DNA from: an uncultured Verrucomicrobiota bacterium
Lineage (GTDB): Bacteria > Verrucomicrobiota > Verrucomicrobiia > Opitutales > Seribacteraceae
Length of the DNA stretch: 64,000 nt
Direction of reading: 5' to 3'
Assembly (NCBI GenBank): GCA_902612125.1
Contig: CACMBV010000011.1
Location: 1 to 64,000 of the forward strand
The position numbers were made by a program, and so were the translations under genes. Each line of letters opens with the position of its first letter. Positions within the stretch are counted from its first letter, which is position 1. Shown piece by piece: positions 1 to 64,000 of this stretch. A model generated the notes under the pieces. The model saw nothing but the letters and a program-made list of their open reading frames with translations. It was not told where the DNA came from and did not search any database.

Positions 1-409
1 TGGAATGAGCCGTACAATAATAGGCAAAAGTGGAAGTGTAGTTCGAAGGTATGATGACAGTAATGGATTGTCCCTGTGATTGCTGGGAAAGGGGACCACC
101 AGTTGCGTGGGGTGAGGTTGTTCCGACAGCTTCTCCAATGTTAAAGGGATGGGAACCACTGATGTTGTTTGCCTTGAATGAATACGTATTTCCCTTGCGG
201 AGTTTGTATTGATCAAAGTCGACGACAGACCCGTTACTTTCAAAAGTTATTGTGTAATATGGATCAGAAAAAGAACCGGAACTAACAACAAATGTAGTGT
301 TGTTTGCATCACCCCAAACCTTCGTCGTAAGTAAAAAATAAAAACTAAAGTAAAAGAAGAAGAACCTTTTTACTGAAAATGTCTGAGAAAATAATCGGCA
401 ATAAGGCAT
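1..409 (-). CDS. Secreted cupredoxin-like (plastocyanin/azurin fold) protein, 3' end cut by window edge
   Basis: An open frame runs on the minus strand from the ATG at 409 to the window edge, about 136 codons without a stop. The N-terminus is basic and then strongly hydrophobic, rich in Phe and Tyr, consistent with an export signal ending near the VWGDA motif. The mature part reads as a small blue-copper domain: a SHPFNIG motif supplies a candidate His ligand, and near the edge the motif YYCTAHS supplies the Cys and second His ligands. The Met ligand would lie just past the edge. Such domains carry electrons or bind copper in the periplasm or on the surface. The gene is divergent from the ABC transporter gene at 573. 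The fold is assigned by motif only; the rest of the protein is not visible. Confidence 0.7.
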   Translation of the reverse strand, partial: MPYCRLFSQTFSVKRFFFFYFSFYFLLTTKVWGDANNTTFVVSSGSFSDPYYTITFESNGSVVDFDQYKLRKGNTYSFKANNISGSHPFNIGEAVGTTSPHATGGPLSQQSQGQSITVIIPSNYTSTFAYYCTAHS

Positions 410-572
410 TTTAATGATTAGTTGGAAAGGTGCAAACAGTACTTAACCGAAATTTTGATTATATTACAATATTTATAATTTAAATATATCCCATAACTAC
501 ATTGTATTTCATACATTTCGGAAAATACGAAATCAGCCATATATTTCTTTCTTGTAAACCTTCCTTTCGAAC
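410..572. other. AT-rich divergent intergenic region
   Basis: This spacer separates the minus-strand cupredoxin gene from the plus-strand solute-binding protein gene and must hold promoters for both. It is very AT-rich around 460-500, but I cannot pick a convincing -35/-10 pair or an operator. Confidence 0.4.
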
Positions 573-1847
573 ATGTCAGTAATTGTTAAAAAACTAGTCT
601 TCATAATTACACTTTTCCTCTCATTCTTTCGGCTATGTGAAGCCAAAATTCTAGAATTATGGATCAGTTCATTTCAGGATCAGATATACTACGAAAAAAT
701 GGCGGATTTGTTTGCCAAGAAGAGTAAGGGATTTGAATTAGAAGTGAAAGCCTATGGGTTTCGGGAAATGCCTGACAAATTAGGAGTTGCTCTGCGCACT
801 GGTGAGGGCATCCCGGATATGGTGCAATTGGATGAGACTTTTTTCGGAGTTTTTCTCACTGGTCCCAGTCCATTCCTGGATCTGACGGATTTGGCAAAGA
901 AGTCTAAATTGGATAAGACTTTGCATCCCAGAAGGCTAGAGGTTTTCACTTACCAAAAACAACTGCTTGGTCTGCCCCAATCGTTAAGTGCGATGATGCT
1001 TTATTACCGAAAAGACTTGTTTGAAGAATTTGGAATAAAACCTGAAGAACTTCAAACTTGGGAAGACATGTCAATCATTGGAGAGGAATTGCAGGCTTCC
1101 CGAGGTCAACGGTTGTTGGCTCTCGATGGCACCTTATTTGATGTGCTTCTCCGGCAAAAAGGGAGCGATCTTTTTGATGAGAAAGGTGAGTTTTTGCCAG
1201 ACGAAAAAGTGGCGATTGATGTTCTGCAGGAATTCGCAGAGATGTCACAGGCTCAAATCGCCGTCATGCCGGATCGTGGATCCATCTTTGATCCCGTTTT
1301 TTTTAGCGGGGATTTAGAGACGGGAGAAGTTCTTTGCGTTGCCGGGGCGGATTGGTATGGTTTGGATCTCTTTCAGCAGTTTGCCCCGAGTATGGAAGGG
1401 CTTTGGGGGATGATGCCTCTTCCCACTTGGCGGGGAGAAGATGGCAAGTTGGGTCCTAGAACAGCCACCTTTGCGGGACAGGGATTAATGATATGTAAAG
1501 CGACCAGTGAGAAAGATCTAGCCTGGAAGTTTTTGGAATTTGTGATGAAAAATAAGGAGTCAAATGCGGAGAGATTTCTTCAGGGAAATAGTTTTCCCGC
1601 TTATTTGCCAGCTTGGAAAAATAAAGTTTTACTCCATAAACATCCTTATTTTAAGCAATCCATGGGAAATCTGTTGGTTGAATTGGCTGATGAGATACCA
1701 CCCGTGGTGGTTGATCCACGCCGTCCGCAGGCTATATTTTTGATGCAGGAAAATTATTTCGGCTCGGTGATGTTTGGTGCACTTTCCCCACAGGAAGCGA
1801 TTTCGCAGTATCGCGATGCCATGAAACAATCCTGGGGGAATAGGTAA
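573..1847 (+). CDS. ABC transporter extracellular solute-binding protein, family 1 (carbohydrate type)
   Basis: A 424-residue periplasmic binding protein for an ABC importer, probably for a sugar or glycerol-3-phosphate-like solute. The first ~24 residues form a classic signal peptide ending at an Ala motif (LCEAK), followed by the typical opening beta strand. The body has family-1 features: a DLTDLAKKS segment, a GLPQSLSAMMLYYRKD segment like the GVPW...LLYYNKD region of maltose/UgpB-type proteins, a WEDM motif, and a C-terminal AWKFLEFV helix. The length is normal for the family. Two permease genes follow immediately on the same strand, and the ATPase gene lies convergent to them. The substrate cannot be read from sequence. 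Confidence 0.9.
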   Translation: MSVIVKKLVFIITLFLSFFRLCEAKILELWISSFQDQIYYEKMADLFAKKSKGFELEVKAYGFREMPDKLGVALRTGEGIPDMVQLDETFFGVFLTGPSPFLDLTDLAKKSKLDKTLHPRRLEVFTYQKQLLGLPQSLSAMMLYYRKDLFEEFGIKPEELQTWEDMSIIGEELQASRGQRLLALDGTLFDVLLRQKGSDLFDEKGEFLPDEKVAIDVLQEFAEMSQAQIAVMPDRGSIFDPVFFSGDLETGEVLCVAGADWYGLDLFQQFAPSMEGLWGMMPLPTWRGEDGKLGPRTATFAGQGLMICKATSEKDLAWKFLEFVMKNKESNAERFLQGNSFPAYLPAWKNKVLLHKHPYFKQSMGNLLVELADEIPPVVVDPRRPQAIFLMQENYFGSVMFGALSPQEAISQYRDAMKQSWGNR

Positions 1848-1865
1848 ATATTTAATTCCTTTCAC

Positions 1866-2783
1866 ATGAAAGGACTTCCGCAAGAAAGTTTATCTCGCTT
1901 GTTCCCTCTTGTGTTCCCTTTTTTAGCTCTTTGGTTCTTTTTTTGGGTAGTTCCCTTGTTTTTGGGTGTAGATCTTGCCTTACAAAACCCGGGTTCAGGA
2001 TTGGTAAGTTCCAATAATGCCAAGATTGAATATGCGGGTCTCGAAAATTTTGAAAGAATCATTTCAGATCCAAAATTTCACAGGGCCTTGTTTAACACCT
2101 TACATTATGTTTTAGGATCCGTGATTTGTATTATTCCTCTGGCCTTTGTTTTGGCGGTTGGTCTTTTTGAAATGCCAAGACTGTATCGGGGAATTCTCTC
2201 TTTTTGCTTACTTATCCCAGGGCTCGCCTTACCGGGGGCTATGTCGAAATTATTCTATCTTTTTTTTCACGGAAGAGAGGGCGCGTTGAATCAATACCTA
2301 ATTATACCGCTTGGTCTTGACCCAATCAATTGGATGATGGATCCGGATTTCATCATGACATCCCTGGTCATGCAATCGGTTTGGCGATGGACCGGCGTGG
2401 TTGCCTTGTTTTTTCTTTGTGCATTGGAAGGTATCCCGAATTGGCATTTTGAGGTGGCAAAGCTCGAGGGTATGAAATCTCTGTCCCGTATGCGTTTAAT
2501 TCTGGTGCCCGGGGTTCGTAATCTTGCCCTGTTTGCTGGGGTTTTTTTGATAGTCGATGGGGTAGCTTCCTTTTCTGGCGCCTACACCCTTCTGGGCGGA
2601 TCGGGGGGGATACTGGATTCAGGTTTACTCCTTGTTACCTATGTCTACCAGGTTGCGTTTCCAGGTGGATCAGGCCGATTTGATCTTCCCGGTGCAACCG
2701 CGATGAGTCTGTTAGTGGCACCCATGGTCGCAGGATTCTTGTTTCTGATTTTAAGACTAAACTTCCTTCAAACAAGGTCATGA
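1866..2783 (+). CDS. Sugar ABC transporter permease (MalF/UgpA type)
   Basis: A 305-residue inner-membrane permease with about six hydrophobic segments. The cytoplasmic EAA loop, which docks the ATPase, is visible as the segment beginning HFEVAKLEGMKSLSRMRLI. It follows the binding-protein gene after 18 nt and shares a 4-nt ATGA overlap with the next permease, so the two permeases are very likely translationally coupled. With the gene at 2780 it forms the transmembrane dimer of a carbohydrate importer. Confidence 0.9.
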   Translation: MKGLPQESLSRLFPLVFPFLALWFFFWVVPLFLGVDLALQNPGSGLVSSNNAKIEYAGLENFERIISDPKFHRALFNTLHYVLGSVICIIPLAFVLAVGLFEMPRLYRGILSFCLLIPGLALPGAMSKLFYLFFHGREGALNQYLIIPLGLDPINWMMDPDFIMTSLVMQSVWRWTGVVALFFLCALEGIPNWHFEVAKLEGMKSLSRMRLILVPGVRNLALFAGVFLIVDGVASFSGAYTLLGGSGGILDSGLLLVTYVYQVAFPGGSGRFDLPGATAMSLLVAPMVAGFLFLILRLNFLQTRS

Positions 2784-3586
2784 GTCGTCTCCTTTTATCT
2801 ATCGTGCTTGTTGGTTTTGTTCTATTGAGCCTGTATCCATTTGCATGGATGTTTTTTTCCTCTTTCAAGACCAATCAAGAGATTTATCTACCCACTCAAT
2901 TACTTCCTGAGGAATTTGACGGACAGGCCTACAGGATGTTGCTAGATGGTAAATTTATTGATTTTGCAGGAAGTCTGTGGCAATCGACCTTTATTGCAAC
3001 AGCGCAAGCTTTTTTGGCTACCTTGGTTTCAGCCATGGCCGGATTTGTATTAGCCAGGTATTCTTTTCGCACCAAAGCATTTTTGATCGGGGCTTCTCTT
3101 TTGATTATTCTTATCCCCAGACAAGCACTGGTGGTACCAGTTTTTGAATGGTTTCATTGGCTTGGCTGGACAAATAATTCATTCTCTTTAGTCCTGTGTG
3201 GAATTGCCACTGGGTTGGGGGTAGTCTTCTTTATGCAGTCATTCAAACGGCTCCCGGTTGAATTAATGGAAGTCTCAAGACTGGAAGGCTTTAATCCATT
3301 GCGTATTTTCTTGCTGGTAATTCCTCTGTTTGCACCAAGTTTGGTCACCTATTTTCTGCTGCATTTTGCTTTGTGTTGGCAGGAACACTTGTTGGCCCTT
3401 CTGCTTTTGGATGATAATGCCCATACCCTGCCTTTGGCTTTGGCCAAATTGAGTGATGTCAGTCACCGGGCACCTGAATCGATTGGTATGGCTGCGGCCA
3501 CCCTCTCTTTTATTCCCATTGTTTGTCTCTTCGCCCTGTTTTTCAGCAAGATGAGGACCGCTCTTGCTCAGCTATCATTAAACTGA
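2780..3586 (+). CDS. Sugar ABC transporter permease (MalG/UgpE type)
   Basis: A 268-residue second permease. It begins with a hydrophobic helix, then the typical FSSFKTNQEIY segment of MalG-like permeases, and carries an EAA loop (ELMEVSRLEGFNPLRIF). The start ATG overlaps the preceding stop (ATGA). Its 3' end overlaps the 3' end of the convergent ATPase gene by 19 nt, so the whole transporter sits in one locus but is expressed from two opposing units. Confidence 0.9.
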   Translation: MSRLLLSIVLVGFVLLSLYPFAWMFFSSFKTNQEIYLPTQLLPEEFDGQAYRMLLDGKFIDFAGSLWQSTFIATAQAFLATLVSAMAGFVLARYSFRTKAFLIGASLLIILIPRQALVVPVFEWFHWLGWTNNSFSLVLCGIATGLGVVFFMQSFKRLPVELMEVSRLEGFNPLRIFLLVIPLFAPSLVTYFLLHFALCWQEHLLALLLLDDNAHTLPLALAKLSDVSHRAPESIGMAAATLSFIPIVCLFALFFSKMRTALAQLSLN

Positions 3587-4659
3587 ATTCGCTGCCCATT
3601 TGCGGGGTCAAACAAATGAACATGATCCCAGTTGAAATCGACCCCCACTTTATCAGCTGGGTTGAAATCAAAAGAGGTCTTTTTACAGGTGATTCCCAAT
3701 TCATCCGCCCCGAGATAACAAACTTGCGAGTCTCCAAGATATTCCGTGCGATGAATCAGAAATAAATTCTCAGTCGAATGTTCGATCAGACAAATACTTT
3801 CAGGCCGAATACCAAGAATTACTTTTTGCCTAACAGGTTGAATTTCAGGAGGTAACGGAAGGCTTAGGTTTGCATCGCTGGAGTTGAAAATCGACTGTTC
3901 TTCATTGGATTTTAATTCGATGCTTCCATGAATTAAATTAATCGATGGCATACCAAAAAACTCGGCTACAAATAAATTCTTGGGTGAATCATAAAGTTCC
4001 TGTGGGGTGCCCATTTGCTCAACTGATCCATGGTTGAGCAGGCAAATTCGTTGACCCAGAGTCATGGCTTCCACTTGATCATGCGTCACAAAAAGGGTTG
4101 TCTTTTGATGCTTCTGGTGCAATTCCGCCAATTCTTTGCGCATTTGTAAGCGGAGATTGGCGTCCAGGTTACTCAAGGGTTCATCGAGTAGGTGAATGGA
4201 CGGATTACGGGCGAGCAACCGGGCCAGGGCAACCCTTTGTCTTTGCCCACCCGAGATCTCGGATGGTTTACGCATTAACAGGTCGGAAAGACCGAGACTG
4301 TGGGCAACCTTTTGAACCTGTTCCTGTTTGTCGATTTTTGGCAAATTACTTTTTTCCAGACCCAACAATATATTTTTGAAAACACTGAGGTGCGGAAAGA
4401 GAGCGTAATTTTGAAAGACCATACCCAAATCTCTCTGATCCGGGGAAAGTCCAGAAATTTCGCGTTCATCGAAGAATATTTTTCCATCATTAGCTTTATC
4501 CAGTCCGGCTAGAATTCGAAGCAAGGTGGTCTTCCCGCAACCGGATGGGCCAACCAGTGCCAAGAGTTCACCATCATGGATTTCCAGGTTCACGGAATGA
4601 AGAGCTTGGGTGCCATCCGGGAAAGTTTTGCTGATCGCTTGTGTCCTGATTCTGGGCAT
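3568..4659 (-). CDS. ABC transporter ATP-binding protein (MalK/UgpC/MsmX type)
   Basis: A 363-residue ATPase energising the carbohydrate importer encoded convergently upstream. Visible motifs are Walker A (GPSGCGKTT), a Q-loop (MVFQNYALFPHL), the signature ISGGQRQRVALARLL, Walker B (IHLLDEPLSNLDA) and the switch His (FVTHDQ). The C-terminal ~120 residues form the TOBE/MalK-type regulatory domain (VILGIRPESICL). I chose the ATG at 4659 because homology-like sequence begins at MPRIRTQAISKTFPDG. The frame stays open to 4854, but that extension has no family character and would overlap the cytochrome gene. MalK-family ATPases can serve several importers. Confidence 0.92.
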   Translation of the reverse strand: MPRIRTQAISKTFPDGTQALHSVNLEIHDGELLALVGPSGCGKTTLLRILAGLDKANDGKIFFDEREISGLSPDQRDLGMVFQNYALFPHLSVFKNILLGLEKSNLPKIDKQEQVQKVAHSLGLSDLLMRKPSEISGGQRQRVALARLLARNPSIHLLDEPLSNLDANLRLQMRKELAELHQKHQKTTLFVTHDQVEAMTLGQRICLLNHGSVEQMGTPQELYDSPKNLFVAEFFGMPSINLIHGSIELKSNEEQSIFNSSDANLSLPLPPEIQPVRQKVILGIRPESICLIEHSTENLFLIHRTEYLGDSQVCYLGADELGITCKKTSFDFNPADKVGVDFNWDHVHLFDPANGQRIQFNDS

Positions 4660-4755
4660 ATAGCTATGATGCAATAGACAATCCAAATCGTAAAGAATAG
4701 ATACCAGCCATGCTATTCGCTTGTCCCTGATTTCAGAGCCATTAGAAAGAGAATA

Positions 4756-5478
4756 GTGAAGGTAAGTCCCACCAAAATACTTTTGAACATTCTGTTCATC
4801 CTTCTTTTCTTGGGTTGCGTAAAATGGCAAGATTCCAAAGCCACAATAAAGCAAGAGAAGCCCCCAGTTTTAGTAGAATCGGAGATGTTGGTGAAGGTTC
4901 ATGAGTGTAGGGTGTGTCACGGCACGCAGGAGGCTCAACGCGGTCCTATTTTGGATGGGATGGAATATTGGTACTTGTATGAACAACTTCAGAAATTTCA
5001 TTCCGGGGTGCGGGGCCAGAATCCAAAGAATCGTTCGGAATATCTTATGGGAGTAGGGACCCGGAAAATCGAAAACCAGGTGGAAATAGCATACCTGGCG
5101 AATTGGTTTGCCAAGCAGGAACCAAAGCCTGCAATTCGTACGATTCAAGGTGACAAGAATTTGGGACAAAAAATGTATGAACAAAGGTGTGTCCAATGTC
5201 ATGGTGATCGGGCAGAGGGAAACCGAAAGCTGAAATCACCCGCCTTGGACAAGTTGGAAGGTTGGTATTTTATTGAGCAAATGCGTAAATTCAGGTCAGG
5301 GGAACGGGGTTATCATCCGAAAGACGAATGGGGTAGGGTGATGGCAACTGCTTCCAAAGATTTAGCTGATTGGGACTTAAAAAACCTCATTGCTTATGTG
5401 GTAAATGAATTCGGTTTACCGGAAGCCCAACCAATGGATGGAAGTCCAGTTCCCGCAGGTTCCCGCAAGCCTTTTTAG
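4756..5478 (+). CDS. Diheme cytochrome c lipoprotein (c4/c553-like)
   Basis: A 240-residue exported electron carrier starting at GTG. A lipobox-like LFLGC around residue 21 suggests a lipid anchor. Two CXXCH heme motifs, CRVCH and CVQCH, sit at the start of two homologous halves; each half then shows an EQL/EQM-x-K-F-x-SG-x-RG segment. This gives the tandem layout of cytochrome c4-type proteins. It is divergent from the ATPase gene and ends one base before the convergent murU-like gene. No oxidase or dehydrogenase partner is encoded nearby, so its redox partner is unknown. Confidence 0.88.
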   Translation: MKVSPTKILLNILFILLFLGCVKWQDSKATIKQEKPPVLVESEMLVKVHECRVCHGTQEAQRGPILDGMEYWYLYEQLQKFHSGVRGQNPKNRSEYLMGVGTRKIENQVEIAYLANWFAKQEPKPAIRTIQGDKNLGQKMYEQRCVQCHGDRAEGNRKLKSPALDKLEGWYFIEQMRKFRSGERGYHPKDEWGRVMATASKDLADWDLKNLIAYVVNEFGLPEAQPMDGSPVPAGSRKPF

Positions 5479-5479
5479 A

Positions 5480-6148
5480 CTATTCTCCGTGTTTTTCGCG
5501 TAGTGCTGATAACCTCTCGGGCGTGCCGACATCATCCCATTCTCCCGCGATTTTCTTGCCTGATACCCGATCTTGCTGAATCGCCCTTTTTAAGCGCGGA
5601 ACGATTGAAAATTTCTCGATTTTCGCACCATCGAGAATGGATGGATGATATAAAGCGATGCCGGCGTAGAGGAGGTTGGGTCTATCAGATTCCCGCACGC
5701 GATTGTCATCGAGGCTAAAATCTCCTCGGTCTCGCCAGTCGGGTTGATTGACCAGGAAAAGCATGGCTTGGTCATCACCGGTTAGTGAGGATTGAATCGA
5801 ACAAAAATCAAGGTCAGTCCAGACATCCCCGTTGACCAGGAGAAAAGTTTCTGTCCCAAGCAGAGGAAGAGCCTTGGTCATACCCCCTCCCGTTTCGAGG
5901 GGTTCAGGTCCTTCATCCGAATATTCAATTGATAATCCCCATGTGGACCCATTGCCCAGAGATTGCGGAATTTTCGAACCGAGGTGCCCTAGGTTAACCA
6001 CCACTTCCTTAATTCCGGCATCCGCGAGTTTCTCAAGATGATGAACTATCATGGGTTTTCCCCCAATGGATAGTAAGGGCTTGGGTGTATGATCGGTCAA
6101 GGGTCGGAGACGCTTGCCATAACCGGCTGCTAAAATCATTGCTCTCAT
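5480..6148 (-). CDS. murU: Sugar-1-phosphate nucleotidyltransferase, probable MurNAc-1-phosphate uridylyltransferase
   Basis: A 222-residue nucleotidyltransferase. The N-terminus carries the nucleotide-binding signature AAGYGKRLRPLTDHTPKPLL, and a later VNGDVWTD motif supplies the metal-binding Asp. Its size matches MurU, and the gene lies 5 nt downstream of an AmgK-like kinase gene. That pairing is the known MurNAc recycling module, in which AmgK makes MurNAc-1-phosphate and MurU makes UDP-MurNAc, bypassing de novo synthesis and fosfomycin's target. MurU versus another sugar specificity rests mainly on this neighbour. Confidence 0.82.
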   Translation of the reverse strand: MRAMILAAGYGKRLRPLTDHTPKPLLSIGGKPMIVHHLEKLADAGIKEVVVNLGHLGSKIPQSLGNGSTWGLSIEYSDEGPEPLETGGGMTKALPLLGTETFLLVNGDVWTDLDFCSIQSSLTGDDQAMLFLVNQPDWRDRGDFSLDDNRVRESDRPNLLYAGIALYHPSILDGAKIEKFSIVPRLKRAIQQDRVSGKKIAGEWDDVGTPERLSALREKHGE

Positions 6149-6153
6149 AAAAT

Positions 6154-7128
6154 TTAATCCAAGATGGTTGCTTGGCCAACCAAGTTATCCAAGTCCCTGA
6201 GATCAGGATGTCGATTCAGGACCTCTTTGCAGTAACGAAGAACCCGGGGTACATCTTTTAAGTATTCCGGTTTATTGTCTCTAATTTTAAGCCGATGAAA
6301 AATACCCACGCATTTTAAATGCCTTTGCAAACCGGCAAGATCAAACCACCTCAGGAATTCATCCTCCCTTACATTTGCGTATGGCAGCCCTGCCGCCTGA
6401 AGATTTTTTTGAAATTCTAGAACCCGCTGATCAATCCAATCCGGTTCATTATCCACATAACAATCACGAAGGAGGGAAACCAAATCATAAGTAACCGGTC
6501 CAAACATCGCTCCCTGAAAATCAATAATACCAAGATTATTTTCGGTACATAGAAGTAGATTTCGACAATGGAAATCTCGATGCATAAACGCCTTGGGAAT
6601 CAAATCCGTGACTTTTATTAACGACTCCGTGCTTTTTTGATATTCTTGAACTGACAAATTGGGTAGGCACCATTGGCGAAAAATATCGAGTTCTTTTTTT
6701 TGCCAGGATTGATCGAATCTGGGTAAATTATTGTGTGCATCCAATAAATTACGCTGCATTCTCACAATTTCTTCAATTGCCAGCTTGTACAAAGAATCAC
6801 GATTCTGGATTTCCAACGCATCCTGAAAATGAAAATCACCAAAATCAGACAGAACCATGAACCCTTTTGTCAGATCTTTGGCAAAAATTTCAGGCACATG
6901 AATATTTTGGCTCTTCATCCACTCACCGATTTTTACAAAGGGGTGGGAGTCTTCCAAATCAGGCGGGGCGTCCATGACAACAAAGTTATGCCCACCTGAC
7001 TGTATTCGAAAATAGCGTCTGAAACTTGCATCCGCAGAGGCAATTTCAAGAGAGCCACCTGAAAAAGGAGTATCTTGTTCCAACCATTCTGCCAATAAGG
7101 CTTTTCTTTCGTCCGCCGCCGAAATCAC
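6154..7128 (-). CDS. amgK: AmgK-like anomeric sugar kinase (aminoglycoside phosphotransferase fold)
   Basis: A 324-residue cytosolic kinase starting at GTG. The APH-fold motifs are visible: FMHRDFHCRNLLL is the catalytic Brenner-like motif with its Asp, and LGIIDFQGAMFGPVTYDLVS holds the metal-binding Asp. AmgK phosphorylates MurNAc and GlcNAc at C1. It lies directly upstream of the murU-like gene with a 5-nt gap. Function is inferred from this pairing; the fold alone would also fit other small-molecule kinases. Confidence 0.82.
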   Translation of the reverse strand: MISAADERKALLAEWLEQDTPFSGGSLEIASADASFRRYFRIQSGGHNFVVMDAPPDLEDSHPFVKIGEWMKSQNIHVPEIFAKDLTKGFMVLSDFGDFHFQDALEIQNRDSLYKLAIEEIVRMQRNLLDAHNNLPRFDQSWQKKELDIFRQWCLPNLSVQEYQKSTESLIKVTDLIPKAFMHRDFHCRNLLLCTENNLGIIDFQGAMFGPVTYDLVSLLRDCYVDNEPDWIDQRVLEFQKNLQAAGLPYANVREDEFLRWFDLAGLQRHLKCVGIFHRLKIRDNKPEYLKDVPRVLRYCKEVLNRHPDLRDLDNLVGQATILD

Positions 7129-7213
7129 ACTATGGTTTTGTTCGACCGGCGACTAGGGGTCAAAATTAAAATGCCTTCGGGTAGGCATAAATCGAATTTG
7201 CAACGAAGTGTGT

Positions 7214-8674
7214 TTAGGCAAGAAGCTCAGGGACCACCTTGGGGTGCTCAACCCCGGTCAGTCGCTGATCCAAGCCCATGTATTTGTAGGTAAACCTTTC
7301 ATGGTCGATGCCCAGGGCATGCAAAACTGTCGCATTCAAATCGTTCACATGAACCGGATTTTCCAGGATATTGTAAGCATAGTCATCGGTCTTGCCATAT
7401 TCAAAGCCAGCCTTGAAACCACCTCCCGCCATCCACATGGAGAAACAACGGCCATGGTGGTCCCGTCCATGGTTATCCTTGGTCAGTTTTCCCTGCGAGT
7501 AAATGGTGCGGCCGAATTCGCCCCCGCAAATGACGACGGTGTCTTTGAGTAAGCCGCGTTGTTTCAAATCCTTGACCAAGGCGGCAGCGGGTTGATCGAC
7601 ATCTTCACACTGTTGACGAATTTTGGATGGAAGACTTCCATGTTGGTCCCATCCACGATGAAATAACTGTACAAAGGGTACACCTCGTTCTGAAAGTCGA
7701 CGAGCGATGAGACAATTGTGAGCAAAAGATCCTTTCTTCATTGCATCCTTTCCATACATCTCAAGTACATGTTTGGGTTCGTCTTTCAGATCAACTAATT
7801 CGGGTACGCTAGTTTGCATTCGGTAAGCCATTTCGTACTGTGCGATTCGGGCATCGATCTCGAGATCGCCGCAATCCATTTTCTTGTCCAGGTTGATCTT
7901 GGCTATGCCATCGAGCATGTTGCGACGCATATCGCGAGAAATCCCATCTGGATTTGAAAGATAGAGCACTGGATCACCGGCAGAGCGGAATTTCACTCCC
8001 TGGTGTTTGGATGGAAGAAAACCACTTCCCCAAAGACGGTCATAGAGTGCTTGTGACTGTCCCCTGCCTTTGGAAATCATTACCACATAGCCAGGGAGGT
8101 TTTGGTTTGGGCTACCCATTCCCCAGTCTAGCCAGGCTCCCATGGATGGCTTGCCGGGTTGTTGGGAACCAGTGTTGATGGCGGTGATGGCTGGGTCGTG
8201 ATTAATGGCCTCCGTGTGAACGGATTTTACCAAGGTCATATCATCTGCAATACTGGCGATGTTTGGTATGATCTCACTAAACCAGGATCCATTTTGGCCA
8301 TGCCTCGAAAATTCAAACATTGGAGCAACACAAGGGAAAGATTTTTGACCGGAGGTCATGCCCGTGATGCGCTGACCATTACGAATACTGTCGGGCAACT
8401 CCGTACCATGGATTTCACGCATTTTCGGGTGATAATCGTACATATCGATGTGTGATGGCCCTCCAGAAAGGAACAGATAGATGATCTTTTTGGCCGTAGG
8501 TTTGAAGTGCGGACCAGGGAGAGTTCCGGAAAATTCATTATTTGATTGGCTGGTGGCGGCTTGAAGAATCGATGGGTTCAACAGGCTTGCCGCTCCAAGG
8601 GCACCGAGTCCCCGAGCACCTAAGCCAATCATTTGTCTGCGGGTCTGTGCCTGAAACAAGTCGGATGGATTCAT
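7214..8674 (-). CDS. DUF1501 family exported protein with Tat signal
   Basis: A 486-residue member of DUF1501, a sulfatase/alkaline-phosphatase-like family abundant in Planctomycetota and Verrucomicrobiota. A twin-arginine signal ([20 protein letters not shown]) at residues ~11-30 indicates folded export. Family motifs include [18 protein letters not shown] near the start of the mature domain, a [20 protein letters not shown] segment and a C-terminal [17 protein letters not shown] motif. It lies 5 nt downstream of the DUF1553 gene. These pairs are always found together but their exact reaction is not established; involvement in polysaccharide or sulfated-glycan use is a common inference. Confidence 0.9.
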
Positions 8675-8679
8675 TGTAT

Positions 8680-11600
8680 TTATTCTCGGTTTAAGGTTTC
8701 GTCTAAATTAAGGAGCATGGAAGCAAGAACTGTCCAGGAAGCATGTTCGTTGGCATTGATACTGGTATCTCTGGGTGTTTCTCCAACCTCAAGTAATTCT
8801 TTCGCCCGGTTGGGTTCTGCGGTAAATTTGTCTTTTTGATACTTGTAGGTGTCTTCGAAAACTTGTTTACGCAATTCGTCAGCTGGATGGCCAGTGGCCA
8901 CTTCGAAAGCCCAGTCTACCCGATCCGTAAAAGTTTTGGCCGAACTTTTCAGGATTCGTTGGGCAAAGGCACGGGATGCTTCCACGAATTGTTCGTCATT
9001 AAGAGTGACCAAAGCCTGCATGGGTGTATTGGTTCTTTGCCTTTCTAGAGTACAGGTTTCACGGGTCGGAGTATCAAAGGCCATGAGACCGGGGTGGGGA
9101 GCTGAGCGTTTCCAGTAGGTGTATAAACTTCTGCGATATAATTTCTCCCCCTTGTCGCGAACGAAACGACGTTTGCCACTCAGTGAAACCTCAACCCAGA
9201 GACCTGATGGCTGGTAGGGTTTAACCCCTGGCCCCCCAAATTCACGGTTCAATAAGCCGCTCACTGCCAGAGCATTGTCACGGACAAATTCGCCCATTAA
9301 ACGAAATCTGGGAGCACGGGCGTGATAGAGATTAGTGGGATCTTTACTTAGGTGCTCGGGTATTATTACGGATGACTGGCGGTAAGTCGAACTCATGACC
9401 ATTTGTTTGATCGTCCGTTTAACATTCCATCCGTGGACGACGAAATCTTTGGCCATCCAGGATAAAAGATCCGGATGGGTGGGCCAGCTGCCTTGGGAAC
9501 CAAAGTCACCGGGAGTGGCGACCAAAGGCCGACCAAAAATCGTTTGCCAATACCTATTAACGGTAACCCGTGCGGTCATAGGATGCTCTTTGTCCAGTAG
9601 CCACTTAGCCAAGCCGAGCCGGTTCTTGGGAAGATCCTCCTTCATCGGGGGAAGGAAGGCGGGAGTATCGGGTAGAATTTCCTTAGATTTATCCGGTGAA
9701 GCATACTGTCCACGCATCAGCAGATAGGTCTTACGCCTTTTGTTTGTTGGATTGTCTCCCATGATCATGGAAGTTAATTTCTTGCTACGCAAATCAGCCA
9801 AGGATTTATCGGTGCTTTTTTTCTGTTTGTAAATTTGTTGGTACGGCTGGTCTTTTGATTGGAAATAATGGGTAATCAGGACTTCCTTCTGTGCCTTGGT
9901 GCGGTTTTTTTCCTCAATGGCAAGGATAGGAGAAATAGGATCCGATTCGGAGAGAACTTCTACTTCCTGTTGGGTGAGTGCCCGCGAATAAAATCGAACA
10001 TCGTCGATTTCGGCTCCGTTGGTCTGGGCGGTATTGAATCTTCTGCCTAAGCGTAATGGTTTATCCGTAATGATTGTCTGGCTAAGGGAATCTTTTTGGA
10101 TGATTTTCTCCTGTTTTTTACCGTCAATGTAGATTTCAGCCCCATCCCCCTTACCACTTTCACTGTATGTGATAAAGAAATGAGTCCATTTTTTTATGGG
10201 GGCTTTGGCTTTGCTTACTACCTTCAGGGCATTGCTGGGCCATTTATTGATTATATGTAAACCAACCTTTCCTTTTTCCATCCATAAGTCGTAGCCTCGA
10301 AAGCTGTTCCCTTCATCCATTTTGGCAAAAATAGCCCCGCCAAAATTTTCTCTGGGGATTTTTACCCAGGCTCCATAGCTAAAGGATTTATTATGCTCGA
10401 GATTTCCAAAATTCTTAACTTCAAGAAAGCCATTTCCCTCGATTTTGATTCCTCCTCCAAATTTAGCCTGCCCAACAATTTTAGCCTTACCCTGCAATTG
10501 ACAGGCGTTGGTTTCTCGGACTAGGTCTATGGTTTTGTTATCTATAAATTCATCCAAAGGAAGATGGGCAATCAAACCGGTGGGTTCCTGTGCACTACTA
10601 TATTCGTCCGGGTTCGAAGTTGCTTCCTTGAGCCATTTAGCAAACTGAGGGGTTGCTTGTTTTTTTCTGGCATACATTTTAGCCACAAGATCTTTCTGTT
10701 TTTGAGTAAGATCTTCTAGTTGTTTCTTTTTCTCCGGGGATACGATTTCCAGCATCGGTGCGGTATTTCCCCTGCGAGTCTGCATCCCGGGATCAGCATT
10801 ATTGTTGTAGAAGGCATAAAATTGAAAATATTCCTCCTGGGAAATTGGATCGTATTTATGATCATGACACTGAGCACATTCCATGGTCAGGCCCATCCAG
10901 ACATTACCCGTGGTTTTAACCCGGTCCACCACATACTCAACTCGAAATTCCTCAGCAATCACACCACCTTCGTCGGTGGTTGCGTGGTTTCGGTTAAAAC
11001 CGGAGGCAATCTTTTGGGCTTCCGTAGCGTTGGGTAAGAGATCACCGGCTAACTGCTCCACGGAGAACTGTTCAAAAGACATGTTATTTTTATAAGCATT
11101 GAGTACCCAGTCTCGCCAGGGCCACATATCTCTTGGACCATCGTCATGAAACACGGATGTATCTCCATAGCGGGCGGCGTCCATCCAAACCAAGGTCATC
11201 CGCTCCGCATAGGCATCCGAAGCTAGCAGTCGGTCTACAATTCTCTCATAAGCACTGGGGGTATTGTCCAAAAGAAATTCGTTTGTTTCTTCAGGAGTCG
11301 GGGGTAACCCCGTAAGATCGAAATAAACCCTTCGTATGAGCGTCCTTTTGTCTGTTTCCGGAGATGGAAGCAGACCATTCTTGCTAAGCGTTTCCAAAAT
11401 AAAAGAATCAATGGGATTACGAACCCAACGGGGAAGACCGGTTTTAGGCTCTCTGGTCTCTTGGACCGGTAAGAATGCCCAGTGGCCTTCCCATTCTGCA
11501 CCCTGTTCGATCCAAGTTTTGATGATGTTGATCTCTGAACTGGTCAGTTCTTTTTTAAATTCGGGAGGAGGCATGACCTCATCCTGGTCCTCGGACTTGA

Positions 11601-11865
11601 TACGTTGCCATGCTTCACTTTTATCCAAGCTTTTTTGAGTAAAGGCAGCAAAACCATTTTTTTCTTTAAAAGCCTCGTCTTCCAAATCTAATCTTAAATT
11701 AGCTTTTCGGGACTTTTCGGAAGGCCCATGGCAGAAAAAGCACTTGTTTGAAAGAATAGGACGGATGTCCTTATTGAAGGAAACTTTTTCGGAGGCGATT
11801 GTAGGGTGGAAAAAGCATAAAGTTAGGAAAATGCTGACAAAAATATGATTAAAAGATGCTGACAT
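8680..11865 (-). CDS. PSCyt1-DUF1549-LamG-DUF1553 exported protein
   Basis: A 1061-residue exported protein with signal peptide. Domain order: PSCyt1 with CFFCHGP heme-c motif near residue 42; DUF1549/PSCyt2 ([10 protein letters not shown], then [16 protein letters not shown]) at ~140-350 with a second CXXCH ([11 protein letters not shown]) near 328; a LamG-type lectin/glucanase domain at ~430-635 ([22 protein letters not shown]); and DUF1553 at ~747-1035 ([14 protein letters not shown]). The domain set is typical of marine PVC bacteria and usually precedes a DUF1501 gene, as here. The LamG domain suggests carbohydrate contact. The biochemical activity is unknown. Confidence 0.9.
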
Positions 11866-12128
11866 ACAGAATGATTTTAGATGCTTGAAGAGAAAGTCAT
11901 TACTTTAAGAAATCATGATAGATTACTTTAAAAATAGTTGCAAGGTAGGTAATTAAGACAGTAATTTACAGGACATAGCTTAAAATAAATAATAAATAAG
12001 TATTTATATCATAAAGTTGTAAAGTTAGTCATATTTTTATTATTTTCTTATGGTTTGACTGACTCAAAGCGTAAACGAGTAGGATTCCCATTGATTCCTT
12101 GGTATCAAAAATGACATAATCTAATTTT

Positions 12129-12731
12129 ATGACTGATTCAACTCAAGAGGAAGAAAATCCCGATCCAAAGAAGGAAGAGGAAGAATTACCGTTTGATGCG
12201 GTAGATTTGATGCTGGAGGGCAACCTGCAGGCACAAATAAATTATTCAATGGTCAAGGCATTGGCCAAAACTTTTGATGAGAAAGCCTCTATTTTGATAA
12301 ATGCGGAAGAAAACTTTCAACCTCAGGAAGATGAAAGTTTTGCTGAAGTAGCGATGCCGGAGATCGAAGCAATGGCCCAGGCAGTGGTTGATGGTTGCGT
12401 TGATTTTTCCAAAATTCGTTTTTGGGAAGCTTGTGAAACCGCCGAAATCGCATGGGAAGAGACCAAGGATGAGAGTGGTAAAGTTGTCCAACGGGTTCCT
12501 TATGGAAATCCCCTTGATCCCCCCAAAGAAGGCAATCGTTTACTCTCAAACCTGGAAAAAATTGAAAGTTGGATGAAGCAAATACACAAAATTCATGAGG
12601 AAAAGGGGATGGGATGGGTTTCTCCGTATGGTTGTCCGGAAGACGGGCAACAGGCTTATGATAACCGTGCAAAATGCTTGGAAAAGCTTTCCATGACTGT
12701 TGACTCGATTAATTCAAACTTTGACGCCTAA
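12129..12731 (+). CDS. Acidic protein of unknown function
   Basis: A 200-residue protein I do not recognise. The first ~20 residues are almost all Asp, Glu, Pro and Lys, followed by a predicted helical segment (DAVDLMLEGNLQAQINYSMV) and a central acidic region. There is no signal peptide or membrane segment, so it is probably cytosolic. The C-terminal part contains WVSPYGCPEDGQQAYDNRAK. It ends 3 nt before the convergent alr stop and has its own upstream AT-rich promoter region. Length and coding quality support a real gene. Confidence 0.65.
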   Translation: MTDSTQEEENPDPKKEEEELPFDAVDLMLEGNLQAQINYSMVKALAKTFDEKASILINAEENFQPQEDESFAEVAMPEIEAMAQAVVDGCVDFSKIRFWEACETAEIAWEETKDESGKVVQRVPYGNPLDPPKEGNRLLSNLEKIESWMKQIHKIHEEKGMGWVSPYGCPEDGQQAYDNRAKCLEKLSMTVDSINSNFDA

Positions 12732-12734
12732 GCA

Positions 12735-13868
12735 CTATTCCCGCTTGGTAAGGTAAATTCTTGGAACTCTTTTGGTAATTGAACAAAGCAGTTCCCATGG
12801 GATTGTTTTTCCATGGAAAGCCAAAGTTTCCAAGGGTATTTTATTGCTCTTTTGTTCGCCAATCAAGGTGACTACCTCTCCATTTTGTAAGTCCCGGGGT
12901 GCATCGGTCAGATCGATCAGTGTTTGGTCCATGGTTACCCGGCCAACAATTGGGTAAATGGTTCCGCGAATAAGAGCGGAAGCTTGATTACCACAATGTA
13001 AGGGGATTGCGTCTCCGTATCCGGCACTGATAATGCCAATTCTTGAGTCCCTATCCAGGGTGTGAAGTCTTCCGTAGCTTAAGGATGTTTGGGCAGGCAA
13101 GTCCTTGACCAAGGCAAGTTTTGCATGAAAGGATAGCACCGGTTCCACTTCAAGATGAGCGAGAGCACTATGACTGGGAGGAGTAACTCCGAACTGGAGA
13201 AGGCCAATTCGCACTGCATTGAAAACTGAATTTTTTTGCAGGACTTTCAGTGAGGAAGAATTATCCGCGTGAATAATAAAGTCAGAGGGCAAAGGGGGGG
13301 GCAGGTTTGCATCAATGATTTTCTGGAAACGATCTTTTTGGAGCTGACTGAAGCCTTCATGAGCCGGTTCCGCAAAATGGGTGAGAATTCCTTTTAATTC
13401 AATACCATCCGCGGATTTGATTGCCCGAAATAGTTCGGAAGCCTTTTCCCACCAAACCCCCATTCTTCCCATGCCGGTATCCACTTTAAGGTGAACCTTA
13501 ATTTTCCTTTTCCTTAGTCGGCTCAGGTCTTGGAATCTCCTCACTTCATCCAAGCTGGAAAGGGAGGGAATAATATCCAGTTCGATCAGGGCTTCGTCCT
13601 CCTCTTCAAGAAGCGGGCCAAGTATTAAAATGGGCCAGCCTGAGCCCATCTCGCGAATTTCACAGGCTTCCTTTACATTTGCCACCGCAAACAGGTCCAC
13701 GCCACTTTGCATCAACCGGGATGCAGTGTGAAGAATACCGTGACCGTAAGCATCCGCTTTGACCACGGAAACATATTTGAAATTAGAGGGGATTGATTTG
13801 CGAATCAGTCGAAGGTTTCTTTCCAGTCTGGCTAAATCAATTTCAGCCCATGAGCGCATCCCTTTCAT
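12735..13868 (-). CDS. alr: Alanine racemase
   Basis: A 377-residue PLP-dependent racemase supplying D-Ala for peptidoglycan. The PLP lysine lies in VVKADAYGHG near residue 37, and the catalytic Tyr in SLSYGRLHT in the C-terminal domain. The fold-type III barrel is followed by the characteristic VGRVTMDQTLIDLTD segment. I prefer the ATG at 13868 over a TTG one codon upstream. It is the last gene of a minus-strand series kinase, rpoN, tsaB-like, alr; the 27-nt gap to tsaB suggests co-transcription. Confidence 0.95.
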   Translation of the reverse strand: MKGMRSWAEIDLARLERNLRLIRKSIPSNFKYVSVVKADAYGHGILHTASRLMQSGVDLFAVANVKEACEIREMGSGWPILILGPLLEEEDEALIELDIIPSLSSLDEVRRFQDLSRLRKRKIKVHLKVDTGMGRMGVWWEKASELFRAIKSADGIELKGILTHFAEPAHEGFSQLQKDRFQKIIDANLPPPLPSDFIIHADNSSSLKVLQKNSVFNAVRIGLLQFGVTPPSHSALAHLEVEPVLSFHAKLALVKDLPAQTSLSYGRLHTLDRDSRIGIISAGYGDAIPLHCGNQASALIRGTIYPIVGRVTMDQTLIDLTDAPRDLQNGEVVTLIGEQKSNKIPLETLAFHGKTIPWELLCSITKRVPRIYLTKRE

Positions 13869-13895
13869 CAAAAATTAAATCATCTCAAGACCAGA

Positions 13896-14594
13896 TTATT
13901 TTCCCAACTGCGGAGGAGTCCACTTCTTGAATTCGGGTGGTTTAGGATTGTAAGGCAGAATGCAGGAGCAGGGCTTTGAGATAAGGTTTAGACCAGCTAG
14001 CCCTTTAACTTTGGAAAGATCATAACTTAAAGTTTTTTCAGGGCTGACTGGCTTGGAGCGTCTGCGAATATCGGGCAGATGAAAACTATCCGGATATTTG
14101 GAAAACGCTTCATCCTGAGGAACAATCCTTTTTTCGGCCTCCTTAGCACATAAGTGTGGGATCCGTACGAAACGAAATCCCATACGAAAAGGGGCCTGAA
14201 TTACAGAATTTGCCTTCGGGATAAGCAGGGAGGCAAGATCAAGGGCGTTGTAGGCAAAAATTTCAAAGTCATCATAGTCATAACTCCATTTCAGCGTTCT
14301 CACAAAGGCAGCCGCTAGCCTGAGCCCAAGGGTCGATCCCGGTCCTTCGCAATAGTATAGAGTATTGATCTGAGAAACCTCCTTTTTTGATTCCTTGAGA
14401 ACTTTTTCAGTTGCTGAAAATATACCTTCCAACGCCTGTTCATTAACTTTAGCGAAGCAATGCCAACCCGTAGGCTCTGGAATTCCGATCTGAACAGGAG
14501 AGGTGGAGGCATCGACGGCCAGTGGAAAAACTTTCTTTGGCCGTTTATCCTCAAAAGAGAGGGGCACTTGTTGCTTGCTTACTTTGAGACTCAA
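13896..14594 (-). CDS. tsaB: TsaB-like (YeaZ) tRNA threonylcarbamoyladenosine biosynthesis protein
   Basis: A 232-residue protein with the ASKHA-type opening LAVDASTSPVQIGI and the TsaB hallmark GPGSTLGLRLAAAF (usual form GPGSFTGLR). TsaB partners TsaD and TsaE to make t6A37 in tRNAs that read ANN codons. The sequence is divergent, and the C-terminal third (rich in Pro and Cys) is unlike E. coli TsaB. The only plausible start is TTG at 14594, which overlaps the rpoN stop (TTGA), implying translational coupling. It could be a TsaB paralogue with altered function. Confidence 0.72.
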   Translation of the reverse strand: MSLKVSKQQVPLSFEDKRPKKVFPLAVDASTSPVQIGIPEPTGWHCFAKVNEQALEGIFSATEKVLKESKKEVSQINTLYYCEGPGSTLGLRLAAAFVRTLKWSYDYDDFEIFAYNALDLASLLIPKANSVIQAPFRMGFRFVRIPHLCAKEAEKRIVPQDEAFSKYPDSFHLPDIRRRSKPVSPEKTLSYDLSKVKGLAGLNLISKPCSCILPYNPKPPEFKKWTPPQLGK

Positions 14595-16141
14595 TATTGA
14601 CGGCGCAAATTAGTTGGAGGTATTCCCAATTCTTCGCGATATTTAGCCACGGTGCGACGGGCAAGCTTGATGTCTTTTTCCGCGAGTAAGTCGACTATTT
14701 TTCGATCGCTTAAAGGTTTGGACGGATCCTCTTTCTCAATGATGGAACCAATAATTTCCTTTACACTGGTATTTGATACGGTATCGCCGTCTTTTCCGGC
14801 GTAGCCTGGAGTGAAAAAGTATTTGAAGGGAAAAGTTCCGTGTGGGGTTTGTAGGTATTTGTTTGCGATTGCCCGGGATACGGTGGTTTCATGAACTTCA
14901 ATCGAGTCAGCCACCTCCGCCATGGTAAGGGGGCGTAGTTTGGAGGAACCGTGTTCAAAAAACTCACCTTGTCTGTCCAGTAATCTACGGGTAATTCTTT
15001 CGATGGTATTTTGTCTTTGGTCAATGGAGTTAATCAGGAATTTACCTGCTCGCATTTGGTTGCGCACATACTCTTTCTCCTTGGCACTAAGAGTACCCTT
15101 GCTGATCAATTCCTTATATGTCTTATTGATTTTTAGTCTGGGGATGTAGTCATTGTTTAATTGGATAACCCAATCCCCCGAGATTTTTTCAACAATCGCA
15201 TCGGGAGCGATCGATTGATTATGATCTTCTGAAAATTTTCTTCCAGGTGCAGGATCCAGTTCCGCAATTTTTTGCAGGCATTTATGGACCACATCCGTGG
15301 GTTGGGAGAGCTTGCGTGCAAGTTCCGGTACCCGCCTGCGAACAAGTAACTGGAAGTGATCTTTAACAATCTGATATGGGACTGAATCCCCCCATCCCCG
15401 AAACTGCATTTGTTTTAGCAGGCTGTCCTGCAAATCAAGAGCCGCAATGCCCACTGGATCAAAACTTTGCAGCAGGGTTAAAGCATCTTGCAGGTCCTGC
15501 AAAGCGAGCCCCGAGACTAGTGCCATATCTGAAAGGTTGCTGGATAGAAATCCATTTTCATTAAGGCTGCCAATGATATACTGGGATGCTTCCCTAATCC
15601 CATCCCTACAATCAACCAGTTTTAATTGATCAAGCAAGTGCTCCTGTAAAGAGGTTTCTGAGACCAAAGAGTCAAAGAAGAACTTTCTTTTGTCTTCCGC
15701 TTCGGTGTTTCCAAGTTGTGCTTCACCTTCATATTCTCTTTCAAAATGCTCTTTTAAATCCTCCTGCATCTCTTTGAGTACGGCAAATTCATCCGAGAAA
15801 TCCATGTCACTAATGTCCCCGGTATCCTTGGAATCGATATCAAAATCATTTTCATCGGAATTTTCGGATTCTGGCGAACTGTCTGTGTCATCCTGGAACT
15901 CTTCCCCATCTTGGTCCGGGACTTCATCGGGAGATGGTTCCACTTCATTTGAATCCAAACTCTCATCATTGGATCCAATTTCCTCAAGCAAGGGGTTGGT
16001 TTGCAGTTCTTCCAGAATCGCTGAACGCAACTCAAGAGTGGGTACCTGTAAGATTTTAAGGGATTGCCTGAGTTGGGGGGCAAGTACCAGATTCTGAGTC
16101 TGCTTCTGTACTTGTCTAAGACCTTGGGATTGAAGGACCAT
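14591..16141 (-). CDS. rpoN: RNA polymerase sigma-54 factor
   Basis: A 516-residue sigma-54. Region I is the Gln/Leu-rich start (QKQTQNLVLAPQLRQSLKIL) that contacts enhancer-binding activators; region II is a long acidic Ser/Asp/Glu stretch at ~65-135; the core-binding and HTH parts follow; and the RpoN box ARRTVAKYREELGIPP sits near the C-terminus, binding the -24 element. The gene is 3 nt downstream of a Ser/Thr kinase gene and overlaps the tsaB-like gene by 4 nt. No enhancer-binding activator is encoded in the window. Confidence 0.96.
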   Translation of the reverse strand: MVLQSQGLRQVQKQTQNLVLAPQLRQSLKILQVPTLELRSAILEELQTNPLLEEIGSNDESLDSNEVEPSPDEVPDQDGEEFQDDTDSSPESENSDENDFDIDSKDTGDISDMDFSDEFAVLKEMQEDLKEHFEREYEGEAQLGNTEAEDKRKFFFDSLVSETSLQEHLLDQLKLVDCRDGIREASQYIIGSLNENGFLSSNLSDMALVSGLALQDLQDALTLLQSFDPVGIAALDLQDSLLKQMQFRGWGDSVPYQIVKDHFQLLVRRRVPELARKLSQPTDVVHKCLQKIAELDPAPGRKFSEDHNQSIAPDAIVEKISGDWVIQLNNDYIPRLKINKTYKELISKGTLSAKEKEYVRNQMRAGKFLINSIDQRQNTIERITRRLLDRQGEFFEHGSSKLRPLTMAEVADSIEVHETTVSRAIANKYLQTPHGTFPFKYFFTPGYAGKDGDTVSNTSVKEIIGSIIEKEDPSKPLSDRKIVDLLAEKDIKLARRTVAKYREELGIPPTNLRRQY

Positions 16142-16144
16142 GGT

Positions 16145-17125
16145 TTATTCAGGGGCAAATTTAGTTTCTCCACGATGCCAACGAAGGGCTGCGTTTTCTC
16201 CATCATCGCTAAACACATCATAGATGTAAGCTTTCAGCTTTTCATTGGTGGGACCATAGCCTTCTTCATACATGAAACTTTCAAGTTCCGTCAGCATTTC
16301 CTCGGAGGACTGGTACCTTTCATCTCTTGGCCTTTTCAAGGCTGTATGCATCATCAGGTTTAGACTGTCATCAATGTCGGGTCTTATGTCTGAAAAATTG
16401 GGTAGCGGCATTTCCAAAATATTCTCGATGGTTTTCTCCGGCATCGCGGACTCAAAGATATTGTAACCGAGCATAAGTTCAGACATGATGATTCCGCAAC
16501 AGAATAAATCTGCCCGATGATCGGTTACTTCACATCGTGCCTGCTCAGGTGAAAGATACTCATCCTTGCCAGCAATAACTTCACCCTCTTGATTATACAT
16601 CAGATCGAGTGCCTTCGCGATTCCGAAGTCAGTAAGCTTTACATCCCCTTCTTTCGCGATCATAATATTCTTAGGATTTACATCGCGGTGCACAATTCCA
16701 AGAAGTCGTCCCCTCGAGTCTTTTTTTCGGTGAGCATAAGCAAGCCCACGGCATATTCGGGAAACAATAAAAACCGCTAGGTCTGCGGGGATGTACTGGT
16801 CAGTTTCAATATGCCGATCTAAAAATTCCTCCAGATTCCATCCCATTACATATTCCATGGTCATGAAGTATTGCTCCCCCACTTTCCCGAGATGATAAGT
16901 CTGAACAATATTCGTATGAATCAAATCAGCAACCAGCTTAGCTTCACCCATGAAGTTATTCCTAAATTCATCAATTGCTGAATACTCTTCGCGAATAAGT
17001 TTGATGGCTACAACCTTACGAAATCCGCCTATTCCGCGTTGAACTGCTTCATAAACCATTCCCATGCCACCCTCCGCAATCTTCCTAGTCAACTCATAAT
17101 GTACTTCGTTAAATATATGCTTCAT
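16145..17125 (-). CDS. Cytosolic Ser/Thr protein kinase (Hanks type)
   Basis: A 326-residue kinase consisting of one catalytic domain with a short tail. Motifs: Gly loop [15 protein letters not shown] Lys in VVAIKLI (residue ~42), catalytic loop HRDVNPKN (~146-153), metal site DFG (166-168), and SPEQ of the activation segment. There is no membrane helix or extracellular sensor, unlike PknB/PASTA kinases. It starts the minus-strand block and lies 3 nt upstream of rpoN, so it is probably co-expressed with sigma-54. A role in controlling sigma-54 or its activators is a guess from position only. Confidence 0.93.
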
Positions 17126-17266
17126 TCAATATCTATATCATGGATGACATTTTGAGCTTCATCAAGAAAATCTTTTATTTTCTGCGACCTTTTTATCTAT
17201 TTGGCATGATTTAAGCTTCCTTCATAGAGATTTGACTCTTGGTATTCAATCTTTATCTGTAAAAGG

Positions 17267-17581
17267 ATGATCTCTTTAACACCTGAGGCACAAATAAAAG
17301 TATCCTCCATGTTAGAACAAGCTAGTGATGGATTTGCCTTGCGAATTTTTATTGAACCTGGCGGTTGCTCAGGCTTTGAGTACGGTATGTCGATCGATTC
17401 TCCCAAGCAGAAAGATCATTTTACTACCATTTCTAACCTTCCTGTTGCCGTATGTCCGGACAGTTATGATTACATTAAGGGTTCTGAGATTCATTTTGAT
17501 GACGGGCTATCCGGGAAGGGCTTTGAAATTCGTAACCCAAATGCTGAATCTACCTGCGGCTGCGGGAAATCTTTTCGTTGA
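17267..17581 (+). CDS. A-type iron-sulfur cluster carrier (IscA/ErpA family)
   Basis: A 104-residue HesB/IscA-family protein that carries or inserts Fe-S clusters. The three conserved cysteines are present: Cys34 in GGCSGFEYG and Cys97/Cys99 in the C-terminal TCGCGKSF. Length is typical. The stop overlaps the TTG start of the next gene (TTGA). No other isc or suf genes are in the window. Confidence 0.93.
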   Translation: MISLTPEAQIKVSSMLEQASDGFALRIFIEPGGCSGFEYGMSIDSPKQKDHFTTISNLPVAVCPDSYDYIKGSEIHFDDGLSGKGFEIRNPNAESTCGCGKSFR

Positions 17582-18456
17582 ACCAATATTGGGGTACGTT
17601 TTTTCTATTCGCTGGAATGCTTCCTGTCCTGGCATATTCCGGAGAGGGCCCAATTGTTCAAAATGGACCGATAGTCACCCGTTTTGTTACGGAGGAAAAT
17701 TTTCATCCTGAGACCAAATCTTTAAAAATTGGATGGTGGATCAAACGGGAAAAGGGTTGGCATACCTATTGGGAATCACCTGGTGACGTGGGTGTGCCCC
17801 CCACACTTGAGTGGGATTTACCCGAAGGGATTGTCTTTAGCAAAATTATCTATGCTCCTCCACAATTGGTAAAAATGTTTAAGGTTTTTGCTCATGGGCA
17901 CAAAAATGAGACTCTATTTCTTTGTACTTTCGATCTGAAAAGAAAACTGAAACCTGGTGAAGAGCTGACATTTCGTGCGAAAGCATCCTGGCTTGCTTGT
18001 TTTACCACCTGTCTACCAACTTACGACAACCTAGAAATAACAATTCCTGTGGAAGAAAAGCCTGAAATAGACCCACATTGGCATCCAATTTTCAAGGACT
18101 TTCGTGAGATGCAACCCCTCAGTCCTCCGGCGGATTGGTTGTCTCAATGCAATGCGGAGATCCGCAAAGAAGAGAAAGGAGAAAAAGAATTCGTAATTTT
18201 CAGATTTCCATGGAAAGGAAGAAGCTCTCTTCCCACCTTTCGCTTTTTTGGAGACGGTCGCTTTATCCGTTCAAATATTTTTCAAATTCCCAGGAGCGGT
18301 TCGGATTCAAGGGGAGTGGACTTTCTCGAAATTTCCATGGAGTTGTCCTATTGGCGTGATCCTCTGCAGAAGGAATTGAAGGGACTTCTTTACCGGTCGG
18401 ATGGGTGGTCCACAAGCAGAAATAAATTTTACAAAATTTCCGTCCCTTTGCAGTAA
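17578..18456 (+). CDS. Orphan DsbD N-terminal (alpha) domain protein
   Basis: A 292-residue exported protein. After a signal peptide (residues ~1-20) it shows DsbD-alpha features: GWHTYWESPGDVGVPP (residues 60-75), LPEGIVF, and the cysteine pair C141-x3-C145 in WLACFTTCLP, which in DsbD receives electrons from the membrane domain. The transmembrane beta and thioredoxin gamma domains of full DsbD are absent here and in the neighbours. It starts at TTG overlapping the iscA-type stop. It may work with a DsbD/CcdA-type membrane partner elsewhere. Confidence 0.8.
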   Translation: MNQYWGTFFLFAGMLPVLAYSGEGPIVQNGPIVTRFVTEENFHPETKSLKIGWWIKREKGWHTYWESPGDVGVPPTLEWDLPEGIVFSKIIYAPPQLVKMFKVFAHGHKNETLFLCTFDLKRKLKPGEELTFRAKASWLACFTTCLPTYDNLEITIPVEEKPEIDPHWHPIFKDFREMQPLSPPADWLSQCNAEIRKEEKGEKEFVIFRFPWKGRSSLPTFRFFGDGRFIRSNIFQIPRSGSDSRGVDFLEISMELSYWRDPLQKELKGLLYRSDGWSTSRNKFYKISVPLQ

Positions 18457-18466
18457 GGAATGCGGC

Positions 18467-20212
18467 CTACATTTGCTCTAAAGTTTCGATACCTAAGATT
18501 TCTAGACCAAGCTCAAGTACAATCTGAGTTTTAGCACACAGAAAAAGCCTAAGATTTTGGGTGTCCTGATCTTCGGTCATTACTTTTTCCTGATTATAAA
18601 AAGAGCTAAATTCCGTGGCCAATTCAAAGAGATAGACACAGAGGGTATGGGGTTTTAATTCTTTGGTTGTCTGCTCAATCGCCAGAGGAAAAAAAGAAAT
18701 TTTACGGGCAAGTTTTCTCTCGGAGTCAGATTGAGGACTTATCGAAGTTTTGGTTAAATCGGATCGATTTTTTCCCACCTTGCGAAAAAGGCTGTGTATC
18801 CGGGCAACCGCGTATTGTAGATAGGGTGAGGTGTTTCCTTGTAAAGCAAGCATTTTATCCCAGGAGAAAACATAATCGAGCGTACGATCCTGGGAAAGAT
18901 CCGCGTATCTTACTGCACCCAATCCAATAATTTTGGCTCTTCTTTCAACTTCTTTTTCCTGCAGATCAGGATTTTTTTCCTGCACCATCTTTTTTGCCCG
19001 ATCAATCGCTTCCAAGAGTAATTTCATTAATTTTACGGGCTGTCCTTCCCGGGTTTTAATCGCTTTGTTATCCTTCCCTAAAATTGTACCAAACCAAACA
19101 TGTGAAAGGGTGGGGCATTCCATTCTTTCTACCTGAAACCACTTCTTTACGGTCATAAAGAGCTGCTCGAAATGATCTCTCTGCCGTCCGTCCGTCACAT
19201 AGATAATGTGTTCTGCACCCCATTCCTTTTTTCGGTAGGCAAGAGTGGCCAAATCTGTGGTTGCGTAGTTGCTGGCTCCATCGGATTTGCGAATGATAAA
19301 AGGCTGTTTGGCAAAGCGTTTGTGTTCCGAGTGAAATACCACCAGGGCTCCCTGATTCTCGGTACAAATTTCATGCTTTTGCAAAACCGAGTAAATCTCT
19401 TTGACTTGATCTCGGTAGAAACTCTCCCCCTGAGCATAGTCGAATCTGACTCCCAAAAGTTCATATACCTGTTCAAAGGTTCCGAGGCTAAGTTCACGAA
19501 TTTTTTGCCAAAGCGAAAGATTTTCCTCGTCGCCATTCTGTAGTTTAGCTAATTCCAGCCTTGCTATGTTTAATGCTTCGGGAGATTTTTTGACCCAACT
19601 GTTCCCCTTTCGATAGAGATCCTCGAGAACGGCTACCGGTTCTTCACCTAATTCATCGAGGGAAATGTCTTCCCGTTTGATAGCATAGAGCAAGATGCCG
19701 AACTGTGTGCCCCAGTCCCCGAGATGATTATCCCTAATGACGGTATGTCCCTGTAAAGCAAGAAGACGGGCAAGCGACTCTCCAATTATGGTTGAGCGGA
19801 TATGTCCAACATGCATTTGCTTGGCGGTATTGGGTCCGGAATAATCAATCACGAATCGTCGGGGTGAGCCTGCTAGGAGATGTCTTTTGGTATTCTCCAT
19901 ATCACCCAATTCTTGGAGCCAGGTGAGAAGAAATTTAGGTTTGAGCTTAAAATTAATGAAACCAGGACCCGCTATACTTATTTCCCAGCAATCGCTTGAC
20001 TCTGTCTTTTCAACGATTGCTTGGGCAAATTCCTTTGGGTTGAGTCCGTTCCTCTTAGCATAGGGTAACGCTCCGTTGGCCTGAAAATCGCCAAATCTTT
20101 CATCTGCAATTCTCATTTGAGGCTCAAAGGTCTCGTCGACCGTCTTGATCCTTTCGGCTGCCTCGCTGACTACTTTTTCGAAATATTGCGATAGATTGAA
20201 AGAAAATTCCAT
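18467..20212 (-). CDS. argS: Arginyl-tRNA synthetase
   Basis: A 581-residue class I synthetase charging tRNA-Arg. The HIGH-type motif appears as MHVGHIRSTIIGESLARLL within SGPNTAKQMHVGHIRST, there is an N-terminal Add-1 domain, and the C-terminal DALR anticodon-binding domain ends the protein. I chose the ATG at 20212, which has a GGGAG Shine-Dalgarno a few bases upstream; a TTG at 20248 in the same frame is less likely. It is convergent with the DsbD-alpha gene. Confidence 0.96.
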   Translation of the reverse strand: MEFSFNLSQYFEKVVSEAAERIKTVDETFEPQMRIADERFGDFQANGALPYAKRNGLNPKEFAQAIVEKTESSDCWEISIAGPGFINFKLKPKFLLTWLQELGDMENTKRHLLAGSPRRFVIDYSGPNTAKQMHVGHIRSTIIGESLARLLALQGHTVIRDNHLGDWGTQFGILLYAIKREDISLDELGEEPVAVLEDLYRKGNSWVKKSPEALNIARLELAKLQNGDEENLSLWQKIRELSLGTFEQVYELLGVRFDYAQGESFYRDQVKEIYSVLQKHEICTENQGALVVFHSEHKRFAKQPFIIRKSDGASNYATTDLATLAYRKKEWGAEHIIYVTDGRQRDHFEQLFMTVKKWFQVERMECPTLSHVWFGTILGKDNKAIKTREGQPVKLMKLLLEAIDRAKKMVQEKNPDLQEKEVERRAKIIGLGAVRYADLSQDRTLDYVFSWDKMLALQGNTSPYLQYAVARIHSLFRKVGKNRSDLTKTSISPQSDSERKLARKISFFPLAIEQTTKELKPHTLCVYLFELATEFSSFYNQEKVMTEDQDTQNLRLFLCAKTQIVLELGLEILGIETLEQM

Positions 20213-20348
20213 TACTCCCAAAACATCCTGAACCTCAGGATTCGTCAAGAAGGAGCGTAAATAAAAGGCTCGACTTCACAGGTTGAATAATATAGTTTAA
20301 TATGTTGCTTTGATTTTACCTACACCCCATTAGACAAGGATTTCCATT

Positions 20349-21680
20349 ATGCCCAAGGCCAAACCTGAAAAACCAACTATTTCTTCCTTCACGCGCTTGA
20401 TTGAGAAGAAACGGGAGGGAAACGAATACACCGACGAAGAAATCCGCACAATCGTAGATGCAATTCTTGACGAAGAGATGCCAGACTATCAACAAGCCGC
20501 TTGGATCATGACTACATTCTTTCAAGGTATGTCTGCCCAGGAAATTGCAAATTTTACCGAAGAAATGATGCTTTCCGGAGAGGTCATTGAAATGATGGAT
20601 GTATCCCGTCCCAAAATCGAAAAATATTCTACCGGTGGTGTGGGAGACAAAACTTCACTGGTTTTAGGGCCCCTGGCTGCAGCTTCCGGGGTAGCCATGC
20701 CGATGATGAATGGCGATGATGAGGAACATCTCACTTCCACCACTGAAAAACTTAAAGCAATCCCAAAAGTTAGCACCAATATCGATCTTGATGATTTCAC
20801 CGACCAAGTTCGTAAACTTGGATGTGCTTTTGCCGAGCGCCATGATGAAATTTCTCCGGTTGAATCCATTCTTTACGATCTCCGTCAAAAAATCGGTGCA
20901 ATACCATCCATTCCTTTTATCACTGCTGGCACCCTGAGCCGTAAATTAGCTGCAGGTGCGGAAGGCGTGGTGGTGGATGTAAAGTGGGGTAAAGGTTCCT
21001 TCATAACCAACGCGGAAGACGCAAAACAGTTAGCTCGCTCGCTGACTCGGGTGGGACGTGCACTAAAGAGAAGATGTGTCGCGTTGGTAACCGATAACAA
21101 CCAACCGCTCGGCTCATGCGTAGGGCCATCACTGGAATTAAAGGAGGCAATCGAGTTGCTCAAGGGAGAAGGACCGGAGGACTTACAAGACTTGGTTATG
21201 AAATTGGGTATGGAAATAGTTCGTTTGGCTGGGGTAGCGGGTTCCACGCTTTCCGCCAAGCAAACAGTACGCAAAGCTTTGGACGAAGGAACGGCTCTCC
21301 AAAAACTTAAGGATGTTGTGGAATACCAGGGAGGAAATCCGGCTCTTTTGGATACCCCGGACAAACTTCCAACTGCCAAGCATACCAAAAAAGTAACTGC
21401 CCCTAAGCGTGGATATGTTCACACAATTGATGCGGATCAACTGGCCCGCGGGGTTAAAATTTTGGTCCATGGAGAAGATAGTAAGAAATTTGACCCAGCC
21501 TGTGGCGTGGCTGAACTTTGCAAGGTCGGAACCCAAATGAAACAGGGAGAACCCCTGATGATTATTCATTACAACGATGAAAAGCGCCTCAAAGTGGCCA
21601 TGGATCATTTTAAGGCGGCTTACCGTCTTGCACCCAAGCGTCCCAACCCAATCCCCTTGGTGGTCGAGCGTGTAGCCTAA
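20349..21680 (+). CDS. deoA: Thymidine/pyrimidine-nucleoside phosphorylase with divergent substrate-loop motif
   Basis: A 443-residue nucleoside phosphorylase, cleaving thymidine or other pyrimidine nucleosides with phosphate. The phosphate-binding KYSTGGVGDKTSLVL (102-116) is canonical. So are the base-binding region SIPFITAGTLSRKLA, with its Ser and Lys, and VVVDVKWGKGSF. However, the usual SGRGLGHTGGTLDKLE block is replaced by PMMNGDDEEHLTSTTEKL (~118-135), keeping only the His (about residue 127) and the terminal EKL. A good AAGGA Shine-Dalgarno precedes the ATG. Substrate preference may differ from E. coli DeoA. Confidence 0.9.
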   Translation: MPKAKPEKPTISSFTRLIEKKREGNEYTDEEIRTIVDAILDEEMPDYQQAAWIMTTFFQGMSAQEIANFTEEMMLSGEVIEMMDVSRPKIEKYSTGGVGDKTSLVLGPLAAASGVAMPMMNGDDEEHLTSTTEKLKAIPKVSTNIDLDDFTDQVRKLGCAFAERHDEISPVESILYDLRQKIGAIPSIPFITAGTLSRKLAAGAEGVVVDVKWGKGSFITNAEDAKQLARSLTRVGRALKRRCVALVTDNNQPLGSCVGPSLELKEAIELLKGEGPEDLQDLVMKLGMEIVRLAGVAGSTLSAKQTVRKALDEGTALQKLKDVVEYQGGNPALLDTPDKLPTAKHTKKVTAPKRGYVHTIDADQLARGVKILVHGEDSKKFDPACGVAELCKVGTQMKQGEPLMIIHYNDEKRLKVAMDHFKAAYRLAPKRPNPIPLVVERVA

Positions 21681-21744
21681 AGGCAGACCGATCGTTCCTT
21701 CTCTTGCATTGGAGGGGAAATTTGGTAATTAAACGATCTGCCTT
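21680..21744. terminator. Imperfect hairpin between convergent deoA and efp
   Basis: Left arm AAGGCA plus GATCGTT (21680-21685, 21690-21696, with a 4-nt bulge) pairs with AACGATC plus TGCCTT at 21732-21744. It lies right after the deoA stop and 25 nt after the efp stop on the opposite strand, so it could end both transcripts. There is no strong T tract. Confidence 0.5.
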
Positions 21745-21768
21745 ACGGGCACAGGAAGAAAACAATAA

Positions 21769-22335
21769 TTATTTCTTTTCAGCTCTTCCGAGATAGGATC
21801 GGTCCGTCGTACTGATGCGGATCACTTCATTCTTTTTAATAAAGAGAGGAACCTGGACCGTAATGCCCGAAGAAATAGTCACGGGCTTTAAAACATTTCC
21901 GGCCGTGTCTCCACGGATTGCATCGGGGGCTTCAATCACGGTTGCCTCCACAGCCGCAGGTAATTCCAAACGGACCGCGTCTCCGTCGACTAAGAGGATG
22001 TCATAGGAATTACCTTCCACTAAAAACAGTTCATCCTCCCCGATGATATTATTGGATAGTATGGTGTCTTCATAGGTTTCGAGATCCATAAAGTGATGTC
22101 CCTCCGAATCCTTGTAACTGTATTCGAGTTTCTGAGTCGTGGTATGCATGAATTCCACATTATCCGTAGACCGGAATTTGGTGGTGGTGGTTGATCCACT
22201 CTGTAAATTACGCAAAGTTGTCTGCACAAATCCAGCCTGCCTTCCCTGCGTACGATGAAGCATTTCTAAAACCAGATGGGGGGCACCTTGATACACAATC
22301 ACGCGACCTTTACGAATATCTGTGGGTGAAGCCAT
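21769..22335 (-). CDS. efp: Elongation factor P (Arg at the loop tip)
   Basis: A 188-residue EF-P, which relieves ribosome stalling at polyproline. KOW-like domain I, and OB domains II and III are all present, ending near SYLGRAEKK. The tip of the domain I loop reads RTQGRQAGF: the residue aligned with E. coli Lys34 is Arg32, as in the EarP/rhamnose type of EF-P. No epmA, epmB or earP gene lies in the window. The ATG at 22335 is chosen because the EF-P fold begins at MASPTDIRKG; the frame remains open upstream without family similarity. Confidence 0.93.
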   Translation of the reverse strand: MASPTDIRKGRVIVYQGAPHLVLEMLHRTQGRQAGFVQTTLRNLQSGSTTTTKFRSTDNVEFMHTTTQKLEYSYKDSEGHHFMDLETYEDTILSNNIIGEDELFLVEGNSYDILLVDGDAVRLELPAAVEATVIEAPDAIRGDTAGNVLKPVTISSGITVQVPLFIKKNEVIRISTTDRSYLGRAEKK

Positions 22336-22420
22336 GTTGATTACTTTTTCTTGAGGAATACAGGGATGTGGGCAAGATGCTTTAGTTTTCACCAAAGTGC
22401 TCTTCTAAATTTTTATATTC

Positions 22421-23206
22421 ATGTCTCCTAAAAAGTCGACCTTGGAATTTGCATCCTGGAATGTGAATGGTCTTCGTGCCTGCCGCAAAAAAACCTTTGA
22501 TATCTTCATTGAGGATTATAATCCTGACTTTCTTTGCCTGCAGGAGGTAAAACTTAATCCGGATGTGATCCCCGAGGATGAATTCGGTTATGCTTTTCGC
22601 CATTACCATTTGGCTGAGAAGAGAGGATATTCCGGGACCGCCATATTTTCCAAGAAAAAACCACTTTCAGTGGTTGAGGGTTTTTCTAATGGAAAACATT
22701 CTGGAGAGGGCAGGATGATCACTTGTGAATACGATGGGTTTTACCTAGTAAATGTATATGTACCCAATGCCAAGAGTGATCTTTCACGACTCGAGTATCG
22801 TTACGAATCATGGGATCCTGATCTACGCAATTATTTATTACTGTTGCAGAAGAAAAAACCGGTGATTTTATGTGGGGATTTGAATGTGGCTCATCAGGAA
22901 ATTGATTTAGCCAATCCCACATCCAATCGGGATAATGCCGGGTTTACCGATGAGGAGAGGGAAGGCTTTTCCAATCTTTTGGCAGAAGGATTTCTGGATA
23001 CCTACCGACATTTATATCCCATCCAGACAGGTGCCTACTCCTGGTGGAGTTACCGGGCAGGGGCACGCAGTCGAAATGTGGGCTGGCGGATCGATTATTT
23101 TGTGGTTTCTGAAAGCTTGGCGGCCTCGGTACGGGAAGCCAGCATTCATTCACAAATTGAAGGGTCGGATCACTGTCCGGTCGGACTCACGCTTGCACAG
23201 GCTTAG
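22421..23206 (+). CDS. xth: Exodeoxyribonuclease III (AP endonuclease)
   Basis: A 261-residue ExoIII/APE-family nuclease for base-excision repair. Family motifs are in order: FASWNVNGLRA near the start, LCLQEVKL with the metal-binding Glu, GDLNVAHQEIDLANP, and the C-terminal GSDHCPVGL with the catalytic Asp-His pair. Length is normal. It is divergent from efp, and ribD follows after 18 nt on the same strand. Confidence 0.95.
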   Translation: MSPKKSTLEFASWNVNGLRACRKKTFDIFIEDYNPDFLCLQEVKLNPDVIPEDEFGYAFRHYHLAEKRGYSGTAIFSKKKPLSVVEGFSNGKHSGEGRMITCEYDGFYLVNVYVPNAKSDLSRLEYRYESWDPDLRNYLLLLQKKKPVILCGDLNVAHQEIDLANPTSNRDNAGFTDEEREGFSNLLAEGFLDTYRHLYPIQTGAYSWWSYRAGARSRNVGWRIDYFVVSESLAASVREASIHSQIEGSDHCPVGLTLAQA

Positions 23207-23224
23207 CCGTAAGACCCTTAAGAG

Positions 23225-24346
23225 GTGAAAGAGTCTGATAAGAAAGCTTTTTTTGAGCGGACTCTCGAGCTGGCCCGTAAAGGATGGGGAAACACTCATC
23301 CAAATCCCATGGTCGGAGCTTTGATTGTGGAAGAGGAAACAATAGTGGCCGAAGGTTATCATTTTCAGGCAGGTTCTCCGCATGCCGAGGTGGAGGCAAT
23401 AGGAGCCCTTAGTCGTACTCCAAAAGAAGAGGCCTCGATGTTTGTATCCCTCGAGCCGTGTTCCACCACCGGTCGGACGCCTCCCTGCGTAGATGGAATT
23501 CTTAATGCGGGTATTAAACGAGTCTACATTGGTGCCACTGATCCCAATCCCTCCCATGCCGGTCGTGGAATTGAAATCCTTAGGGAATCTGGAATCTTTG
23601 TGGAATTGGCGGACCAAGAATTTCAGGCTAAGGCGACCCGCCTGAATTTTATTTTCAATCATAACATCACCACGGGAAATCCTTTGATAGCCCTAAAGCT
23701 TGCCGAGTCGGAAAATGGTATGCTGGCCGAAGTGAAGGGACAGCCCAGTCGTATTACTGAGGATGAAGCTAGATCCGATATGATGAATTGGCGTCGCTTG
23801 TTTCCTGCTATTTGCGTGGGTTCCGGAACGGTTCTGAGTGACAATCCAACTTTGACTGCCCGGCTTGCGGATGAAACTTTTTGCCCGGTCCGTTTGGTAT
23901 TGGACGCCTCTCTCTCCACCCTTGAAGAATCTGTGCTTCCACGAATTCTTTACACCGACGAATATAGTTCCCAAACCAAGGTATTGACGACGGAGCTGGG
24001 CATGATGAATAAAACTGCAGTAAAAAAGGCGGATGAACTGGGAGTCTCATTGATCGAAATGCAGCACGATGATGATGGACGAATTGAATTAGCTGAATTA
24101 TCTGGGGTTTTGAAGCAACTCAATCTCAATGCGGTTTATAGCGAAGGAGGTGCCAGTGTATCTGAATCTTTTCTAGGGAGAGACCTAGTGGATTATCTTT
24201 TTCGCTACCAATCACCTAAAATTTTTTCGGGCCCTGCTGCATTCACCGGACCTGATTTGGATGCTCTAACCCTGCGGGAGCCAATCACTGTCAAATTAGC
24301 TGAAGACCGCCTGACCCACGGATTTTTATGGAAACGATCTACTTAG
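23225..24346 (+). CDS. ribD: Bifunctional riboflavin deaminase/reductase RibD
   Basis: A 373-residue enzyme for the second and third steps of riboflavin synthesis. The N-terminal deaminase has its zinc motifs: HAEVEAIG and the cysteine motif EPCSTTGRTPPC. The C-terminal RibD reductase domain (PLIALKLAESENGMLAE) covers residues ~150-373. The start is GTG. The 3' end overlaps rdgB by 19 nt. No FMN riboswitch is visible in the 18-nt spacer before it. Confidence 0.94.
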   Translation: MKESDKKAFFERTLELARKGWGNTHPNPMVGALIVEEETIVAEGYHFQAGSPHAEVEAIGALSRTPKEEASMFVSLEPCSTTGRTPPCVDGILNAGIKRVYIGATDPNPSHAGRGIEILRESGIFVELADQEFQAKATRLNFIFNHNITTGNPLIALKLAESENGMLAEVKGQPSRITEDEARSDMMNWRRLFPAICVGSGTVLSDNPTLTARLADETFCPVRLVLDASLSTLEESVLPRILYTDEYSSQTKVLTTELGMMNKTAVKKADELGVSLIEMQHDDDGRIELAELSGVLKQLNLNAVYSEGGASVSESFLGRDLVDYLFRYQSPKIFSGPAAFTGPDLDALTLREPITVKLAEDRLTHGFLWKRST

Positions 24347-24927
24347 CCTCGGGAAATGCACACAAACTTTACGAATTACAAACCGCTATCAATCAGGCGG
24401 GTCTTCCGGTAAAAGTCTCCGGACCGGACTCTATCGGAGGAATGCCGGAAGTCGAAGAGACGGAATCCACTTTCGAAGGCAATGCTTTACTCAAGGCTCA
24501 TGGATTGAAAGAAGTGGGACCAAACGATGGCTGGTTTCTTGCCGATGATAGCGGGATTGAAATCGATGCCCTCGATGGACGCCCTGGAGTCATTTCCGCA
24601 CGCTATGCCGGCTTGGAATGCGACGATGAGAAAAATAACGATAAAGTACTGCAGGAAATGAAAGATGTTCCCGAGCAAGACCGGGTCTGTCGCTTCCGTT
24701 GCGTGCTTGCCTTGGTTGGAAAAGGGCTGGAAGAAACCTTTTTTGGTGCTTGTGAGGGGAACCTTCTATTTGAAAGGCAGGGCACAGGTGGTTTTGGATA
24801 TGACCCGCTTTTTTTACCAAACGAGAGCGATTTGACCTTCGCGGAAATTTCATTGGACGAAAAAGCCAAGATCAGTCATCGGGCCCGGGCCCTTTCGAAG
24901 CTGATCGATTGGCTCGCCGCACAATAG
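24328..24927 (+). CDS. rdgB: XTP/dITP pyrophosphatase (HAM1/RdgB)
   Basis: A 199-residue house-cleaning enzyme that hydrolyses dITP and XTP to monophosphates. The N-terminal nucleotide motif is LASGNAHKLYELQ; other family features are ETESTFEGNALLKA, FLADDSGIEIDALDGRPGV and the C-terminal SHRARAL. It starts inside the last codons of ribD, which suggests coupled translation. It is convergent with the sulfatase gene. Confidence 0.95.
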   Translation: METIYLASGNAHKLYELQTAINQAGLPVKVSGPDSIGGMPEVEETESTFEGNALLKAHGLKEVGPNDGWFLADDSGIEIDALDGRPGVISARYAGLECDDEKNNDKVLQEMKDVPEQDRVCRFRCVLALVGKGLEETFFGACEGNLLFERQGTGGFGYDPLFLPNESDLTFAEISLDEKAKISHRARALSKLIDWLAAQ

Positions 24928-25009
24928 TCCCCATCTTGTCGTCGCAAGGGGTGATCCACTTCCACAAAGCAACCTAACCGCATACTCGTACGCTTCATTC
25001 TAGACATAA

Positions 25010-25050
25010 TGGATTGCCGCGTCGTTCACTTCGTTCCCTCCTCACAATCA
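25010..25050. repeat. Candidate dispersed intergenic repeat
   Basis: On the minus strand this segment reads GTGAGGAGGGAACGAAGTG followed by AACGACGCGGCAATCC. This resembles the intergenic palindromic-type repeat seen in many bacterial genomes (GAGGAGCGAAGCGACGTGGCAATCC-like). Only one copy is visible here, so repeat status is inference. It lies between convergent rdgB and the sulfatase gene. Confidence 0.4.
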
Positions 25051-25122
25051 CAAAGTATTGTCAATGAGAACCACTTGTGTATGTGGCGATCCACTCATGC
25101 TTAACAATTCTTCGTATTTGTC

Positions 25123-26739
25123 TCAATCTACGGAGCTTCCCCACCAGTCTTTGTTGGGCTTAAAATTAGATTCGAGGAAAGAAGAGTGTTGTTTTTCGAG
25201 TCTTTGTTTACCGGAAGATTCAATATTTTTCCATCGGGCTGCTCTTTTGAGTGAATCAAATTTCGGATCGGGTTTGGGGAATTGGGCATTTATCCGTTCC
25301 AGCCATGTGTCTAATTTCTTACGCATTTGCTGTCCCCTTTTTTTCTCTTTAGCAATGAGATCATTCCGCTCCCCGATGTCATGCCCTAGGTGATATAATT
25401 CATATCGTCCGTCTTCGTGATAATAAATCAGTTTCCAGTCGCCCTCCATAATTATAGAGCTGGGTTCGCCACCTTGGTTACCGTAATGAGGGTAGTGCCA
25501 GTAGAGCGGGCGATCCTCGATTTTCTTGCTCCTAAGCAAGGGGACTAAGCTGACGCCATCCACCGCCTGTTCCTTGGGTGATTCAATGCCACAGAGGTCG
25601 AGTAGGGTGGGGTACCAATCGATGCCGCTGACTGGAATGGCACAGGTTGAACCGGGCTGAGTGATCCCAGGTGCCTTGAGGTAAAAAGGTTCGCGGATTC
25701 CACCTTCCCACTGGCGACCCTTGCCACCGCGTAGGGGAAGGTTGGAGGTGGCGTAGGCATCCCCTGAGGAAACGCCTCCATTATCCGAGGTGAAGCAAAT
25801 GATAGTGTTTTCGTCGAGGCCGAGTTCGTCCAGTTTATGAAGCACGGTTCCGATTGCATCATCCATCAGCTCAATCATCCCGGCATAGATCGGGCAGTCC
25901 TGCACCTGCCGGACATTGAGCCGGCGGTCGAAGAGAAAGCGCTCCTTTAACAGACCGGCTTTCTCGGCCTTGTCGCGGTATTTGTTCCAGAGTGCCTGAG
26001 TGGTCTGAATCGGTCCGTGCACGGTGTAAAAGGAAAGGTAGGCGAGGAAGGGCTGGTCCTTGTGCTTCTCGATGAAATCGGCGGTTTCCTGGCCGAGGCG
26101 GAGGGTCAGGGATTCCCCGGGAGGTCCGGATTCAAGATTAGGGTTTTGCCAGGGAGAGAAAAAGCCTCCTCTTGGACTGCCCACATCCCATCCTCCCCGG
26201 TTAATCTCGAAGCCGTGGTCGGTGGGCCAGGAACCTTCCGAGCCGAGGTGCCACTTTCCCGCAAAGAAGGTTTTGTAGCCCGCATCCTTCATGGCTTCTG
26301 CGAGCGTAATTTCGGACGCGCGGAGGTTACGCTCGTATTCGGCAGGAAAATGACTGTCATGTCGGCCCCGCTTGGCCCAGGCTTCTCCGGCGGAATCCCC
26401 AATCCAGGTAGTAATCCCATGATTGGTGGGATATTTGCCGGTGAGGATGCTTGCCCGGGAGGGACTACAAACCTGGCAGGTGGCGTATCCGCGGGTGAAT
26501 TTCATGCCTTCGTCGGCGATACGATCGACATTGGGACTTTCATAAAAAACAGAGCCCTCATTACTCAAGTCCCGGGCACCCATGTCATCCACCAAAATGA
26601 AGAGCACATTTGGCTTTAGGGAAGAAAGAGAATTGCCCCAAAGAAAAATGGAAGAAAAGAGGCAAAAAAATATTCGAAACACGGATCTCGAAAGACTTTT
26701 AAAAAGGCTTGGGTGAAAGCCAATCCTTTTCGTAGACAT
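25123..26739 (-). CDS. Exported sulfatase (formylglycine type)
   Basis: A 538-residue arylsulfatase-family enzyme. After an N-terminal hydrophobic signal (to ~residue 40) come PNVLFILVDDMGARDL (first metal-binding Asp pair) and the sulfatase signature C91-S-P-S-R95, whose Cys is converted to formylglycine by a maturase. Later motifs include GKWHLGSEG and ICFTSDNGG. Such enzymes remove sulfate from algal polysaccharides. The gene lies 4 nt downstream of the flagellin-like gene on the same strand, an odd pairing. No polysaccharide lyase or SusCD-like genes are adjacent. Confidence 0.93.
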   Translation of the reverse strand: MSTKRIGFHPSLFKSLSRSVFRIFFCLFSSIFLWGNSLSSLKPNVLFILVDDMGARDLSNEGSVFYESPNVDRIADEGMKFTRGYATCQVCSPSRASILTGKYPTNHGITTWIGDSAGEAWAKRGRHDSHFPAEYERNLRASEITLAEAMKDAGYKTFFAGKWHLGSEGSWPTDHGFEINRGGWDVGSPRGGFFSPWQNPNLESGPPGESLTLRLGQETADFIEKHKDQPFLAYLSFYTVHGPIQTTQALWNKYRDKAEKAGLLKERFLFDRRLNVRQVQDCPIYAGMIELMDDAIGTVLHKLDELGLDENTIICFTSDNGGVSSGDAYATSNLPLRGGKGRQWEGGIREPFYLKAPGITQPGSTCAIPVSGIDWYPTLLDLCGIESPKEQAVDGVSLVPLLRSKKIEDRPLYWHYPHYGNQGGEPSSIIMEGDWKLIYYHEDGRYELYHLGHDIGERNDLIAKEKKRGQQMRKKLDTWLERINAQFPKPDPKFDSLKRAARWKNIESSGKQRLEKQHSSFLESNFKPNKDWWGSSVD

Positions 26740-26743
26740 ACTA

Positions 26744-28048
26744 TTACAGATAATCGGTGTAGAGCTTATTTTCCATCTCCTGAGCTGATCTCATGAGATT
26801 TGCATTGATGTTTAGCCTGGTACGCACTGCATTTAGTTCACCGACTGCACGGGCGATATCCAGACCCTCGCTTCTTTCCTTATGACTTTCAATGCTGACC
26901 ATATTTGATTGGAGTTCGGAGATTTCTCCTTTTATCCTTTGTTGGGTCGCACCATTTTCAGCTCTGGCCCCTGCAAGATTTTCCAGATACAATGCGAAAT
27001 CTTCAACATCGAATTCGCTGTAAGAATATGAAATATGGTCATCTAAAAGATCGAAAATGAATGGATCGTATTCAATGTTATATTCCATGTGCCATACGGT
27101 AGAGCCAGATCTTCCGCTTTCATTAACAATGAGTTCAATTGTCTTTGACCTGTTACTTCCCTGCCCGAAAGAAATAACATCTTTATTTTGTTCAAATCGG
27201 TTTGGATCGCTTAGCCATTCTGAATTTGGAAAACCGGTAATTCCACCATGGCTTGACCCTGGTTCTGGATCAAGTACTCTTCCGTCATTAAGTCTTACCC
27301 GGCTTCTCTCAAGACCATAGGTAGCTTCATGGATTGTTTCCGAACCATGCGTGGCTTTGAAATAGTCCGAAGCACTGTAAGGCCATTGCCACCAGGTTAA
27401 TTTCCCCGAATGATATTTTAGGTCAATTGATAATTTGTATTCGTCAGCCGTACCAGTCGCTTGAACTACGGCACTTTCATTTTCAAATGGTTTTACGATT
27501 TTCATGCTACCGACAAAGTCAGATCTGTTTAAAGTAATAATATCATCATAGGAACTTGCTGTGGCAGATAGGTTTAGAGGGTTTTGAGATTTATCAAGTT
27601 CTTGATTGGTACTTGCATCTGAAAATAAATTTATACCATTAAATTTTCTGTCCCTAATGTCTTTTAGTTGAGATTGTAATTCCTTGAACTCTTCATCATA
27701 TGCCGCTCCATCAGAAGCAGTTATTGTGGGAGCCTCGAACATCGTCTTTAGTTCACCCATCCTCATGATGATTTTACCTGCGATCTTCAATGCTCCATCT
27801 TGTACCTGAAGAAAGGAAAGGGAATTTTGTAAGTTTTGAATCCGTTGTGTTTTCTGTATTAATTCAGAGCTGATTCTTGAACTTAAGGAAAAGGCACCCG
27901 CATCATCCTTGGCCGAATTAATCCTTTTACCCGTTTGAATGTGAGCATTAATTTTTCTGGCACTTTGGATGCCAAAATTCAACTGTGCTGTAATAGAAGA
28001 CGACAAGTTGTCATTGCTTAAACTGTCCATGGTTATATGATCGGCCAC
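26744..28048 (-). CDS. Flagellin-like protein
   Basis: A 434-residue protein with both flagellin ends. The N-terminal part has IQTGKRINSAKDDAGAFSLS (usual form LSSGLRINSAADDAAGLAIS) and a helical region ending KFNGINLFSD. The C-terminal ~85 residues match the D0/D1 helix (GATQQRIKGEISELQSNM, then ARAVGELNAVRTRLNINANL). The middle is variable. Start is uncertain: GTG at 28048 or ATG at 28030; neither has a clear Shine-Dalgarno. No other flagellar genes are in the window, and the downstream gene is a sulfatase. It may be a true filament subunit or an adapted paralogue. Confidence 0.85.
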   Translation of the reverse strand: MADHITMDSLSNDNLSSSITAQLNFGIQSARKINAHIQTGKRINSAKDDAGAFSLSSRISSELIQKTQRIQNLQNSLSFLQVQDGALKIAGKIIMRMGELKTMFEAPTITASDGAAYDEEFKELQSQLKDIRDRKFNGINLFSDASTNQELDKSQNPLNLSATASSYDDIITLNRSDFVGSMKIVKPFENESAVVQATGTADEYKLSIDLKYHSGKLTWWQWPYSASDYFKATHGSETIHEATYGLERSRVRLNDGRVLDPEPGSSHGGITGFPNSEWLSDPNRFEQNKDVISFGQGSNRSKTIELIVNESGRSGSTVWHMEYNIEYDPFIFDLLDDHISYSYSEFDVEDFALYLENLAGARAENGATQQRIKGEISELQSNMVSIESHKERSEGLDIARAVGELNAVRTRLNINANLMRSAQEMENKLYTDYL

Positions 28049-28131
28049 GGAAAGTAAAACTTTAGCTCGGTTGTTCTTAACCTCTGAGTCGATTATTTTT
28101 AGGTCTTTCGAGCTATATTGGGGAGGTAGTT

Positions 28132-30357
28132 CTAACCAAGACCTGCCAATGCTTGATTGAAAGTGGCACTTGGACGCATCGCGGCAGCGACTAATTCATC
28201 GCTGGGCAAATAGTATCCTTCCAGATTGATGGGCCTTCCCTGAGCTTCGATCAATTCCCGAGCAATCCTTTCCTCGTTGGAGCGAAGTGTTTGAGCCAAA
28301 GCTGAAAATTGGGATTGGAGGTCCGGATTTTCGGACTGCCCGGCCAAGGCTTCCGCCCAGTACAGGGAAAGGTAGAAATGACTGCCCCGGCTGTCGATTT
28401 CATTCACTTTCCGTGATGGGGACTTATTCTCATTCAAGAACTTACCGATCGCATAATTGAGACAATCCGCCAGTACTTGAGCCTTGGAATTTTCTGTTTT
28501 GTCGGCGAGATCCTCCAGTGATACGGCGATTGCGAGAAATTCACCGAGGGAGTCCCAGCGAAGATGTCCTTCCTCCACAAATTGTTGAACATGCTTGGGT
28601 GCGGACCCCCCGGCGCCGGTCTCAAAGAGTCCACCTCCCGCGAGGAGGGGAACAATCGAGAGCATCTTCGCACTTGTACCCAACTCAAGGATCGGGAATA
28701 AATCAGTCAGGTAGTCTCGCAGAACATTTCCTGTGGCCGAGATAGTATCGAGACCGTCTTTGCATCGCTGGCAGGTGACCCTGGTCGCATCGATGGGAGG
28801 AAGGATTTGTATATCCAATCCGTTAGTCTCCAAAGTGGTAAGTTTGGCGTTCACATATTTGATCAGGTTTGCATCGTGAGGACGACCTTCATCCAACCAA
28901 AAAATGACCGTGCTCCCGCTGAGGCGGGCCCGTTTGACCGCGAGTTTAACCCAGTCAATAATCGACACTTTCTTAGTCTGACACATTCGCCATATATCAC
29001 CGGTTTCCACTTGATGGGAAAGTAAGACTTTTCCGGATGCGTCCACTACCTGAACAATACCTGTGGATTCAATTTCAAAAGTTTTATCATGAGATCCGTA
29101 CTCTTCGGCCTTTTTGGCCATGAGGCCGACATTGGCCACATTTCCCATGGTGGTCACATCGAAGGCACCGTTTTCTTTGCAGAACTCAATGGTTGCTTGG
29201 TAGACTCCAGCATAATTTCGGTCTGGGATCACAGCCTTGGTATCCTTGGGGTTTCCATCGGGTCCCCACATTTGTCCGGATGTCCGGATCATGGCCGGCA
29301 TCGAAGCATCAATGATTACATCGCTGGGGACATGAAGGTTGGTTATTCCTTTTTCGGAATTTACCATCGCTAGGGGCGGGCGCTGGGCTACGATTTCTTG
29401 CAGTCTGGCATGAATCACCGCCTGTTTTTCCGCATCCAGTGATTCGACTACCTGATAGAAATTGGAAAGTCCATTATTGGGGTTAAACCCGGCTTCTTTT
29501 AAAGTATCTCCTTGTTCTTGGAGAAGATCGCCGAGATAAGCTTCCACACAATGCCCAAAGATGATGGGATCGGATACCTTCATCATGGTTGCTTTCATGT
29601 GCAGGGAAAAAAGAACGTTCTCTTCGATTGCCTGATTTAATTGTTTAGCAAGAAAGGAACGAAGGGGAGCACGGCTCATCACGGAAGCATCAATCACTTC
29701 ACCCTGTAGCAAAGCGAGGTTATCCTTGAGTATTTTTTTCTCACCTGATGAATTGACAAATTCGATCGTCACTGAACCTGGGTTTTCGAGGATGACCGAT
29801 TGTTCACTGCCATAAAAATCTCCGGACTCCATGTGGGCTACATGTGAATTGGAATCGGGAGACCACGCTCCCATGGAATGAGGGTTTTTCTGGGCATACC
29901 CCTTGACGGGTTTGGCAACGCGACGATCCGAATTTCCTTCCCGCAGGACTGGATTGACCGCCGATCCCAAAACCTTGGCGTAAGTGGCCCGAACTTCTTT
30001 TTCTTCTTCGTTTTGAGGATTAGCTGGAAAATTAGGAATGGAAAATCCCTTGTTTTGCAGTTCCCTGATTGCGTCCTGCAACTGGGGAATGGATGCACTG
30101 ATATTGGGAAGCTTGATGATATTAGCTTCGGCATCCGTTGCTAGTTTGCCTAATTCAGCGAGAGCATCGGGGATTCTTTGCTCAGGTGTAAGCAAGTCCG
30201 GAAAGTGAGCAAGGATACGACCTGCGAGAGAAATATCTTTAAGTTCATATTCAATCCCGGAACTTGCAGTGAATGCCCGCAAAATAGGGAGCAAAGAATA
30301 AGTGGCGAGGGCAGGAGCTTCGTCGGTTTTGGTGTAAGCAATGGTTGAAGTAGACAT
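28132..30357 (-). CDS. icd: Monomeric NADP-dependent isocitrate dehydrogenase
   Basis: A 741-residue type II (monomeric) isocitrate dehydrogenase of the TCA cycle. Length is that of the family. Recognisable segments include [17 protein letters not shown] at the start, [35 protein letters not shown], and near the C-terminus [17 protein letters not shown] chose the ATG at 30357 where family similarity begins; the frame is open further upstream without similarity. Confidence 0.95.
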
Positions 30358-30499
30358 AGTGGATTTAACAAAAGAATACCTGTAGGGCGTTCCCTGATCA
30401 TCTGCAATCCTCTTTGGTTGCTTCTTCTTAGCGACCACTTCTAAGTCGGCTACCAAAAGGATCCTTGAAATCAAAATTTTTCATTGGTAGGAAAGGATA

Positions 30500-31987
30500 A
30501 TGAATGAGCATTTGCTATTCTTTTTGAGCTTTTTCTTAACTTGCTCATGTTTAAACGGAGAGTTTATTCATTTAAAAAATCGTGCAGGTACTGAGATCGA
30601 GGCCCGGATTCTGAATTATCAAAACGGGCAGGTTAAATTGGAGCGTAAGGATGGGGCTATCTTTATAGTTTCGATCTCCATGTTCGAAGAAAAATCGGTC
30701 AATGCGATTAAACGTAAAGTTGGGCATATAATTGATACTTCTATAACCCAATCTTCTATTTTAAAATCAAAAGTCTCTCGTACTCAACAGTCTAAGGTGC
30801 CGTTTTCAAGAATTAATGATGCAGTCGGTCAAAAACTATTCATTGATACGAATCTTTGGGACGACACAGCTGATGAGGTTGGGGAGAGGTTGAATTGGCC
30901 AGTTGAGTCCGCCACGACTAGTTCAATCAGTTGTCGGTTGTATGCGTCAGCAGATTATCGTTTTCTGGATGCCCGGCCATACTCCGCGGTCTTTTATGGT
31001 TCCGCAGACAATGTTTCAAGTTTCTCCCTCGTTTTTGCCAACAAGGGTGATTGTTTTGCTGCGGCAGGTTTGGCCGAAGAACATTTTAAGGAAGGTTATG
31101 TAACTAATGATCCTGTTGAACTGGAAAAAATGATCGAAAGGGATGAAGGCACTTTGACCAAGAAACTGGAAGGCATTTTAGGGAAGGGCAGGCGGCAAAA
31201 TTTTGGCCAAGGTTCAGCCAAAAGAAAAGTGATGCGTTGGGACTGGAATGACCATAGCTTTTTGGTATCGGTGGCGGATGGAGAATTTGTCAGTTTGTCT
31301 ATCGAAAAATCAGAGGTTGCGGATAAGAGAGGAAAGCAGACAAAAGTGGCAGATATGCATATTCGCAGGGTGCATGAGGCAAATGTATACAAAAGATCCA
31401 ATGGAGATGTTATTATTAGTAATATCCCGATGGTTGATCAGGGGCCCAAGGGTTATTGTGTGCCAGCTACTTTTGAACGATGCATGAGATATATGGAAAT
31501 TCCGGCCGACATGTACCTGTTGGCTATGGCTGGCAATACAGGGATGGGCGGAGGTACCGTAATCAGTACTCTTGTAAACGCGGTTCAGCAAGAGGTGTGG
31601 GCCGCAGGGAGAACCTTAAAAATAGTGGACGGATTTCCTTCTTTTAAAGAATTGGAAAAATATCTTAAGGATGGAGTACCTGTTCTCTGGGGATTGCATT
31701 CTACCCCGTGGTTTAATGATACAGCCAATCGCAGAACAGCTTTGCGCCGGTCCAGCCAGCCTGACCTGTGGAAGAAGATAATCGAAAAAGCGGATGAGAA
31801 AGCGGATAGGTTACCCCGCCCGCAGAGGGGAGAAAATTTACACATCTGTATCATTCACGGATTTAATAAGACGACGGAAGAAATTGCATTTACGGATTCA
31901 TGGGGCCCCCGTTTTACTGAAAGATGGATTTCGGTAAAAGAAGCGGAACATTTTTCAAGCGGACGCTGTTGGGTTATTGAATATTAA
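30500..31987 (+). CDS. Exported SHD1-like/C39-type cysteine peptidase-like protein
   Basis: A 495-residue exported protein with signal peptide (residues ~1-20). The N-terminal SHD1-like segment (residues ~22-72: LKNRAGTEIEARILNYQNGQ) is a short beta domain common in PVC secreted proteins. The C-terminal ~190 residues resemble papain-like C39 peptidases: a Cys in QGPKGYCVPAT (~319), a His in HICIIHGF (~452) and an Asp in FTDSWGPR (~466), in the right order. The middle is unassigned. It may cleave peptides or be a non-bacteriocin C39_2 protein. A GGAAAGG-type ribosome site precedes the ATG. Confidence 0.72.
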   Translation: MNEHLLFFLSFFLTCSCLNGEFIHLKNRAGTEIEARILNYQNGQVKLERKDGAIFIVSISMFEEKSVNAIKRKVGHIIDTSITQSSILKSKVSRTQQSKVPFSRINDAVGQKLFIDTNLWDDTADEVGERLNWPVESATTSSISCRLYASADYRFLDARPYSAVFYGSADNVSSFSLVFANKGDCFAAAGLAEEHFKEGYVTNDPVELEKMIERDEGTLTKKLEGILGKGRRQNFGQGSAKRKVMRWDWNDHSFLVSVADGEFVSLSIEKSEVADKRGKQTKVADMHIRRVHEANVYKRSNGDVIISNIPMVDQGPKGYCVPATFERCMRYMEIPADMYLLAMAGNTGMGGGTVISTLVNAVQQEVWAAGRTLKIVDGFPSFKELEKYLKDGVPVLWGLHSTPWFNDTANRRTALRRSSQPDLWKKIIEKADEKADRLPRPQRGENLHICIIHGFNKTTEEIAFTDSWGPRFTERWISVKEAEHFSSGRCWVIEY

Positions 31988-32018
31988 TATATACCCAAGC
32001 CCTGTAAATTAATCGATA

Positions 32019-33539
32019 ATGTTGCTTTCAACTCTTGCGTCCGCCCAGGCCCTCGATCATTTTCCAATATGGGTTTTACTTTTATCGGTTGCATGGGTGG
32101 TTGTTTCCATAGCTAAATTTAAACTGCATCCGTTTTTGGCCATGATTAGCGGGGCGATTCTGGTCGGTTTACTTTCCGGGCCCCTGCCTGAGCCCACTAT
32201 CGAAAATAAAGGACTTTTCCATGACCGAGTGGATTTGCAGAAAACGGATTCCTCATATTCAAATTTGTCGCTTGCGATTAAATGGAGTCTTCTTGGTTTT
32301 GGGAATACGGCCGGGGGAATTGGTTTAATCATCGCTCTGGCCGCAATTGTTGGTACCTGTATGATGAAGAGTGGGGCGGCTGAACGAGTGGTTCGGCATT
32401 TGCTTTCCGTTTTTGGGGAGAAACGGGCTGGCTTGGTGCTCTTACTCAGTGGGTTTCTTCTTTCGATTCCGGTATTTTTTGACACCGTGTTCTTTCTCTT
32501 GATTCCACTTGCCCGGGCGATGGCGATTCGGGCTGGCGGCAAATATTTGTACTTTGTTATCGCAATGGCCGGGGCTGGGGCAATTACTCATTCTATGGTA
32601 CCTCCAACGCCGGGCCCATTGATGATTGTCGAATTTTTGAGAATAGAACTGGGTTATGCCTTGGTCGCAGGCCTATGTGCGAGCCTTCCCCTTGCGGGGA
32701 TGGTCTTGTGGTTGGCGGGCTGGTTTGAAAAGAAATATTCCTTTCCAATGAGGGAAGTGGGCGGCATAAGCAGTGAGGATCTCAAAAATACTTTGGCCAA
32801 AGATGAGAAAGAATTACCCCCGCTCGTTCTTTCTTATCTCCCGATTCTTCTTCCAGTTGTTTTGATCTCTTTGATTTCTCTACTCAAAGTATTAGGCAGT
32901 CAGGGAATGGATTTGGGTGCAATGGCACCCTCGTTGGGAAACCCAAATTTTAGAATACTCTCCTTCCTTGGAGAACCCAACATGGCCATGGCTTTGGCCG
33001 CGTTAGTGTCATTCATTCTATTGGTCAGACAACAACAAGTGTCGGTCGAGGAGGAGAAATCGAGCCTTAGTAAAACTTTGGAAGCACCGTTGATGACTGC
33101 AGGATCGATTATTTTAATTACCGGAGCAGGTGGGGCTTACGGGGGCATGATCCGCCTTAGTGGTGTCGGGGATGTGATTGCCCATTATGCCACAAGGATG
33201 GATTTGTCTTATGTACTTCTGGCTTGGGGAATCACCGCATTAGTACGCATTGCTCAAGGTTCGGCCACGGTCGCGATGATTACAGGGGCCGGTTTAATGG
33301 CCTCGATTATTGGTGACGGGAGTGATTTGGCTTACCACCCCGTCTATGTCTTTTTGGCAATCGGATTTGGCTCCATTACCTTATCATGGATGAATGACAG
33401 CGGATTTTGGGTTGTTCAAAAACTGAGTGGATTGACCGAAAAAGAAATGCTGAAAACTTGGTCAGTTTTACTTACCCTGATTTCACTGGCTGGCGTCGTC
33501 TGCAGCTTTGTGGGATCAATTCTTATTCCCCTTCGCTAA
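32019..33539 (+). CDS. GntP-family permease (gluconate/organic acid:H+ symporter)
   Basis: A 506-residue inner-membrane transporter with about 12-14 hydrophobic segments and no signal peptide. GntP features include FKLHPFLAMISGAILVGLL near the N-terminus, the loop SIPVFFDTVFFLLIPLARAM, the motif MVPPTPGPL and the C-terminal SATVAMITGAG and SWMNDSGFWVVQ segments. Substrate may be gluconate, D-serine or another hydroxy acid. It follows the C39-like gene by 31 nt but need not be functionally linked. Confidence 0.92.
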   Translation: MLLSTLASAQALDHFPIWVLLLSVAWVVVSIAKFKLHPFLAMISGAILVGLLSGPLPEPTIENKGLFHDRVDLQKTDSSYSNLSLAIKWSLLGFGNTAGGIGLIIALAAIVGTCMMKSGAAERVVRHLLSVFGEKRAGLVLLLSGFLLSIPVFFDTVFFLLIPLARAMAIRAGGKYLYFVIAMAGAGAITHSMVPPTPGPLMIVEFLRIELGYALVAGLCASLPLAGMVLWLAGWFEKKYSFPMREVGGISSEDLKNTLAKDEKELPPLVLSYLPILLPVVLISLISLLKVLGSQGMDLGAMAPSLGNPNFRILSFLGEPNMAMALAALVSFILLVRQQQVSVEEEKSSLSKTLEAPLMTAGSIILITGAGGAYGGMIRLSGVGDVIAHYATRMDLSYVLLAWGITALVRIAQGSATVAMITGAGLMASIIGDGSDLAYHPVYVFLAIGFGSITLSWMNDSGFWVVQKLSGLTEKEMLKTWSVLLTLISLAGVVCSFVGSILIPLR

Positions 33540-33763
33540 GTTTGTGGTGAAACGCGTCGGGTCGGATACAGCATATATTTACTGTTCTATTTTTCTCGCT
33601 GGCTTTATGAAATATTTCCTGAAAAACTAGGCAGAAAGATGGAATTTATGCCAGAACCAAAAAGACTGCAGAAGGAAGGAAAAATTGTTTGAAGTGATTT
33701 AATTTTGGGGCAAAAATTTACAGCAAAAAATTTTGCAGGGAGGAAACAAAGATGAATCTGCCA
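33540..33763. other. Intergenic region between gntP-type gene and convergent coiled-coil gene
   Basis: No gene of convincing length, no clear terminator and no repeat was seen here. The two short ATG frames present (7 and 17 codons) have no support. Confidence 0.4.
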
Positions 33764-34300
33764 TCAAACCATTGTGTTGGGATTTATTTCGATGGTATCC
33801 TCTGCATGCGGCTCGGGCTGATTATCTGAATTTCGTTCAGATTTTTCCTCTGCTGCTGAACCAAGCTCGTTGGCATCATCAACAAGGGAAAAACCATTTT
33901 CCTGACTCTCATCATTATCTTGCCTAGTTTTGTCGATTTGATTGGCCTCAAAGAAATCACATTTTTCGTTCGATTCATTATCGAACCGGGCTTCCGCTTC
34001 CCGGCTATTTTTGATATTTTTAATGAATTGTGTGTGATTGTATTGATCGATGGCTTCTTTTTCCATCTGACATTCCTTGAGCCTTGATTTGAGACGAAAT
34101 ATCTTAGTTTCTATCTCCTCCTTTTTCTTTTCGTTTTCAGTGGTGATGGACTTAAGAACAGCTATTTCCTCCTTAATTTTTCCAATTTTAATTCTCAAAT
34201 CAATTTTGTGTTGCCGCTTGTCCTTGTAAAGGGGAGGGTTCTCTTTTTCGATCCTGTCACTTGGCCTAGGCGGACAAGAGTCATTAACTTTAATTCCCAT
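33764..34300 (-). CDS. Acidic coiled-coil protein of unknown function
   Basis: A 178-residue, highly charged protein I do not recognise. Residues ~30-85 form a Lys/Glu-rich heptad region (KIGKIKEEIAVLK) typical of coiled coil. The C-terminal third is acidic and low-complexity (Glu, Asp, Asn, Ser). There is no signal peptide or membrane segment. It lies divergent from, and immediately upstream of, the tRNA-Thr gene where the element inserted. Confidence 0.55.
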   Translation of the reverse strand: MGIKVNDSCPPRPSDRIEKENPPLYKDKRQHKIDLRIKIGKIKEEIAVLKSITTENEKKKEEIETKIFRLKSRLKECQMEKEAIDQYNHTQFIKNIKNSREAEARFDNESNEKCDFFEANQIDKTRQDNDESQENGFSLVDDANELGSAAEEKSERNSDNQPEPHAEDTIEINPNTMV

Positions 34301-34401
34301 AAGCTAATTCAATTCTATTCCAATTTTTTTTTCAAACAATTTATGAACAAAGTTTTTTTAGTTTGGAAAGGAAGCAAAAATTTTATTAAGACAGCTATCT
34401 T

Positions 34402-34441
34402 GCCGATGTAGCTCAGTTGGTAGAGCATCTCATTCGTAATG
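34402..34441 (+). pseudogene. 5' half of tRNA-Thr(CGU), disrupted by the integrative element
   Basis: The sequence supplies the 5' acceptor strand GCCGATG (34402-34408), a complete D arm (GCTC...GAGC) and the 5' side of the anticodon arm with loop TTCGTAA (anticodon CGT at 34435-34437). After 34441 the sequence departs (CATAAG) and no anticodon-stem partner, T arm or acceptor 3' strand follows. The matching 3' half, which pairs exactly with this acceptor strand allowing one G-U, is at 52498-52533. Confidence 0.93.
34427..34441. repeat. attL core (15-bp direct repeat)
   Basis: ATCTCATTCGTAATG is identical to 52483-52497. It covers the anticodon-stem 5' strand and loop of the target tRNA-Thr gene. 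Flanking bases differ on both sides (C before and C after here; T before and A after at attR), so the core is exactly these 15 bp. Confidence 0.92.
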
Positions 34442-34617
34442 CATAAGTCTACCAAAATAGCACTACTTTAAAACATCTACTAAACACGCGGTATTCCCGC
34501 TTAAACAAAAGGATTTACTTCGGTGGGGCTCTTTTTTTATTGCAAGTAAATCTTATCTCTTTAAACCGAAATATACCCCTATTTCACACTTAAACTGCCA
34601 CCAAATTTGCCACCAAA
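34442..34617. other. Left-end region of the element between attL and integrase
   Basis: No gene is present. It holds an inverted repeat, GATTTACTT at 34512-34520 and AAGTAAATC at 34544-34552, and the tandem recombinase arm-like repeats at 34597-34619. The inverted repeat could be a regulatory hairpin or a protein site. Confidence 0.45.
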
Positions 34618-34619
34618 TT
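34597..34619 (+). repeat. Tandem arm-type repeats at left end, GCCACCAAATT x2
   Basis: GCCACCAAATT occurs at 34597-34607 and 34609-34619 with a 12-bp period. Near-identical tandem copies lie at the right end (52431-52450). Terminal short repeats of this kind are typical arm-type binding sites for tyrosine recombinases; binding itself is inferred. They overlap the start of the integrase gene, so the protein could repress its own gene. Confidence 0.6.
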
Positions 34620-35664
34620 GAAAACTAAGCTTACAAGGACGAAGAAGAATGGTAAGGATAAATGGCTGTTGACCCTCCATTATCAAGGGAACAGATACAG
34701 GAAATTTTTCGATAATTATCTAAAAGCAACATCTTTTGATTCTGTGTCGTGGATGAATGAAAAATTAAAGAAGATTCCTGCTGGATTAGAAACAAGAACC
34801 AATGTTGCAATAGAAGAATATCTTGAAGACTACAGAAGAAGGTATCCACGATCAAATACGCAACCCATTCAGCACAAGTTAGAGATGCTACTAAAGTGGG
34901 AGAAGATAAAAGACATTACCTTGAAATCCTTAAGTCAGACTTTAGAATTGCAGGTTGCTAGATCGGGACCCAATAAAGGTAAACTATGGACGAAGTCGTC
35001 AAGGAAGACCTATAAGACCATTTGGGAAGTTTTTCTTAGGTGGTGTCATTACAAAGATTATACTCCGCAGAAAGAATGGAATATTGAATTGCTCAATGTA
35101 AAAGAGATTCCGAGTCCGATTGGGATATTAACACCGCAACAAACTTTACAGATTCTCCGTGAGATAAAACCATCCCACCAACCTGCATTTGCACTGATGT
35201 GTTTCACGGGGATTAGACCAAATGGAGAAATGAGTAGGCTTGAGTACAAGCATATTAAATGGGGAGAGTATATTGAGATACCTGGTGAAATTGCTAAATG
35301 GGGAGAACGCACCCTCTACGATCTGCCTGAGAACTTATGGTCATGGATACCCAAGAAGAGAAGTGGTAAAGTCATGTCCTCCTGGTCAGGAGTAAATCAA
35401 TCGAGACGGCGGGCTTGCGTAAGGTTAGGATTTAAATATCCCGCGGACGGAGCAAGGCATAGCTTTGGAACATACGGATATTGGTACAAGGGAATGGAGT
35501 GGGCAATGCACACAATGGGACATTCTAATTATCAGACATTCCAAAGGTTTTATCGTAATAAGAAGGTATCTAAGGAAGTAGCACTTGAGTATTTTAAACT
35601 GGAGCCATCGACCGGAATCGAACCGGTGACCTTTCCATTACGAGTGGAATGCTCTACCAACTGA
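34618..35664 (+). CDS. Tyrosine recombinase (integrase) of the element
   Basis: A 348-residue phage-type integrase that would recombine the 15-bp core. Residues 1-50 resemble an arm-binding beta domain, ~60-160 the core-binding helical domain, and 165-330 the catalytic domain. Catalytic residues seen: Arg200 in CFTGIRPNGEMSRLEY, Arg280-His281 in DGARHSFGTY, a Gly-His pair at 301-302 (MGHSNYQTF) and the nucleophile Tyr312 in QRFYRN. The only start is TTG at 34618, just after an in-frame stop at 34591. Residues from ~328 on are encoded antisense to the element's tRNA-Thr and are probably not needed for catalysis. Confidence 0.9.
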   Translation: MKTKLTRTKKNGKDKWLLTLHYQGNRYRKFFDNYLKATSFDSVSWMNEKLKKIPAGLETRTNVAIEEYLEDYRRRYPRSNTQPIQHKLEMLLKWEKIKDITLKSLSQTLELQVARSGPNKGKLWTKSSRKTYKTIWEVFLRWCHYKDYTPQKEWNIELLNVKEIPSPIGILTPQQTLQILREIKPSHQPAFALMCFTGIRPNGEMSRLEYKHIKWGEYIEIPGEIAKWGERTLYDLPENLWSWIPKKRSGKVMSSWSGVNQSRRRACVRLGFKYPADGARHSFGTYGYWYKGMEWAMHTMGHSNYQTFQRFYRNKKVSKEVALEYFKLEPSTGIEPVTFPLRVECSTN

Positions 35665-35675
35665 GCTACGATGGC
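35600..35675 (-). tRNA. tRNA-Thr(CGU), replacement copy carried by the element
   Basis: A complete 76-nt cloverleaf with encoded CCA. Acceptor GCCATCG pairs perfectly with CGATGGC; D stem GCTC/GAGC; anticodon stem TTCCA/TGGAA with loop CTCGTAA (anticodon CGT); T stem ACCGG/CCGGT with loop TTCGATT; discriminator T then CCA. It has the same anticodon as the split host gene but different acceptor and anticodon stems, all compensated. Its last ~65 bases lie antisense to the integrase 3' end (35600-35664). A promoter-like sequence lies just upstream. Confidence 0.96.
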
Positions 35676-35685
35676 GGTCTCTTGG

Positions 35686-35715
35686 ATAGAAAAAGAAATC
35701 TTTTAGAATTGTCAA
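35686..35715 (-). promoter_or_regulatory. Likely promoter of the element tRNA-Thr
   Basis: On the minus strand a perfect -35 hexamer TTGACA (35710-35715) is followed after 18 bp by a weak -10, TTCTAT (35686-35691), 10 nt before the tRNA 5' end. The position fits a tRNA promoter; the -10 match is poor. Confidence 0.5.
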
Positions 35716-35792
35716 ACTACACAGAGCTAAAGACAGAGAAAAGATTAGAAAAATTTTGCTAAATTAAAAAAACAATTTGTTATTTCTAAAAT

Positions 35793-36008
35793 ATGGATGA
35801 TGGGAAAGTAATGAAGGTTAAGTCTGAAATGTTCGATGCATTCGAAAGGGTGCGCCCTATACTTGAGGAGTATTTAGATTCATGGGTTTTGACTGGGACT
35901 CGAGCGGGTTGCAAAACAAAGATAGTGCTGGCAGATATTGAAAAGAACTCTGTCGATATGAAGGAGCAACTCACAAATGCCCAAGAATGGAAAATAAACA
36001 AAACTTAA
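35793..36008 (+). CDS. Small unknown protein of the element
   Basis: A 71-residue protein I do not recognise (EMFDAFERVRPILEEYLDSW). It is predicted mainly helical, soluble and without signal peptide. The start could be ATG at 35793 or at 35811, the latter with a GGGAAAG-like site upstream. It overlaps the next small gene by 22 nt, so the two may form an operon. Confidence 0.5.
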   Translation: MDDGKVMKVKSEMFDAFERVRPILEEYLDSWVLTGTRAGCKTKIVLADIEKNSVDMKEQLTNAQEWKINKT

Positions 36009-36187
36009 TTGCTAAAATGCGAAACAACCAAACTAATCGTTCAATGACTCAAGAACAGGCCAAAAAAGTCGCAATAGAAGCCTGGGGTTATAAAAGGCCA
36101 AAACAGAAATTGAGTGAAGAGGACCTAAGAAATCTCAAACAATTAGAGCAAAGAGCACTCAATCTGCTCACCTTACTTGCTAAGTAG
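35987..36187 (+). CDS. Small basic helical protein of the element
   Basis: A 66-residue Lys/Gln/Leu-rich protein (SMTQEQAKKVAIEAWGYKRP, then a second helix EEDLRNLKQLEQRALNLL). It is possibly a DNA-binding or partner protein, but no family is recognised. It begins within the end of the preceding gene and overlaps the convergent 51-residue gene by 8 nt. Confidence 0.5.
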   Translation: MENKQNLIAKMRNNQTNRSMTQEQAKKVAIEAWGYKRPKQKLSEEDLRNLKQLEQRALNLLTLLAK

Positions 36188-36335
36188 ATTTTTCGTTTTT
36201 AAGTTCTGTTAACCTCTCCTCAGCCTTTAACCTTAATTCGAATATTATTTTAGGAGTTGGTTTTATACCGCTTTCCTGTGGATGTTTAGCTGACAAATCT
36301 TTGGCTTCCTTTGCACTTAAACTTTTGCCATGCAT
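36180..36335 (-). CDS. Small unknown protein (51 aa)
   Basis: A short minus-strand frame from ATG at 36335 to TAG at 36180. It begins MHGKSLSAKEAKDLSAKHP and ends with a charged helix (FELRLKAEERLTELKNE). An in-frame stop lies shortly upstream and an AAAAAGG site precedes the ATG. It sits 39 nt downstream of the 36375-37079 gene, in line with the minus-strand operon. Composition looks coding, but it is short and unrecognised. Confidence 0.45.
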   Translation of the reverse strand: MHGKSLSAKEAKDLSAKHPQESGIKPTPKIIFELRLKAEERLTELKNEKST

Positions 36336-36374
36336 AGCCTTTTTGACTTTTCATAATGATCTTTATGATACTTG

Positions 36375-37079
36375 TTAAGAAATTTCATCTTCAGATATAA
36401 TCCTATCATTGGTGTCAATTTCACTAAGCAAAGGTAAACACCACTTCCATATATTTGCTTTAGGCTTTTTTCCCTGCCCCCAAGCTTCTCCTTTTTCCGC
36501 AACCTCAATTATACCTGTAGATGAGAGATGGTTCAAAAACTCTGCTCCAATACTTCTTGTCTTTCCAATTCTGATTCCTAGTTGATCTCCCGATAAAGGA
36601 AAGTAAGGAGGATCGATCTTATCCTTATTCTCAGCTAGATTTCTGCAGATTCTGTAAACATCCTTAAACTCTTGTGTAAGGCTATCATACATGTCTCTTT
36701 CTTCAGGATTATGATTGAGATAGGATTTATCCATGATTTTCCACATCTCCTCAGATTCTTTCATGTGCTTGACTATGCTATCGTTAAAAAACGGTTCGTA
36801 GACTTTATGAAAAGTTTCTAAACATAGCATTACTTGATCCTTTCCGAGTCTGAAGAAACATCGGGATACTAATTTTACCAAGGACTCGTTCCTTTTTGAA
36901 AAATCAATATCAAGGCCTCTACTCACATGGGTTTTCCAGATTCTTTTAAGCGATAAATTTTTAGATAATAACCTCTCTTCAGTTTTATGGCACTTAGGGA
37001 GAATCTTTAATTTCTCCATTGATCTTTTAAACAAGTTATTAGACTTAGATGCATAGGTATAGGACATAGTCTTAGTCAC
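36375..37079 (-). CDS. Probable C-terminal part of an element replication protein (winged-helix-like)
   Basis: A 234-residue protein, starting at GTG 37079 or ATG 37067. The middle holds helical Lys/Glu-rich sequence; the C-terminal ~75 residues (YFPLSGDQLGIRIGKTRSIG, then GIIEVAEKGEAWGQGKKPKA) look like a winged helix of replication/primase-accessory type. It overlaps the 3' end of the BT4734-like gene by 8 nt. Removing one 13-bp unit of the repeat at 37088-37122 would fuse the two genes in frame, so this may be the second half of one protein. Confidence 0.6.
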   Translation of the reverse strand: MTKTMSYTYASKSNNLFKRSMEKLKILPKCHKTEERLLSKNLSLKRIWKTHVSRGLDIDFSKRNESLVKLVSRCFFRLGKDQVMLCLETFHKVYEPFFNDSIVKHMKESEEMWKIMDKSYLNHNPEERDMYDSLTQEFKDVYRICRNLAENKDKIDPPYFPLSGDQLGIRIGKTRSIGAEFLNHLSSTGIIEVAEKGEAWGQGKKPKANIWKWCLPLLSEIDTNDRIISEDEIS

Positions 37080-37722
37080 AGATAAATCTGTGTCTGTGTG
37101 CTGTGTCTGTGTGCTGTGTCTGGGGCTCTGTCTGCGACTGTGAAGTTCTTAAGGATACTATTTCATCGTCTCCGGTAAATGTCTTCATCTTAGTAGATGA
37201 TTCCTTGATCATGATCTCAGGATCATGTGAAAAGATAAACAGTGAGTGAGCAGACATAGGTGCGGTGTCCATCCTGTCTAATGGGTATGCCTTCGAAAAG
37301 TACTCCTGTGCCTCCCTAGTAGCACTCTTGTGGTTCCCTGGATTAATTGTACACAGACCTTTAACTCCGTTCCCCCTTGGGCTAATGCAAGCCATAAGCA
37401 CATGGTCATCCATGAATAATGATCTTTTAAGACTTTCGGGATTCCTTACATTATCAAAGTCTCTTTGAACAAGTCCTATATGGTTCTTAATTTTACGATT
37501 TGAGAGAGTACCTGATGGAGAAAATGCATTCATACCTGTCTTGTAGTCTTTCTTTTTATGTGAAGAGAGTTTTCGGAGTGTTTCGATGTCATCTTTAAAT
37601 TCACCAAATTTGATCCACCCCAAAACATCAGAAAGCATAATATTATCGATTTGATTTTTTTGATCTAGTCTCTCGAAGATTGACACATAAGATCCTAAAT
37701 AGGTGGAAGCTTGCGTTTTCAT
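37072..37722 (-). CDS. BT4734/VirE-N-like replication-associated protein
   Basis: A 216-residue protein. The core shows the BT4734-like (VirE N-terminal) pattern: KKKDYKTGMNAFSPSGTLSN, then the acidic strand GLVQRDFDNVRN, then MACISPRGNGVKGLCTIN. This family is found at the start of primase/helicase-like proteins of mobile elements, particularly in Bacteroidetes and PVC bacteria. The ATG at 37722 has an ideal AGGAGGT ribosome site and overlaps the excisionase-like stop (ATGA). The C-terminal tail (SQSQTEPQTQHTDTAHRHR) is encoded by a 13-bp tandem repeat and looks like frameshifted filler. Confidence 0.7.
   Translation of the reverse strand: MKTQASTYLGSYVSIFERLDQKNQIDNIMLSDVLGWIKFGEFKDDIETLRKLSSHKKKDYKTGMNAFSPSGTLSNRKIKNHIGLVQRDFDNVRNPESLKRSLFMDDHVLMACISPRGNGVKGLCTINPGNHKSATREAQEYFSKAYPLDRMDTAPMSAHSLFIFSHDPEIMIKESSTKMKTFTGDDEIVSLRTSQSQTEPQTQHTDTAHRHRFICD
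37088..37122. repeat. 13-bp tandem repeat at the junction of two replication genes
   Basis: CTGTGTCTGTGTG occurs perfectly at 37088-37100 and 37101-37113, followed by a partial copy (CTGTGTCTG) to 37122. The unit length is not a multiple of three. Deleting one unit would shift the upstream frame into the downstream one with no stop between them. Confidence 0.85.
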
Positions 37723-37985
37723 AAATCGACCTCCTGGCAATTTGAGATAAATGCGATCAGACTTTGAAAATCAACTAATCGTACGCCTCTTTTCTTTCCA
37801 TCTTTAAGAATCTGCTTGGATTTCACCGGCGGAGAGAATGAGTTCTCGGTACAAGGTGCGACGAGTCGATGCATAACTCCCCGGCTTAGTCCAGTGTGGG
37901 GGCAACGAGATCCTTGTTTTGGCAATCTTATCCAGATCGGCAAAAGCGTTGTAATATTATGTTCATTATAATTAATTTTGTCCAT
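37719..37985 (-). CDS. Excisionase-like helix-turn-helix protein
   Basis: An 88-residue small DNA-binding protein. The layout WIRLPKQGSRCPHTGLSRGV, then a basic PPVKSKQILKDGKKRGVRLV wing and a final LIAFIS helix, resembles MerR/Xis-type winged HTH proteins found beside tyrosine recombinases in PVC bacteria. It probably directs excision or regulates the element. Its stop overlaps the ATG of the BT4734-like gene. Confidence 0.65.
   Translation of the reverse strand: MDKINYNEHNITTLLPIWIRLPKQGSRCPHTGLSRGVMHRLVAPCTENSFSPPVKSKQILKDGKKRGVRLVDFQSLIAFISNCQEVDL
37729..37735 (-). promoter_or_regulatory. Strong Shine-Dalgarno fixing the start of the BT4734-like gene
   Basis: AGGAGGT ends 6 nt before the ATG at 37722. 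It decides this start over the in-frame TTG at 37740. Confidence 0.8.
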
Positions 37986-38040
37986 AAACCCATATTTGTA
38001 TTGGGCTTCTGAAAAGTCATCGGGGGAGCTAAAGAAATGT

Positions 38041-38799
38041 TTACCCCTCCGAAATTGTATAAGACTGAAAGATAGATTTCAGAGATTTTTTTATAAGATT
38101 TACCCTGTCTCTAATTGATTTCTCATCGATTAATTTAATGTTATTTTCCATCATCCAATCTAGCGTGCATGAAACGGATTCCTGTGATCTTTTATATATG
38201 CGATAAGTTCCCAAAGAATTAAGTAAGGCTTGAGAATGCTCTAGCAATTCTGTTACACCATTTGAAGATTTAACCAAGCCTTTGCCTTTTTTTAAGTTTC
38301 CAAAACGATCGCAAATATCTGGCATCTTCTTTTGTCGTTCTTGTTTAATCAATTTTTCAAATGCTTTTATGAGGTCAGGTGTTGAGTTTCTTAAATCCGC
38401 ATAGAACTTCGTTACTCCATAACAAAGGGATTCATTCATCGCGAGATCAGGAGATTCGCCAACGATACCTACTATCTTGTTATCCTTCTCAACGGATGGC
38501 TTAACTCTTAAATTAGAAATTAAACGAGCAAGTACATCGGGCTTACGAATTACCCAAAGGTTGACGGGTTCCGAAAACATTGAAAATGAAAATTCTGCGA
38601 GCTTTCTTTTTCTTGAATAATAGGATTCTGTTGGCCATTGCTTAACCGTCATAGGCCAGGCATTGCTACCAATACACTTCCTAAACTTTTCAGACTCCTG
38701 ATAAGCAGTTCGGGTTAGCTCCCATAGTATTGCATCGGTTAATCTATCTAATGAATCTTCTTTCGGGAACTGCCACTCTTTTTCTTTTAACTTTGCCAT
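38041..38799 (-). CDS. Unknown protein, first gene of the element's minus-strand operon
   Basis: A 252-residue soluble protein I do not recognise. It is rich in Lys, Arg and Glu, begins MAKLKEKEWQFPKEDSLDRL, and has an internal segment MPDICDRFGNLKKGKGLVKS and a basic C-terminal helix. It lies 55 nt upstream of the excisionase-like gene and is probably transcribed with it. A regulatory or replication role is possible from context only. Confidence 0.55.
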   Translation of the reverse strand: MAKLKEKEWQFPKEDSLDRLTDAILWELTRTAYQESEKFRKCIGSNAWPMTVKQWPTESYYSRKRKLAEFSFSMFSEPVNLWVIRKPDVLARLISNLRVKPSVEKDNKIVGIVGESPDLAMNESLCYGVTKFYADLRNSTPDLIKAFEKLIKQERQKKMPDICDRFGNLKKGKGLVKSSNGVTELLEHSQALLNSLGTYRIYKRSQESVSCTLDWMMENNIKLIDEKSIRDRVNLIKKSLKSIFQSYTISEG

Positions 38800-39115
38800 A
38801 GCATAAAACTAAATTCCCGGTTTATTTTGGTCAAAACTAGCTTATTTGAAATTAGAGAACTAAATTTTACAAAAACTAGTGGAAGTTGACTCTAGAAACC
38901 GATCTCGAACAGATAGAACATACAACAATTCATCTTTGGTTTTAATTGAAAACTATGCGAAGCATATAAGTTTATTCGAACCGAGAACGCATAGATATAC
39001 CCCTAATAAAATTAATGTATTTCGGTTGTTACACTATGTGTGTAGTGTTACAAATTTAAGTTAACGCTAGTATTTAAGGGACTTTTAGTATCCGTGGGAG
39101 CAAAAATAATGTCGT
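38800..39115. other. AT-rich divergent region in the element
   Basis: This is upstream of the minus-strand operon and of the 45-codon frame at 39116. No RNA gene, hairpin or convincing promoter was identified. The frame at 38879-39064 has poor coding quality. Confidence 0.4.
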
Positions 39116-39253
39116 ATGGCTCACAAGGAAACTGAGTACTCACTCCGTTCCACCAAGTGGACTACGATGATGGATGTCCCTGCTCGTCACTTGATCATTG
39201 AAAACTTCGACGCGAATGCCGCAGTTGCTGACTGGTCGAACTACATCACCTGA
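39116..39253 (+). CDS. Candidate 45-residue protein or gene fragment with atypical codon use
   Basis: The frame begins MAHKETEYSLRSTKWTTMMD and ends ADWSNYIT with TGA. Codons are of the highly expressed type (AAC, TTC, GAC, ATC, ACC, CGT) and much less AT-biased than the surrounding element. A GGGAG lies upstream but is better spaced for an out-of-frame ATG at 39108. It could be a genuine small protein or the leftover of a larger gene carried in from elsewhere. I recognise no family. Confidence 0.4.
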   Translation: MAHKETEYSLRSTKWTTMMDVPARHLIIENFDANAAVADWSNYIT

Positions 39254-39577
39254 TCTTAACCTTAATGATTACAACCTAATTCCTAAAGAAATTGTAAATC
39301 ATTCATTTATTTTCCGGTACTCAGAGTTGCCAAACCTTCAACTTTACGAATCAAATCTTGGGAACCTTAATCTGTGCAAAAATCTTCATTTATAAAGAAA
39401 ACAAAAAAATGAAGTTACAATAATTAAAAAAACAAGCCATTCCTATCAAACTCATCTTCTTTGACTAGGTCTAAAATAAAATCCTAAAATTCTGCCGAGT
39501 TCTAGTTGTCGGACTCGGACAAGGTGTGTAGTGGTGGAGCGAATTCTCAATACATGGCTGTCTTTAATCCAAATTGA
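39254..39577. other. Intergenic region downstream of the autotransporter gene
   Basis: No supported gene. It contains the hairpin at 39495-39518. The plus-strand frame at 39198-39395 lacks coding character. Confidence 0.4.
39495..39518 (-). terminator. Hairpin downstream of the autotransporter gene
   Basis: CCGAGT (39495-39500) and ACTCGG (39513-39518) form a 6-bp stem with a 12-nt loop. On the minus strand the stem is followed by a T-rich stretch (AATTTTAGGATTTTATTTT) about 60 nt beyond the autotransporter stop. This fits a weak intrinsic terminator. Confidence 0.55.
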
Positions 39578-42406
39578 TTAAAAAAGAATTCTAAATCCAA
39601 GATTGAGAAAGTGGGCATCAAAATCACTTTTTCCAATCATATAATCATAGTGCAAATAAACTGTTCTTCCATTCTGGTTCAATGAGGTAATTCCTGTTCC
39701 AATAAAGCCATAATCAGTGTCTTCTCGACGACCGTCAATTGTGTAAGGCTCGTTGTGTGAGAGCATCCTTACTTTTTGAGAAGTAGGATCATCGTCAAAA
39801 TCGTGTTCCCATGAAGCACGTAATTCAGGAATAAGAACATTTCCCTCAGGTTGATAATGAAAGTGAGCTATCTTTAATCCCATTGATGAAAGCAGTGAGT
39901 AATCGCTGTTTTCAAACACTTGACTTGCACTTGATGGAACTCCGTTTGAGCTTTGCGTGATCACCGATTCAGTATAATCACCCGTCTTAAATTGATCATA
40001 GGTGAAACCAATGGTCGGCGTAATAAGAAAGCTCTCATATTCTAGAACTTTACCGAAAGTTAAGCTTGCGGTGTATTGGTTGCTGTTGGGAGAAGACGAA
40101 AGTACTGCCCCTGAATTTTCTTTCCTAGTTGTTTCTGTATCGTGGAATCCAATTGAAAAGTATCCATCAATAAATGTGTCACCCGATAACCAATTACCGT
40201 AAATTCCCGCAAATAAGCTATCAGTATCGATTTCAATGCCAGACCCACTTGAGTCAGCCTTTCCAATACCTCCCATAATGCCAAAGGTAAATGATTCTGA
40301 AAGTTGCTGGTCAACGCCCAAGGTCAAGCCGTAAGAATCACCATCCATTTGTTGTAGATGGTCTTCGGTAAAAGAGGCAGAAAACTGTGCGAAAAATCCA
40401 TTCCTTGCATCAATTGCCTTTTGATCAACTGCTTTTCTCAAATACTTATCAAGAATAGAACCATTAGTTTGTGCAGTCCATTGATCATCGTTTTGTATTT
40501 CAGAAATGCTATGGGCTATTATGCCATCAAGAATATCACCCCCGGTTGGGAGCCCCATCTGAGCTAAACGTACATTAGACAATCTAGTTCTAAGATTGGA
40601 AAGCTGATTAGAAAATGATGCCTGACCTGTCTCACCAACGGCAGACAGTTCATCCGGAACAATATCGTCAATATATTGCGCAAAATGAGCATGAGAAGCA
40701 GAATTCATGGCTTCCTCATGGTGGTGCTCTTCCTTTTCGCTACCAGGCGATAAGATTACTTGCATAGCCTCCTTACCAACAGGTATCACCCCCGCATAGG
40801 TTGAAAGAACCTCCTCAATAATGGTATCCCGTTGAAATTCTTTAATCTTAGTCAAAGCAGAAACTTGCTCGGCCTCATGTGATGAACGTCTCAACCTTTG
40901 TGCCGCGTCAGTCGTTGTGTCCACTCCCAGCATATTGGTAATTTCGGAATGATGATCGAAATCATCATTTGCCTCAACATGGGCAATAAATAAAGATGGA
41001 TTAAGCTCGTTCATTTCTTCCACAATTTCTGCTGAAGAAGAAAGCCCTTCAATTTCTAAAAGAACAGATTCTCCATAGGCACTAGCAAGATCAGAAAACT
41101 GTACAGCAGCTTCGACAGGAGTTTCAGTGCCATCTGGATTTATAACCTCTACTTTGAAATTATCGCTAACAACATCTAGTACAATGATGGAGGCTATTTG
41201 TTCTCTGATATCTTCAAAATCCGTATCACCGGCTAGTCCCGTTGATTCTAAACGGTCATAATTATTAAAAATCGAATTTATATCGTGAACATCTAGATTT
41301 GCAGGATCTAAATCAAGATTCAAGGATGCTGAAAAAGATGATTTTTTTAACTGTTCAATTGCCTTGCCCGCAAGCACATCGGGTGCGGTGTCCACAGTTG
41401 CGATTTTCTCAATCACTTTTTCATCAAGAAGAAAAAGTTGTTCCACTGGGTTAACTGAAATCTGTCCGTCTATTGCTGAAGGTTTTTCTGATAACTTTGA
41501 TAACAAAAGATTACTTTGACTAGAGTTTACAATTTTAAAGAAACTTTCTTTCCTTTTTTGTACTTTAATTTTATCGGACCCAGTTTTGCTGAACACGCGG
41601 TTCAATCCAACTAAAATTGATTCGCTACTTTCTTCGACTGAAGTCAGTAAATCTAAGGTTTCTACATCTAATCCAATATCAGAGTCTGTGCACAGTTCCA
41701 GTGCCACATCAGATAGGTCTTTACCATCAACCTTAAGATCATTGTTATTAAATCTTTCAGATATCTTAAAGGCTACCTTGGCTGATTCTGAATCGTTGTC
41801 AAAATTCGTAAGCAAAAGTAACCTGTCCGATGAGTAATCGCCTAGTCTTTTTGCATCAATACCGGCATTTGTTATTAGACGAAGAACTTTTGTGGTATCA
41901 CCTTCTTTAAAGTTTTTCCCTTTTTTAATTTTACTTGTAATTTCAACTGCAACCTTCGAATCCTCGGAATCATTACCAACTGAAGAAAGGATTTTATCTA
42001 TTTCCAATAGATCGCTTGAATTTAAACCTAGTACCTTTTCGGCATCCAAATCGGTATGCTTGTCCAAAAGATCAAGTTTAGTGGTACTTGGAGAACCGTC
42101 ACCTTTATCAACATCAGTTGAATCATAGTAATGAACATTTCCAGGCTTACCGAAAGGAACATTTTTTAAGTCAGGACTTTGAGGTGAGTTTTCTGTCGGA
42201 TTTCCTGTTGGTTTATCTGAGGCTGAAGGAATTTGCAGTTTGCTGTTTTCGTCTTCGGAAGGGTTGTAGCTTGGGTTATCTCCAGGGTTAATAGATGGCT
42301 TTTCACCTATTTCAGAGACAGTGACTTGAGCAAAGCCACTACTCGGTACGATGACTATCACTGCAGTCAAATGCAGGTTAATTAGGTCTAATATAAACTT
42401 CTTCAT
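39578..42406 (-). CDS. Autotransporter (type V secretion) protein with C-terminal beta-barrel
   Basis: A 942-residue exported protein. The N-terminal signal ends near SSGFAQ. The passenger (~30-670) is Asp/Ser/Leu-rich with repeated short LLxLTNxxNDSES-like patterns and a His/Glu cluster (EKEEHHHEEAMNSASHAHFA). Residues ~680-942 form an autotransporter barrel: alternating strands such as SYGLTLGVDQQL and SFTFGIMGGIGKAD, an internal YGNWL, and a final Phe (NLGFRILF) as needed by the BAM complex. It lies 51 nt downstream of the giant gene on the same strand and may be co-transcribed as element cargo. Confidence 0.82.
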   Translation of the reverse strand: MKKFILDLINLHLTAVIVIVPSSGFAQVTVSEIGEKPSINPGDNPSYNPSEDENSKLQIPSASDKPTGNPTENSPQSPDLKNVPFGKPGNVHYYDSTDVDKGDGSPSTTKLDLLDKHTDLDAEKVLGLNSSDLLEIDKILSSVGNDSEDSKVAVEITSKIKKGKNFKEGDTTKVLRLITNAGIDAKRLGDYSSDRLLLLTNFDNDSESAKVAFKISERFNNNDLKVDGKDLSDVALELCTDSDIGLDVETLDLLTSVEESSESILVGLNRVFSKTGSDKIKVQKRKESFFKIVNSSQSNLLLSKLSEKPSAIDGQISVNPVEQLFLLDEKVIEKIATVDTAPDVLAGKAIEQLKKSSFSASLNLDLDPANLDVHDINSIFNNYDRLESTGLAGDTDFEDIREQIASIIVLDVVSDNFKVEVINPDGTETPVEAAVQFSDLASAYGESVLLEIEGLSSSAEIVEEMNELNPSLFIAHVEANDDFDHHSEITNMLGVDTTTDAAQRLRRSSHEAEQVSALTKIKEFQRDTIIEEVLSTYAGVIPVGKEAMQVILSPGSEKEEHHHEEAMNSASHAHFAQYIDDIVPDELSAVGETGQASFSNQLSNLRTRLSNVRLAQMGLPTGGDILDGIIAHSISEIQNDDQWTAQTNGSILDKYLRKAVDQKAIDARNGFFAQFSASFTEDHLQQMDGDSYGLTLGVDQQLSESFTFGIMGGIGKADSSGSGIEIDTDSLFAGIYGNWLSGDTFIDGYFSIGFHDTETTRKENSGAVLSSSPNSNQYTASLTFGKVLEYESFLITPTIGFTYDQFKTGDYTESVITQSSNGVPSSASQVFENSDYSLLSSMGLKIAHFHYQPEGNVLIPELRASWEHDFDDDPTSQKVRMLSHNEPYTIDGRREDTDYGFIGTGITSLNQNGRTVYLHYDYMIGKSDFDAHFLNLGFRILF

Positions 42407-42457
42407 GATCTAAATTTATCGGTGTGAAAATCTAATGATTTCTCCGGAATGTTGATC

Positions 42458-45400
42458 TTATTGACCAGACTGAGGATAAGTTACCCACTTTCCACCGTCT
42501 GAGAATAGATAGAAGAAGCGACTATTACTTTGAGTGTTGGATTGATAAAAAACCCAATCTTTGACTGAATCTAAGTAAACATACGGGTAGTGCTGCTCAT
42601 TTGTCCACCACCAGCCGGTTTGTAAATCATAGAACCACATGGAAGCACCACCCGTCCCTCCGGCATAAAGCCAGCCATGTTCAGCATGATAAATCCAAGG
42701 GAATTCCTTATCCCAAAAAGTGCCAAACCAAGAAAGTTCCTTCCAATCACCTTCGATTTTTCTGGCACCGGGGAAGAAACCAGAAGCCGAGCTTGCTTTA
42801 GCACCATCGGATGAAGCTTTAGCATTAAACTTTATTCTTCCATCTGTTTGAGAGTATTTGCTTAAATCACCCTTAAGACCGACTGAAATGTATTCGGCCA
42901 AAGCAGCTTGGTAAGTGAAACCAAGTTTCACATTGTTGATAGCCCCACTTCTAAAAGTGAAGTACTGATCTCCTTTGTTGTCTGCAAGAAAATCTACTAT
43001 CGCAACATTAAGGGACATGTTGTCAGCGGGTATGCCATTTTCGATAATCTTCTTACCATCGATCATAGTTGCATTTACGACACGTACGCCTTGTTGAGTA
43101 ACAATGCCATTATTGTCCATGATCATTGGATTTGCTTCGATATCATATTCCACCCTGAACCCTGCAATTTGAGCGAAGCGACCAGTTCCATCTCCCTCCC
43201 TTTTCGGTTTCCCATCTGACAGGACTGTTTTGGAATAGGCATTCTCAAGAAGTAGCTTGAATTCAGCAGCCGAAACATCAGGAACAACAGTGACAATATT
43301 TCCAAATGGAAGGACCGTGTAGGTGTCATCAACTGAAGCTTTGTAATTGGATGATCTGGACTCGTTGATACTTGCCCGAATTCCTCCTCCATTAGCTAGA
43401 GCAACATCAGCTACAGGGGCATTTTTATCTTTTGCATAAGCTTGAGCAACCCATAGTTGAGAGTCTGCTACCAAGTTTCCAAGATTGGTTTCGCGTGAAC
43501 GGATGTCATCTTTTCCTCCATCAAGGGCAAATGAGATTTCATTTGAAATTTTCTGTGCAGAGAGGCTTGAGACATATTTTTCAATTGGATTTTCGATAGT
43601 CTCATAAGCAATGATATCAGGAGAGGTGCCATGAAACTGATCAATGCCACTGTCAACAATACGCTGAGGTCCGCCATTCCAGCCTGTAACTTCACCTGAT
43701 GAAGTTATATTAAGAGTTAAGCGACCAATATATTTAAGTTGGCCATCAACAGTAACGACTGGCACCGCAGATCCATCTTTATCTAATCCAATCAGAGGAT
43801 AAGACCCTTCAGCAGATTCACCTGGAATTAATTTGTCAGATGGGTTGGCTAAGCGATTATCTCCTCCTCCTGCGATCACCACATCAACTCCTGAAAGTTG
43901 TGTAAGCAAGGTGAGTTCTTCTGAAACGCCTTGTAAGTGACTTACCAGAATTACAAGTTTAGCCCCATTAGCAGTAAGAGAATCAACTTCTGCCTGAACA
44001 CTACCAGCAACATTAGCATCAACCACCACTGGAGATGGGCTTGAAATAAAGTTCAAGTTTTTGGTGGTAGCTCCAACGAGACCAACTTTGATTGTTTTGC
44101 CAGCAATCGTGACATCCACTTGAGTGCTTTTGACAATTTTGTTGGTTGTAAACAAATCATTGAGTGGTTTATGGGCACTGAAATCAAGATTTGATGACAA
44201 AAAGGTTGGGTATTTGGCTGATTTGATAAAACTTGCAGTTACATCAGGGCCTGCATCAAATTCATGGTTTCCAATTGAAACAAATTCAAAGCCTGCTTGA
44301 TCAAGAAACATTGAGTGATAGAGGCTATCACCACCCAAACTTGCTGAAAGTTCTCTGCCCGGCATCAAATTGTCTCCTGCTGAGATACTCAAAACCCCGT
44401 GCCCTTTTGAGTTAAACTCAGATCTGAGGTCTTTAATTTTGGAAATGAACATAGCTGCACCGCCATAATAGCCGTCACCAAGTGCAGTAGGCATTAGTTG
44501 CTCCGCATCATTTGCGTGCAAAATTGTGAGGCGAAGATCTGCCTGTGCTACTTTTACTTGTGAAAGCTTTGACTCAGATATTTCGTTATAAGCATTCACT
44601 TTGTACATGTAGGATTCGCCAGGTTGCACTTGAGCGTCGTAGAAGGTTGTTACATTTCTTCCGACTCTACCGATCTCCTCAAAAGGACTCCCAATGCCTT
44701 CCTGACGATAAATAATGAATCCATTTTCAACAGAGGAAGTATCATCCCAACTCAGGATGGATACATCTGCGTCCTGATGAATGTTAAGACCTTTTACTGG
44801 TCCAACGGGCAGGTTAGACATTCCCCATACCGAAGTGGAACCACTTACTTCGTTAGTTACAATCAAAAGAGGATAACCTGTCGGACTGTTGTCTGCAGAG
44901 ACAAAGGTTAAACCCTCGGGTCCAACATCCCCTGCCTCTTTTGAATCAAAATCTTTTGAGTAGTCCCGATTGTTGGCGTACTGAACAAACTGGGGTTGCA
45001 GTGGATCAGTGACATCATAGATAATAATTCCACTTTGACGTTCAAGACCGATGAAGGCAAAGGTTCTACCGTCGACTTTTCCGACTGCGAGTCCTTCGGG
45101 TTCTACCCCCTTGTCATCACTACGTTTGTCAACATCGTCATCATCAATATTGAATTTATCAGGATAGGTTTGTTGGACAATTTTTTCGAGATCGACTCCT
45201 GAATCATAAACCAATGAACCGTCTTTCGCGGACCAGATGGAGAACGATCTTGCTCCATAGGAGTAGATCTCTTCATATTTTCCATCCCCATCAATATCGC
45301 CGTTGGCAGTGGTGGTCTTTAACCTCGAAAGATTAAACTTATCAGCGGTAAGGCTCTGCTCGGCATCAGGATAATCAGGCGAAAACTTATGTAAGCCCGT

Positions 45401-48400
45401 GCCATTGTAATCGAGTGTAAGGTCGCCTACGCGTGTTTCCTCAGAATAACCTCCATAGTCACGAGCATCTCCCTCATTGGCGGTAATAAGAAACTCAGAT
45501 GAATAAACATCCATTGCGGATGGAGGTGAAAATTCTATTATTTCAATTCCTTTCAAATATTCTGCGGAAATAACCAAGAGATCTTTTCCATTTCCACTAT
45601 CTTCGGCTGAAATATACTTCAAACCTTCAGGACTGACAAGGGATGCATTTAATTTAATCATCTCGAGGAAGACTGAATCCTTAGGGTTGGTCACATCAAA
45701 TACAGCGACAGTACTTGATCTTTCCATGGCAATAAAAGCAATGGAACGACCACCGATATTTGCAATCTCAACGCCCTCCGGTTCTGAACCCTTATCATCG
45801 GAACGACCGTCAGGGTATGAACCTACTTCGTTGGCTTTGGTATCAAGGAGGTCGCCAGAATCAAAAACCAAAGTTCCTTCATCATCGTAAATGGTGATAC
45901 TTCTGCCACCAAAGGCAAATCTTTCATCGGCACTAATGGATCCATCATCATTCTTGTCCCATGTTGTCATTTTGATACGGTCACCCCCCCCAATGGTAAG
46001 GCCAAAATCCTTGGACCGATTTTCATCGGTATATGAAATTACATCGTTATCTTCATACTCACGACCATCACCTTCATTGGCTGCAATAAAATAGGTTCTT
46101 CCATCACCGGCGGTGTAAGAATCCATACCATCTGGCATGTTTAGACCCTTAAAGGAAGCAGATCCAAAATTGACTCCAGAATCCTTATCCGTGGTGTCAA
46201 CTTTTAAGCCACCAACTGACCAGTCCTTGATCCCGGCACCCACGACTGACTCAATTTTAGGGATGTCACTAAGTAAATCAACGATGGCGATTGCGTTGTT
46301 TTCCTGCAGGGATACGAACGCTTTTTCGCCGTTTGGTGCGATGGTGACATATTCAGGTTCCAAATCCTTGGTGGGGACATTTTTATTCGGTCCACTCAGT
46401 CGCACTCCGGCAGCAGTCAAATTGGAGGCGGTGAAAGAGCTGAAATCTAACTGGTGAACAACACTGGCAGTAGGATTTTTTCTATTCAAACGAATGACAG
46501 TAATTGAACCTTCCGGATCAACGGTGTAGGCATCATTAGGCTCTCCCTCATTTGCAACCACGATGACATTTCCATCGTTGGAGAAAGCCACACTATCAGG
46601 CAATGCACCGGCAGTGAAGGTAGTTACCAAACTTGCATTCTTATCTTTCGTGGCAACTGTATAGAGAGCAACAGTTCCATTTTGGGTTTTGTCGGTGGAA
46701 TTGGAGAGTGCAATCGCCACATAACCATCTTTGACCGCAACACTCTGTGCAGTTGCACCCAAGGAAATGTTATTGGCCAAAACTGGGTTTGCGGGATTCG
46801 ATAGATCAACGGTAAGAAGATCGTTACCTCCACCCACAACATACAAAACTTTATTGGCAGGATCATAATCACTGATCTCAGCACCAGTCATCGACAAGGT
46901 TGCAATGGACCTACTCTTGTAAGAAGTAGAATCGGAACCGCCGGTAAAAGCCGTATTGCTGTAAGCAGAGTTGACCTCTTGGAATGCAGGAGGACCTGCA
47001 TTATCTATGGTAAAAGATACAATTGAATCGGGTTGGTACATACCAAAAACGGGCCAAGGGTACGGATTGTACGACTTGTCCTTATCATTGGAATCAAAAG
47101 CCAAACCCAGCGCATTGTAATCTTTATATCCCAAGGGCTTGATGTCTGTGATCGAAGAAGTCGCAAGATCAACAAAAGCCAGAGCATTGTTCTCCTGTAA
47201 AGTAACGAAAGCCTTGGTGGAATCGGCACTGATAGCCACATATTCGGGTTCCAAATCCTGGGAAACTGAAGCGTTTTTACCAAAAATGCGCACCCCTTTG
47301 GCAATCAATTCGGCTTTCTTGGAATCGTAGGCGGTAAAATCAAGGGTAGTTACTGGAAGCGTAAGGCTGGAAGACGAATCGTTACGAATCTGATTTATTT
47401 TACTGACATCAATAATGCTTATCGAACCTTTAGGATCGTTCGTGTAATCATCCGAAGGCTCACCCTCGTTAGCAACGACGAGCTTAAGACCGTCCGGGGT
47501 GAAGGTCAGGTGGTCAGGCAAGGCACCCACGGAGACCGTAGTGATGGGAGATCCTCCATTTTTAACTCTTGTATCGTAGAATAAAACACCACCGTTATTT
47601 TGTTTAACTGGTGCTTCAACCGCGACCGCCAAAATTCCATTGCTTACAGAAACAGCATTAATTCCTCCGAAAGTAGATGGTATTGGAAGGGAAAACTTAA
47701 AAGTTACAACCCCCTTGCGGTCCAGCTCCATTACATCCACCCGTTTTTCTTCTCCATTGCTTACAAAAATCCGATTCGTCAATGGATCAAATGCGGGAAC
47801 TTCCGCATAATCTTCTTTGGCAGGGTTGTAAGTGGAAAGTAAATTGAGTATTGGCTTAATTGGTGCAAAGAGTTCAGACTCGATTGAAGAGGATGTGTAA
47901 TTTGCATTGTAGGCATCCACCCGGTAAGCGTAAGACTTACCGGAAACGACTGTCTCATCCGTCCAATTGGAAACATTTGCCGATAAACTTGCTACTATAG
48001 AAAATACAGCCTCATCACTTGCTTTACGATAAACATCGTAACCTAGCTCTTGGTTATTGGTGTCTTTCCACTGAAGATGAAGGGCATCAGTGCCAGATCG
48101 GACGATCAAGTCAGAAACAGGATGGAGAGGAAAATTACCCTGCATTTGGTAGACGGTTGTAGTTCCGCTAACTTCATTGGCTACAATGAGTAAGGGTGAA
48201 CCTGTTGGGCTGTCCATTCCTGAGACAAAAACGAGACCCTCAGGGCCTAAGTCCTTGGATTTGTGCGCATTAGTAGTGTCTACAGCGTTATCATCGTCGT
48301 CTCCGACATAAGGAGCAAAGGCAAAGTCACGATTATTTACATAATCAAGGAAAACGGGTGCGTCTGGTTGGGAAATATCATATACAACCACACCTCCCAC

Positions 48401-51400
48401 TCTTTCAAGTCCGATGAAAGCATATATCTTATCGCCAATTTTTCCAATGGTTAAGCCTTCGGGCTCCGTGCCTTTATCGTCACTGCGATTGTCACCGGCG
48501 TTTACTGTATTGGAAGCGTGGTAATTGTTTGGCAGTCTCTCGCGGACGATCTTTTCCAAATCATTACCAGAATCAAAAACAAGTTTTCCATTTTCATCCC
48601 AAATCGAAAAGGAACGTCCACCATATGCGTAAATGGTTTCATAAAGACCGTCTCCGTCGGCATCTCCATTGGCCGTTGTTGTTTTGAGCCTACCCAAGTT
48701 GTCACTGTCTTTTATATCTTCGTTAGGATTGGTGTATGCTAATGAATTTGCCTCCAGAAAAGTGAGGGCTTTATGTTGGGCGGAGCCAGTAGGAACATTA
48801 CCACCAACAGGTAAGTCCAAACCAAACATGAGGATTTGACCGCCCCGATCGTTCCGGAAATTCGCAACCGGACCTCCGGATTCGGAGCGATGTTGGAGCA
48901 CACCAATGAATTTTGAATCGTTGTGATCGATTTGTTGGTTAATGGTATCCTCTTGCGTACCTGCTAATTCAGATGGAGAATAAAAGCTTCCATTCGCCTT
49001 TCTTGCAACGAGGGCAGACACATTCCAACTTCCCGAAAACTCTGAAGTTGTGGCGTAGTCAAAAGTATTCCCATATGCGGAGATTCCATAACTCGCACGA
49101 ACATTTTTATTCCCGCCTGCCTGAGCAAGAAAATAGCCGGTTGAATTAACTTCAAATGTAGTCGGATTGAGTATCAATGCGTACTTGCGTTCACCGTAAT
49201 CATTGCCTGAATCCTCATCTACAATCAAAATATCGGCGTCAGCAGTTTTAGCCCAAAAAAGTCCGTCGGGGGCCACCATTTTAGTTGCATTTTTCTCAAT
49301 GTGTTTAGCTGCTGTTTCAGTGGTGCCATTCCCAACACCTTTACCTCCCACATCCAGAGTCATGGCGCCATCAACCGCTGCAACCAAACGGGTTACATTT
49401 ACATCCAATGAAAGGGGAAGATCGCCTGATGCTGCAGTAAGTTGTGCGGCAAGATCCCCAAAGTCGAAACCAAGAAGCCCACCCTCGTCTGTCATATTTT
49501 GTATGAATCGATGCTTGGTGATATCAGGGTCCGCGGCCGGATGCTCCGTCTTGGTGTCACCGTTAAAAAAGGTGTAACCGGTTGGTTGTTCGGAAGTTTT
49601 CTCCCAGAGCATCATTTCTGTATCCTTGACTGCTTCAGGAGTATCAAATCCGTCCCAGCGGAATGAAGTTGGGTAGAATTTTCCGCTAAAATTATTACTG
49701 GCATTGGCGTCCTTCAGGTAGGCATCCATCATTTTAGCTGTTGGATCAGGAGTCGCTATCCCAAGAGTCGAGTTGTAATCTGCATTGGCAACTGCTAGTC
49801 CATAAATTTTTCCATAGAGCAAGCCGTTCCTTGATAGAAATTGGTCACGGGTACTAGCACTCGAAGTAATGACGGTACCATTTGCGTCCCTACCTTTGAT
49901 TCCGACATAAATCTTGTTAGGTGCGGGCTCCTGACCATGGTTATAACCGGCAAGAACAAGAACCACATAATCGGTATGCCCTGGGTTAATCGGCATCAGT
50001 TTTTCATAACCGGTTTGTCCAAGGGCTGGGACCGTGTATGCAGTCTCGTTCGCTATATCGACTACAATGGAAGCCAAACCCATAGTGGAGTCAGCAACAC
50101 TTTGACTGTAATTCGGAAACATATATCTGATTGACCACTCTTCCGCAGTCAACCAAACATCATCGACAAAACCCTTGCTACTCCCATAACGATTTTTCTT
50201 TTCATACCATGCCCCGCAAAAAGACTGAAAGAAAAAGTCTGCTTCGGATAATTGCATGTAATCGGCAAACTCGATAATTGTCCCGTTTTCATCGGTTTGA
50301 TTACCCCATAATCCACCTTTGTCTTTTGGAACTACTTTGTTACCAAAAACATTGTAGATGGTGTGGAAAAGCTTTCCAGAAGATTTGAACATGGAACTGG
50401 CTGGATCATTGTTTTTGAGAAAGTCAGCAAAGGCAGAACGGTCGTAATCAATGGTATGAATGTGAGAACCTGTGAAGGTTACCCCGCTGGACATTTCCCA
50501 TGGGTAAGTTTCCTTCCCCATAGTTGCGTAACTTTCAGACTGGTAGGCTACTCTGATAGTTGAATTGTCCTCCAACCATGCGGCTTGTCCATCGGGATAT
50601 CCGGTTAGTGTGTAACCGGTTTGAGGGTCAAATTCCCCAACAGTGGCAAGAGCCTTCATGTTCGAAAGATAGGGAAACTGAGTATCACCGCTTTGACCGT
50701 CCATAAGAAGGGATGCATTACCTTCGGCAGTGCTTGCCTCCGGTATCAGGGCAGTGACTTCACCGATACTTTTGAGATCACGTATGTCTGACAGGAAAGA
50801 AGCAGATGGATCGACATTTGAAATATGAGCTTTTTTCAGACCTTCTAATTTGGCCATGTCGGTGAGGCTGACGGACGGCAATTGGTTCGTATTGTTGTAG
50901 TCTAAATTGAGATCCTTGACTCTTACCTCTTCGCTGTAACCACCATAATCACGAGCATCCCCTTCATTCGCGGTTATAAAATAGTTTTTACCATTTAAGT
51001 TAAAAGAAACGACCGAATCGGGTTGATACATCCCCAACACACGCCAGGGGAATGGATTGTACCCCCCATTTATTGAATCATCTTTGTTGGAGGCATCAAA
51101 AGAAAGGCCCAGTCGACCCCAGTCCTTATATCCTAAAGGAAGTATTTCGGTAATTTCGAGATTAACCAAATCAACCACTGCAAATGCATTGTTCTCCTGC
51201 AAGGTAACGAATGCTTTTGTGTCATCTTCAGTAATCGCCACATACTCGGGCTCGAGATCCTCTGATACAGTGGCTGTGCCATTGTTACCGAAAATTCTTA
51301 CTCCCTGTGCCAAAAGCATTCCCTTCTTTGAATCAAAAGAGCTAAAATTCAAGTCGACAACATGTGCATCCACAAAGTTGCCACTTTTGTATAAATCAAT

Positions 51401-51931
51401 TACGGATATCGAACCGACTGGATCGATGGTGTAAGCATCATTTGGTTCTCCCTCGTTGGCCACCACGATTCGGTTTCCGTCATTGGTAAAAGCCAAGTGG
51501 TCGGGTAAGTAACCAACAGTGATTGTGGCTAGGGCGGATGCATTATTCTCGACGGAGGCAGAGTAGATTACGACTTTTCCTCGGTTTTGATTGTCATGCA
51601 CGGCAACAGCGACCAATCCGTTTTTCGAGGCTACCGCGTTCACCCCACTCCCGATCGAATTAAGATCAAGGTTGAACAAGTAACTTAAAGTGGGATTTCC
51701 TTTGTTGTCGGAGCCAAGTTGAAGAACTTCAACAGAGTCATTTGCATCGTTACCAACAAAAACTCTTTGCGTTAATGGATCATGTGCGGGAATCTCTGCA
51801 GCACTTTCATCAATACGATTTTCCGCACTAAGCGATGAAGTGTGGGTAGCTACAGGTTTTAAAACATTTTGGCCGCTGAGTAAGACAGCAGAGGTAAATG
51901 ACAAAAGAAGGGAAACAAGTTTTGATTTCAT
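42458..51931 (-). CDS. Giant exported protein: nested choice-of-anchor-I propellers, Fn3, 5'-nucleotidase
   Basis: A 3157-residue exported protein with signal peptide (LLLSFTSAVLLSG). Domains by approximate residue: choice-of-anchor-I first half 30-345; an unassigned ~720-residue insert (350-1070); its second half 1073-1258; Fn3 1262-1350; second choice-of-anchor-I first half 1360-1637; a third complete copy nested at 1640-2127; second half of copy two 2137-2372; Fn3 2374-2465; a 5'-nucleotidase/UshA-type enzyme 2468-3035 with LTILHANDAEQL, SAGDNLMPG, SIGNHEFDAG and VSHLQG metal motifs; a C-terminal Trp/Tyr/Gly-rich domain 3050-3157 of Opitutae type (GWLYAGGTGGASMWFYDL). It probably releases phosphate from nucleotides at the cell surface. 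The PhoX/phytase-like nature of the insert is unproven. Confidence 0.88.
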   Translation of the reverse strand: MKSKLVSLLLSFTSAVLLSGQNVLKPVATHTSSLSAENRIDESAAEIPAHDPLTQRVFVGNDANDSVEVLQLGSDNKGNPTLSYLFNLDLNSIGSGVNAVASKNGLVAVAVHDNQNRGKVVIYSASVENNASALATITVGYLPDHLAFTNDGNRIVVANEGEPNDAYTIDPVGSISVIDLYKSGNFVDAHVVDLNFSSFDSKKGMLLAQGVRIFGNNGTATVSEDLEPEYVAITEDDTKAFVTLQENNAFAVVDLVNLEITEILPLGYKDWGRLGLSFDASNKDDSINGGYNPFPWRVLGMYQPDSVVSFNLNGKNYFITANEGDARDYGGYSEEVRVKDLNLDYNNTNQLPSVSLTDMAKLEGLKKAHISNVDPSASFLSDIRDLKSIGEVTALIPEASTAEGNASLLMDGQSGDTQFPYLSNMKALATVGEFDPQTGYTLTGYPDGQAAWLEDNSTIRVAYQSESYATMGKETYPWEMSSGVTFTGSHIHTIDYDRSAFADFLKNNDPASSMFKSSGKLFHTIYNVFGNKVVPKDKGGLWGNQTDENGTIIEFADYMQLSEADFFFQSFCGAWYEKKNRYGSSKGFVDDVWLTAEEWSIRYMFPNYSQSVADSTMGLASIVVDIANETAYTVPALGQTGYEKLMPINPGHTDYVVLVLAGYNHGQEPAPNKIYVGIKGRDANGTVITSSASTRDQFLSRNGLLYGKIYGLAVANADYNSTLGIATPDPTAKMMDAYLKDANASNNFSGKFYPTSFRWDGFDTPEAVKDTEMMLWEKTSEQPTGYTFFNGDTKTEHPAADPDITKHRFIQNMTDEGGLLGFDFGDLAAQLTAASGDLPLSLDVNVTRLVAAVDGAMTLDVGGKGVGNGTTETAAKHIEKNATKMVAPDGLFWAKTADADILIVDEDSGNDYGERKYALILNPTTFEVNSTGYFLAQAGGNKNVRASYGISAYGNTFDYATTSEFSGSWNVSALVARKANGSFYSPSELAGTQEDTINQQIDHNDSKFIGVLQHRSESGGPVANFRNDRGGQILMFGLDLPVGGNVPTGSAQHKALTFLEANSLAYTNPNEDIKDSDNLGRLKTTTANGDADGDGLYETIYAYGGRSFSIWDENGKLVFDSGNDLEKIVRERLPNNYHASNTVNAGDNRSDDKGTEPEGLTIGKIGDKIYAFIGLERVGGVVVYDISQPDAPVFLDYVNNRDFAFAPYVGDDDDNAVDTTNAHKSKDLGPEGLVFVSGMDSPTGSPLLIVANEVSGTTTVYQMQGNFPLHPVSDLIVRSGTDALHLQWKDTNNQELGYDVYRKASDEAVFSIVASLSANVSNWTDETVVSGKSYAYRVDAYNANYTSSSIESELFAPIKPILNLLSTYNPAKEDYAEVPAFDPLTNRIFVSNGEEKRVDVMELDRKGVVTFKFSLPIPSTFGGINAVSVSNGILAVAVEAPVKQNNGGVLFYDTRVKNGGSPITTVSVGALPDHLTFTPDGLKLVVANEGEPSDDYTNDPKGSISIIDVSKINQIRNDSSSSLTLPVTTLDFTAYDSKKAELIAKGVRIFGKNASVSQDLEPEYVAISADSTKAFVTLQENNALAFVDLATSSITDIKPLGYKDYNALGLAFDSNDKDKSYNPYPWPVFGMYQPDSIVSFTIDNAGPPAFQEVNSAYSNTAFTGGSDSTSYKSRSIATLSMTGAEISDYDPANKVLYVVGGGNDLLTVDLSNPANPVLANNISLGATAQSVAVKDGYVAIALSNSTDKTQNGTVALYTVATKDKNASLVTTFTAGALPDSVAFSNDGNVIVVANEGEPNDAYTVDPEGSITVIRLNRKNPTASVVHQLDFSSFTASNLTAAGVRLSGPNKNVPTKDLEPEYVTIAPNGEKAFVSLQENNAIAIVDLLSDIPKIESVVGAGIKDWSVGGLKVDTTDKDSGVNFGSASFKGLNMPDGMDSYTAGDGRTYFIAANEGDGREYEDNDVISYTDENRSKDFGLTIGGGDRIKMTTWDKNDDGSISADERFAFGGRSITIYDDEGTLVFDSGDLLDTKANEVGSYPDGRSDDKGSEPEGVEIANIGGRSIAFIAMERSSTVAVFDVTNPKDSVFLEMIKLNASLVSPEGLKYISAEDSGNGKDLLVISAEYLKGIEIIEFSPPSAMDVYSSEFLITANEGDARDYGGYSEETRVGDLTLDYNGTGLHKFSPDYPDAEQSLTADKFNLSRLKTTTANGDIDGDGKYEEIYSYGARSFSIWSAKDGSLVYDSGVDLEKIVQQTYPDKFNIDDDDVDKRSDDKGVEPEGLAVGKVDGRTFAFIGLERQSGIIIYDVTDPLQPQFVQYANNRDYSKDFDSKEAGDVGPEGLTFVSADNSPTGYPLLIVTNEVSGSTSVWGMSNLPVGPVKGLNIHQDADVSILSWDDTSSVENGFIIYRQEGIGSPFEEIGRVGRNVTTFYDAQVQPGESYMYKVNAYNEISESKLSQVKVAQADLRLTILHANDAEQLMPTALGDGYYGGAAMFISKIKDLRSEFNSKGHGVLSISAGDNLMPGRELSASLGGDSLYHSMFLDQAGFEFVSIGNHEFDAGPDVTASFIKSAKYPTFLSSNLDFSAHKPLNDLFTTNKIVKSTQVDVTIAGKTIKVGLVGATTKNLNFISSPSPVVVDANVAGSVQAEVDSLTANGAKLVILVSHLQGVSEELTLLTQLSGVDVVIAGGGDNRLANPSDKLIPGESAEGSYPLIGLDKDGSAVPVVTVDGQLKYIGRLTLNITSSGEVTGWNGGPQRIVDSGIDQFHGTSPDIIAYETIENPIEKYVSSLSAQKISNEISFALDGGKDDIRSRETNLGNLVADSQLWVAQAYAKDKNAPVADVALANGGGIRASINESRSSNYKASVDDTYTVLPFGNIVTVVPDVSAAEFKLLLENAYSKTVLSDGKPKREGDGTGRFAQIAGFRVEYDIEANPMIMDNNGIVTQQGVRVVNATMIDGKKIIENGIPADNMSLNVAIVDFLADNKGDQYFTFRSGAINNVKLGFTYQAALAEYISVGLKGDLSKYSQTDGRIKFNAKASSDGAKASSASGFFPGARKIEGDWKELSWFGTFWDKEFPWIYHAEHGWLYAGGTGGASMWFYDLQTGWWWTNEQHYPYVYLDSVKDWVFYQSNTQSNSRFFYLFSDGGKWVTYPQSGQ

Positions 51932-52482
51932 AATAATAGAAGGGAAATTTACTTCTATAATTTTGTTTCCTTGTTTTTACTTTAAAAAAGTAACAACCGA
52001 GCAATATAAGAGTGGGCTCAAATTTCACTAATTTTGTATCATAAAAGTAACTTTAATTTTTCTTCCTTTGAAACCTTCTCATTTGCCCATCAAAATTGTC
52101 CCGAAAAAGTAATGTCGGATTTGAAATGGATCTAGACTTTATATGTTTTGACTTTTGTCTTTTAGGTATTGTCACCCTGAATAATTCTTTCTGAAGTAAC
52201 CGGACTACCATCTTTTTGCCCCTGGATATTTTAAATGTTAAAATTTTTTTCCAAAGGGATCTTAAGCATATAGTCCTTTTCAGCCTATTCCCTCAATATT
52301 TGAAGTAATTTAAAGTATATCCACAACGGATCCGCTCTGCCAGTTTTTGTATATCTACTTCCTTCATCATATAAAATCAGCTCAACTTATTGTAACTTCA
52401 TTTATTTTATAGCGAGGATTAAACCATGTTGCCACCTAATTGCCACTATTATGCTTAAGTAATTGATAGATAATACTATATT
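51932..52482. other. Right-end region of the element upstream of the giant gene
   Basis: A 551-bp AT-rich stretch. It should hold the promoter of the giant gene near 51932-52050, but no clear -35/-10 pair or Shine-Dalgarno was found. Arm-type repeats lie at 52431-52450. No gene was recognised. Confidence 0.45.
52431..52450 (+). repeat. Arm-type repeats at the right end
   Basis: GCCACCTAATT (52431-52441) followed directly by GCCACTATT (52442-52450) mirrors the GCCACCAAATT pair at the left end, in the same orientation. This supports both ends belonging to one element and one recombinase. Confidence 0.6.
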
Positions 52483-52533
52483 ATCTCATTCGTAATGAGG
52501 GGGTCACCGGTTCGAATCCGGTCGTCGGCTCCA
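52483..52533 (+). pseudogene. attR core and 3' half of tRNA-Thr(CGU)
   Basis: The core ATCTCATTCGTAATG (52483-52497) is followed by the anticodon-stem end, variable loop, T arm ACCGG-TTCGAAT-CCGGT (52506-52522), acceptor 3' strand CGTCGGC (52523-52529), discriminator T and CCA (to 52533). The acceptor pairs with GCCGATG at 34402-34408. Upstream of the core there is no D arm or acceptor 5' strand, so this half is not a functional tRNA. Confidence 0.92.
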
Positions 52534-53019
52534 TTTTGGGGAGGCTGAATAGTTGATAGATACTGAGGTTTAGCACAAATACTCGCAGTTAATATTGATT
52601 GTGAATTTTTGATTTTTGGAGTGATTTTGACCCGTATTAAGCAATTTCGCCTACAATTAATGTATAAAATTTTCAATAAAATATATGGGGGAAGGGGCCT
52701 AGTTTTTCAAGATCGCTATTTTTCCGGTCGGATTAACCCGACAGCCTTTTCAACTTATCAAATGCCATTTTTTCGATTCGTTTGATCGTATCCTTACTGC
52801 ATCCGCAAAAGTCGACAATCTAGTCCAATTTGAAAAGATGGGGTCTTCTCACAGTCAAGGTCAAAAAGGACTAAACTCATCATAACTTCAACATGCAGTA
52901 AGATAATGAGACTTCGCGTGACCTAAAATTTTTTTGCACGAGGGAAAACTGTTTTTCAAGCTGAAGATCAAGGTTCCCTACTTTGTGAAACATCGTTTTC
53001 CATCTGCTAGATAGTGCTC
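52534..53019. other. Intergenic region right of the element
   Basis: Apart from a possible sigma-factor fragment at 52733-52819, no gene or RNA is recognised. The minus-strand frame that runs into the tRNA half encodes only an antisense-tRNA peptide. Confidence 0.4.
52733..52819 (-). pseudogene. Possible remnant of sigma-70 region 4
   Basis: Twenty-eight codons before a TAA read FCGCSKDTIKRIEKMAFDKL then KRLSG, resembling the HTH of sigma-70 region 4 (SKERIRQIEAKALRKLR type). An in-frame TAG sits directly upstream and no preceding sigma domains are found in any frame, so this looks like a degraded 3' fragment. Short length makes it tentative. Confidence 0.3.
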
Positions 53020-53226
53020 TCACTTTTTAAACATCAAGAAGACAAAGTTTGCCAACCCATTGATTAGAAACACGAGCAGATATCCACCGATGGCAAGGGT
53101 TGATAAAAGATTGGTACCGTTTTGCCAATCGACCTTAAACGCTTCGATAATCTTGGAAATATTGCAAAGAATACAAACGAGGGCAAGCGTCCCACCTAGA
53201 ATATGCAACCTTGTCAACCTATTCAT
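53020..53226 (-). CDS. Small two-helix membrane protein
   Basis: A 68-residue protein with two hydrophobic segments (ILGGTLALVCILCNI and LAIGGYLLVFLINGL) and a basic C-terminus. No family is recognised. The small size and clean membrane pattern suggest a real inner-membrane protein. Confidence 0.5.
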   Translation of the reverse strand: MNRLTRLHILGGTLALVCILCNISKIIEAFKVDWQNGTNLLSTLAIGGYLLVFLINGLANFVFLMFKK

Positions 53227-53309
53227 TTCCTAGTGCCTTAAGGGCTCACATTGTAAATTGAGTTGGGTAATTTTATCGAGAATCTTTATTGAAGACTGAA
53301 AATTCGAAG

Positions 53310-53651
53310 CTATTCGATTATTTCAATGATTGCTGCCGACCAGGTATAATCGTCATCAAGGGTTGGGGCAAGGATGGCGAATCCCCCGATTTCCCTGGCT
53401 TGCCTAGCAAGTAGTTTTTCCGGAATGGGGTGCTGGATCGTTTGAATCTCCGTGCATGTGGCATGGGCTCTGCCAATAATTTTGTAGTTAAAGTTGATAT
53501 CACTTTTCAGATAATAGATTCGAATGGGTTGGTTGTAGGGAATATCTTCTCTTACCGCATTGTCGTAGGTGAAGGTCTCTACATACCATTGTGACTTTCC
53601 ACAACTACTTATGATGAGATTAAAAGAAAGCAGAATGAGCAGGACTTTCAT
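53310..53651 (-). CDS. Putative lipoprotein
   Basis: A 113-residue protein. I chose the ATG at 53651 because it begins a lipoprotein signal (MKVLLILLSFNLIISSCGKS) with the lipobox Cys at residue 17. The mature part includes RIYYLKSDINFNYKIIGRA and IGGFAILAPTLDDDY, reminiscent of small outer-membrane lipoproteins, but no family is clear. The frame is open further upstream without signal character. Confidence 0.6.
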   Translation of the reverse strand: MKVLLILLSFNLIISSCGKSQWYVETFTYDNAVREDIPYNQPIRIYYLKSDINFNYKIIGRAHATCTEIQTIQHPIPEKLLARQAREIGGFAILAPTLDDDYTWSAAIIEIIE

Positions 53652-53819
53652 AATCCTTGGATATTGGAAAGAGATTCGCAAGTCAATGGCTGCTGATAAG
53701 GAAGACCGACACATCCCTGGCACGGGGCCTAGAATTCCAAACTTAGGGCGATGGTCATTTGTCGGTTGTTCTGGAAATAGGATCAGAATGCTAGACTACA
53801 GTAATATTTTACTTTAGTA

Positions 53820-54368
53820 ATGAAGGTAGAAATGTTTGTTTACACCGGAAATAATACGAATTATCGATCCTTTCCTGCAACTTGGGCTTTAATTTTCTTT
53901 TGCTCCTTGTTCCCATCCTGTTTGGATCAAGAGACTGAGGATTCCAGCATTTCATCCATGGAGAAGGAAACCGCCAGCAAAAACAAAATTCTGGAGTTAG
54001 AAAAGGAGATTACTCTTTTGAAATGGGAAAATTCAAGGCTTTCGCTAAAGTTACGTTCGGTTGATGGTGCGGCTCTGGTTCGGGATGTGCAAACCAACCT
54101 ATGGCATTTTGATGTCGAGCGCACACCCTTCACGGGCAATGCGACCGAGAATTTCAAAAACGGGGAACCGAGAGCGGAGGCCTCCTTTCTAAAGGGTAAA
54201 AGAGACGGTTTAGCAAGGTATTGGCATCCGAATGGTATGCTCAAATTAGAGGAGCAATGGTTCGACGGGAAAGAGGATGGATTATTCAGGGAATGGTCGG
54301 AGGGAGGGCAACTATTGAAAGCCCTGCGTTACAAAAGAGGAGAACTAATTGAGGTTCTTAAAAATTAG
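53820..54368 (+). CDS. Putative lipoprotein with YwqK/MORN-like repeats
   Basis: A 182-residue exported protein with a hydrophobic segment and lipobox-like FPSC near residue 34, then a helical linker (~48-75) likely forming a coiled coil, and C-terminal MORN/YwqK-like repeats: GKRDGLARYWHPNGMLKLEE and GKEDGLFREWSEGGQLLKAL. These repeats are called antitoxin-like in databases but their role is uncertain. Start may be ATG at 53820 or at 53832, the second with an AAGGT site upstream. Confidence 0.65.
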   Translation: MKVEMFVYTGNNTNYRSFPATWALIFFCSLFPSCLDQETEDSSISSMEKETASKNKILELEKEITLLKWENSRLSLKLRSVDGAALVRDVQTNLWHFDVERTPFTGNATENFKNGEPRAEASFLKGKRDGLARYWHPNGMLKLEEQWFDGKEDGLFREWSEGGQLLKALRYKRGELIEVLKN

Positions 54369-54396
54369 TCAACCCCAGAACCCAAAACCGGAGAAA

Positions 54397-55350
54397 CTAA
54401 AATTCAGGAAAATTAAGCCCTCGGGGCAAGGGGACTTCCCCAATCCATTCAGGTCGCTCACAGAACAGAGGTCCAATAGGTGTGAGCAGAATATCCTTAA
54501 GCAAAATTTGAAAAGCTCTTTGGGGACTTCCATATGAAAGCGTCAGCAATAAATCCTGTCTTTGATTAGGCTTATTTGCGTCATCATAGGACTTTATTTG
54601 GATGGGCCCCCCAGCTCCTGCCTGATCTGGGCAGAAATAGAAAAGGGTTTCTGGAGTCTTCTCATTAAATCGAATCAAAATATCACCTTGCCCAGAACCA
54701 TTACCGACGACTCCCTGATCGTAAGCCTGATCAGAGTCTTCGGGGTCGGTTCCAATCATGAACGCCCGGGAATAAGTGCTTTTATCCGGGCGCAAGCGAT
54801 AGGTAATGGAGCGATCAATGAAAAGGGTACGGGGATTAACCTGCTTTTCCTCCAAGTCCAGATCGCCTTTAATTTGAAACCTTCCATTTTCCCAATGTAC
54901 GGGTAAAAGAATTTCAATGGCAATGAGCTGTACAGTTTCCCATTGAAAACCGTAACCATCTGTTTCCCTCAAAATAGGGACGAAGGTTTCCGAATTGATT
55001 CGTTTGGTGGTGTTACGGGACAAATGCCGCCACTCCGTACGCCAGTTGTGAAGAAAAGCGATATCCCATTTTTGCTCGGAGGTATTGGTATCCGCAGGAA
55101 AAGGGATCGGATGATCCTTGATTAGATGATCCCTCACGCTTTGGTTACGTATTGTCTGAAGGAAGAATTTGAAAGTCTGTTCGTTTAAGGAAAAAATACT
55201 TTGGCTGAAGTAGGTATTGAAATCTCGGTATTTTAGGCTTTCAAAAAAAATACGGCCCAATGATTCGGAGGGGTGCACCTGGGCAACCAGCCCTTTGCCG
55301 AAAAATGCAGCGAAGATAAACATAGAAGTCTTGAGCCTGGAAAATCTCAT
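54397..55350 (-). CDS. Exported protein of unknown function
   Basis: A 317-residue protein with a signal peptide (residues ~1-23, ending LVAQ). The mature part is mixed alpha/beta (SLGRIFFESLKYRDFNTYFS near the start; a C-terminal LLKDILLTPIGPLF segment). No family recognised. It is divergent from the LysR gene and convergent with the YwqK-like gene. Confidence 0.6.
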   Translation of the reverse strand: MRFSRLKTSMFIFAAFFGKGLVAQVHPSESLGRIFFESLKYRDFNTYFSQSIFSLNEQTFKFFLQTIRNQSVRDHLIKDHPIPFPADTNTSEQKWDIAFLHNWRTEWRHLSRNTTKRINSETFVPILRETDGYGFQWETVQLIAIEILLPVHWENGRFQIKGDLDLEEKQVNPRTLFIDRSITYRLRPDKSTYSRAFMIGTDPEDSDQAYDQGVVGNGSGQGDILIRFNEKTPETLFYFCPDQAGAGGPIQIKSYDDANKPNQRQDLLLTLSYGSPQRAFQILLKDILLTPIGPLFCERPEWIGEVPLPRGLNFPEF

Positions 55351-55488
55351 TAGAAATTTATCCTAGAGAAAACAGATCGTTCTACAAGCGATAATGCAAG
55401 ATGAGTGATCGCTCCCTAGGTTGAAATATTTGTACCAATTTAAAGCTTTTGTTAAAAGTGGTTCAGCAATTGCAACGATGCGAACCCG

Positions 55489-56421
55489 ATGAAACGAGAT
55501 CGTCCATTTGACACAAGGCAGTTGGAAGCCTTTGATACCCTATGTGCAACTGGAAGTTTTACTGAGACCGCCAAACGATTGCTTTTGACCCAGTCGGCTA
55601 TCAGCCACTCGATGCGTACATTGGAAGAGGAGGCGGGGTGCCAGTTAATCCGCCGACAGGGAAAAAAGGTTTCTTTGACGGAAGCAGGTGAAAGATTACT
55701 TCGCTTCGCCCGTCCATTTTTGGAGGAGATGTCGGTGGTGCGTGAAGAATTAAACGGTTTTGAAAAATTTGGAGCGGGACGAATTCGGTTGGGTGCGAGC
55801 CAGCAGGCATGTCGTTTTTTTCTTCCTCCCCTGATGAAAGAATTTAAAAAAGGCGTGCCGCAATGCAGGTTTGTAGTTTACGGGGAAGACACTCCCAAAT
55901 GTTTGCAAATGCTGAGTCTTGGAGAGTTGGATCTGGCGATCTCCCTGGAGCCAATTAAGAACATGGAGATCGAATTCGTTCCCTGTTTTACCGATGAACT
56001 ACTCATCATAACTACGAGAGAACATCAATGGGCTAAAAATAAATCAGTCGATTGGACCCAGCTTTCTGGGGAGAATTTCATCCTTGATAATCGGTCGAGT
56101 TATTCCTTTCGAATGACCAACGAATATCTCGAGCAAAATGGTTTGAAGTTAACCACCTTTATGGAGATAAGCAGTTCCGATGCGAGTAAAGAACTGATTA
56201 AACTTGGTCTGGGTATCGGAATAATGGCTGACTGGTTAGTGGCCGATGAGGTTGCATCAGGGGAGTTGGTAAGCCTGCCTCTGGGTTTTGGTAAACTTAC
56301 CCGAACCTGGGGAATTTCACTCCGAAAAGGCCGAAAATTAAATAAAGCTGAGCGTATTTTTATCAAAATAGCAGAGGAATCCGGGTGTCATTGGATGGTA
56401 AACCGGAGCTTGACCTCTTGA
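55489..56421 (+). CDS. LysR-family transcriptional regulator
   Basis: A 310-residue regulator. The N-terminal winged HTH is typical (LEAFDTLCATGSFTETAKRL, then TQSAISHSMRTLEEE), followed by a substrate-binding domain with the usual RIRLGASQQACRFFLPPLM and ELDLAISLEP segments. Ligand unknown. The discoidin and BASS transporter genes lie downstream on the same strand and are possible targets. Confidence 0.93.
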   Translation: MKRDRPFDTRQLEAFDTLCATGSFTETAKRLLLTQSAISHSMRTLEEEAGCQLIRRQGKKVSLTEAGERLLRFARPFLEEMSVVREELNGFEKFGAGRIRLGASQQACRFFLPPLMKEFKKGVPQCRFVVYGEDTPKCLQMLSLGELDLAISLEPIKNMEIEFVPCFTDELLIITTREHQWAKNKSVDWTQLSGENFILDNRSSYSFRMTNEYLEQNGLKLTTFMEISSSDASKELIKLGLGIGIMADWLVADEVASGELVSLPLGFGKLTRTWGISLRKGRKLNKAERIFIKIAEESGCHWMVNRSLTS

Positions 56422-56489
56422 TAATAACACTTTTGACCTAGGGGCTAAACTATCTTGCATGATTCACTTTTTGTATGCACAAAAGATGA

Positions 56490-57029
56490 ATGTATCCATT
56501 AATTCGCCCATCTTTTCTTTTAAGCATTGGAGTATTATCCGTTTTATTTATCAATGGCCAAGAGCGTTCGATCAGCGGAGATGCAAGAAAGTTTAGACTT
56601 GTCCCAGCTCAAACAGTTCAAAGCAGTATCGGTCCTACGATGGATGGAGGGAGGCTTGGGGTAGATCGTTTGATTGACGGAAAACTGCCGGAGAGTGGAT
56701 GGCGCTCGACCTGGACGGTTTGGATGAAGAAAAACCCAAGCATAGCATTCGATCTGGGAGCAGAAAAAAGGATTGGGGTTATCCGAATCTATTTCCAGCC
56801 ATGGGATCGGAGTGACGAACTGATGGAAGTAAAAGTGGAGGTCAGTCGTGACGGTGATAATTATATGCTTTTTAATGAATATGAGGGATTTGTTTCGGAG
56901 AAAGGCAAGGCAGCCTGGGCGGAGGTTGATTTGCGAGCAGTCAAAGCCCAGTATTTTCGAATAACACCCAAGTATCAGGGCTGGGGAAACCAATGGGGTG
57001 AGGTGGAGTTCTGGGAGATTAAAAACTAA
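56490..57029 (+). CDS. Exported F5/8 type C (discoidin) domain protein
   Basis: A 179-residue exported protein with signal peptide followed by one discoidin-like beta domain (DGGRLGVDRLIDGKLPESGW, IAFDLGAEKRIGVIRIYF, and the C-terminal AQYFRITPKYQGWGNQWGEV). Such domains bind carbohydrates. The gene overlaps nothing and ends 22 nt before the transporter start. Confidence 0.85.
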   Translation: MYPLIRPSFLLSIGVLSVLFINGQERSISGDARKFRLVPAQTVQSSIGPTMDGGRLGVDRLIDGKLPESGWRSTWTVWMKKNPSIAFDLGAEKRIGVIRIYFQPWDRSDELMEVKVEVSRDGDNYMLFNEYEGFVSEKGKAAWAEVDLRAVKAQYFRITPKYQGWGNQWGEVEFWEIKN

Positions 57030-57051
57030 AAAAGACCACTCTCTTTTTGAT

Positions 57052-58002
57052 ATGTTATTTAAGTCCCTAGCAGATGGGGCAACCCGGTTATTTCCCCTGT
57101 GGTCTATCTTGGTTGGCATTGCAGCCTTATATTCACCTAGCCTTTTTTTATGGTATGGAAAAGACGCCATCAGCGTAGGTCTCGGGTTGATCATGCTGGG
57201 AATGGGGCTAACGCTCTCAGTGAAGGACTTTTCCGAAGTTTTGAAAAAGCCACGTTTGGTGGCCCTGGGTGCATTTTTACAGTTTTCGATCATGCCGGCC
57301 TGGGCGGCTCTCATCAGTTCCCTTTTGGGGATTCCCGGGAAGATGGCGGTTGGTCTGATCTTGGTGGCGAGTTGTCCGGGTGGAACTGCATCCAATGTGG
57401 TGGTTTTTCTGGCCAGGGGGCGGGTGGCTTTTTCCGTGTGCCTAACCGCTTGTTCCACTTTGCTGGCAATTTTGCTGACGCCGTGGCTGACTCATTTATA
57501 TGCCGGTCACTACCTGCCTGTCGACCCTTGGGCCCTGATGAAAAGTATCTTTTACATAGTATTGATGCCTCTTCTTTTGGGCCTTAGTCTGAAAAAGTTT
57601 TTTCCGACCATCGCCCGTTGTTCGGCCGATTTTTCTCCGTTGCTCTCAGTTTTATTCATTCTTTTGATAGTCGGGTTTGTCTTGGCGGCCAAGCGGGAAA
57701 CCATACTTCTTCATTGGCAAACAATGCTGGGTGCCGTTTTTTTTCTTCATACAGGAGGTTTTGCCATGGGGTATATCTTGCCACGATTATTCCGGGAGGA
57801 AAGAGATGTAAGCCGCACTTTATCGATTGAAGTAGGTATGCAAAACTCCGGTTTGGGGATGGCATTGGCAAGCAAACACTTTTCCACTATGCCCATGGTT
57901 CCGGCTCCCTGTGCCTTAAGTGCAGTGATGCATTGCCTAATCGGTAGTGCTCTTGCGGCCATGTGGAACCGATCCTCAAATACATTCGCAGACGAAAAAT
58001 GA
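57052..58002 (+). CDS. BASS-family (bile acid:sodium symporter) transporter
   Basis: A 316-residue membrane protein with nine or ten hydrophobic segments. Family motifs: LIMLGMGLTLSVKDFSEVLK near the start, LVASCPGGTASNVVVFLARG (crossover region) and the second repeat with EVGMQNSGLGMALASKHF. It probably carries an organic anion with sodium. I chose the ATG at 57052; a GTG at 56998 in frame would overlap the discoidin gene. Confidence 0.92.
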   Translation: MLFKSLADGATRLFPLWSILVGIAALYSPSLFLWYGKDAISVGLGLIMLGMGLTLSVKDFSEVLKKPRLVALGAFLQFSIMPAWAALISSLLGIPGKMAVGLILVASCPGGTASNVVVFLARGRVAFSVCLTACSTLLAILLTPWLTHLYAGHYLPVDPWALMKSIFYIVLMPLLLGLSLKKFFPTIARCSADFSPLLSVLFILLIVGFVLAAKRETILLHWQTMLGAVFFLHTGGFAMGYILPRLFREERDVSRTLSIEVGMQNSGLGMALASKHFSTMPMVPAPCALSAVMHCLIGSALAAMWNRSSNTFADEK

Positions 58003-58051
58003 GGGAAAGGCTTGAGTTGTACGCTTCCTGAATTCAGGGTAATGGATTGTA

Positions 58052-58675
58052 ATGATGTCTGACCTTCCGCCTCACATCCTTTCCCCCACTACTCATTTAA
58101 GGAGGGCGAGCGGATACTTTGATCTTGAAATGTATCAGGAAGCGGATCGTGAGCTCCGTGCTTTGCCGGATGAAGAGCCGTGGTTAAAGAAGAAAAAGGT
58201 TTTTCAGGTTGCGATCAGGCAGGATTTGAAGGACTGGGCAAATATGCGTACCCTTTCCCGCGAGCTGCGTTATTTGTACCCCAATGAAGAAGATTGGTGG
58301 GTATCCGACGCATTCGCCACTCGGAGAAGTGAATCCATTGAAGTTGCAAGGGAAATTCTTCTCGATGGGTTGGCCGTCCATTACGACAGTGCGATCATCC
58401 GCTATAATTTGGCCTGTTATGCCTGCCAACTCGGCCATCCAGGAGAGTGCATGGACTTTCTTAAAGAAGCAGTAAGAAGAGATGAAAAATATAAGCAAAT
58501 GGCCATGGAAGATGAGGACCTGGAAGCAGTCAGGGAGGCTTTACAGCAGATGGGGTGGGGGGGGAACTGGCATGAACAAAAATCAAAAAGCCTTCACCTT
58601 GCTGGAACTGATGGTGGTGATTGTCATTATTGGAATCCTGATGGGCATTTTATTCACCGGATGGGGTTATATTAG
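58052..58675 (+). CDS. TPR-like protein with a suspect, frameshifted 3' end
   Basis: A 207-residue soluble helical protein with TPR-like units (LRRASGYFDLEMYQEADREL, and YNLACYACQLGHPGECMDFL). The last ~35 residues (after GWGG near residue 171) are an out-of-frame reading of the pseudopilin start, with no TPR character. With one extra G in the run at 58557-58564 the gene would end ...GWGGELA and its TGA would overlap the pseudopilin ATG (ATGA). The natural length is therefore probably 174 residues. Confidence 0.75.
   Translation: MMSDLPPHILSPTTHLRRASGYFDLEMYQEADRELRALPDEEPWLKKKKVFQVAIRQDLKDWANMRTLSRELRYLYPNEEDWWVSDAFATRRSESIEVAREILLDGLAVHYDSAIIRYNLACYACQLGHPGECMDFLKEAVRRDEKYKQMAMEDEDLEAVREALQQMGWGGNWHEQKSKSLHLAGTDGGDCHYWNPDGHFIHRMGLY
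58557..58564. repeat. 8-G homopolymer at the TPR/pseudopilin junction
   Basis: Eight consecutive G at 58557-58564. Length 9 instead of 8 would restore a clean ATGA stop/start overlap. It may be a phase-variable tract or a sequencing/assembly indel. Confidence 0.8.
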
Positions 58676-59129
58676 CCGGAAGCAAGCCACCCAGAAGGCC
58701 AAGCTTGAGCTTGTGGGTCTCAAAAACGCAGTCAAGGAATACTTCGCGGATTTGGGGGAATATCCGAATTGCCCAGAGGGAATTTGCACCCCTGGAGAAA
58801 CCTTGTTCATGTCATTGGCCGGTTTTCATAATGAACTGGGCACCCTGGAATTACCTCCGTATCCGTCGAAAATTCCGACCCATCTCTTTCATTTTGATCT
58901 GTCTTCTTTTGATCAAACTAAAATTCCTGATTTGACCCATGGGGCAGGACAGTCTTTGCAGCTTTGGCTGGCCCAAACATTAGGGAAGGACCCTGCCTTT
59001 TTAGATCCCTGGGGCAATGAGTATGTGTACGAATATCCCCTTGAGGAAGGCGGGCCAGGATACCGGTTGTTCTCGATGGGACCTGATGGAAAAACCGGCG
59101 ATGGATACACTCAAGACGATATCCGCTAA
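58572..59129 (+). CDS. Type II secretion/type IV pilin-like pseudopilin (GspG type)
   Basis: A 185-residue pseudopilin. It starts at ATG 58572 with the prepilin leader and methylated N-terminus KAFTLLELMVVIVIIGILMG, cleaved after the leader by prepilin peptidase. The C-terminus carries the GspG-like calcium-loop pattern: DPWGNEYVYEYP then LFSMGPDGKTGDG. No other gsp genes are near. It shares a 104-nt overlap with the TPR-like frame, which is probably an artefact of the G tract. Confidence 0.88.
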   Translation: MNKNQKAFTLLELMVVIVIIGILMGILFTGWGYISRKQATQKAKLELVGLKNAVKEYFADLGEYPNCPEGICTPGETLFMSLAGFHNELGTLELPPYPSKIPTHLFHFDLSSFDQTKIPDLTHGAGQSLQLWLAQTLGKDPAFLDPWGNEYVYEYPLEEGGPGYRLFSMGPDGKTGDGYTQDDIR

Positions 59130-59144
59130 ACAAGGGCAAGCGGT

Positions 59145-61433
59145 TTAGGGAGCACTGGCACCCTGATCAATCAGGCGTCTGCGCAGGACCTTTAGGGGAT
59201 CGAGCTCAGGGGCGTCGGGGTTTTTTTCAATCAGGAATTCAATATCGATGAGGGCATCAGTGAATCTTCCCTCTCCGTAATGGATCATGGCCCGCATTGC
59301 CCGGGTGTAGCGGTCGTTTGGGTCGATTGCTATGATCGCATCGACATATCTGAGACGGGCCAATGAATCTTCTTCCCGTTCAGCGGATTGGATTAAGTTT
59401 CGAAGCATGCGGGTAATAATATCACGATGGGAAACCGGCTCGAAATCTTCCTCCCTGAGTGGAACTCCAGTAATTCGGCTTGCTTCTTCCCGGCTGACAA
59501 TCTTACCACCAAAAGAATCGATCAGGAGTTCCTTGGCTTTTGATTTGTCCGAATTTTCAACGGATATGTCTTCTCTGTAGATTGCCATGAAATGACCGGG
59601 CAGGCCAAGACCGGAGACCGGTAAATCGAGCCGGTTGGCTAATTCAATAAGTAAAATGGAGAGGGTTATAGGCAGGCCTTCCCGGTCATCCATGACTTCG
59701 TTCATGTAGCTATTTGAACGGTGATGATAATCAAGCGTGCTTCCGTGGAACCCCATTTCATCAAATAATTGCCTGACCAGTACGATTAGCTTTTCTTCGC
59801 CGCTGGAGGATTTACCAAAGGACTTTTCGATCTTATTTGCCAGACGGTCAGCTTTTTCAAGGTAGGAATCCAAGTCGAAATTTTCGTTGTCCAATCGGGC
59901 AATCAGCAGGGCAGAACGTAGGAGATCCACTGTGCCCCGTTCTTCATTCCGCAAGCTTTTTGCTAGTTCATCAATGACCAAACGCTCATGCACTTCATTG
60001 GCCAACCTCTTAATTTTCTTGGCCTTTTTTTCCAGATCCATGGCATGATCGCGCAGGGCTTGGGGCGTCGGGTTGCCCATATTTACAAGTTCATCCACTT
60101 CCCGGGGATCAAGGGAATCGTGATGGAGCAGGGGCCTAACTAATTTACGCACCTGATTGGAAAATGCGGGTGTTACTTTCGACTGGGGAAATCTTTTCGA
60201 GACCCTGAAGAAACGAAAACGGGCGGTCGGTTCACGAAATTTGCAAAGTCCCACCTGCCCACTGTCCAAACCATGATCCAACAGATCGATTACCACTTCG
60301 TCGTTAACCGAACAGATCAGGCGACCATTTTCTTCGAGCCTGACCCGTAAACGGTTCCATTTGTTGAACCTGTAAGCGTCCGATGGAATGGTTTCTAAGA
60401 TGGTCCACGAGAAGACATTGGGACCCTCAAAGCGGGTCAAACGCAGTGACCCGTTGGTGGGGTAGAAGCCAAAGTGCCGGTCTTTTCCATCCGAATGAAA
60501 AACCAAACCGGCGGCACCGCTTTCATCTTCCAGTTGAACCTCAACCTCAATTTCAAAAGGAAGATCGGGAAACTTCGTCTGGTTGAGACAAAGCATTCTG
60601 CCTCCAAACCCATTGCCAAGTCCCGTAGCTGTAATAATCCCTGCCCTTTGCTTCCAGGAACCGTTCATCACTGGTTTCCACTCCAGTTCATCCATTGCCC
60701 CGATGGTAAGCCATTTTTGCATGGGTATGGGATTGGTTTCGCCAAGTAATCTTTTTAACTCATTTACGGGAACCCCAAAACCCATGGCACCCCCGGATTT
60801 AATCGCAAGAATGGCAATTACATTCCCGTTTAAATCCAGTGCCGGACTCCCGCTGCTTCCCGGCTCGATGGGGATCGCAACCTGCACCATGGGTCTGCCG
60901 TCTCCGAATTCAAGTTCCCGGACAGCTGCAATCACTCCCCGGCTCACGCTGTGTTCATATCCCAAGGGATTGCCAATAGACAAAACCGCCTGTCCGGGAA
61001 TTAAATCACGGGAGTTCCCCAGTTTCAGAACCGGTAATTTCTTCGCGTCAATCTTGACCAGGGCTAAATCGCGGTCCCGATCAATTGCCAGAATCGAGCG
61101 GGGACGGAAAGTACGTCCGTCTGAAAAACGGATTGAAAAATCACGGTGCTCTCCGATTACATGAAAATTAGTGGCGATGACTCCATCCTCGCGGACCACA
61201 AATCCAGTTCCACGCCCCCCTTCGTAGCCATTACGGTCAACGCTTTCAATGACCACCACCGATGGCTTGATTAAGGATGCGAGATTTTTGAAATCTTTGG
61301 CGTCCCGTTTCGCCAATTCGAGTTCGGTTAGCCTGGAAGAATTACTTTCGGATTTCTGGCCGAAAGTGATGCAAACACAACTTACCAGCAGGGTAATAGT
61401 TACTACCGAACGAAATGTGATCAATAGAGACAC
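59145..61433 (-). CDS. Exported HtrA-like serine protease with LamG/3-keto-glycoside-like and SirB1 transglutaminase-like domains
   Basis: A 762-residue exported protein starting at GTG with signal peptide. Domains: trypsin-like protease ~55-230 with His91 (TNFHVIG), Asp122 (DRDLALVKI) and Ser194 (PGSSGSPAL); a beta-sandwich similar to DUF1080/3-keto-disaccharide hydrolases ~240-410; a linker helix region; a SirB1-type transglutaminase-like domain ~550-690 (NSYMNEVMDDREGLPITLSI and LPGHFMAIY); and TPR-like helices to the end. No PDZ domain is seen. This chimera is unusual. Confidence 0.85.
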   Translation of the reverse strand: MSLLITFRSVVTITLLVSCVCITFGQKSESNSSRLTELELAKRDAKDFKNLASLIKPSVVVIESVDRNGYEGGRGTGFVVREDGVIATNFHVIGEHRDFSIRFSDGRTFRPRSILAIDRDRDLALVKIDAKKLPVLKLGNSRDLIPGQAVLSIGNPLGYEHSVSRGVIAAVRELEFGDGRPMVQVAIPIEPGSSGSPALDLNGNVIAILAIKSGGAMGFGVPVNELKRLLGETNPIPMQKWLTIGAMDELEWKPVMNGSWKQRAGIITATGLGNGFGGRMLCLNQTKFPDLPFEIEVEVQLEDESGAAGLVFHSDGKDRHFGFYPTNGSLRLTRFEGPNVFSWTILETIPSDAYRFNKWNRLRVRLEENGRLICSVNDEVVIDLLDHGLDSGQVGLCKFREPTARFRFFRVSKRFPQSKVTPAFSNQVRKLVRPLLHHDSLDPREVDELVNMGNPTPQALRDHAMDLEKKAKKIKRLANEVHERLVIDELAKSLRNEERGTVDLLRSALLIARLDNENFDLDSYLEKADRLANKIEKSFGKSSSGEEKLIVLVRQLFDEMGFHGSTLDYHHRSNSYMNEVMDDREGLPITLSILLIELANRLDLPVSGLGLPGHFMAIYREDISVENSDKSKAKELLIDSFGGKIVSREEASRITGVPLREEDFEPVSHRDIITRMLRNLIQSAEREEDSLARLRYVDAIIAIDPNDRYTRAMRAMIHYGEGRFTDALIDIEFLIEKNPDAPELDPLKVLRRRLIDQGASAP

Positions 61434-61511
61434 CCGTACATATGTTCAAACAAGCTGTAAAAAGTCAAGGATCCTAAGAGAAGAGAAAAGGGAAACAGAA
61501 ACTCAAGCGGG

Positions 61512-64000
61512 TTATTGGGGCAAGGCTTGAAGGTACTTTTGCAAAAGTTTGTCAGTCTTGGCTTTTTGTTGATCGACCCTGTGTTTGAAATCAGCGTATT
61601 CTTTTTGTTTTAAATTGAGCTGAATCTGTGCGTCTTTTAGGAAATTTTCTTTTTCATGGAGAACCCTGGGCGCACTCTCCCGCATCTTCATGATTTCAGC
61701 AAGTTCGGACTCAGCTTCGGTAATGGCTAATTTGGTCTCCACTAATTGCTGCCTTCTTGAAAGAAGCTTGGCGTCGGCACTCTGCAGGTCTTTTTGGAGC
61801 AGGGTCAGTGACTCAGTAAGTTTGGTTCCAGCCTGAACTAGAGCCTGATTTTCAGGATCCGATTTTGTCAGAGCTTGGTTTTGTATGCGGATATCATCCA
61901 TCTTTTGAAGAAAGGAAGCTTTCTGAATTTTGATCCTAGAAATTTGTTTAAGTTCGGAGTCTTCAATCTCCAGATGAGATTTTCTTTCAGCAATAGACTG
62001 CTGATGTTCGGATATTTTCCGGGGCAAGGAAGATAAGGCGTAGGTGGCATTATCTACTGCCTGCTGAGCGGATGAAAAAATATTTTTTGACTCCTCAAGC
62101 AGATCATCCAGTACACGCAGATCCTCCTCTAAGAAGCGAAGTGTCAGGATTTCCTGATGACGGGTAAAATTGATGGATTCTGCTTTCCAACGGTAAAGAT
62201 TACGCTCAGAGGCCTTTGTTATGGATTTTGCCACGGCTACTTCTGCAGCGGGTTTTTTGATATCTTCCTTTGCCTGACTTAGAAGCTGTTCTGCGGAGGA
62301 GAATGCTTTTTTCGCCTGATCTCTCTTGGTTGTCATGGCTGCTTGGTTCTGTTGCGATTGTTTCCGGGACTTTTCCATCAAGGTTACATTTGACTGTAAG
62401 ACCGAAACCGTCTTTCTTGCTCCCTCCAGATCGTTGGCTGCCTGAGTGACCTTCCCAGATAATGAAGTGTTTAAGGCTGCATATTTTTCCACTTCCTTTT
62501 TATGCTGTGCGGTCAAATGACTGGCGTGCAGATAGGACTTCTCCATGGCTTCCATCTCAAGTTTGACCTTCTTGTATGTTTCTGTGTAGGATATATCATC
62601 CTGATTTTTAGACTGGGCTTGGTTCGCTTTGTGGAAGGATTCCTTAATTTGACTGAGTTGGGTGGAACGATCATTGGTTATTTCTGTCCACTTATTAAAT
62701 TCGTTAATTTGTTCGGTGTGTTTTTTTTGATTTGCATTAAGCTCTTTTTTCTTGGCTTCGTTCAGGGCAGTTTTTTCATTCTGAATTTTGGTTTTATTAG
62801 CCAGATCCGCGAGTGCCTGATCAAGAGCTGTCTCGGATTGTTGGGCGGCAGAGACCGCATCCTGCAATGCTTTTTCCGCGACTTGCAGGGAAGATTTGCT
62901 TGTGGCAACTTGCTTAGTTAGGTCATCCACCTTCTTCTGGAATGGCAGAAGTTGATGCCGTGCTTTCTTGAGGGAAGATTGATCTTTGGCAAGTTGCTTA
63001 GTCGCCAGCGTGATTCTCGTTTCGAGGGTGGGGGGGTTGGTGTTTAGGTCGCCCAAATGCGTACCTTCTGCTGTGTTCCACACACCAATTTTCCCAGTCC
63101 AGTCACCGGCGATGATTTTCGATCCGTCGTGGGAGAGGCGGGATTCCATCACAATATCTGCAAATCCTGAAATGGTGCGAAGACCCTTTCCGTTTCCGTC
63201 CCAAAATTTTACGGTTTTATCCCGACCGGCGGTGACAATGTTTCCGTTTTTGGCGTAATGAGCCGAAAGCGTGCCCCCGGTATGAGCATTCCAGGTGCGG
63301 ACTTGTTTACCATTCATCATTTCCCAGGTGCGTACAGCTCCATCTTCCGAAGTGGACAAGAGGACATTACCGTCCGCCCGCCAACTAAGGCTGGTAATTT
63401 CCTGCTTGTGCCCATCAAGGGTATAAAAAGGATTGCCGGTTCCCGCCTCCCAGACGAAAAGACCCCCATTGCGGTCAGCGGTTGCAAGGAGAACGCCGTC
63501 GGGTGAGAATGCAACCTGCGTGACCCACTCTGAATGTTTTTTGATTTGGTAAAGAATTTCATTGGTGGTTAAATCAAAAACCTTAATCAGTTTGTTGGTT
63601 CCTCCAATGGCAACAAGTGATTGATCCGCGGAAATGTCCGCAGTGAGAATGGTGTCCTGTTCTTCGCCGACACTCACAACCCGGCGTCCAGTTTCCACCT
63701 CCCAACCGGCAACATTCCCACTCTTACCTCCCCGTCCTCCCGAGGCAATGAGCAGTTTTCCATTACGACTGAAGTTCATGGATTCAATAAATCCCTCTTC
63801 ATAGCTAAGAATGCCTAAAATTTGCCGGTTTTCGGTATGGTAGAGAATCACTTGTTTTTGGCCAGCCAAAGCCACCAAAGGAGACCATGGAGCCACCGCC
63901 ATTGCGGATGGGGCAAATGCACGGTCAGTAACCACTGCGGGTTGCAAGGAAAGGTGTTTGGGCATGGGTGGGGGGCCTTTGGGCTTGCCAATGGTAACCG
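61512..64000 (-). CDS. WD40 and long coiled-coil protein, 5' end cut by window edge
   Basis: Visible part 829 codons, running open in frame past the first in-window ATG (63965) to the edge: residues just before it read VTIGKPKGPPP, matching the linker found inside planctomycete proteins that begin with a PSCyt1 cytochrome domain. WD40 repeats (KHSEWVTQVAFSPDGVLLAT, DGHKQEITSLSWRADGNVLL) span the first ~300 residues; the rest is coiled coil rich in Gln, Lys and Ala. Typical family members carry N-terminal CXXCH heme motifs; those would lie beyond the edge. Confidence 0.85.
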   Translation of the reverse strand, partial: VTIGKPKGPPPMPKHLSLQPAVVTDRAFAPSAMAVAPWSPLVALAGQKQVILYHTENRQILGILSYEEGFIESMNFSRNGKLLIASGGRGGKSGNVAGWEVETGRRVVSVGEEQDTILTADISADQSLVAIGGTNKLIKVFDLTTNEILYQIKKHSEWVTQVAFSPDGVLLATADRNGGLFVWEAGTGNPFYTLDGHKQEITSLSWRADGNVLLSTSEDGAVRTWEMMNGKQVRTWNAHTGGTLSAHYAKNGNIVTAGRDKTVKFWDGNGKGLRTISGFADIVMESRLSHDGSKIIAGDWTGKIGVWNTAEGTHLGDLNTNPPTLETRITLATKQLAKDQSSLKKARHQLLPFQKKVDDLTKQVATSKSSLQVAEKALQDAVSAAQQSETALDQALADLANKTKIQNEKTALNEAKKKELNANQKKHTEQINEFNKWTEITNDRSTQLSQIKESFHKANQAQSKNQDDISYTETYKKVKLEMEAMEKSYLHASHLTAQHKKEVEKYAALNTSLSGKVTQAANDLEGARKTVSVLQSNVTLMEKSRKQSQQNQAAMTTKRDQAKKAFSSAEQLLSQAKEDIKKPAAEVAVAKSITKASERNLYRWKAESINFTRHQEILTLRFLEEDLRVLDDLLEESKNIFSSAQQAVDNATYALSSLPRKISEHQQSIAERKSHLEIEDSELKQISRIKIQKASFLQKMDDIRIQNQALTKSDPENQALVQAGTKLTESLTLLQKDLQSADAKLLSRRQQLVETKLAITEAESELAEIMKMRESAPRVLHEKENFLKDAQIQLNLKQKEYADFKHRVDQQKAKTDKLLQKYLQALPQ

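Follow-up and report, generated by a model that had tools for sequence, protein, structure and literature searches.

The window analysed here, a 64,000-nucleotide stretch of DNA from an uncultured Verrucomicrobiota bacterium, contains an 18-kb phage-derived integrative element that breaks a chromosomal tRNA-Thr(CGU) gene and very probably makes good the loss with a tRNA of its own, as in tRNA-dependent lysogeny. In the proposed mechanism, a tyrosine integrase would insert the element into the anticodon arm of the host gene. Because attP shares just 15 bp with the gene, integration would destroy it, and a complete tRNA-Thr(CGU) carried by the element, whose gene runs antisense to the end of the integrase gene (int) and overlaps it, would compensate. 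Sequence comparison demonstrates the broken gene, its intact allele in relatives, the short core, the carried cognate tRNA, and the recurrence of this pairing of tRNA and integrase in phages with related integrases. Expression and charging of the carried tRNA, and its part in keeping integrants fit, are inferred.

The host gene is cut in its anticodon arm. The 5′ half (nucleotides 1–40) lies at the left junction, at 34402–34441 on the plus strand, and the 3′ half (nucleotides 26–76) at the right junction, at 52483–52533 on the same strand. Both contain a 15-bp core, ATCTCATTCGTAATG, duplicated at 34427–34441 and 52483–52497 (plus strand), which comprises the anticodon stem, the loop and two further bases. 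The first-pass annotation had given these halves and their shared core, and its coordinates were correct on re-check. When the flanks were joined in silico, ARAGORN called a single 76-nt tRNA-Thr(CGT); no tRNA was called in the left junction alone or in the right junction alone. This bears out the earlier claims that the element truly interrupts the gene and that neither end rebuilds it; the split stands, as no whole tRNA can be read at attL. The right half alone scored 29.2 bits against the Rfam tRNA model, just at the cut-off of 29 bits. In 500 mononucleotide shuffles of the two 500-bp junction regions, none reached an exact match of 15 bp, the longest being 14 bp.

Uninterrupted alleles were found in four sister genomes (G016, G022, G024 and G019), which also settles the earlier question of whether relatives hold any intact allele; together with the split gene they place attB inside the host tRNA gene. 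At the empty site of G019 both flanks are collinear with the window. The joined gene has T6 where G016, G022 and G024 have C6 in their intact allele, the single difference over 76 positions. In a sister species, G036, this tRNA gene is occupied by the same element, with element ends 99–100% identical to those of the window and chromosomal flanks about 75–93% identical. Assembly error was ruled out because this second species, assembled separately, has the identical arrangement. The G036 record was the only return when the genome contigs were searched with the integrase, and searches of the order (273 genomes) and the class (384 genomes) added only distant integrases.

The carried tRNA-Thr(CGU) occupies 35600–35675 on the minus strand (Rfam score 74.1 bits) and is the only tRNA that ARAGORN called in the window. 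It is a divergent tRNA-Thr(CGU) gene with the anticodon of the broken host gene, and the final codons of int are read from its complement. The first-pass annotation had overlooked this gene. A possible −35 box, TTGACA, lies upstream at 35710–35715 (minus strand); it was found by sequence inspection, and the promoter scan called neither this box nor any promoter for the carried tRNA. The same motif stands upstream of the tRNA in another genome, G034, which is discussed below.

The integrase (34618–35664, plus strand; 348 aa, TTG start) is of the phage type, matching a PHROG integrase family with an E value of 6.9e-14, and had no match in Pfam. Residues R200, R280, H302 and Y312, which we take to be the catalytic residues, are invariant in a three-row alignment. 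On the same strand follow a 71-aa gene (35793–36008), which directly follows int in related phages as well (20 distinct viral records by tblastn), and a 56-aa ORF (36017–36187), to which the record of phage contig L089 has a relative at 56% identity. The minus strand encodes ORFs of 234 aa (36375–37079) and 252 aa (38041–38799), both lacking Pfam and PHROG matches, and a primase-like fragment (37072–37740) with a BT4734-like N domain and a match to PHROG DNA primase/helicase. A 51-codon remnant at 39110–39262 (plus strand), also present in G036, corresponds to the C-terminus of a 614-aa protein of L089. The remainder is cargo on the minus strand: a 942-aa protein with an autotransporter beta-domain (39578–42406) and a 3157-aa protein with choice-of-anchor I and 5′-nucleotidase C-terminal domains (42458–51931). 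Among the features of PICI-like satellites (int, primase, no structural genes, a helper phage), the element has int and the primase-like fragment. Since only phage remnants are left and most phage genes are gone, lysogeny in the strict sense cannot be claimed for this copy.

Related integrases are also encoded by phage contigs. L089 has an integrase 83% identical to that of the window; its tRNA likewise lies antisense to int, and its attP, with a 20-bp core, is un-integrated. The contig also contains a terminase large subunit, a weak portal match and DnaB. In four further phage contigs, L143, G693, G692 and G695, two of which have the same integrase, each record pairs a related integrase with a complete tRNA-Thr(CGU), the attP cores being 21, 10, 11 and 11 bp respectively. 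In 23 of 27 integrase upstream regions of relatives we found either half of a tRNA or a rebuilt one; three regions have the core only, and all three are accompanied by a complete tRNA-Thr(CGU). The family shows three modes, namely rebuilding by the tRNA 3′ half, rebuilding by the 5′ half, and outright replacement of the tRNA, and the replacing state occupies two places on integrase trees that come with long-branch warnings. With the three modes side by side and replacement in two tree places, how replacement evolved, still an open question in PMC10865867, becomes testable. Other searches added less. A phage collection returned one weak match only. The pattern TCTCATTCGTAATGAG had 18 viral matches, including the L089 record; integrase queries matched nothing in the loci of the other 17, several of which are ordinary tRNA-Thr genes or fragments. 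An initial search of viral contigs for a tRNA-Thr(CGU) pattern gave at least 120 stretches, and 84 among the matches listed are a common tRNA of another lineage.

The first-pass annotation had supposed that the host depends on another CGU-type tRNA or else on wobble by tRNA-Thr(UGU). That claim lost its support with the intact tRNA-Thr(CGU) that the element supplies 1.2 kb inside its left end, and the carried copy probably covers the loss of the host gene. A reading in which the gene is simply broken, the cell survives with a different CGU tRNA of the chromosome or through such wobble, and the carried tRNA is incidental is nevertheless worth weighing, although we consider it unlikely. The carried tRNA is the sole CGU tRNA found in the window genome, G000, but this genome is 64% complete and a second may therefore be unseen. 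Of the 27 genus genomes, 12 lacked a match to the CGU tRNA pattern, and the tRNA may therefore be less than essential; three of the 12 are at least 90% complete (G017, G025 and G027), although in G025 and G027 pieces of tRNA-Thr are present at contig ends or in fragments. Wobble may also play a part: the sister species G036 has a UGU-reading match (G036:C12, two mismatches to the pattern). Against an incidental role, the element holds a complete tRNA with the very anticodon of the broken gene, related phages that target the same gene do likewise, and the carried tRNA is nearly unchanged outside its anticodon arm. Between the window and L089 none of its 59 positions outside the arm differs, and four of five anticodon-stem pairs have changed with pairing kept, although the surrounding int-tRNA DNA is 85% identical; this conservation favours the preferred reading.

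If instead the carried tRNA served lytic growth, by supplying codons or resisting tRNA-cutting defences, its match to the broken gene would be coincidence. PMC10865867 discusses functions of this kind for phage tRNAs, and about 9–10 kb separate the tRNA from int in L143 and L282, where the two do not adjoin. We regard this as quite improbable: in the records of L089, L143 and L194 one tRNA was found, Thr(CGU), which is the isotype matched by the attP cores of L089 and L143, and two near-core-only clades both carry tRNA-Thr(CGU). An archaeal-type split tRNA, with half genes transcribed apart and joined in trans, might be suggested by the good preservation of the halves and their pairing with each other. 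It can be rejected with near certainty, as sisters hold a continuous gene and a complete tRNA is present in the element; moreover, both halves include the 15-bp core that site-specific integration duplicated, and in the 5′ half of G036 A7 faces C66 as a mismatch.

A more tentative proposal, to which we give somewhat less than even weight, is that the element’s tRNA acts as a ‘recoded rescue’ gene, with compensated changes in the anticodon arm, that it can permanently displace the host gene, and that G034 holds a domesticated copy. The anticodon arm is the integrase site, so compensated changes there would keep the element from recombining with, or re-targeting, the rescue copy that it carries; such an element could not be lost piecemeal, and its tRNA could thus displace the host gene for good. 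The carried tRNAs of the window and L089 differ at 9 of 17 positions of the anticodon arm and at 0 of 59 positions elsewhere. Host gene and attP share 10–21 nt; carried tRNA and attP share 7–8 nt in the window, L089 and L143, and no stretch of at least 7 nt in L303–L305. Both comparisons favour recoding as judged from sequence. The other tRNA pairs compared, which had no excess of anticodon-arm changes, weaken it, and so do five actinophages, in which carried tRNA and attP share 7 (LeBron), 7 (Fionnbharth), 9 (Clautastrophe), 10 (OneUp) and 11 nt (Baudelaire), the value for OneUp being as long as its published core (PMC10865867); a simple scan of Gaia gave no clear core. Universal recoding of carried tRNAs is unsupported, the actinophages being mixed. 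Domestication in G034 is suggested by its single CGU match, which carries a tRNA body found elsewhere in 2 of 372 order genomes (both inside this element) and in seven viral contigs. A decayed copy stands beside this match, and 14 bp that follow the copy agree with the int end. G034, a genome 70% complete, could instead resemble the donor of the carried tRNA.

The preferred reading, a broken host gene compensated by the carried tRNA, warns that a seemingly broken tRNA gene can be compensated within the very element that breaks it. In canonical tRNA-integrating islands and prophages, an attP tRNA half rebuilds the gene (Islander). The window element resembles these in that its tyrosine integrase adjoins an att site in a tRNA gene, but its attP shares 15 bp and contains no tRNA half, neither junction is rebuilt, and a whole tRNA is carried. 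The element fits tRNA-dependent lysogeny, described in 2024 for the actinobacteriophages Fionnbharth, Gabriela, Gaia and others, where in mycobacteriophages the carried tRNA is required for viable integrants (PMC10865867). Shared with that system, as far as this source describes it, are the tyrosine integrase, the short core in a host tRNA gene, the absence of a rebuilt tRNA and the carried cognate tRNA; in Fionnbharth, too, the tRNA is antisense to a gene end, lengthening that protein by 18 aa. Unlike the actinophage cases, the present one lies in Verrucomicrobiota, involves Thr-CGU and has the tRNA overlapping the integrase gene itself; the copy in the window is decayed, bears a cargo of large surface proteins and has kept both integrase and tRNA. 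We found no such Verrucomicrobiota case in a literature search covering titles and abstract openings, with most subscription journals outside its reach. Judging by sequence, the new features are the integrase/tRNA overlap, the retention in a decayed element, and carried-tRNA anticodon arms that no longer match the integrase target. Rhizobial phage-related sequences, as reported in PMC11476347, likewise inactivate a host tRNA gene on integration and replace it with their own isoacceptor, but in another phylum and with another tRNA. Integration dependent on a carried tRNA, proved in actinobacteriophages and reported in rhizobia in these sources, would thus extend to marine Verrucomicrobiota.

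The first-pass annotation had the host tRNA-Thr(CGU) gene split by the element, and this was borne out: nucleotides 1-40 of the tRNA lie at 34402-34441 and nucleotides 26-76 at 52483-52533, both on contig C11 of the assembly. The two halves overlap in a 15-bp core that is present at each junction. The two 500-bp junction regions share no longer exact match than this, and none of 500 mononucleotide shuffles reached its length. Joining the flanks in a script gave one 76-nt tRNA-Thr(CGT), while neither the left nor the right junction yielded a tRNA alone. The G+C content is 41% within the element and 46% in each flank. An uninterrupted allele was found in four of the 27 genomes of the genus searched, G016, G022 and G024 (97-99% over the aligned query) and G019 (94%), and was called as tRNA-Thr(CGT) by ARAGORN in all four. 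In G019, both flanks are collinear around the intact gene (left, pieces within window positions 28504-33543; right, within 53073-58201). The sister species G036 has the same element inserted in the same tRNA gene. Comparison of the two at 500-bp intervals gave 98.6-100% identity for the element ends (34500-35999 and 43000-52499), 80-96% for the aligned parts of the middle, in which 40000-41999 is unaligned, and ~75-93% for the chromosomal flanks. Each broken gene deviates from the intact allele at a single place (T6 in G000, the genome of the window; A7 in G036), which hints, from n = 2 cases only, that constraint on the halves may have relaxed.

What that annotation overlooked is a complete tRNA-Thr(CGT) inside the element, at 35600-35675 on the minus strand, the one tRNA called by ARAGORN in the whole window. 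It runs antisense to the 3′ end of the integrase gene, whose final codons are read from its complement. It scores 74.1 bits with Rfam, ranking third among 24 matches in G000. A further CGU tRNA was looked for in this genome (84 contigs, 64% complete) and none was found. The viral contig IMGVR_UViG_3300017911_001490 (L089, 80.6 kb) encodes an integrase 83% identical to that of the window and has a complete tRNA-Thr(CGU), also antisense, in the same place; the L089 integrase stop codon falls within it. In the distant relative L027, the integrase terminates at the corresponding point, without a tRNA-derived extension. Because the region upstream of the L089 integrase gene matches the host gene over 20 bp and lacks a tRNA half, it was read as an un-integrated attP. 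L089 also has a DnaB helicase gene upstream; downstream are a terminase large subunit gene and an SU10-portal match that is weak and does not reach its cut-off.

Besides its phage-type integrase gene, the element carries a 71-aa gene that occurs immediately 3′ of the integrase gene in 20 separate viral records, and a 56-aa ORF for which the L089 record has a relative. Also present are a primase-like fragment, two large genes for surface proteins and the last 51 codons left of a 614-aa phage protein, a remnant that G036 shares. Most plausibly this is a decayed prophage or phage-derived element, though it may be a satellite. Half of the element is taken up by a 3157-aa choice-of-anchor I/5′-nucleotidase-C protein (42458-51931), 99-100% identical in G036.

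Scanning viral contigs with an integrase alignment of three rows yielded 39 loci. The attP was examined at 22 of these and in L089 (the same record as L091), leaving out 16 partial or distant loci; adding the window, L143, L027 and L028 brought the set to 27 upstream regions, some of which are near-identical. Of these, 15 contain the 3′ half of a tRNA (Arg-ACG, Pro-TGG or Phe-GAA), and L112 has a partial Arg 3′ half located further off. Five (L092-L096) have the tRNA-Thr(UGU) 5′ half in reverse orientation, two (L027, L028) have a whole tRNA-Phe at the junction, and L108 has hardly any sequence upstream. An element-derived core only was seen in three, the window, L089 and L143, each with a complete tRNA-Thr(CGU); the 40-nt upstream match of the window consists of host DNA and the 15-bp core. 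In the L092-L096 records, searched in full, no complete tRNA passed the Rfam cut-off, although these records may be fragments. Their 5′ half is the opposite of the usual 3′-half rebuild.

The body pattern of the carried tRNA matched seven viral contigs, including the L089 record. Three of the other six (G692, G693 and G695) have a related integrase and cores of 10-11 bp, with identical integrase and upstream sequence in G692 and G695; an integrase was sought in G593, G694 and G696, which may be fragments, and none was seen. Within the order, three of 372 genomes have the same body (G000, G036 and G034). On the main integrase tree (22 rows), the replacing state, a core-only attP with a whole carried tRNA, falls in two supported clades: one joins the window and L089 (100/100); the other joins L143, L303 and L304 (99/98) and groups with the Thr(UGU) 5′-half rebuilders (99/97). 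At least two changes of state, in either direction, are needed. Replacers formed one group in 0% of 200 bootstrap trees, and an earlier 25-row tree was concordant (3%); both trees gave long-branch warnings for other rows.

The integrase-tRNA stretch is 85% identical between the window and L089. The two tRNAs differ at 0/59 positions outside the anticodon arm (positions 27-43), for which the chance at 15% divergence is ~7e-5, and at 9/17 within it (Fisher p = 1.7e-7), with four of five anticodon-stem pairs altered on both sides and pairing preserved. Other pairs gave a mixed pattern, the window differing in the arm and elsewhere at 0/17 and 6/59 from L143, 6/17 and 6/59 from the host type A tRNA, and 7/17 and 1/59 from G034. 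The marine phage contigs L143, L194 and L281-L285 have the carried tRNA's anticodon arm in common, and the L143 acceptor stem is unlike the others; it looks as if tRNA arms were swapped as modules.

The match of the host allele to attP is 15 nt long in the window, 20 in L089, 21 in L143, 10 in L303 and 11 in L304 and L305. For the carried tRNA, the match lies in the anticodon region and is 8, 7 and 8 nt long in the window, L089 and L143, and no match of ≥7 nt to attP was seen in L303, L304 or L305. For actinophages, the corresponding match is 7 nt in LeBron and Fionnbharth (repeated in Eponine), 9 in Clautastrophe, 11 in Baudelaire and 10 in OneUp; PMC10865867 gives attP-attB cores of 17 (LeBron), 10 (Fionnbharth), 14 (Baudelaire) and 10 (OneUp). 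Divergence of the carried tRNA from the integrase target is thus common but not universal. Foreign acquisition of the carried tRNA could also account for this divergence.

An intact tRNA-Thr(CGU) in G034 (L068:10560-12660 = G034:C2:90559-92659) has a phage-type body and an upstream stretch resembling that of the window's carried tRNA (83% over 133 columns); ~1.8 kb away is a decayed copy, then a 14-bp match to the integrase gene end. This tRNA may be a domesticated element tRNA. Another element lies in a tRNA-Thr(CGU) gene of G038 (L067:6320-14357, contig C6), with a duplicated 5′ half ~8 kb from the intact tRNA and one serine-recombinase-like and one integrase-like ORF (named by eye) in its interior; a similar 5′ half is present in G027 (L076). 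G016 has a second tRNA-Thr(CGU) (L306:952-1026, G016:C100); it lies on a contig of polysaccharide-like genes and is possibly foreign or a contaminant.

A CGU tRNA match was absent in 12 of the 27 genomes of the genus, and tRNA-Thr(CGU) therefore may not be strictly essential. In a rhizobial case (PMC11476347), an inactivated tRNA is reported to be replaced by an isoacceptor from the element. Guerrero-Bustamante and Hatfull (PMC10865867) take three features to define tRNA-dependent lysogeny: the core is short, no tRNA is rebuilt, and the phage brings a cognate tRNA, the requirement for which they proved genetically. In Fionnbharth, this tRNA runs antisense to a gene's end and extends the encoded protein by 18 aa. 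By its sequence, the window element has all three defining features of tRNA-dependent lysogeny.
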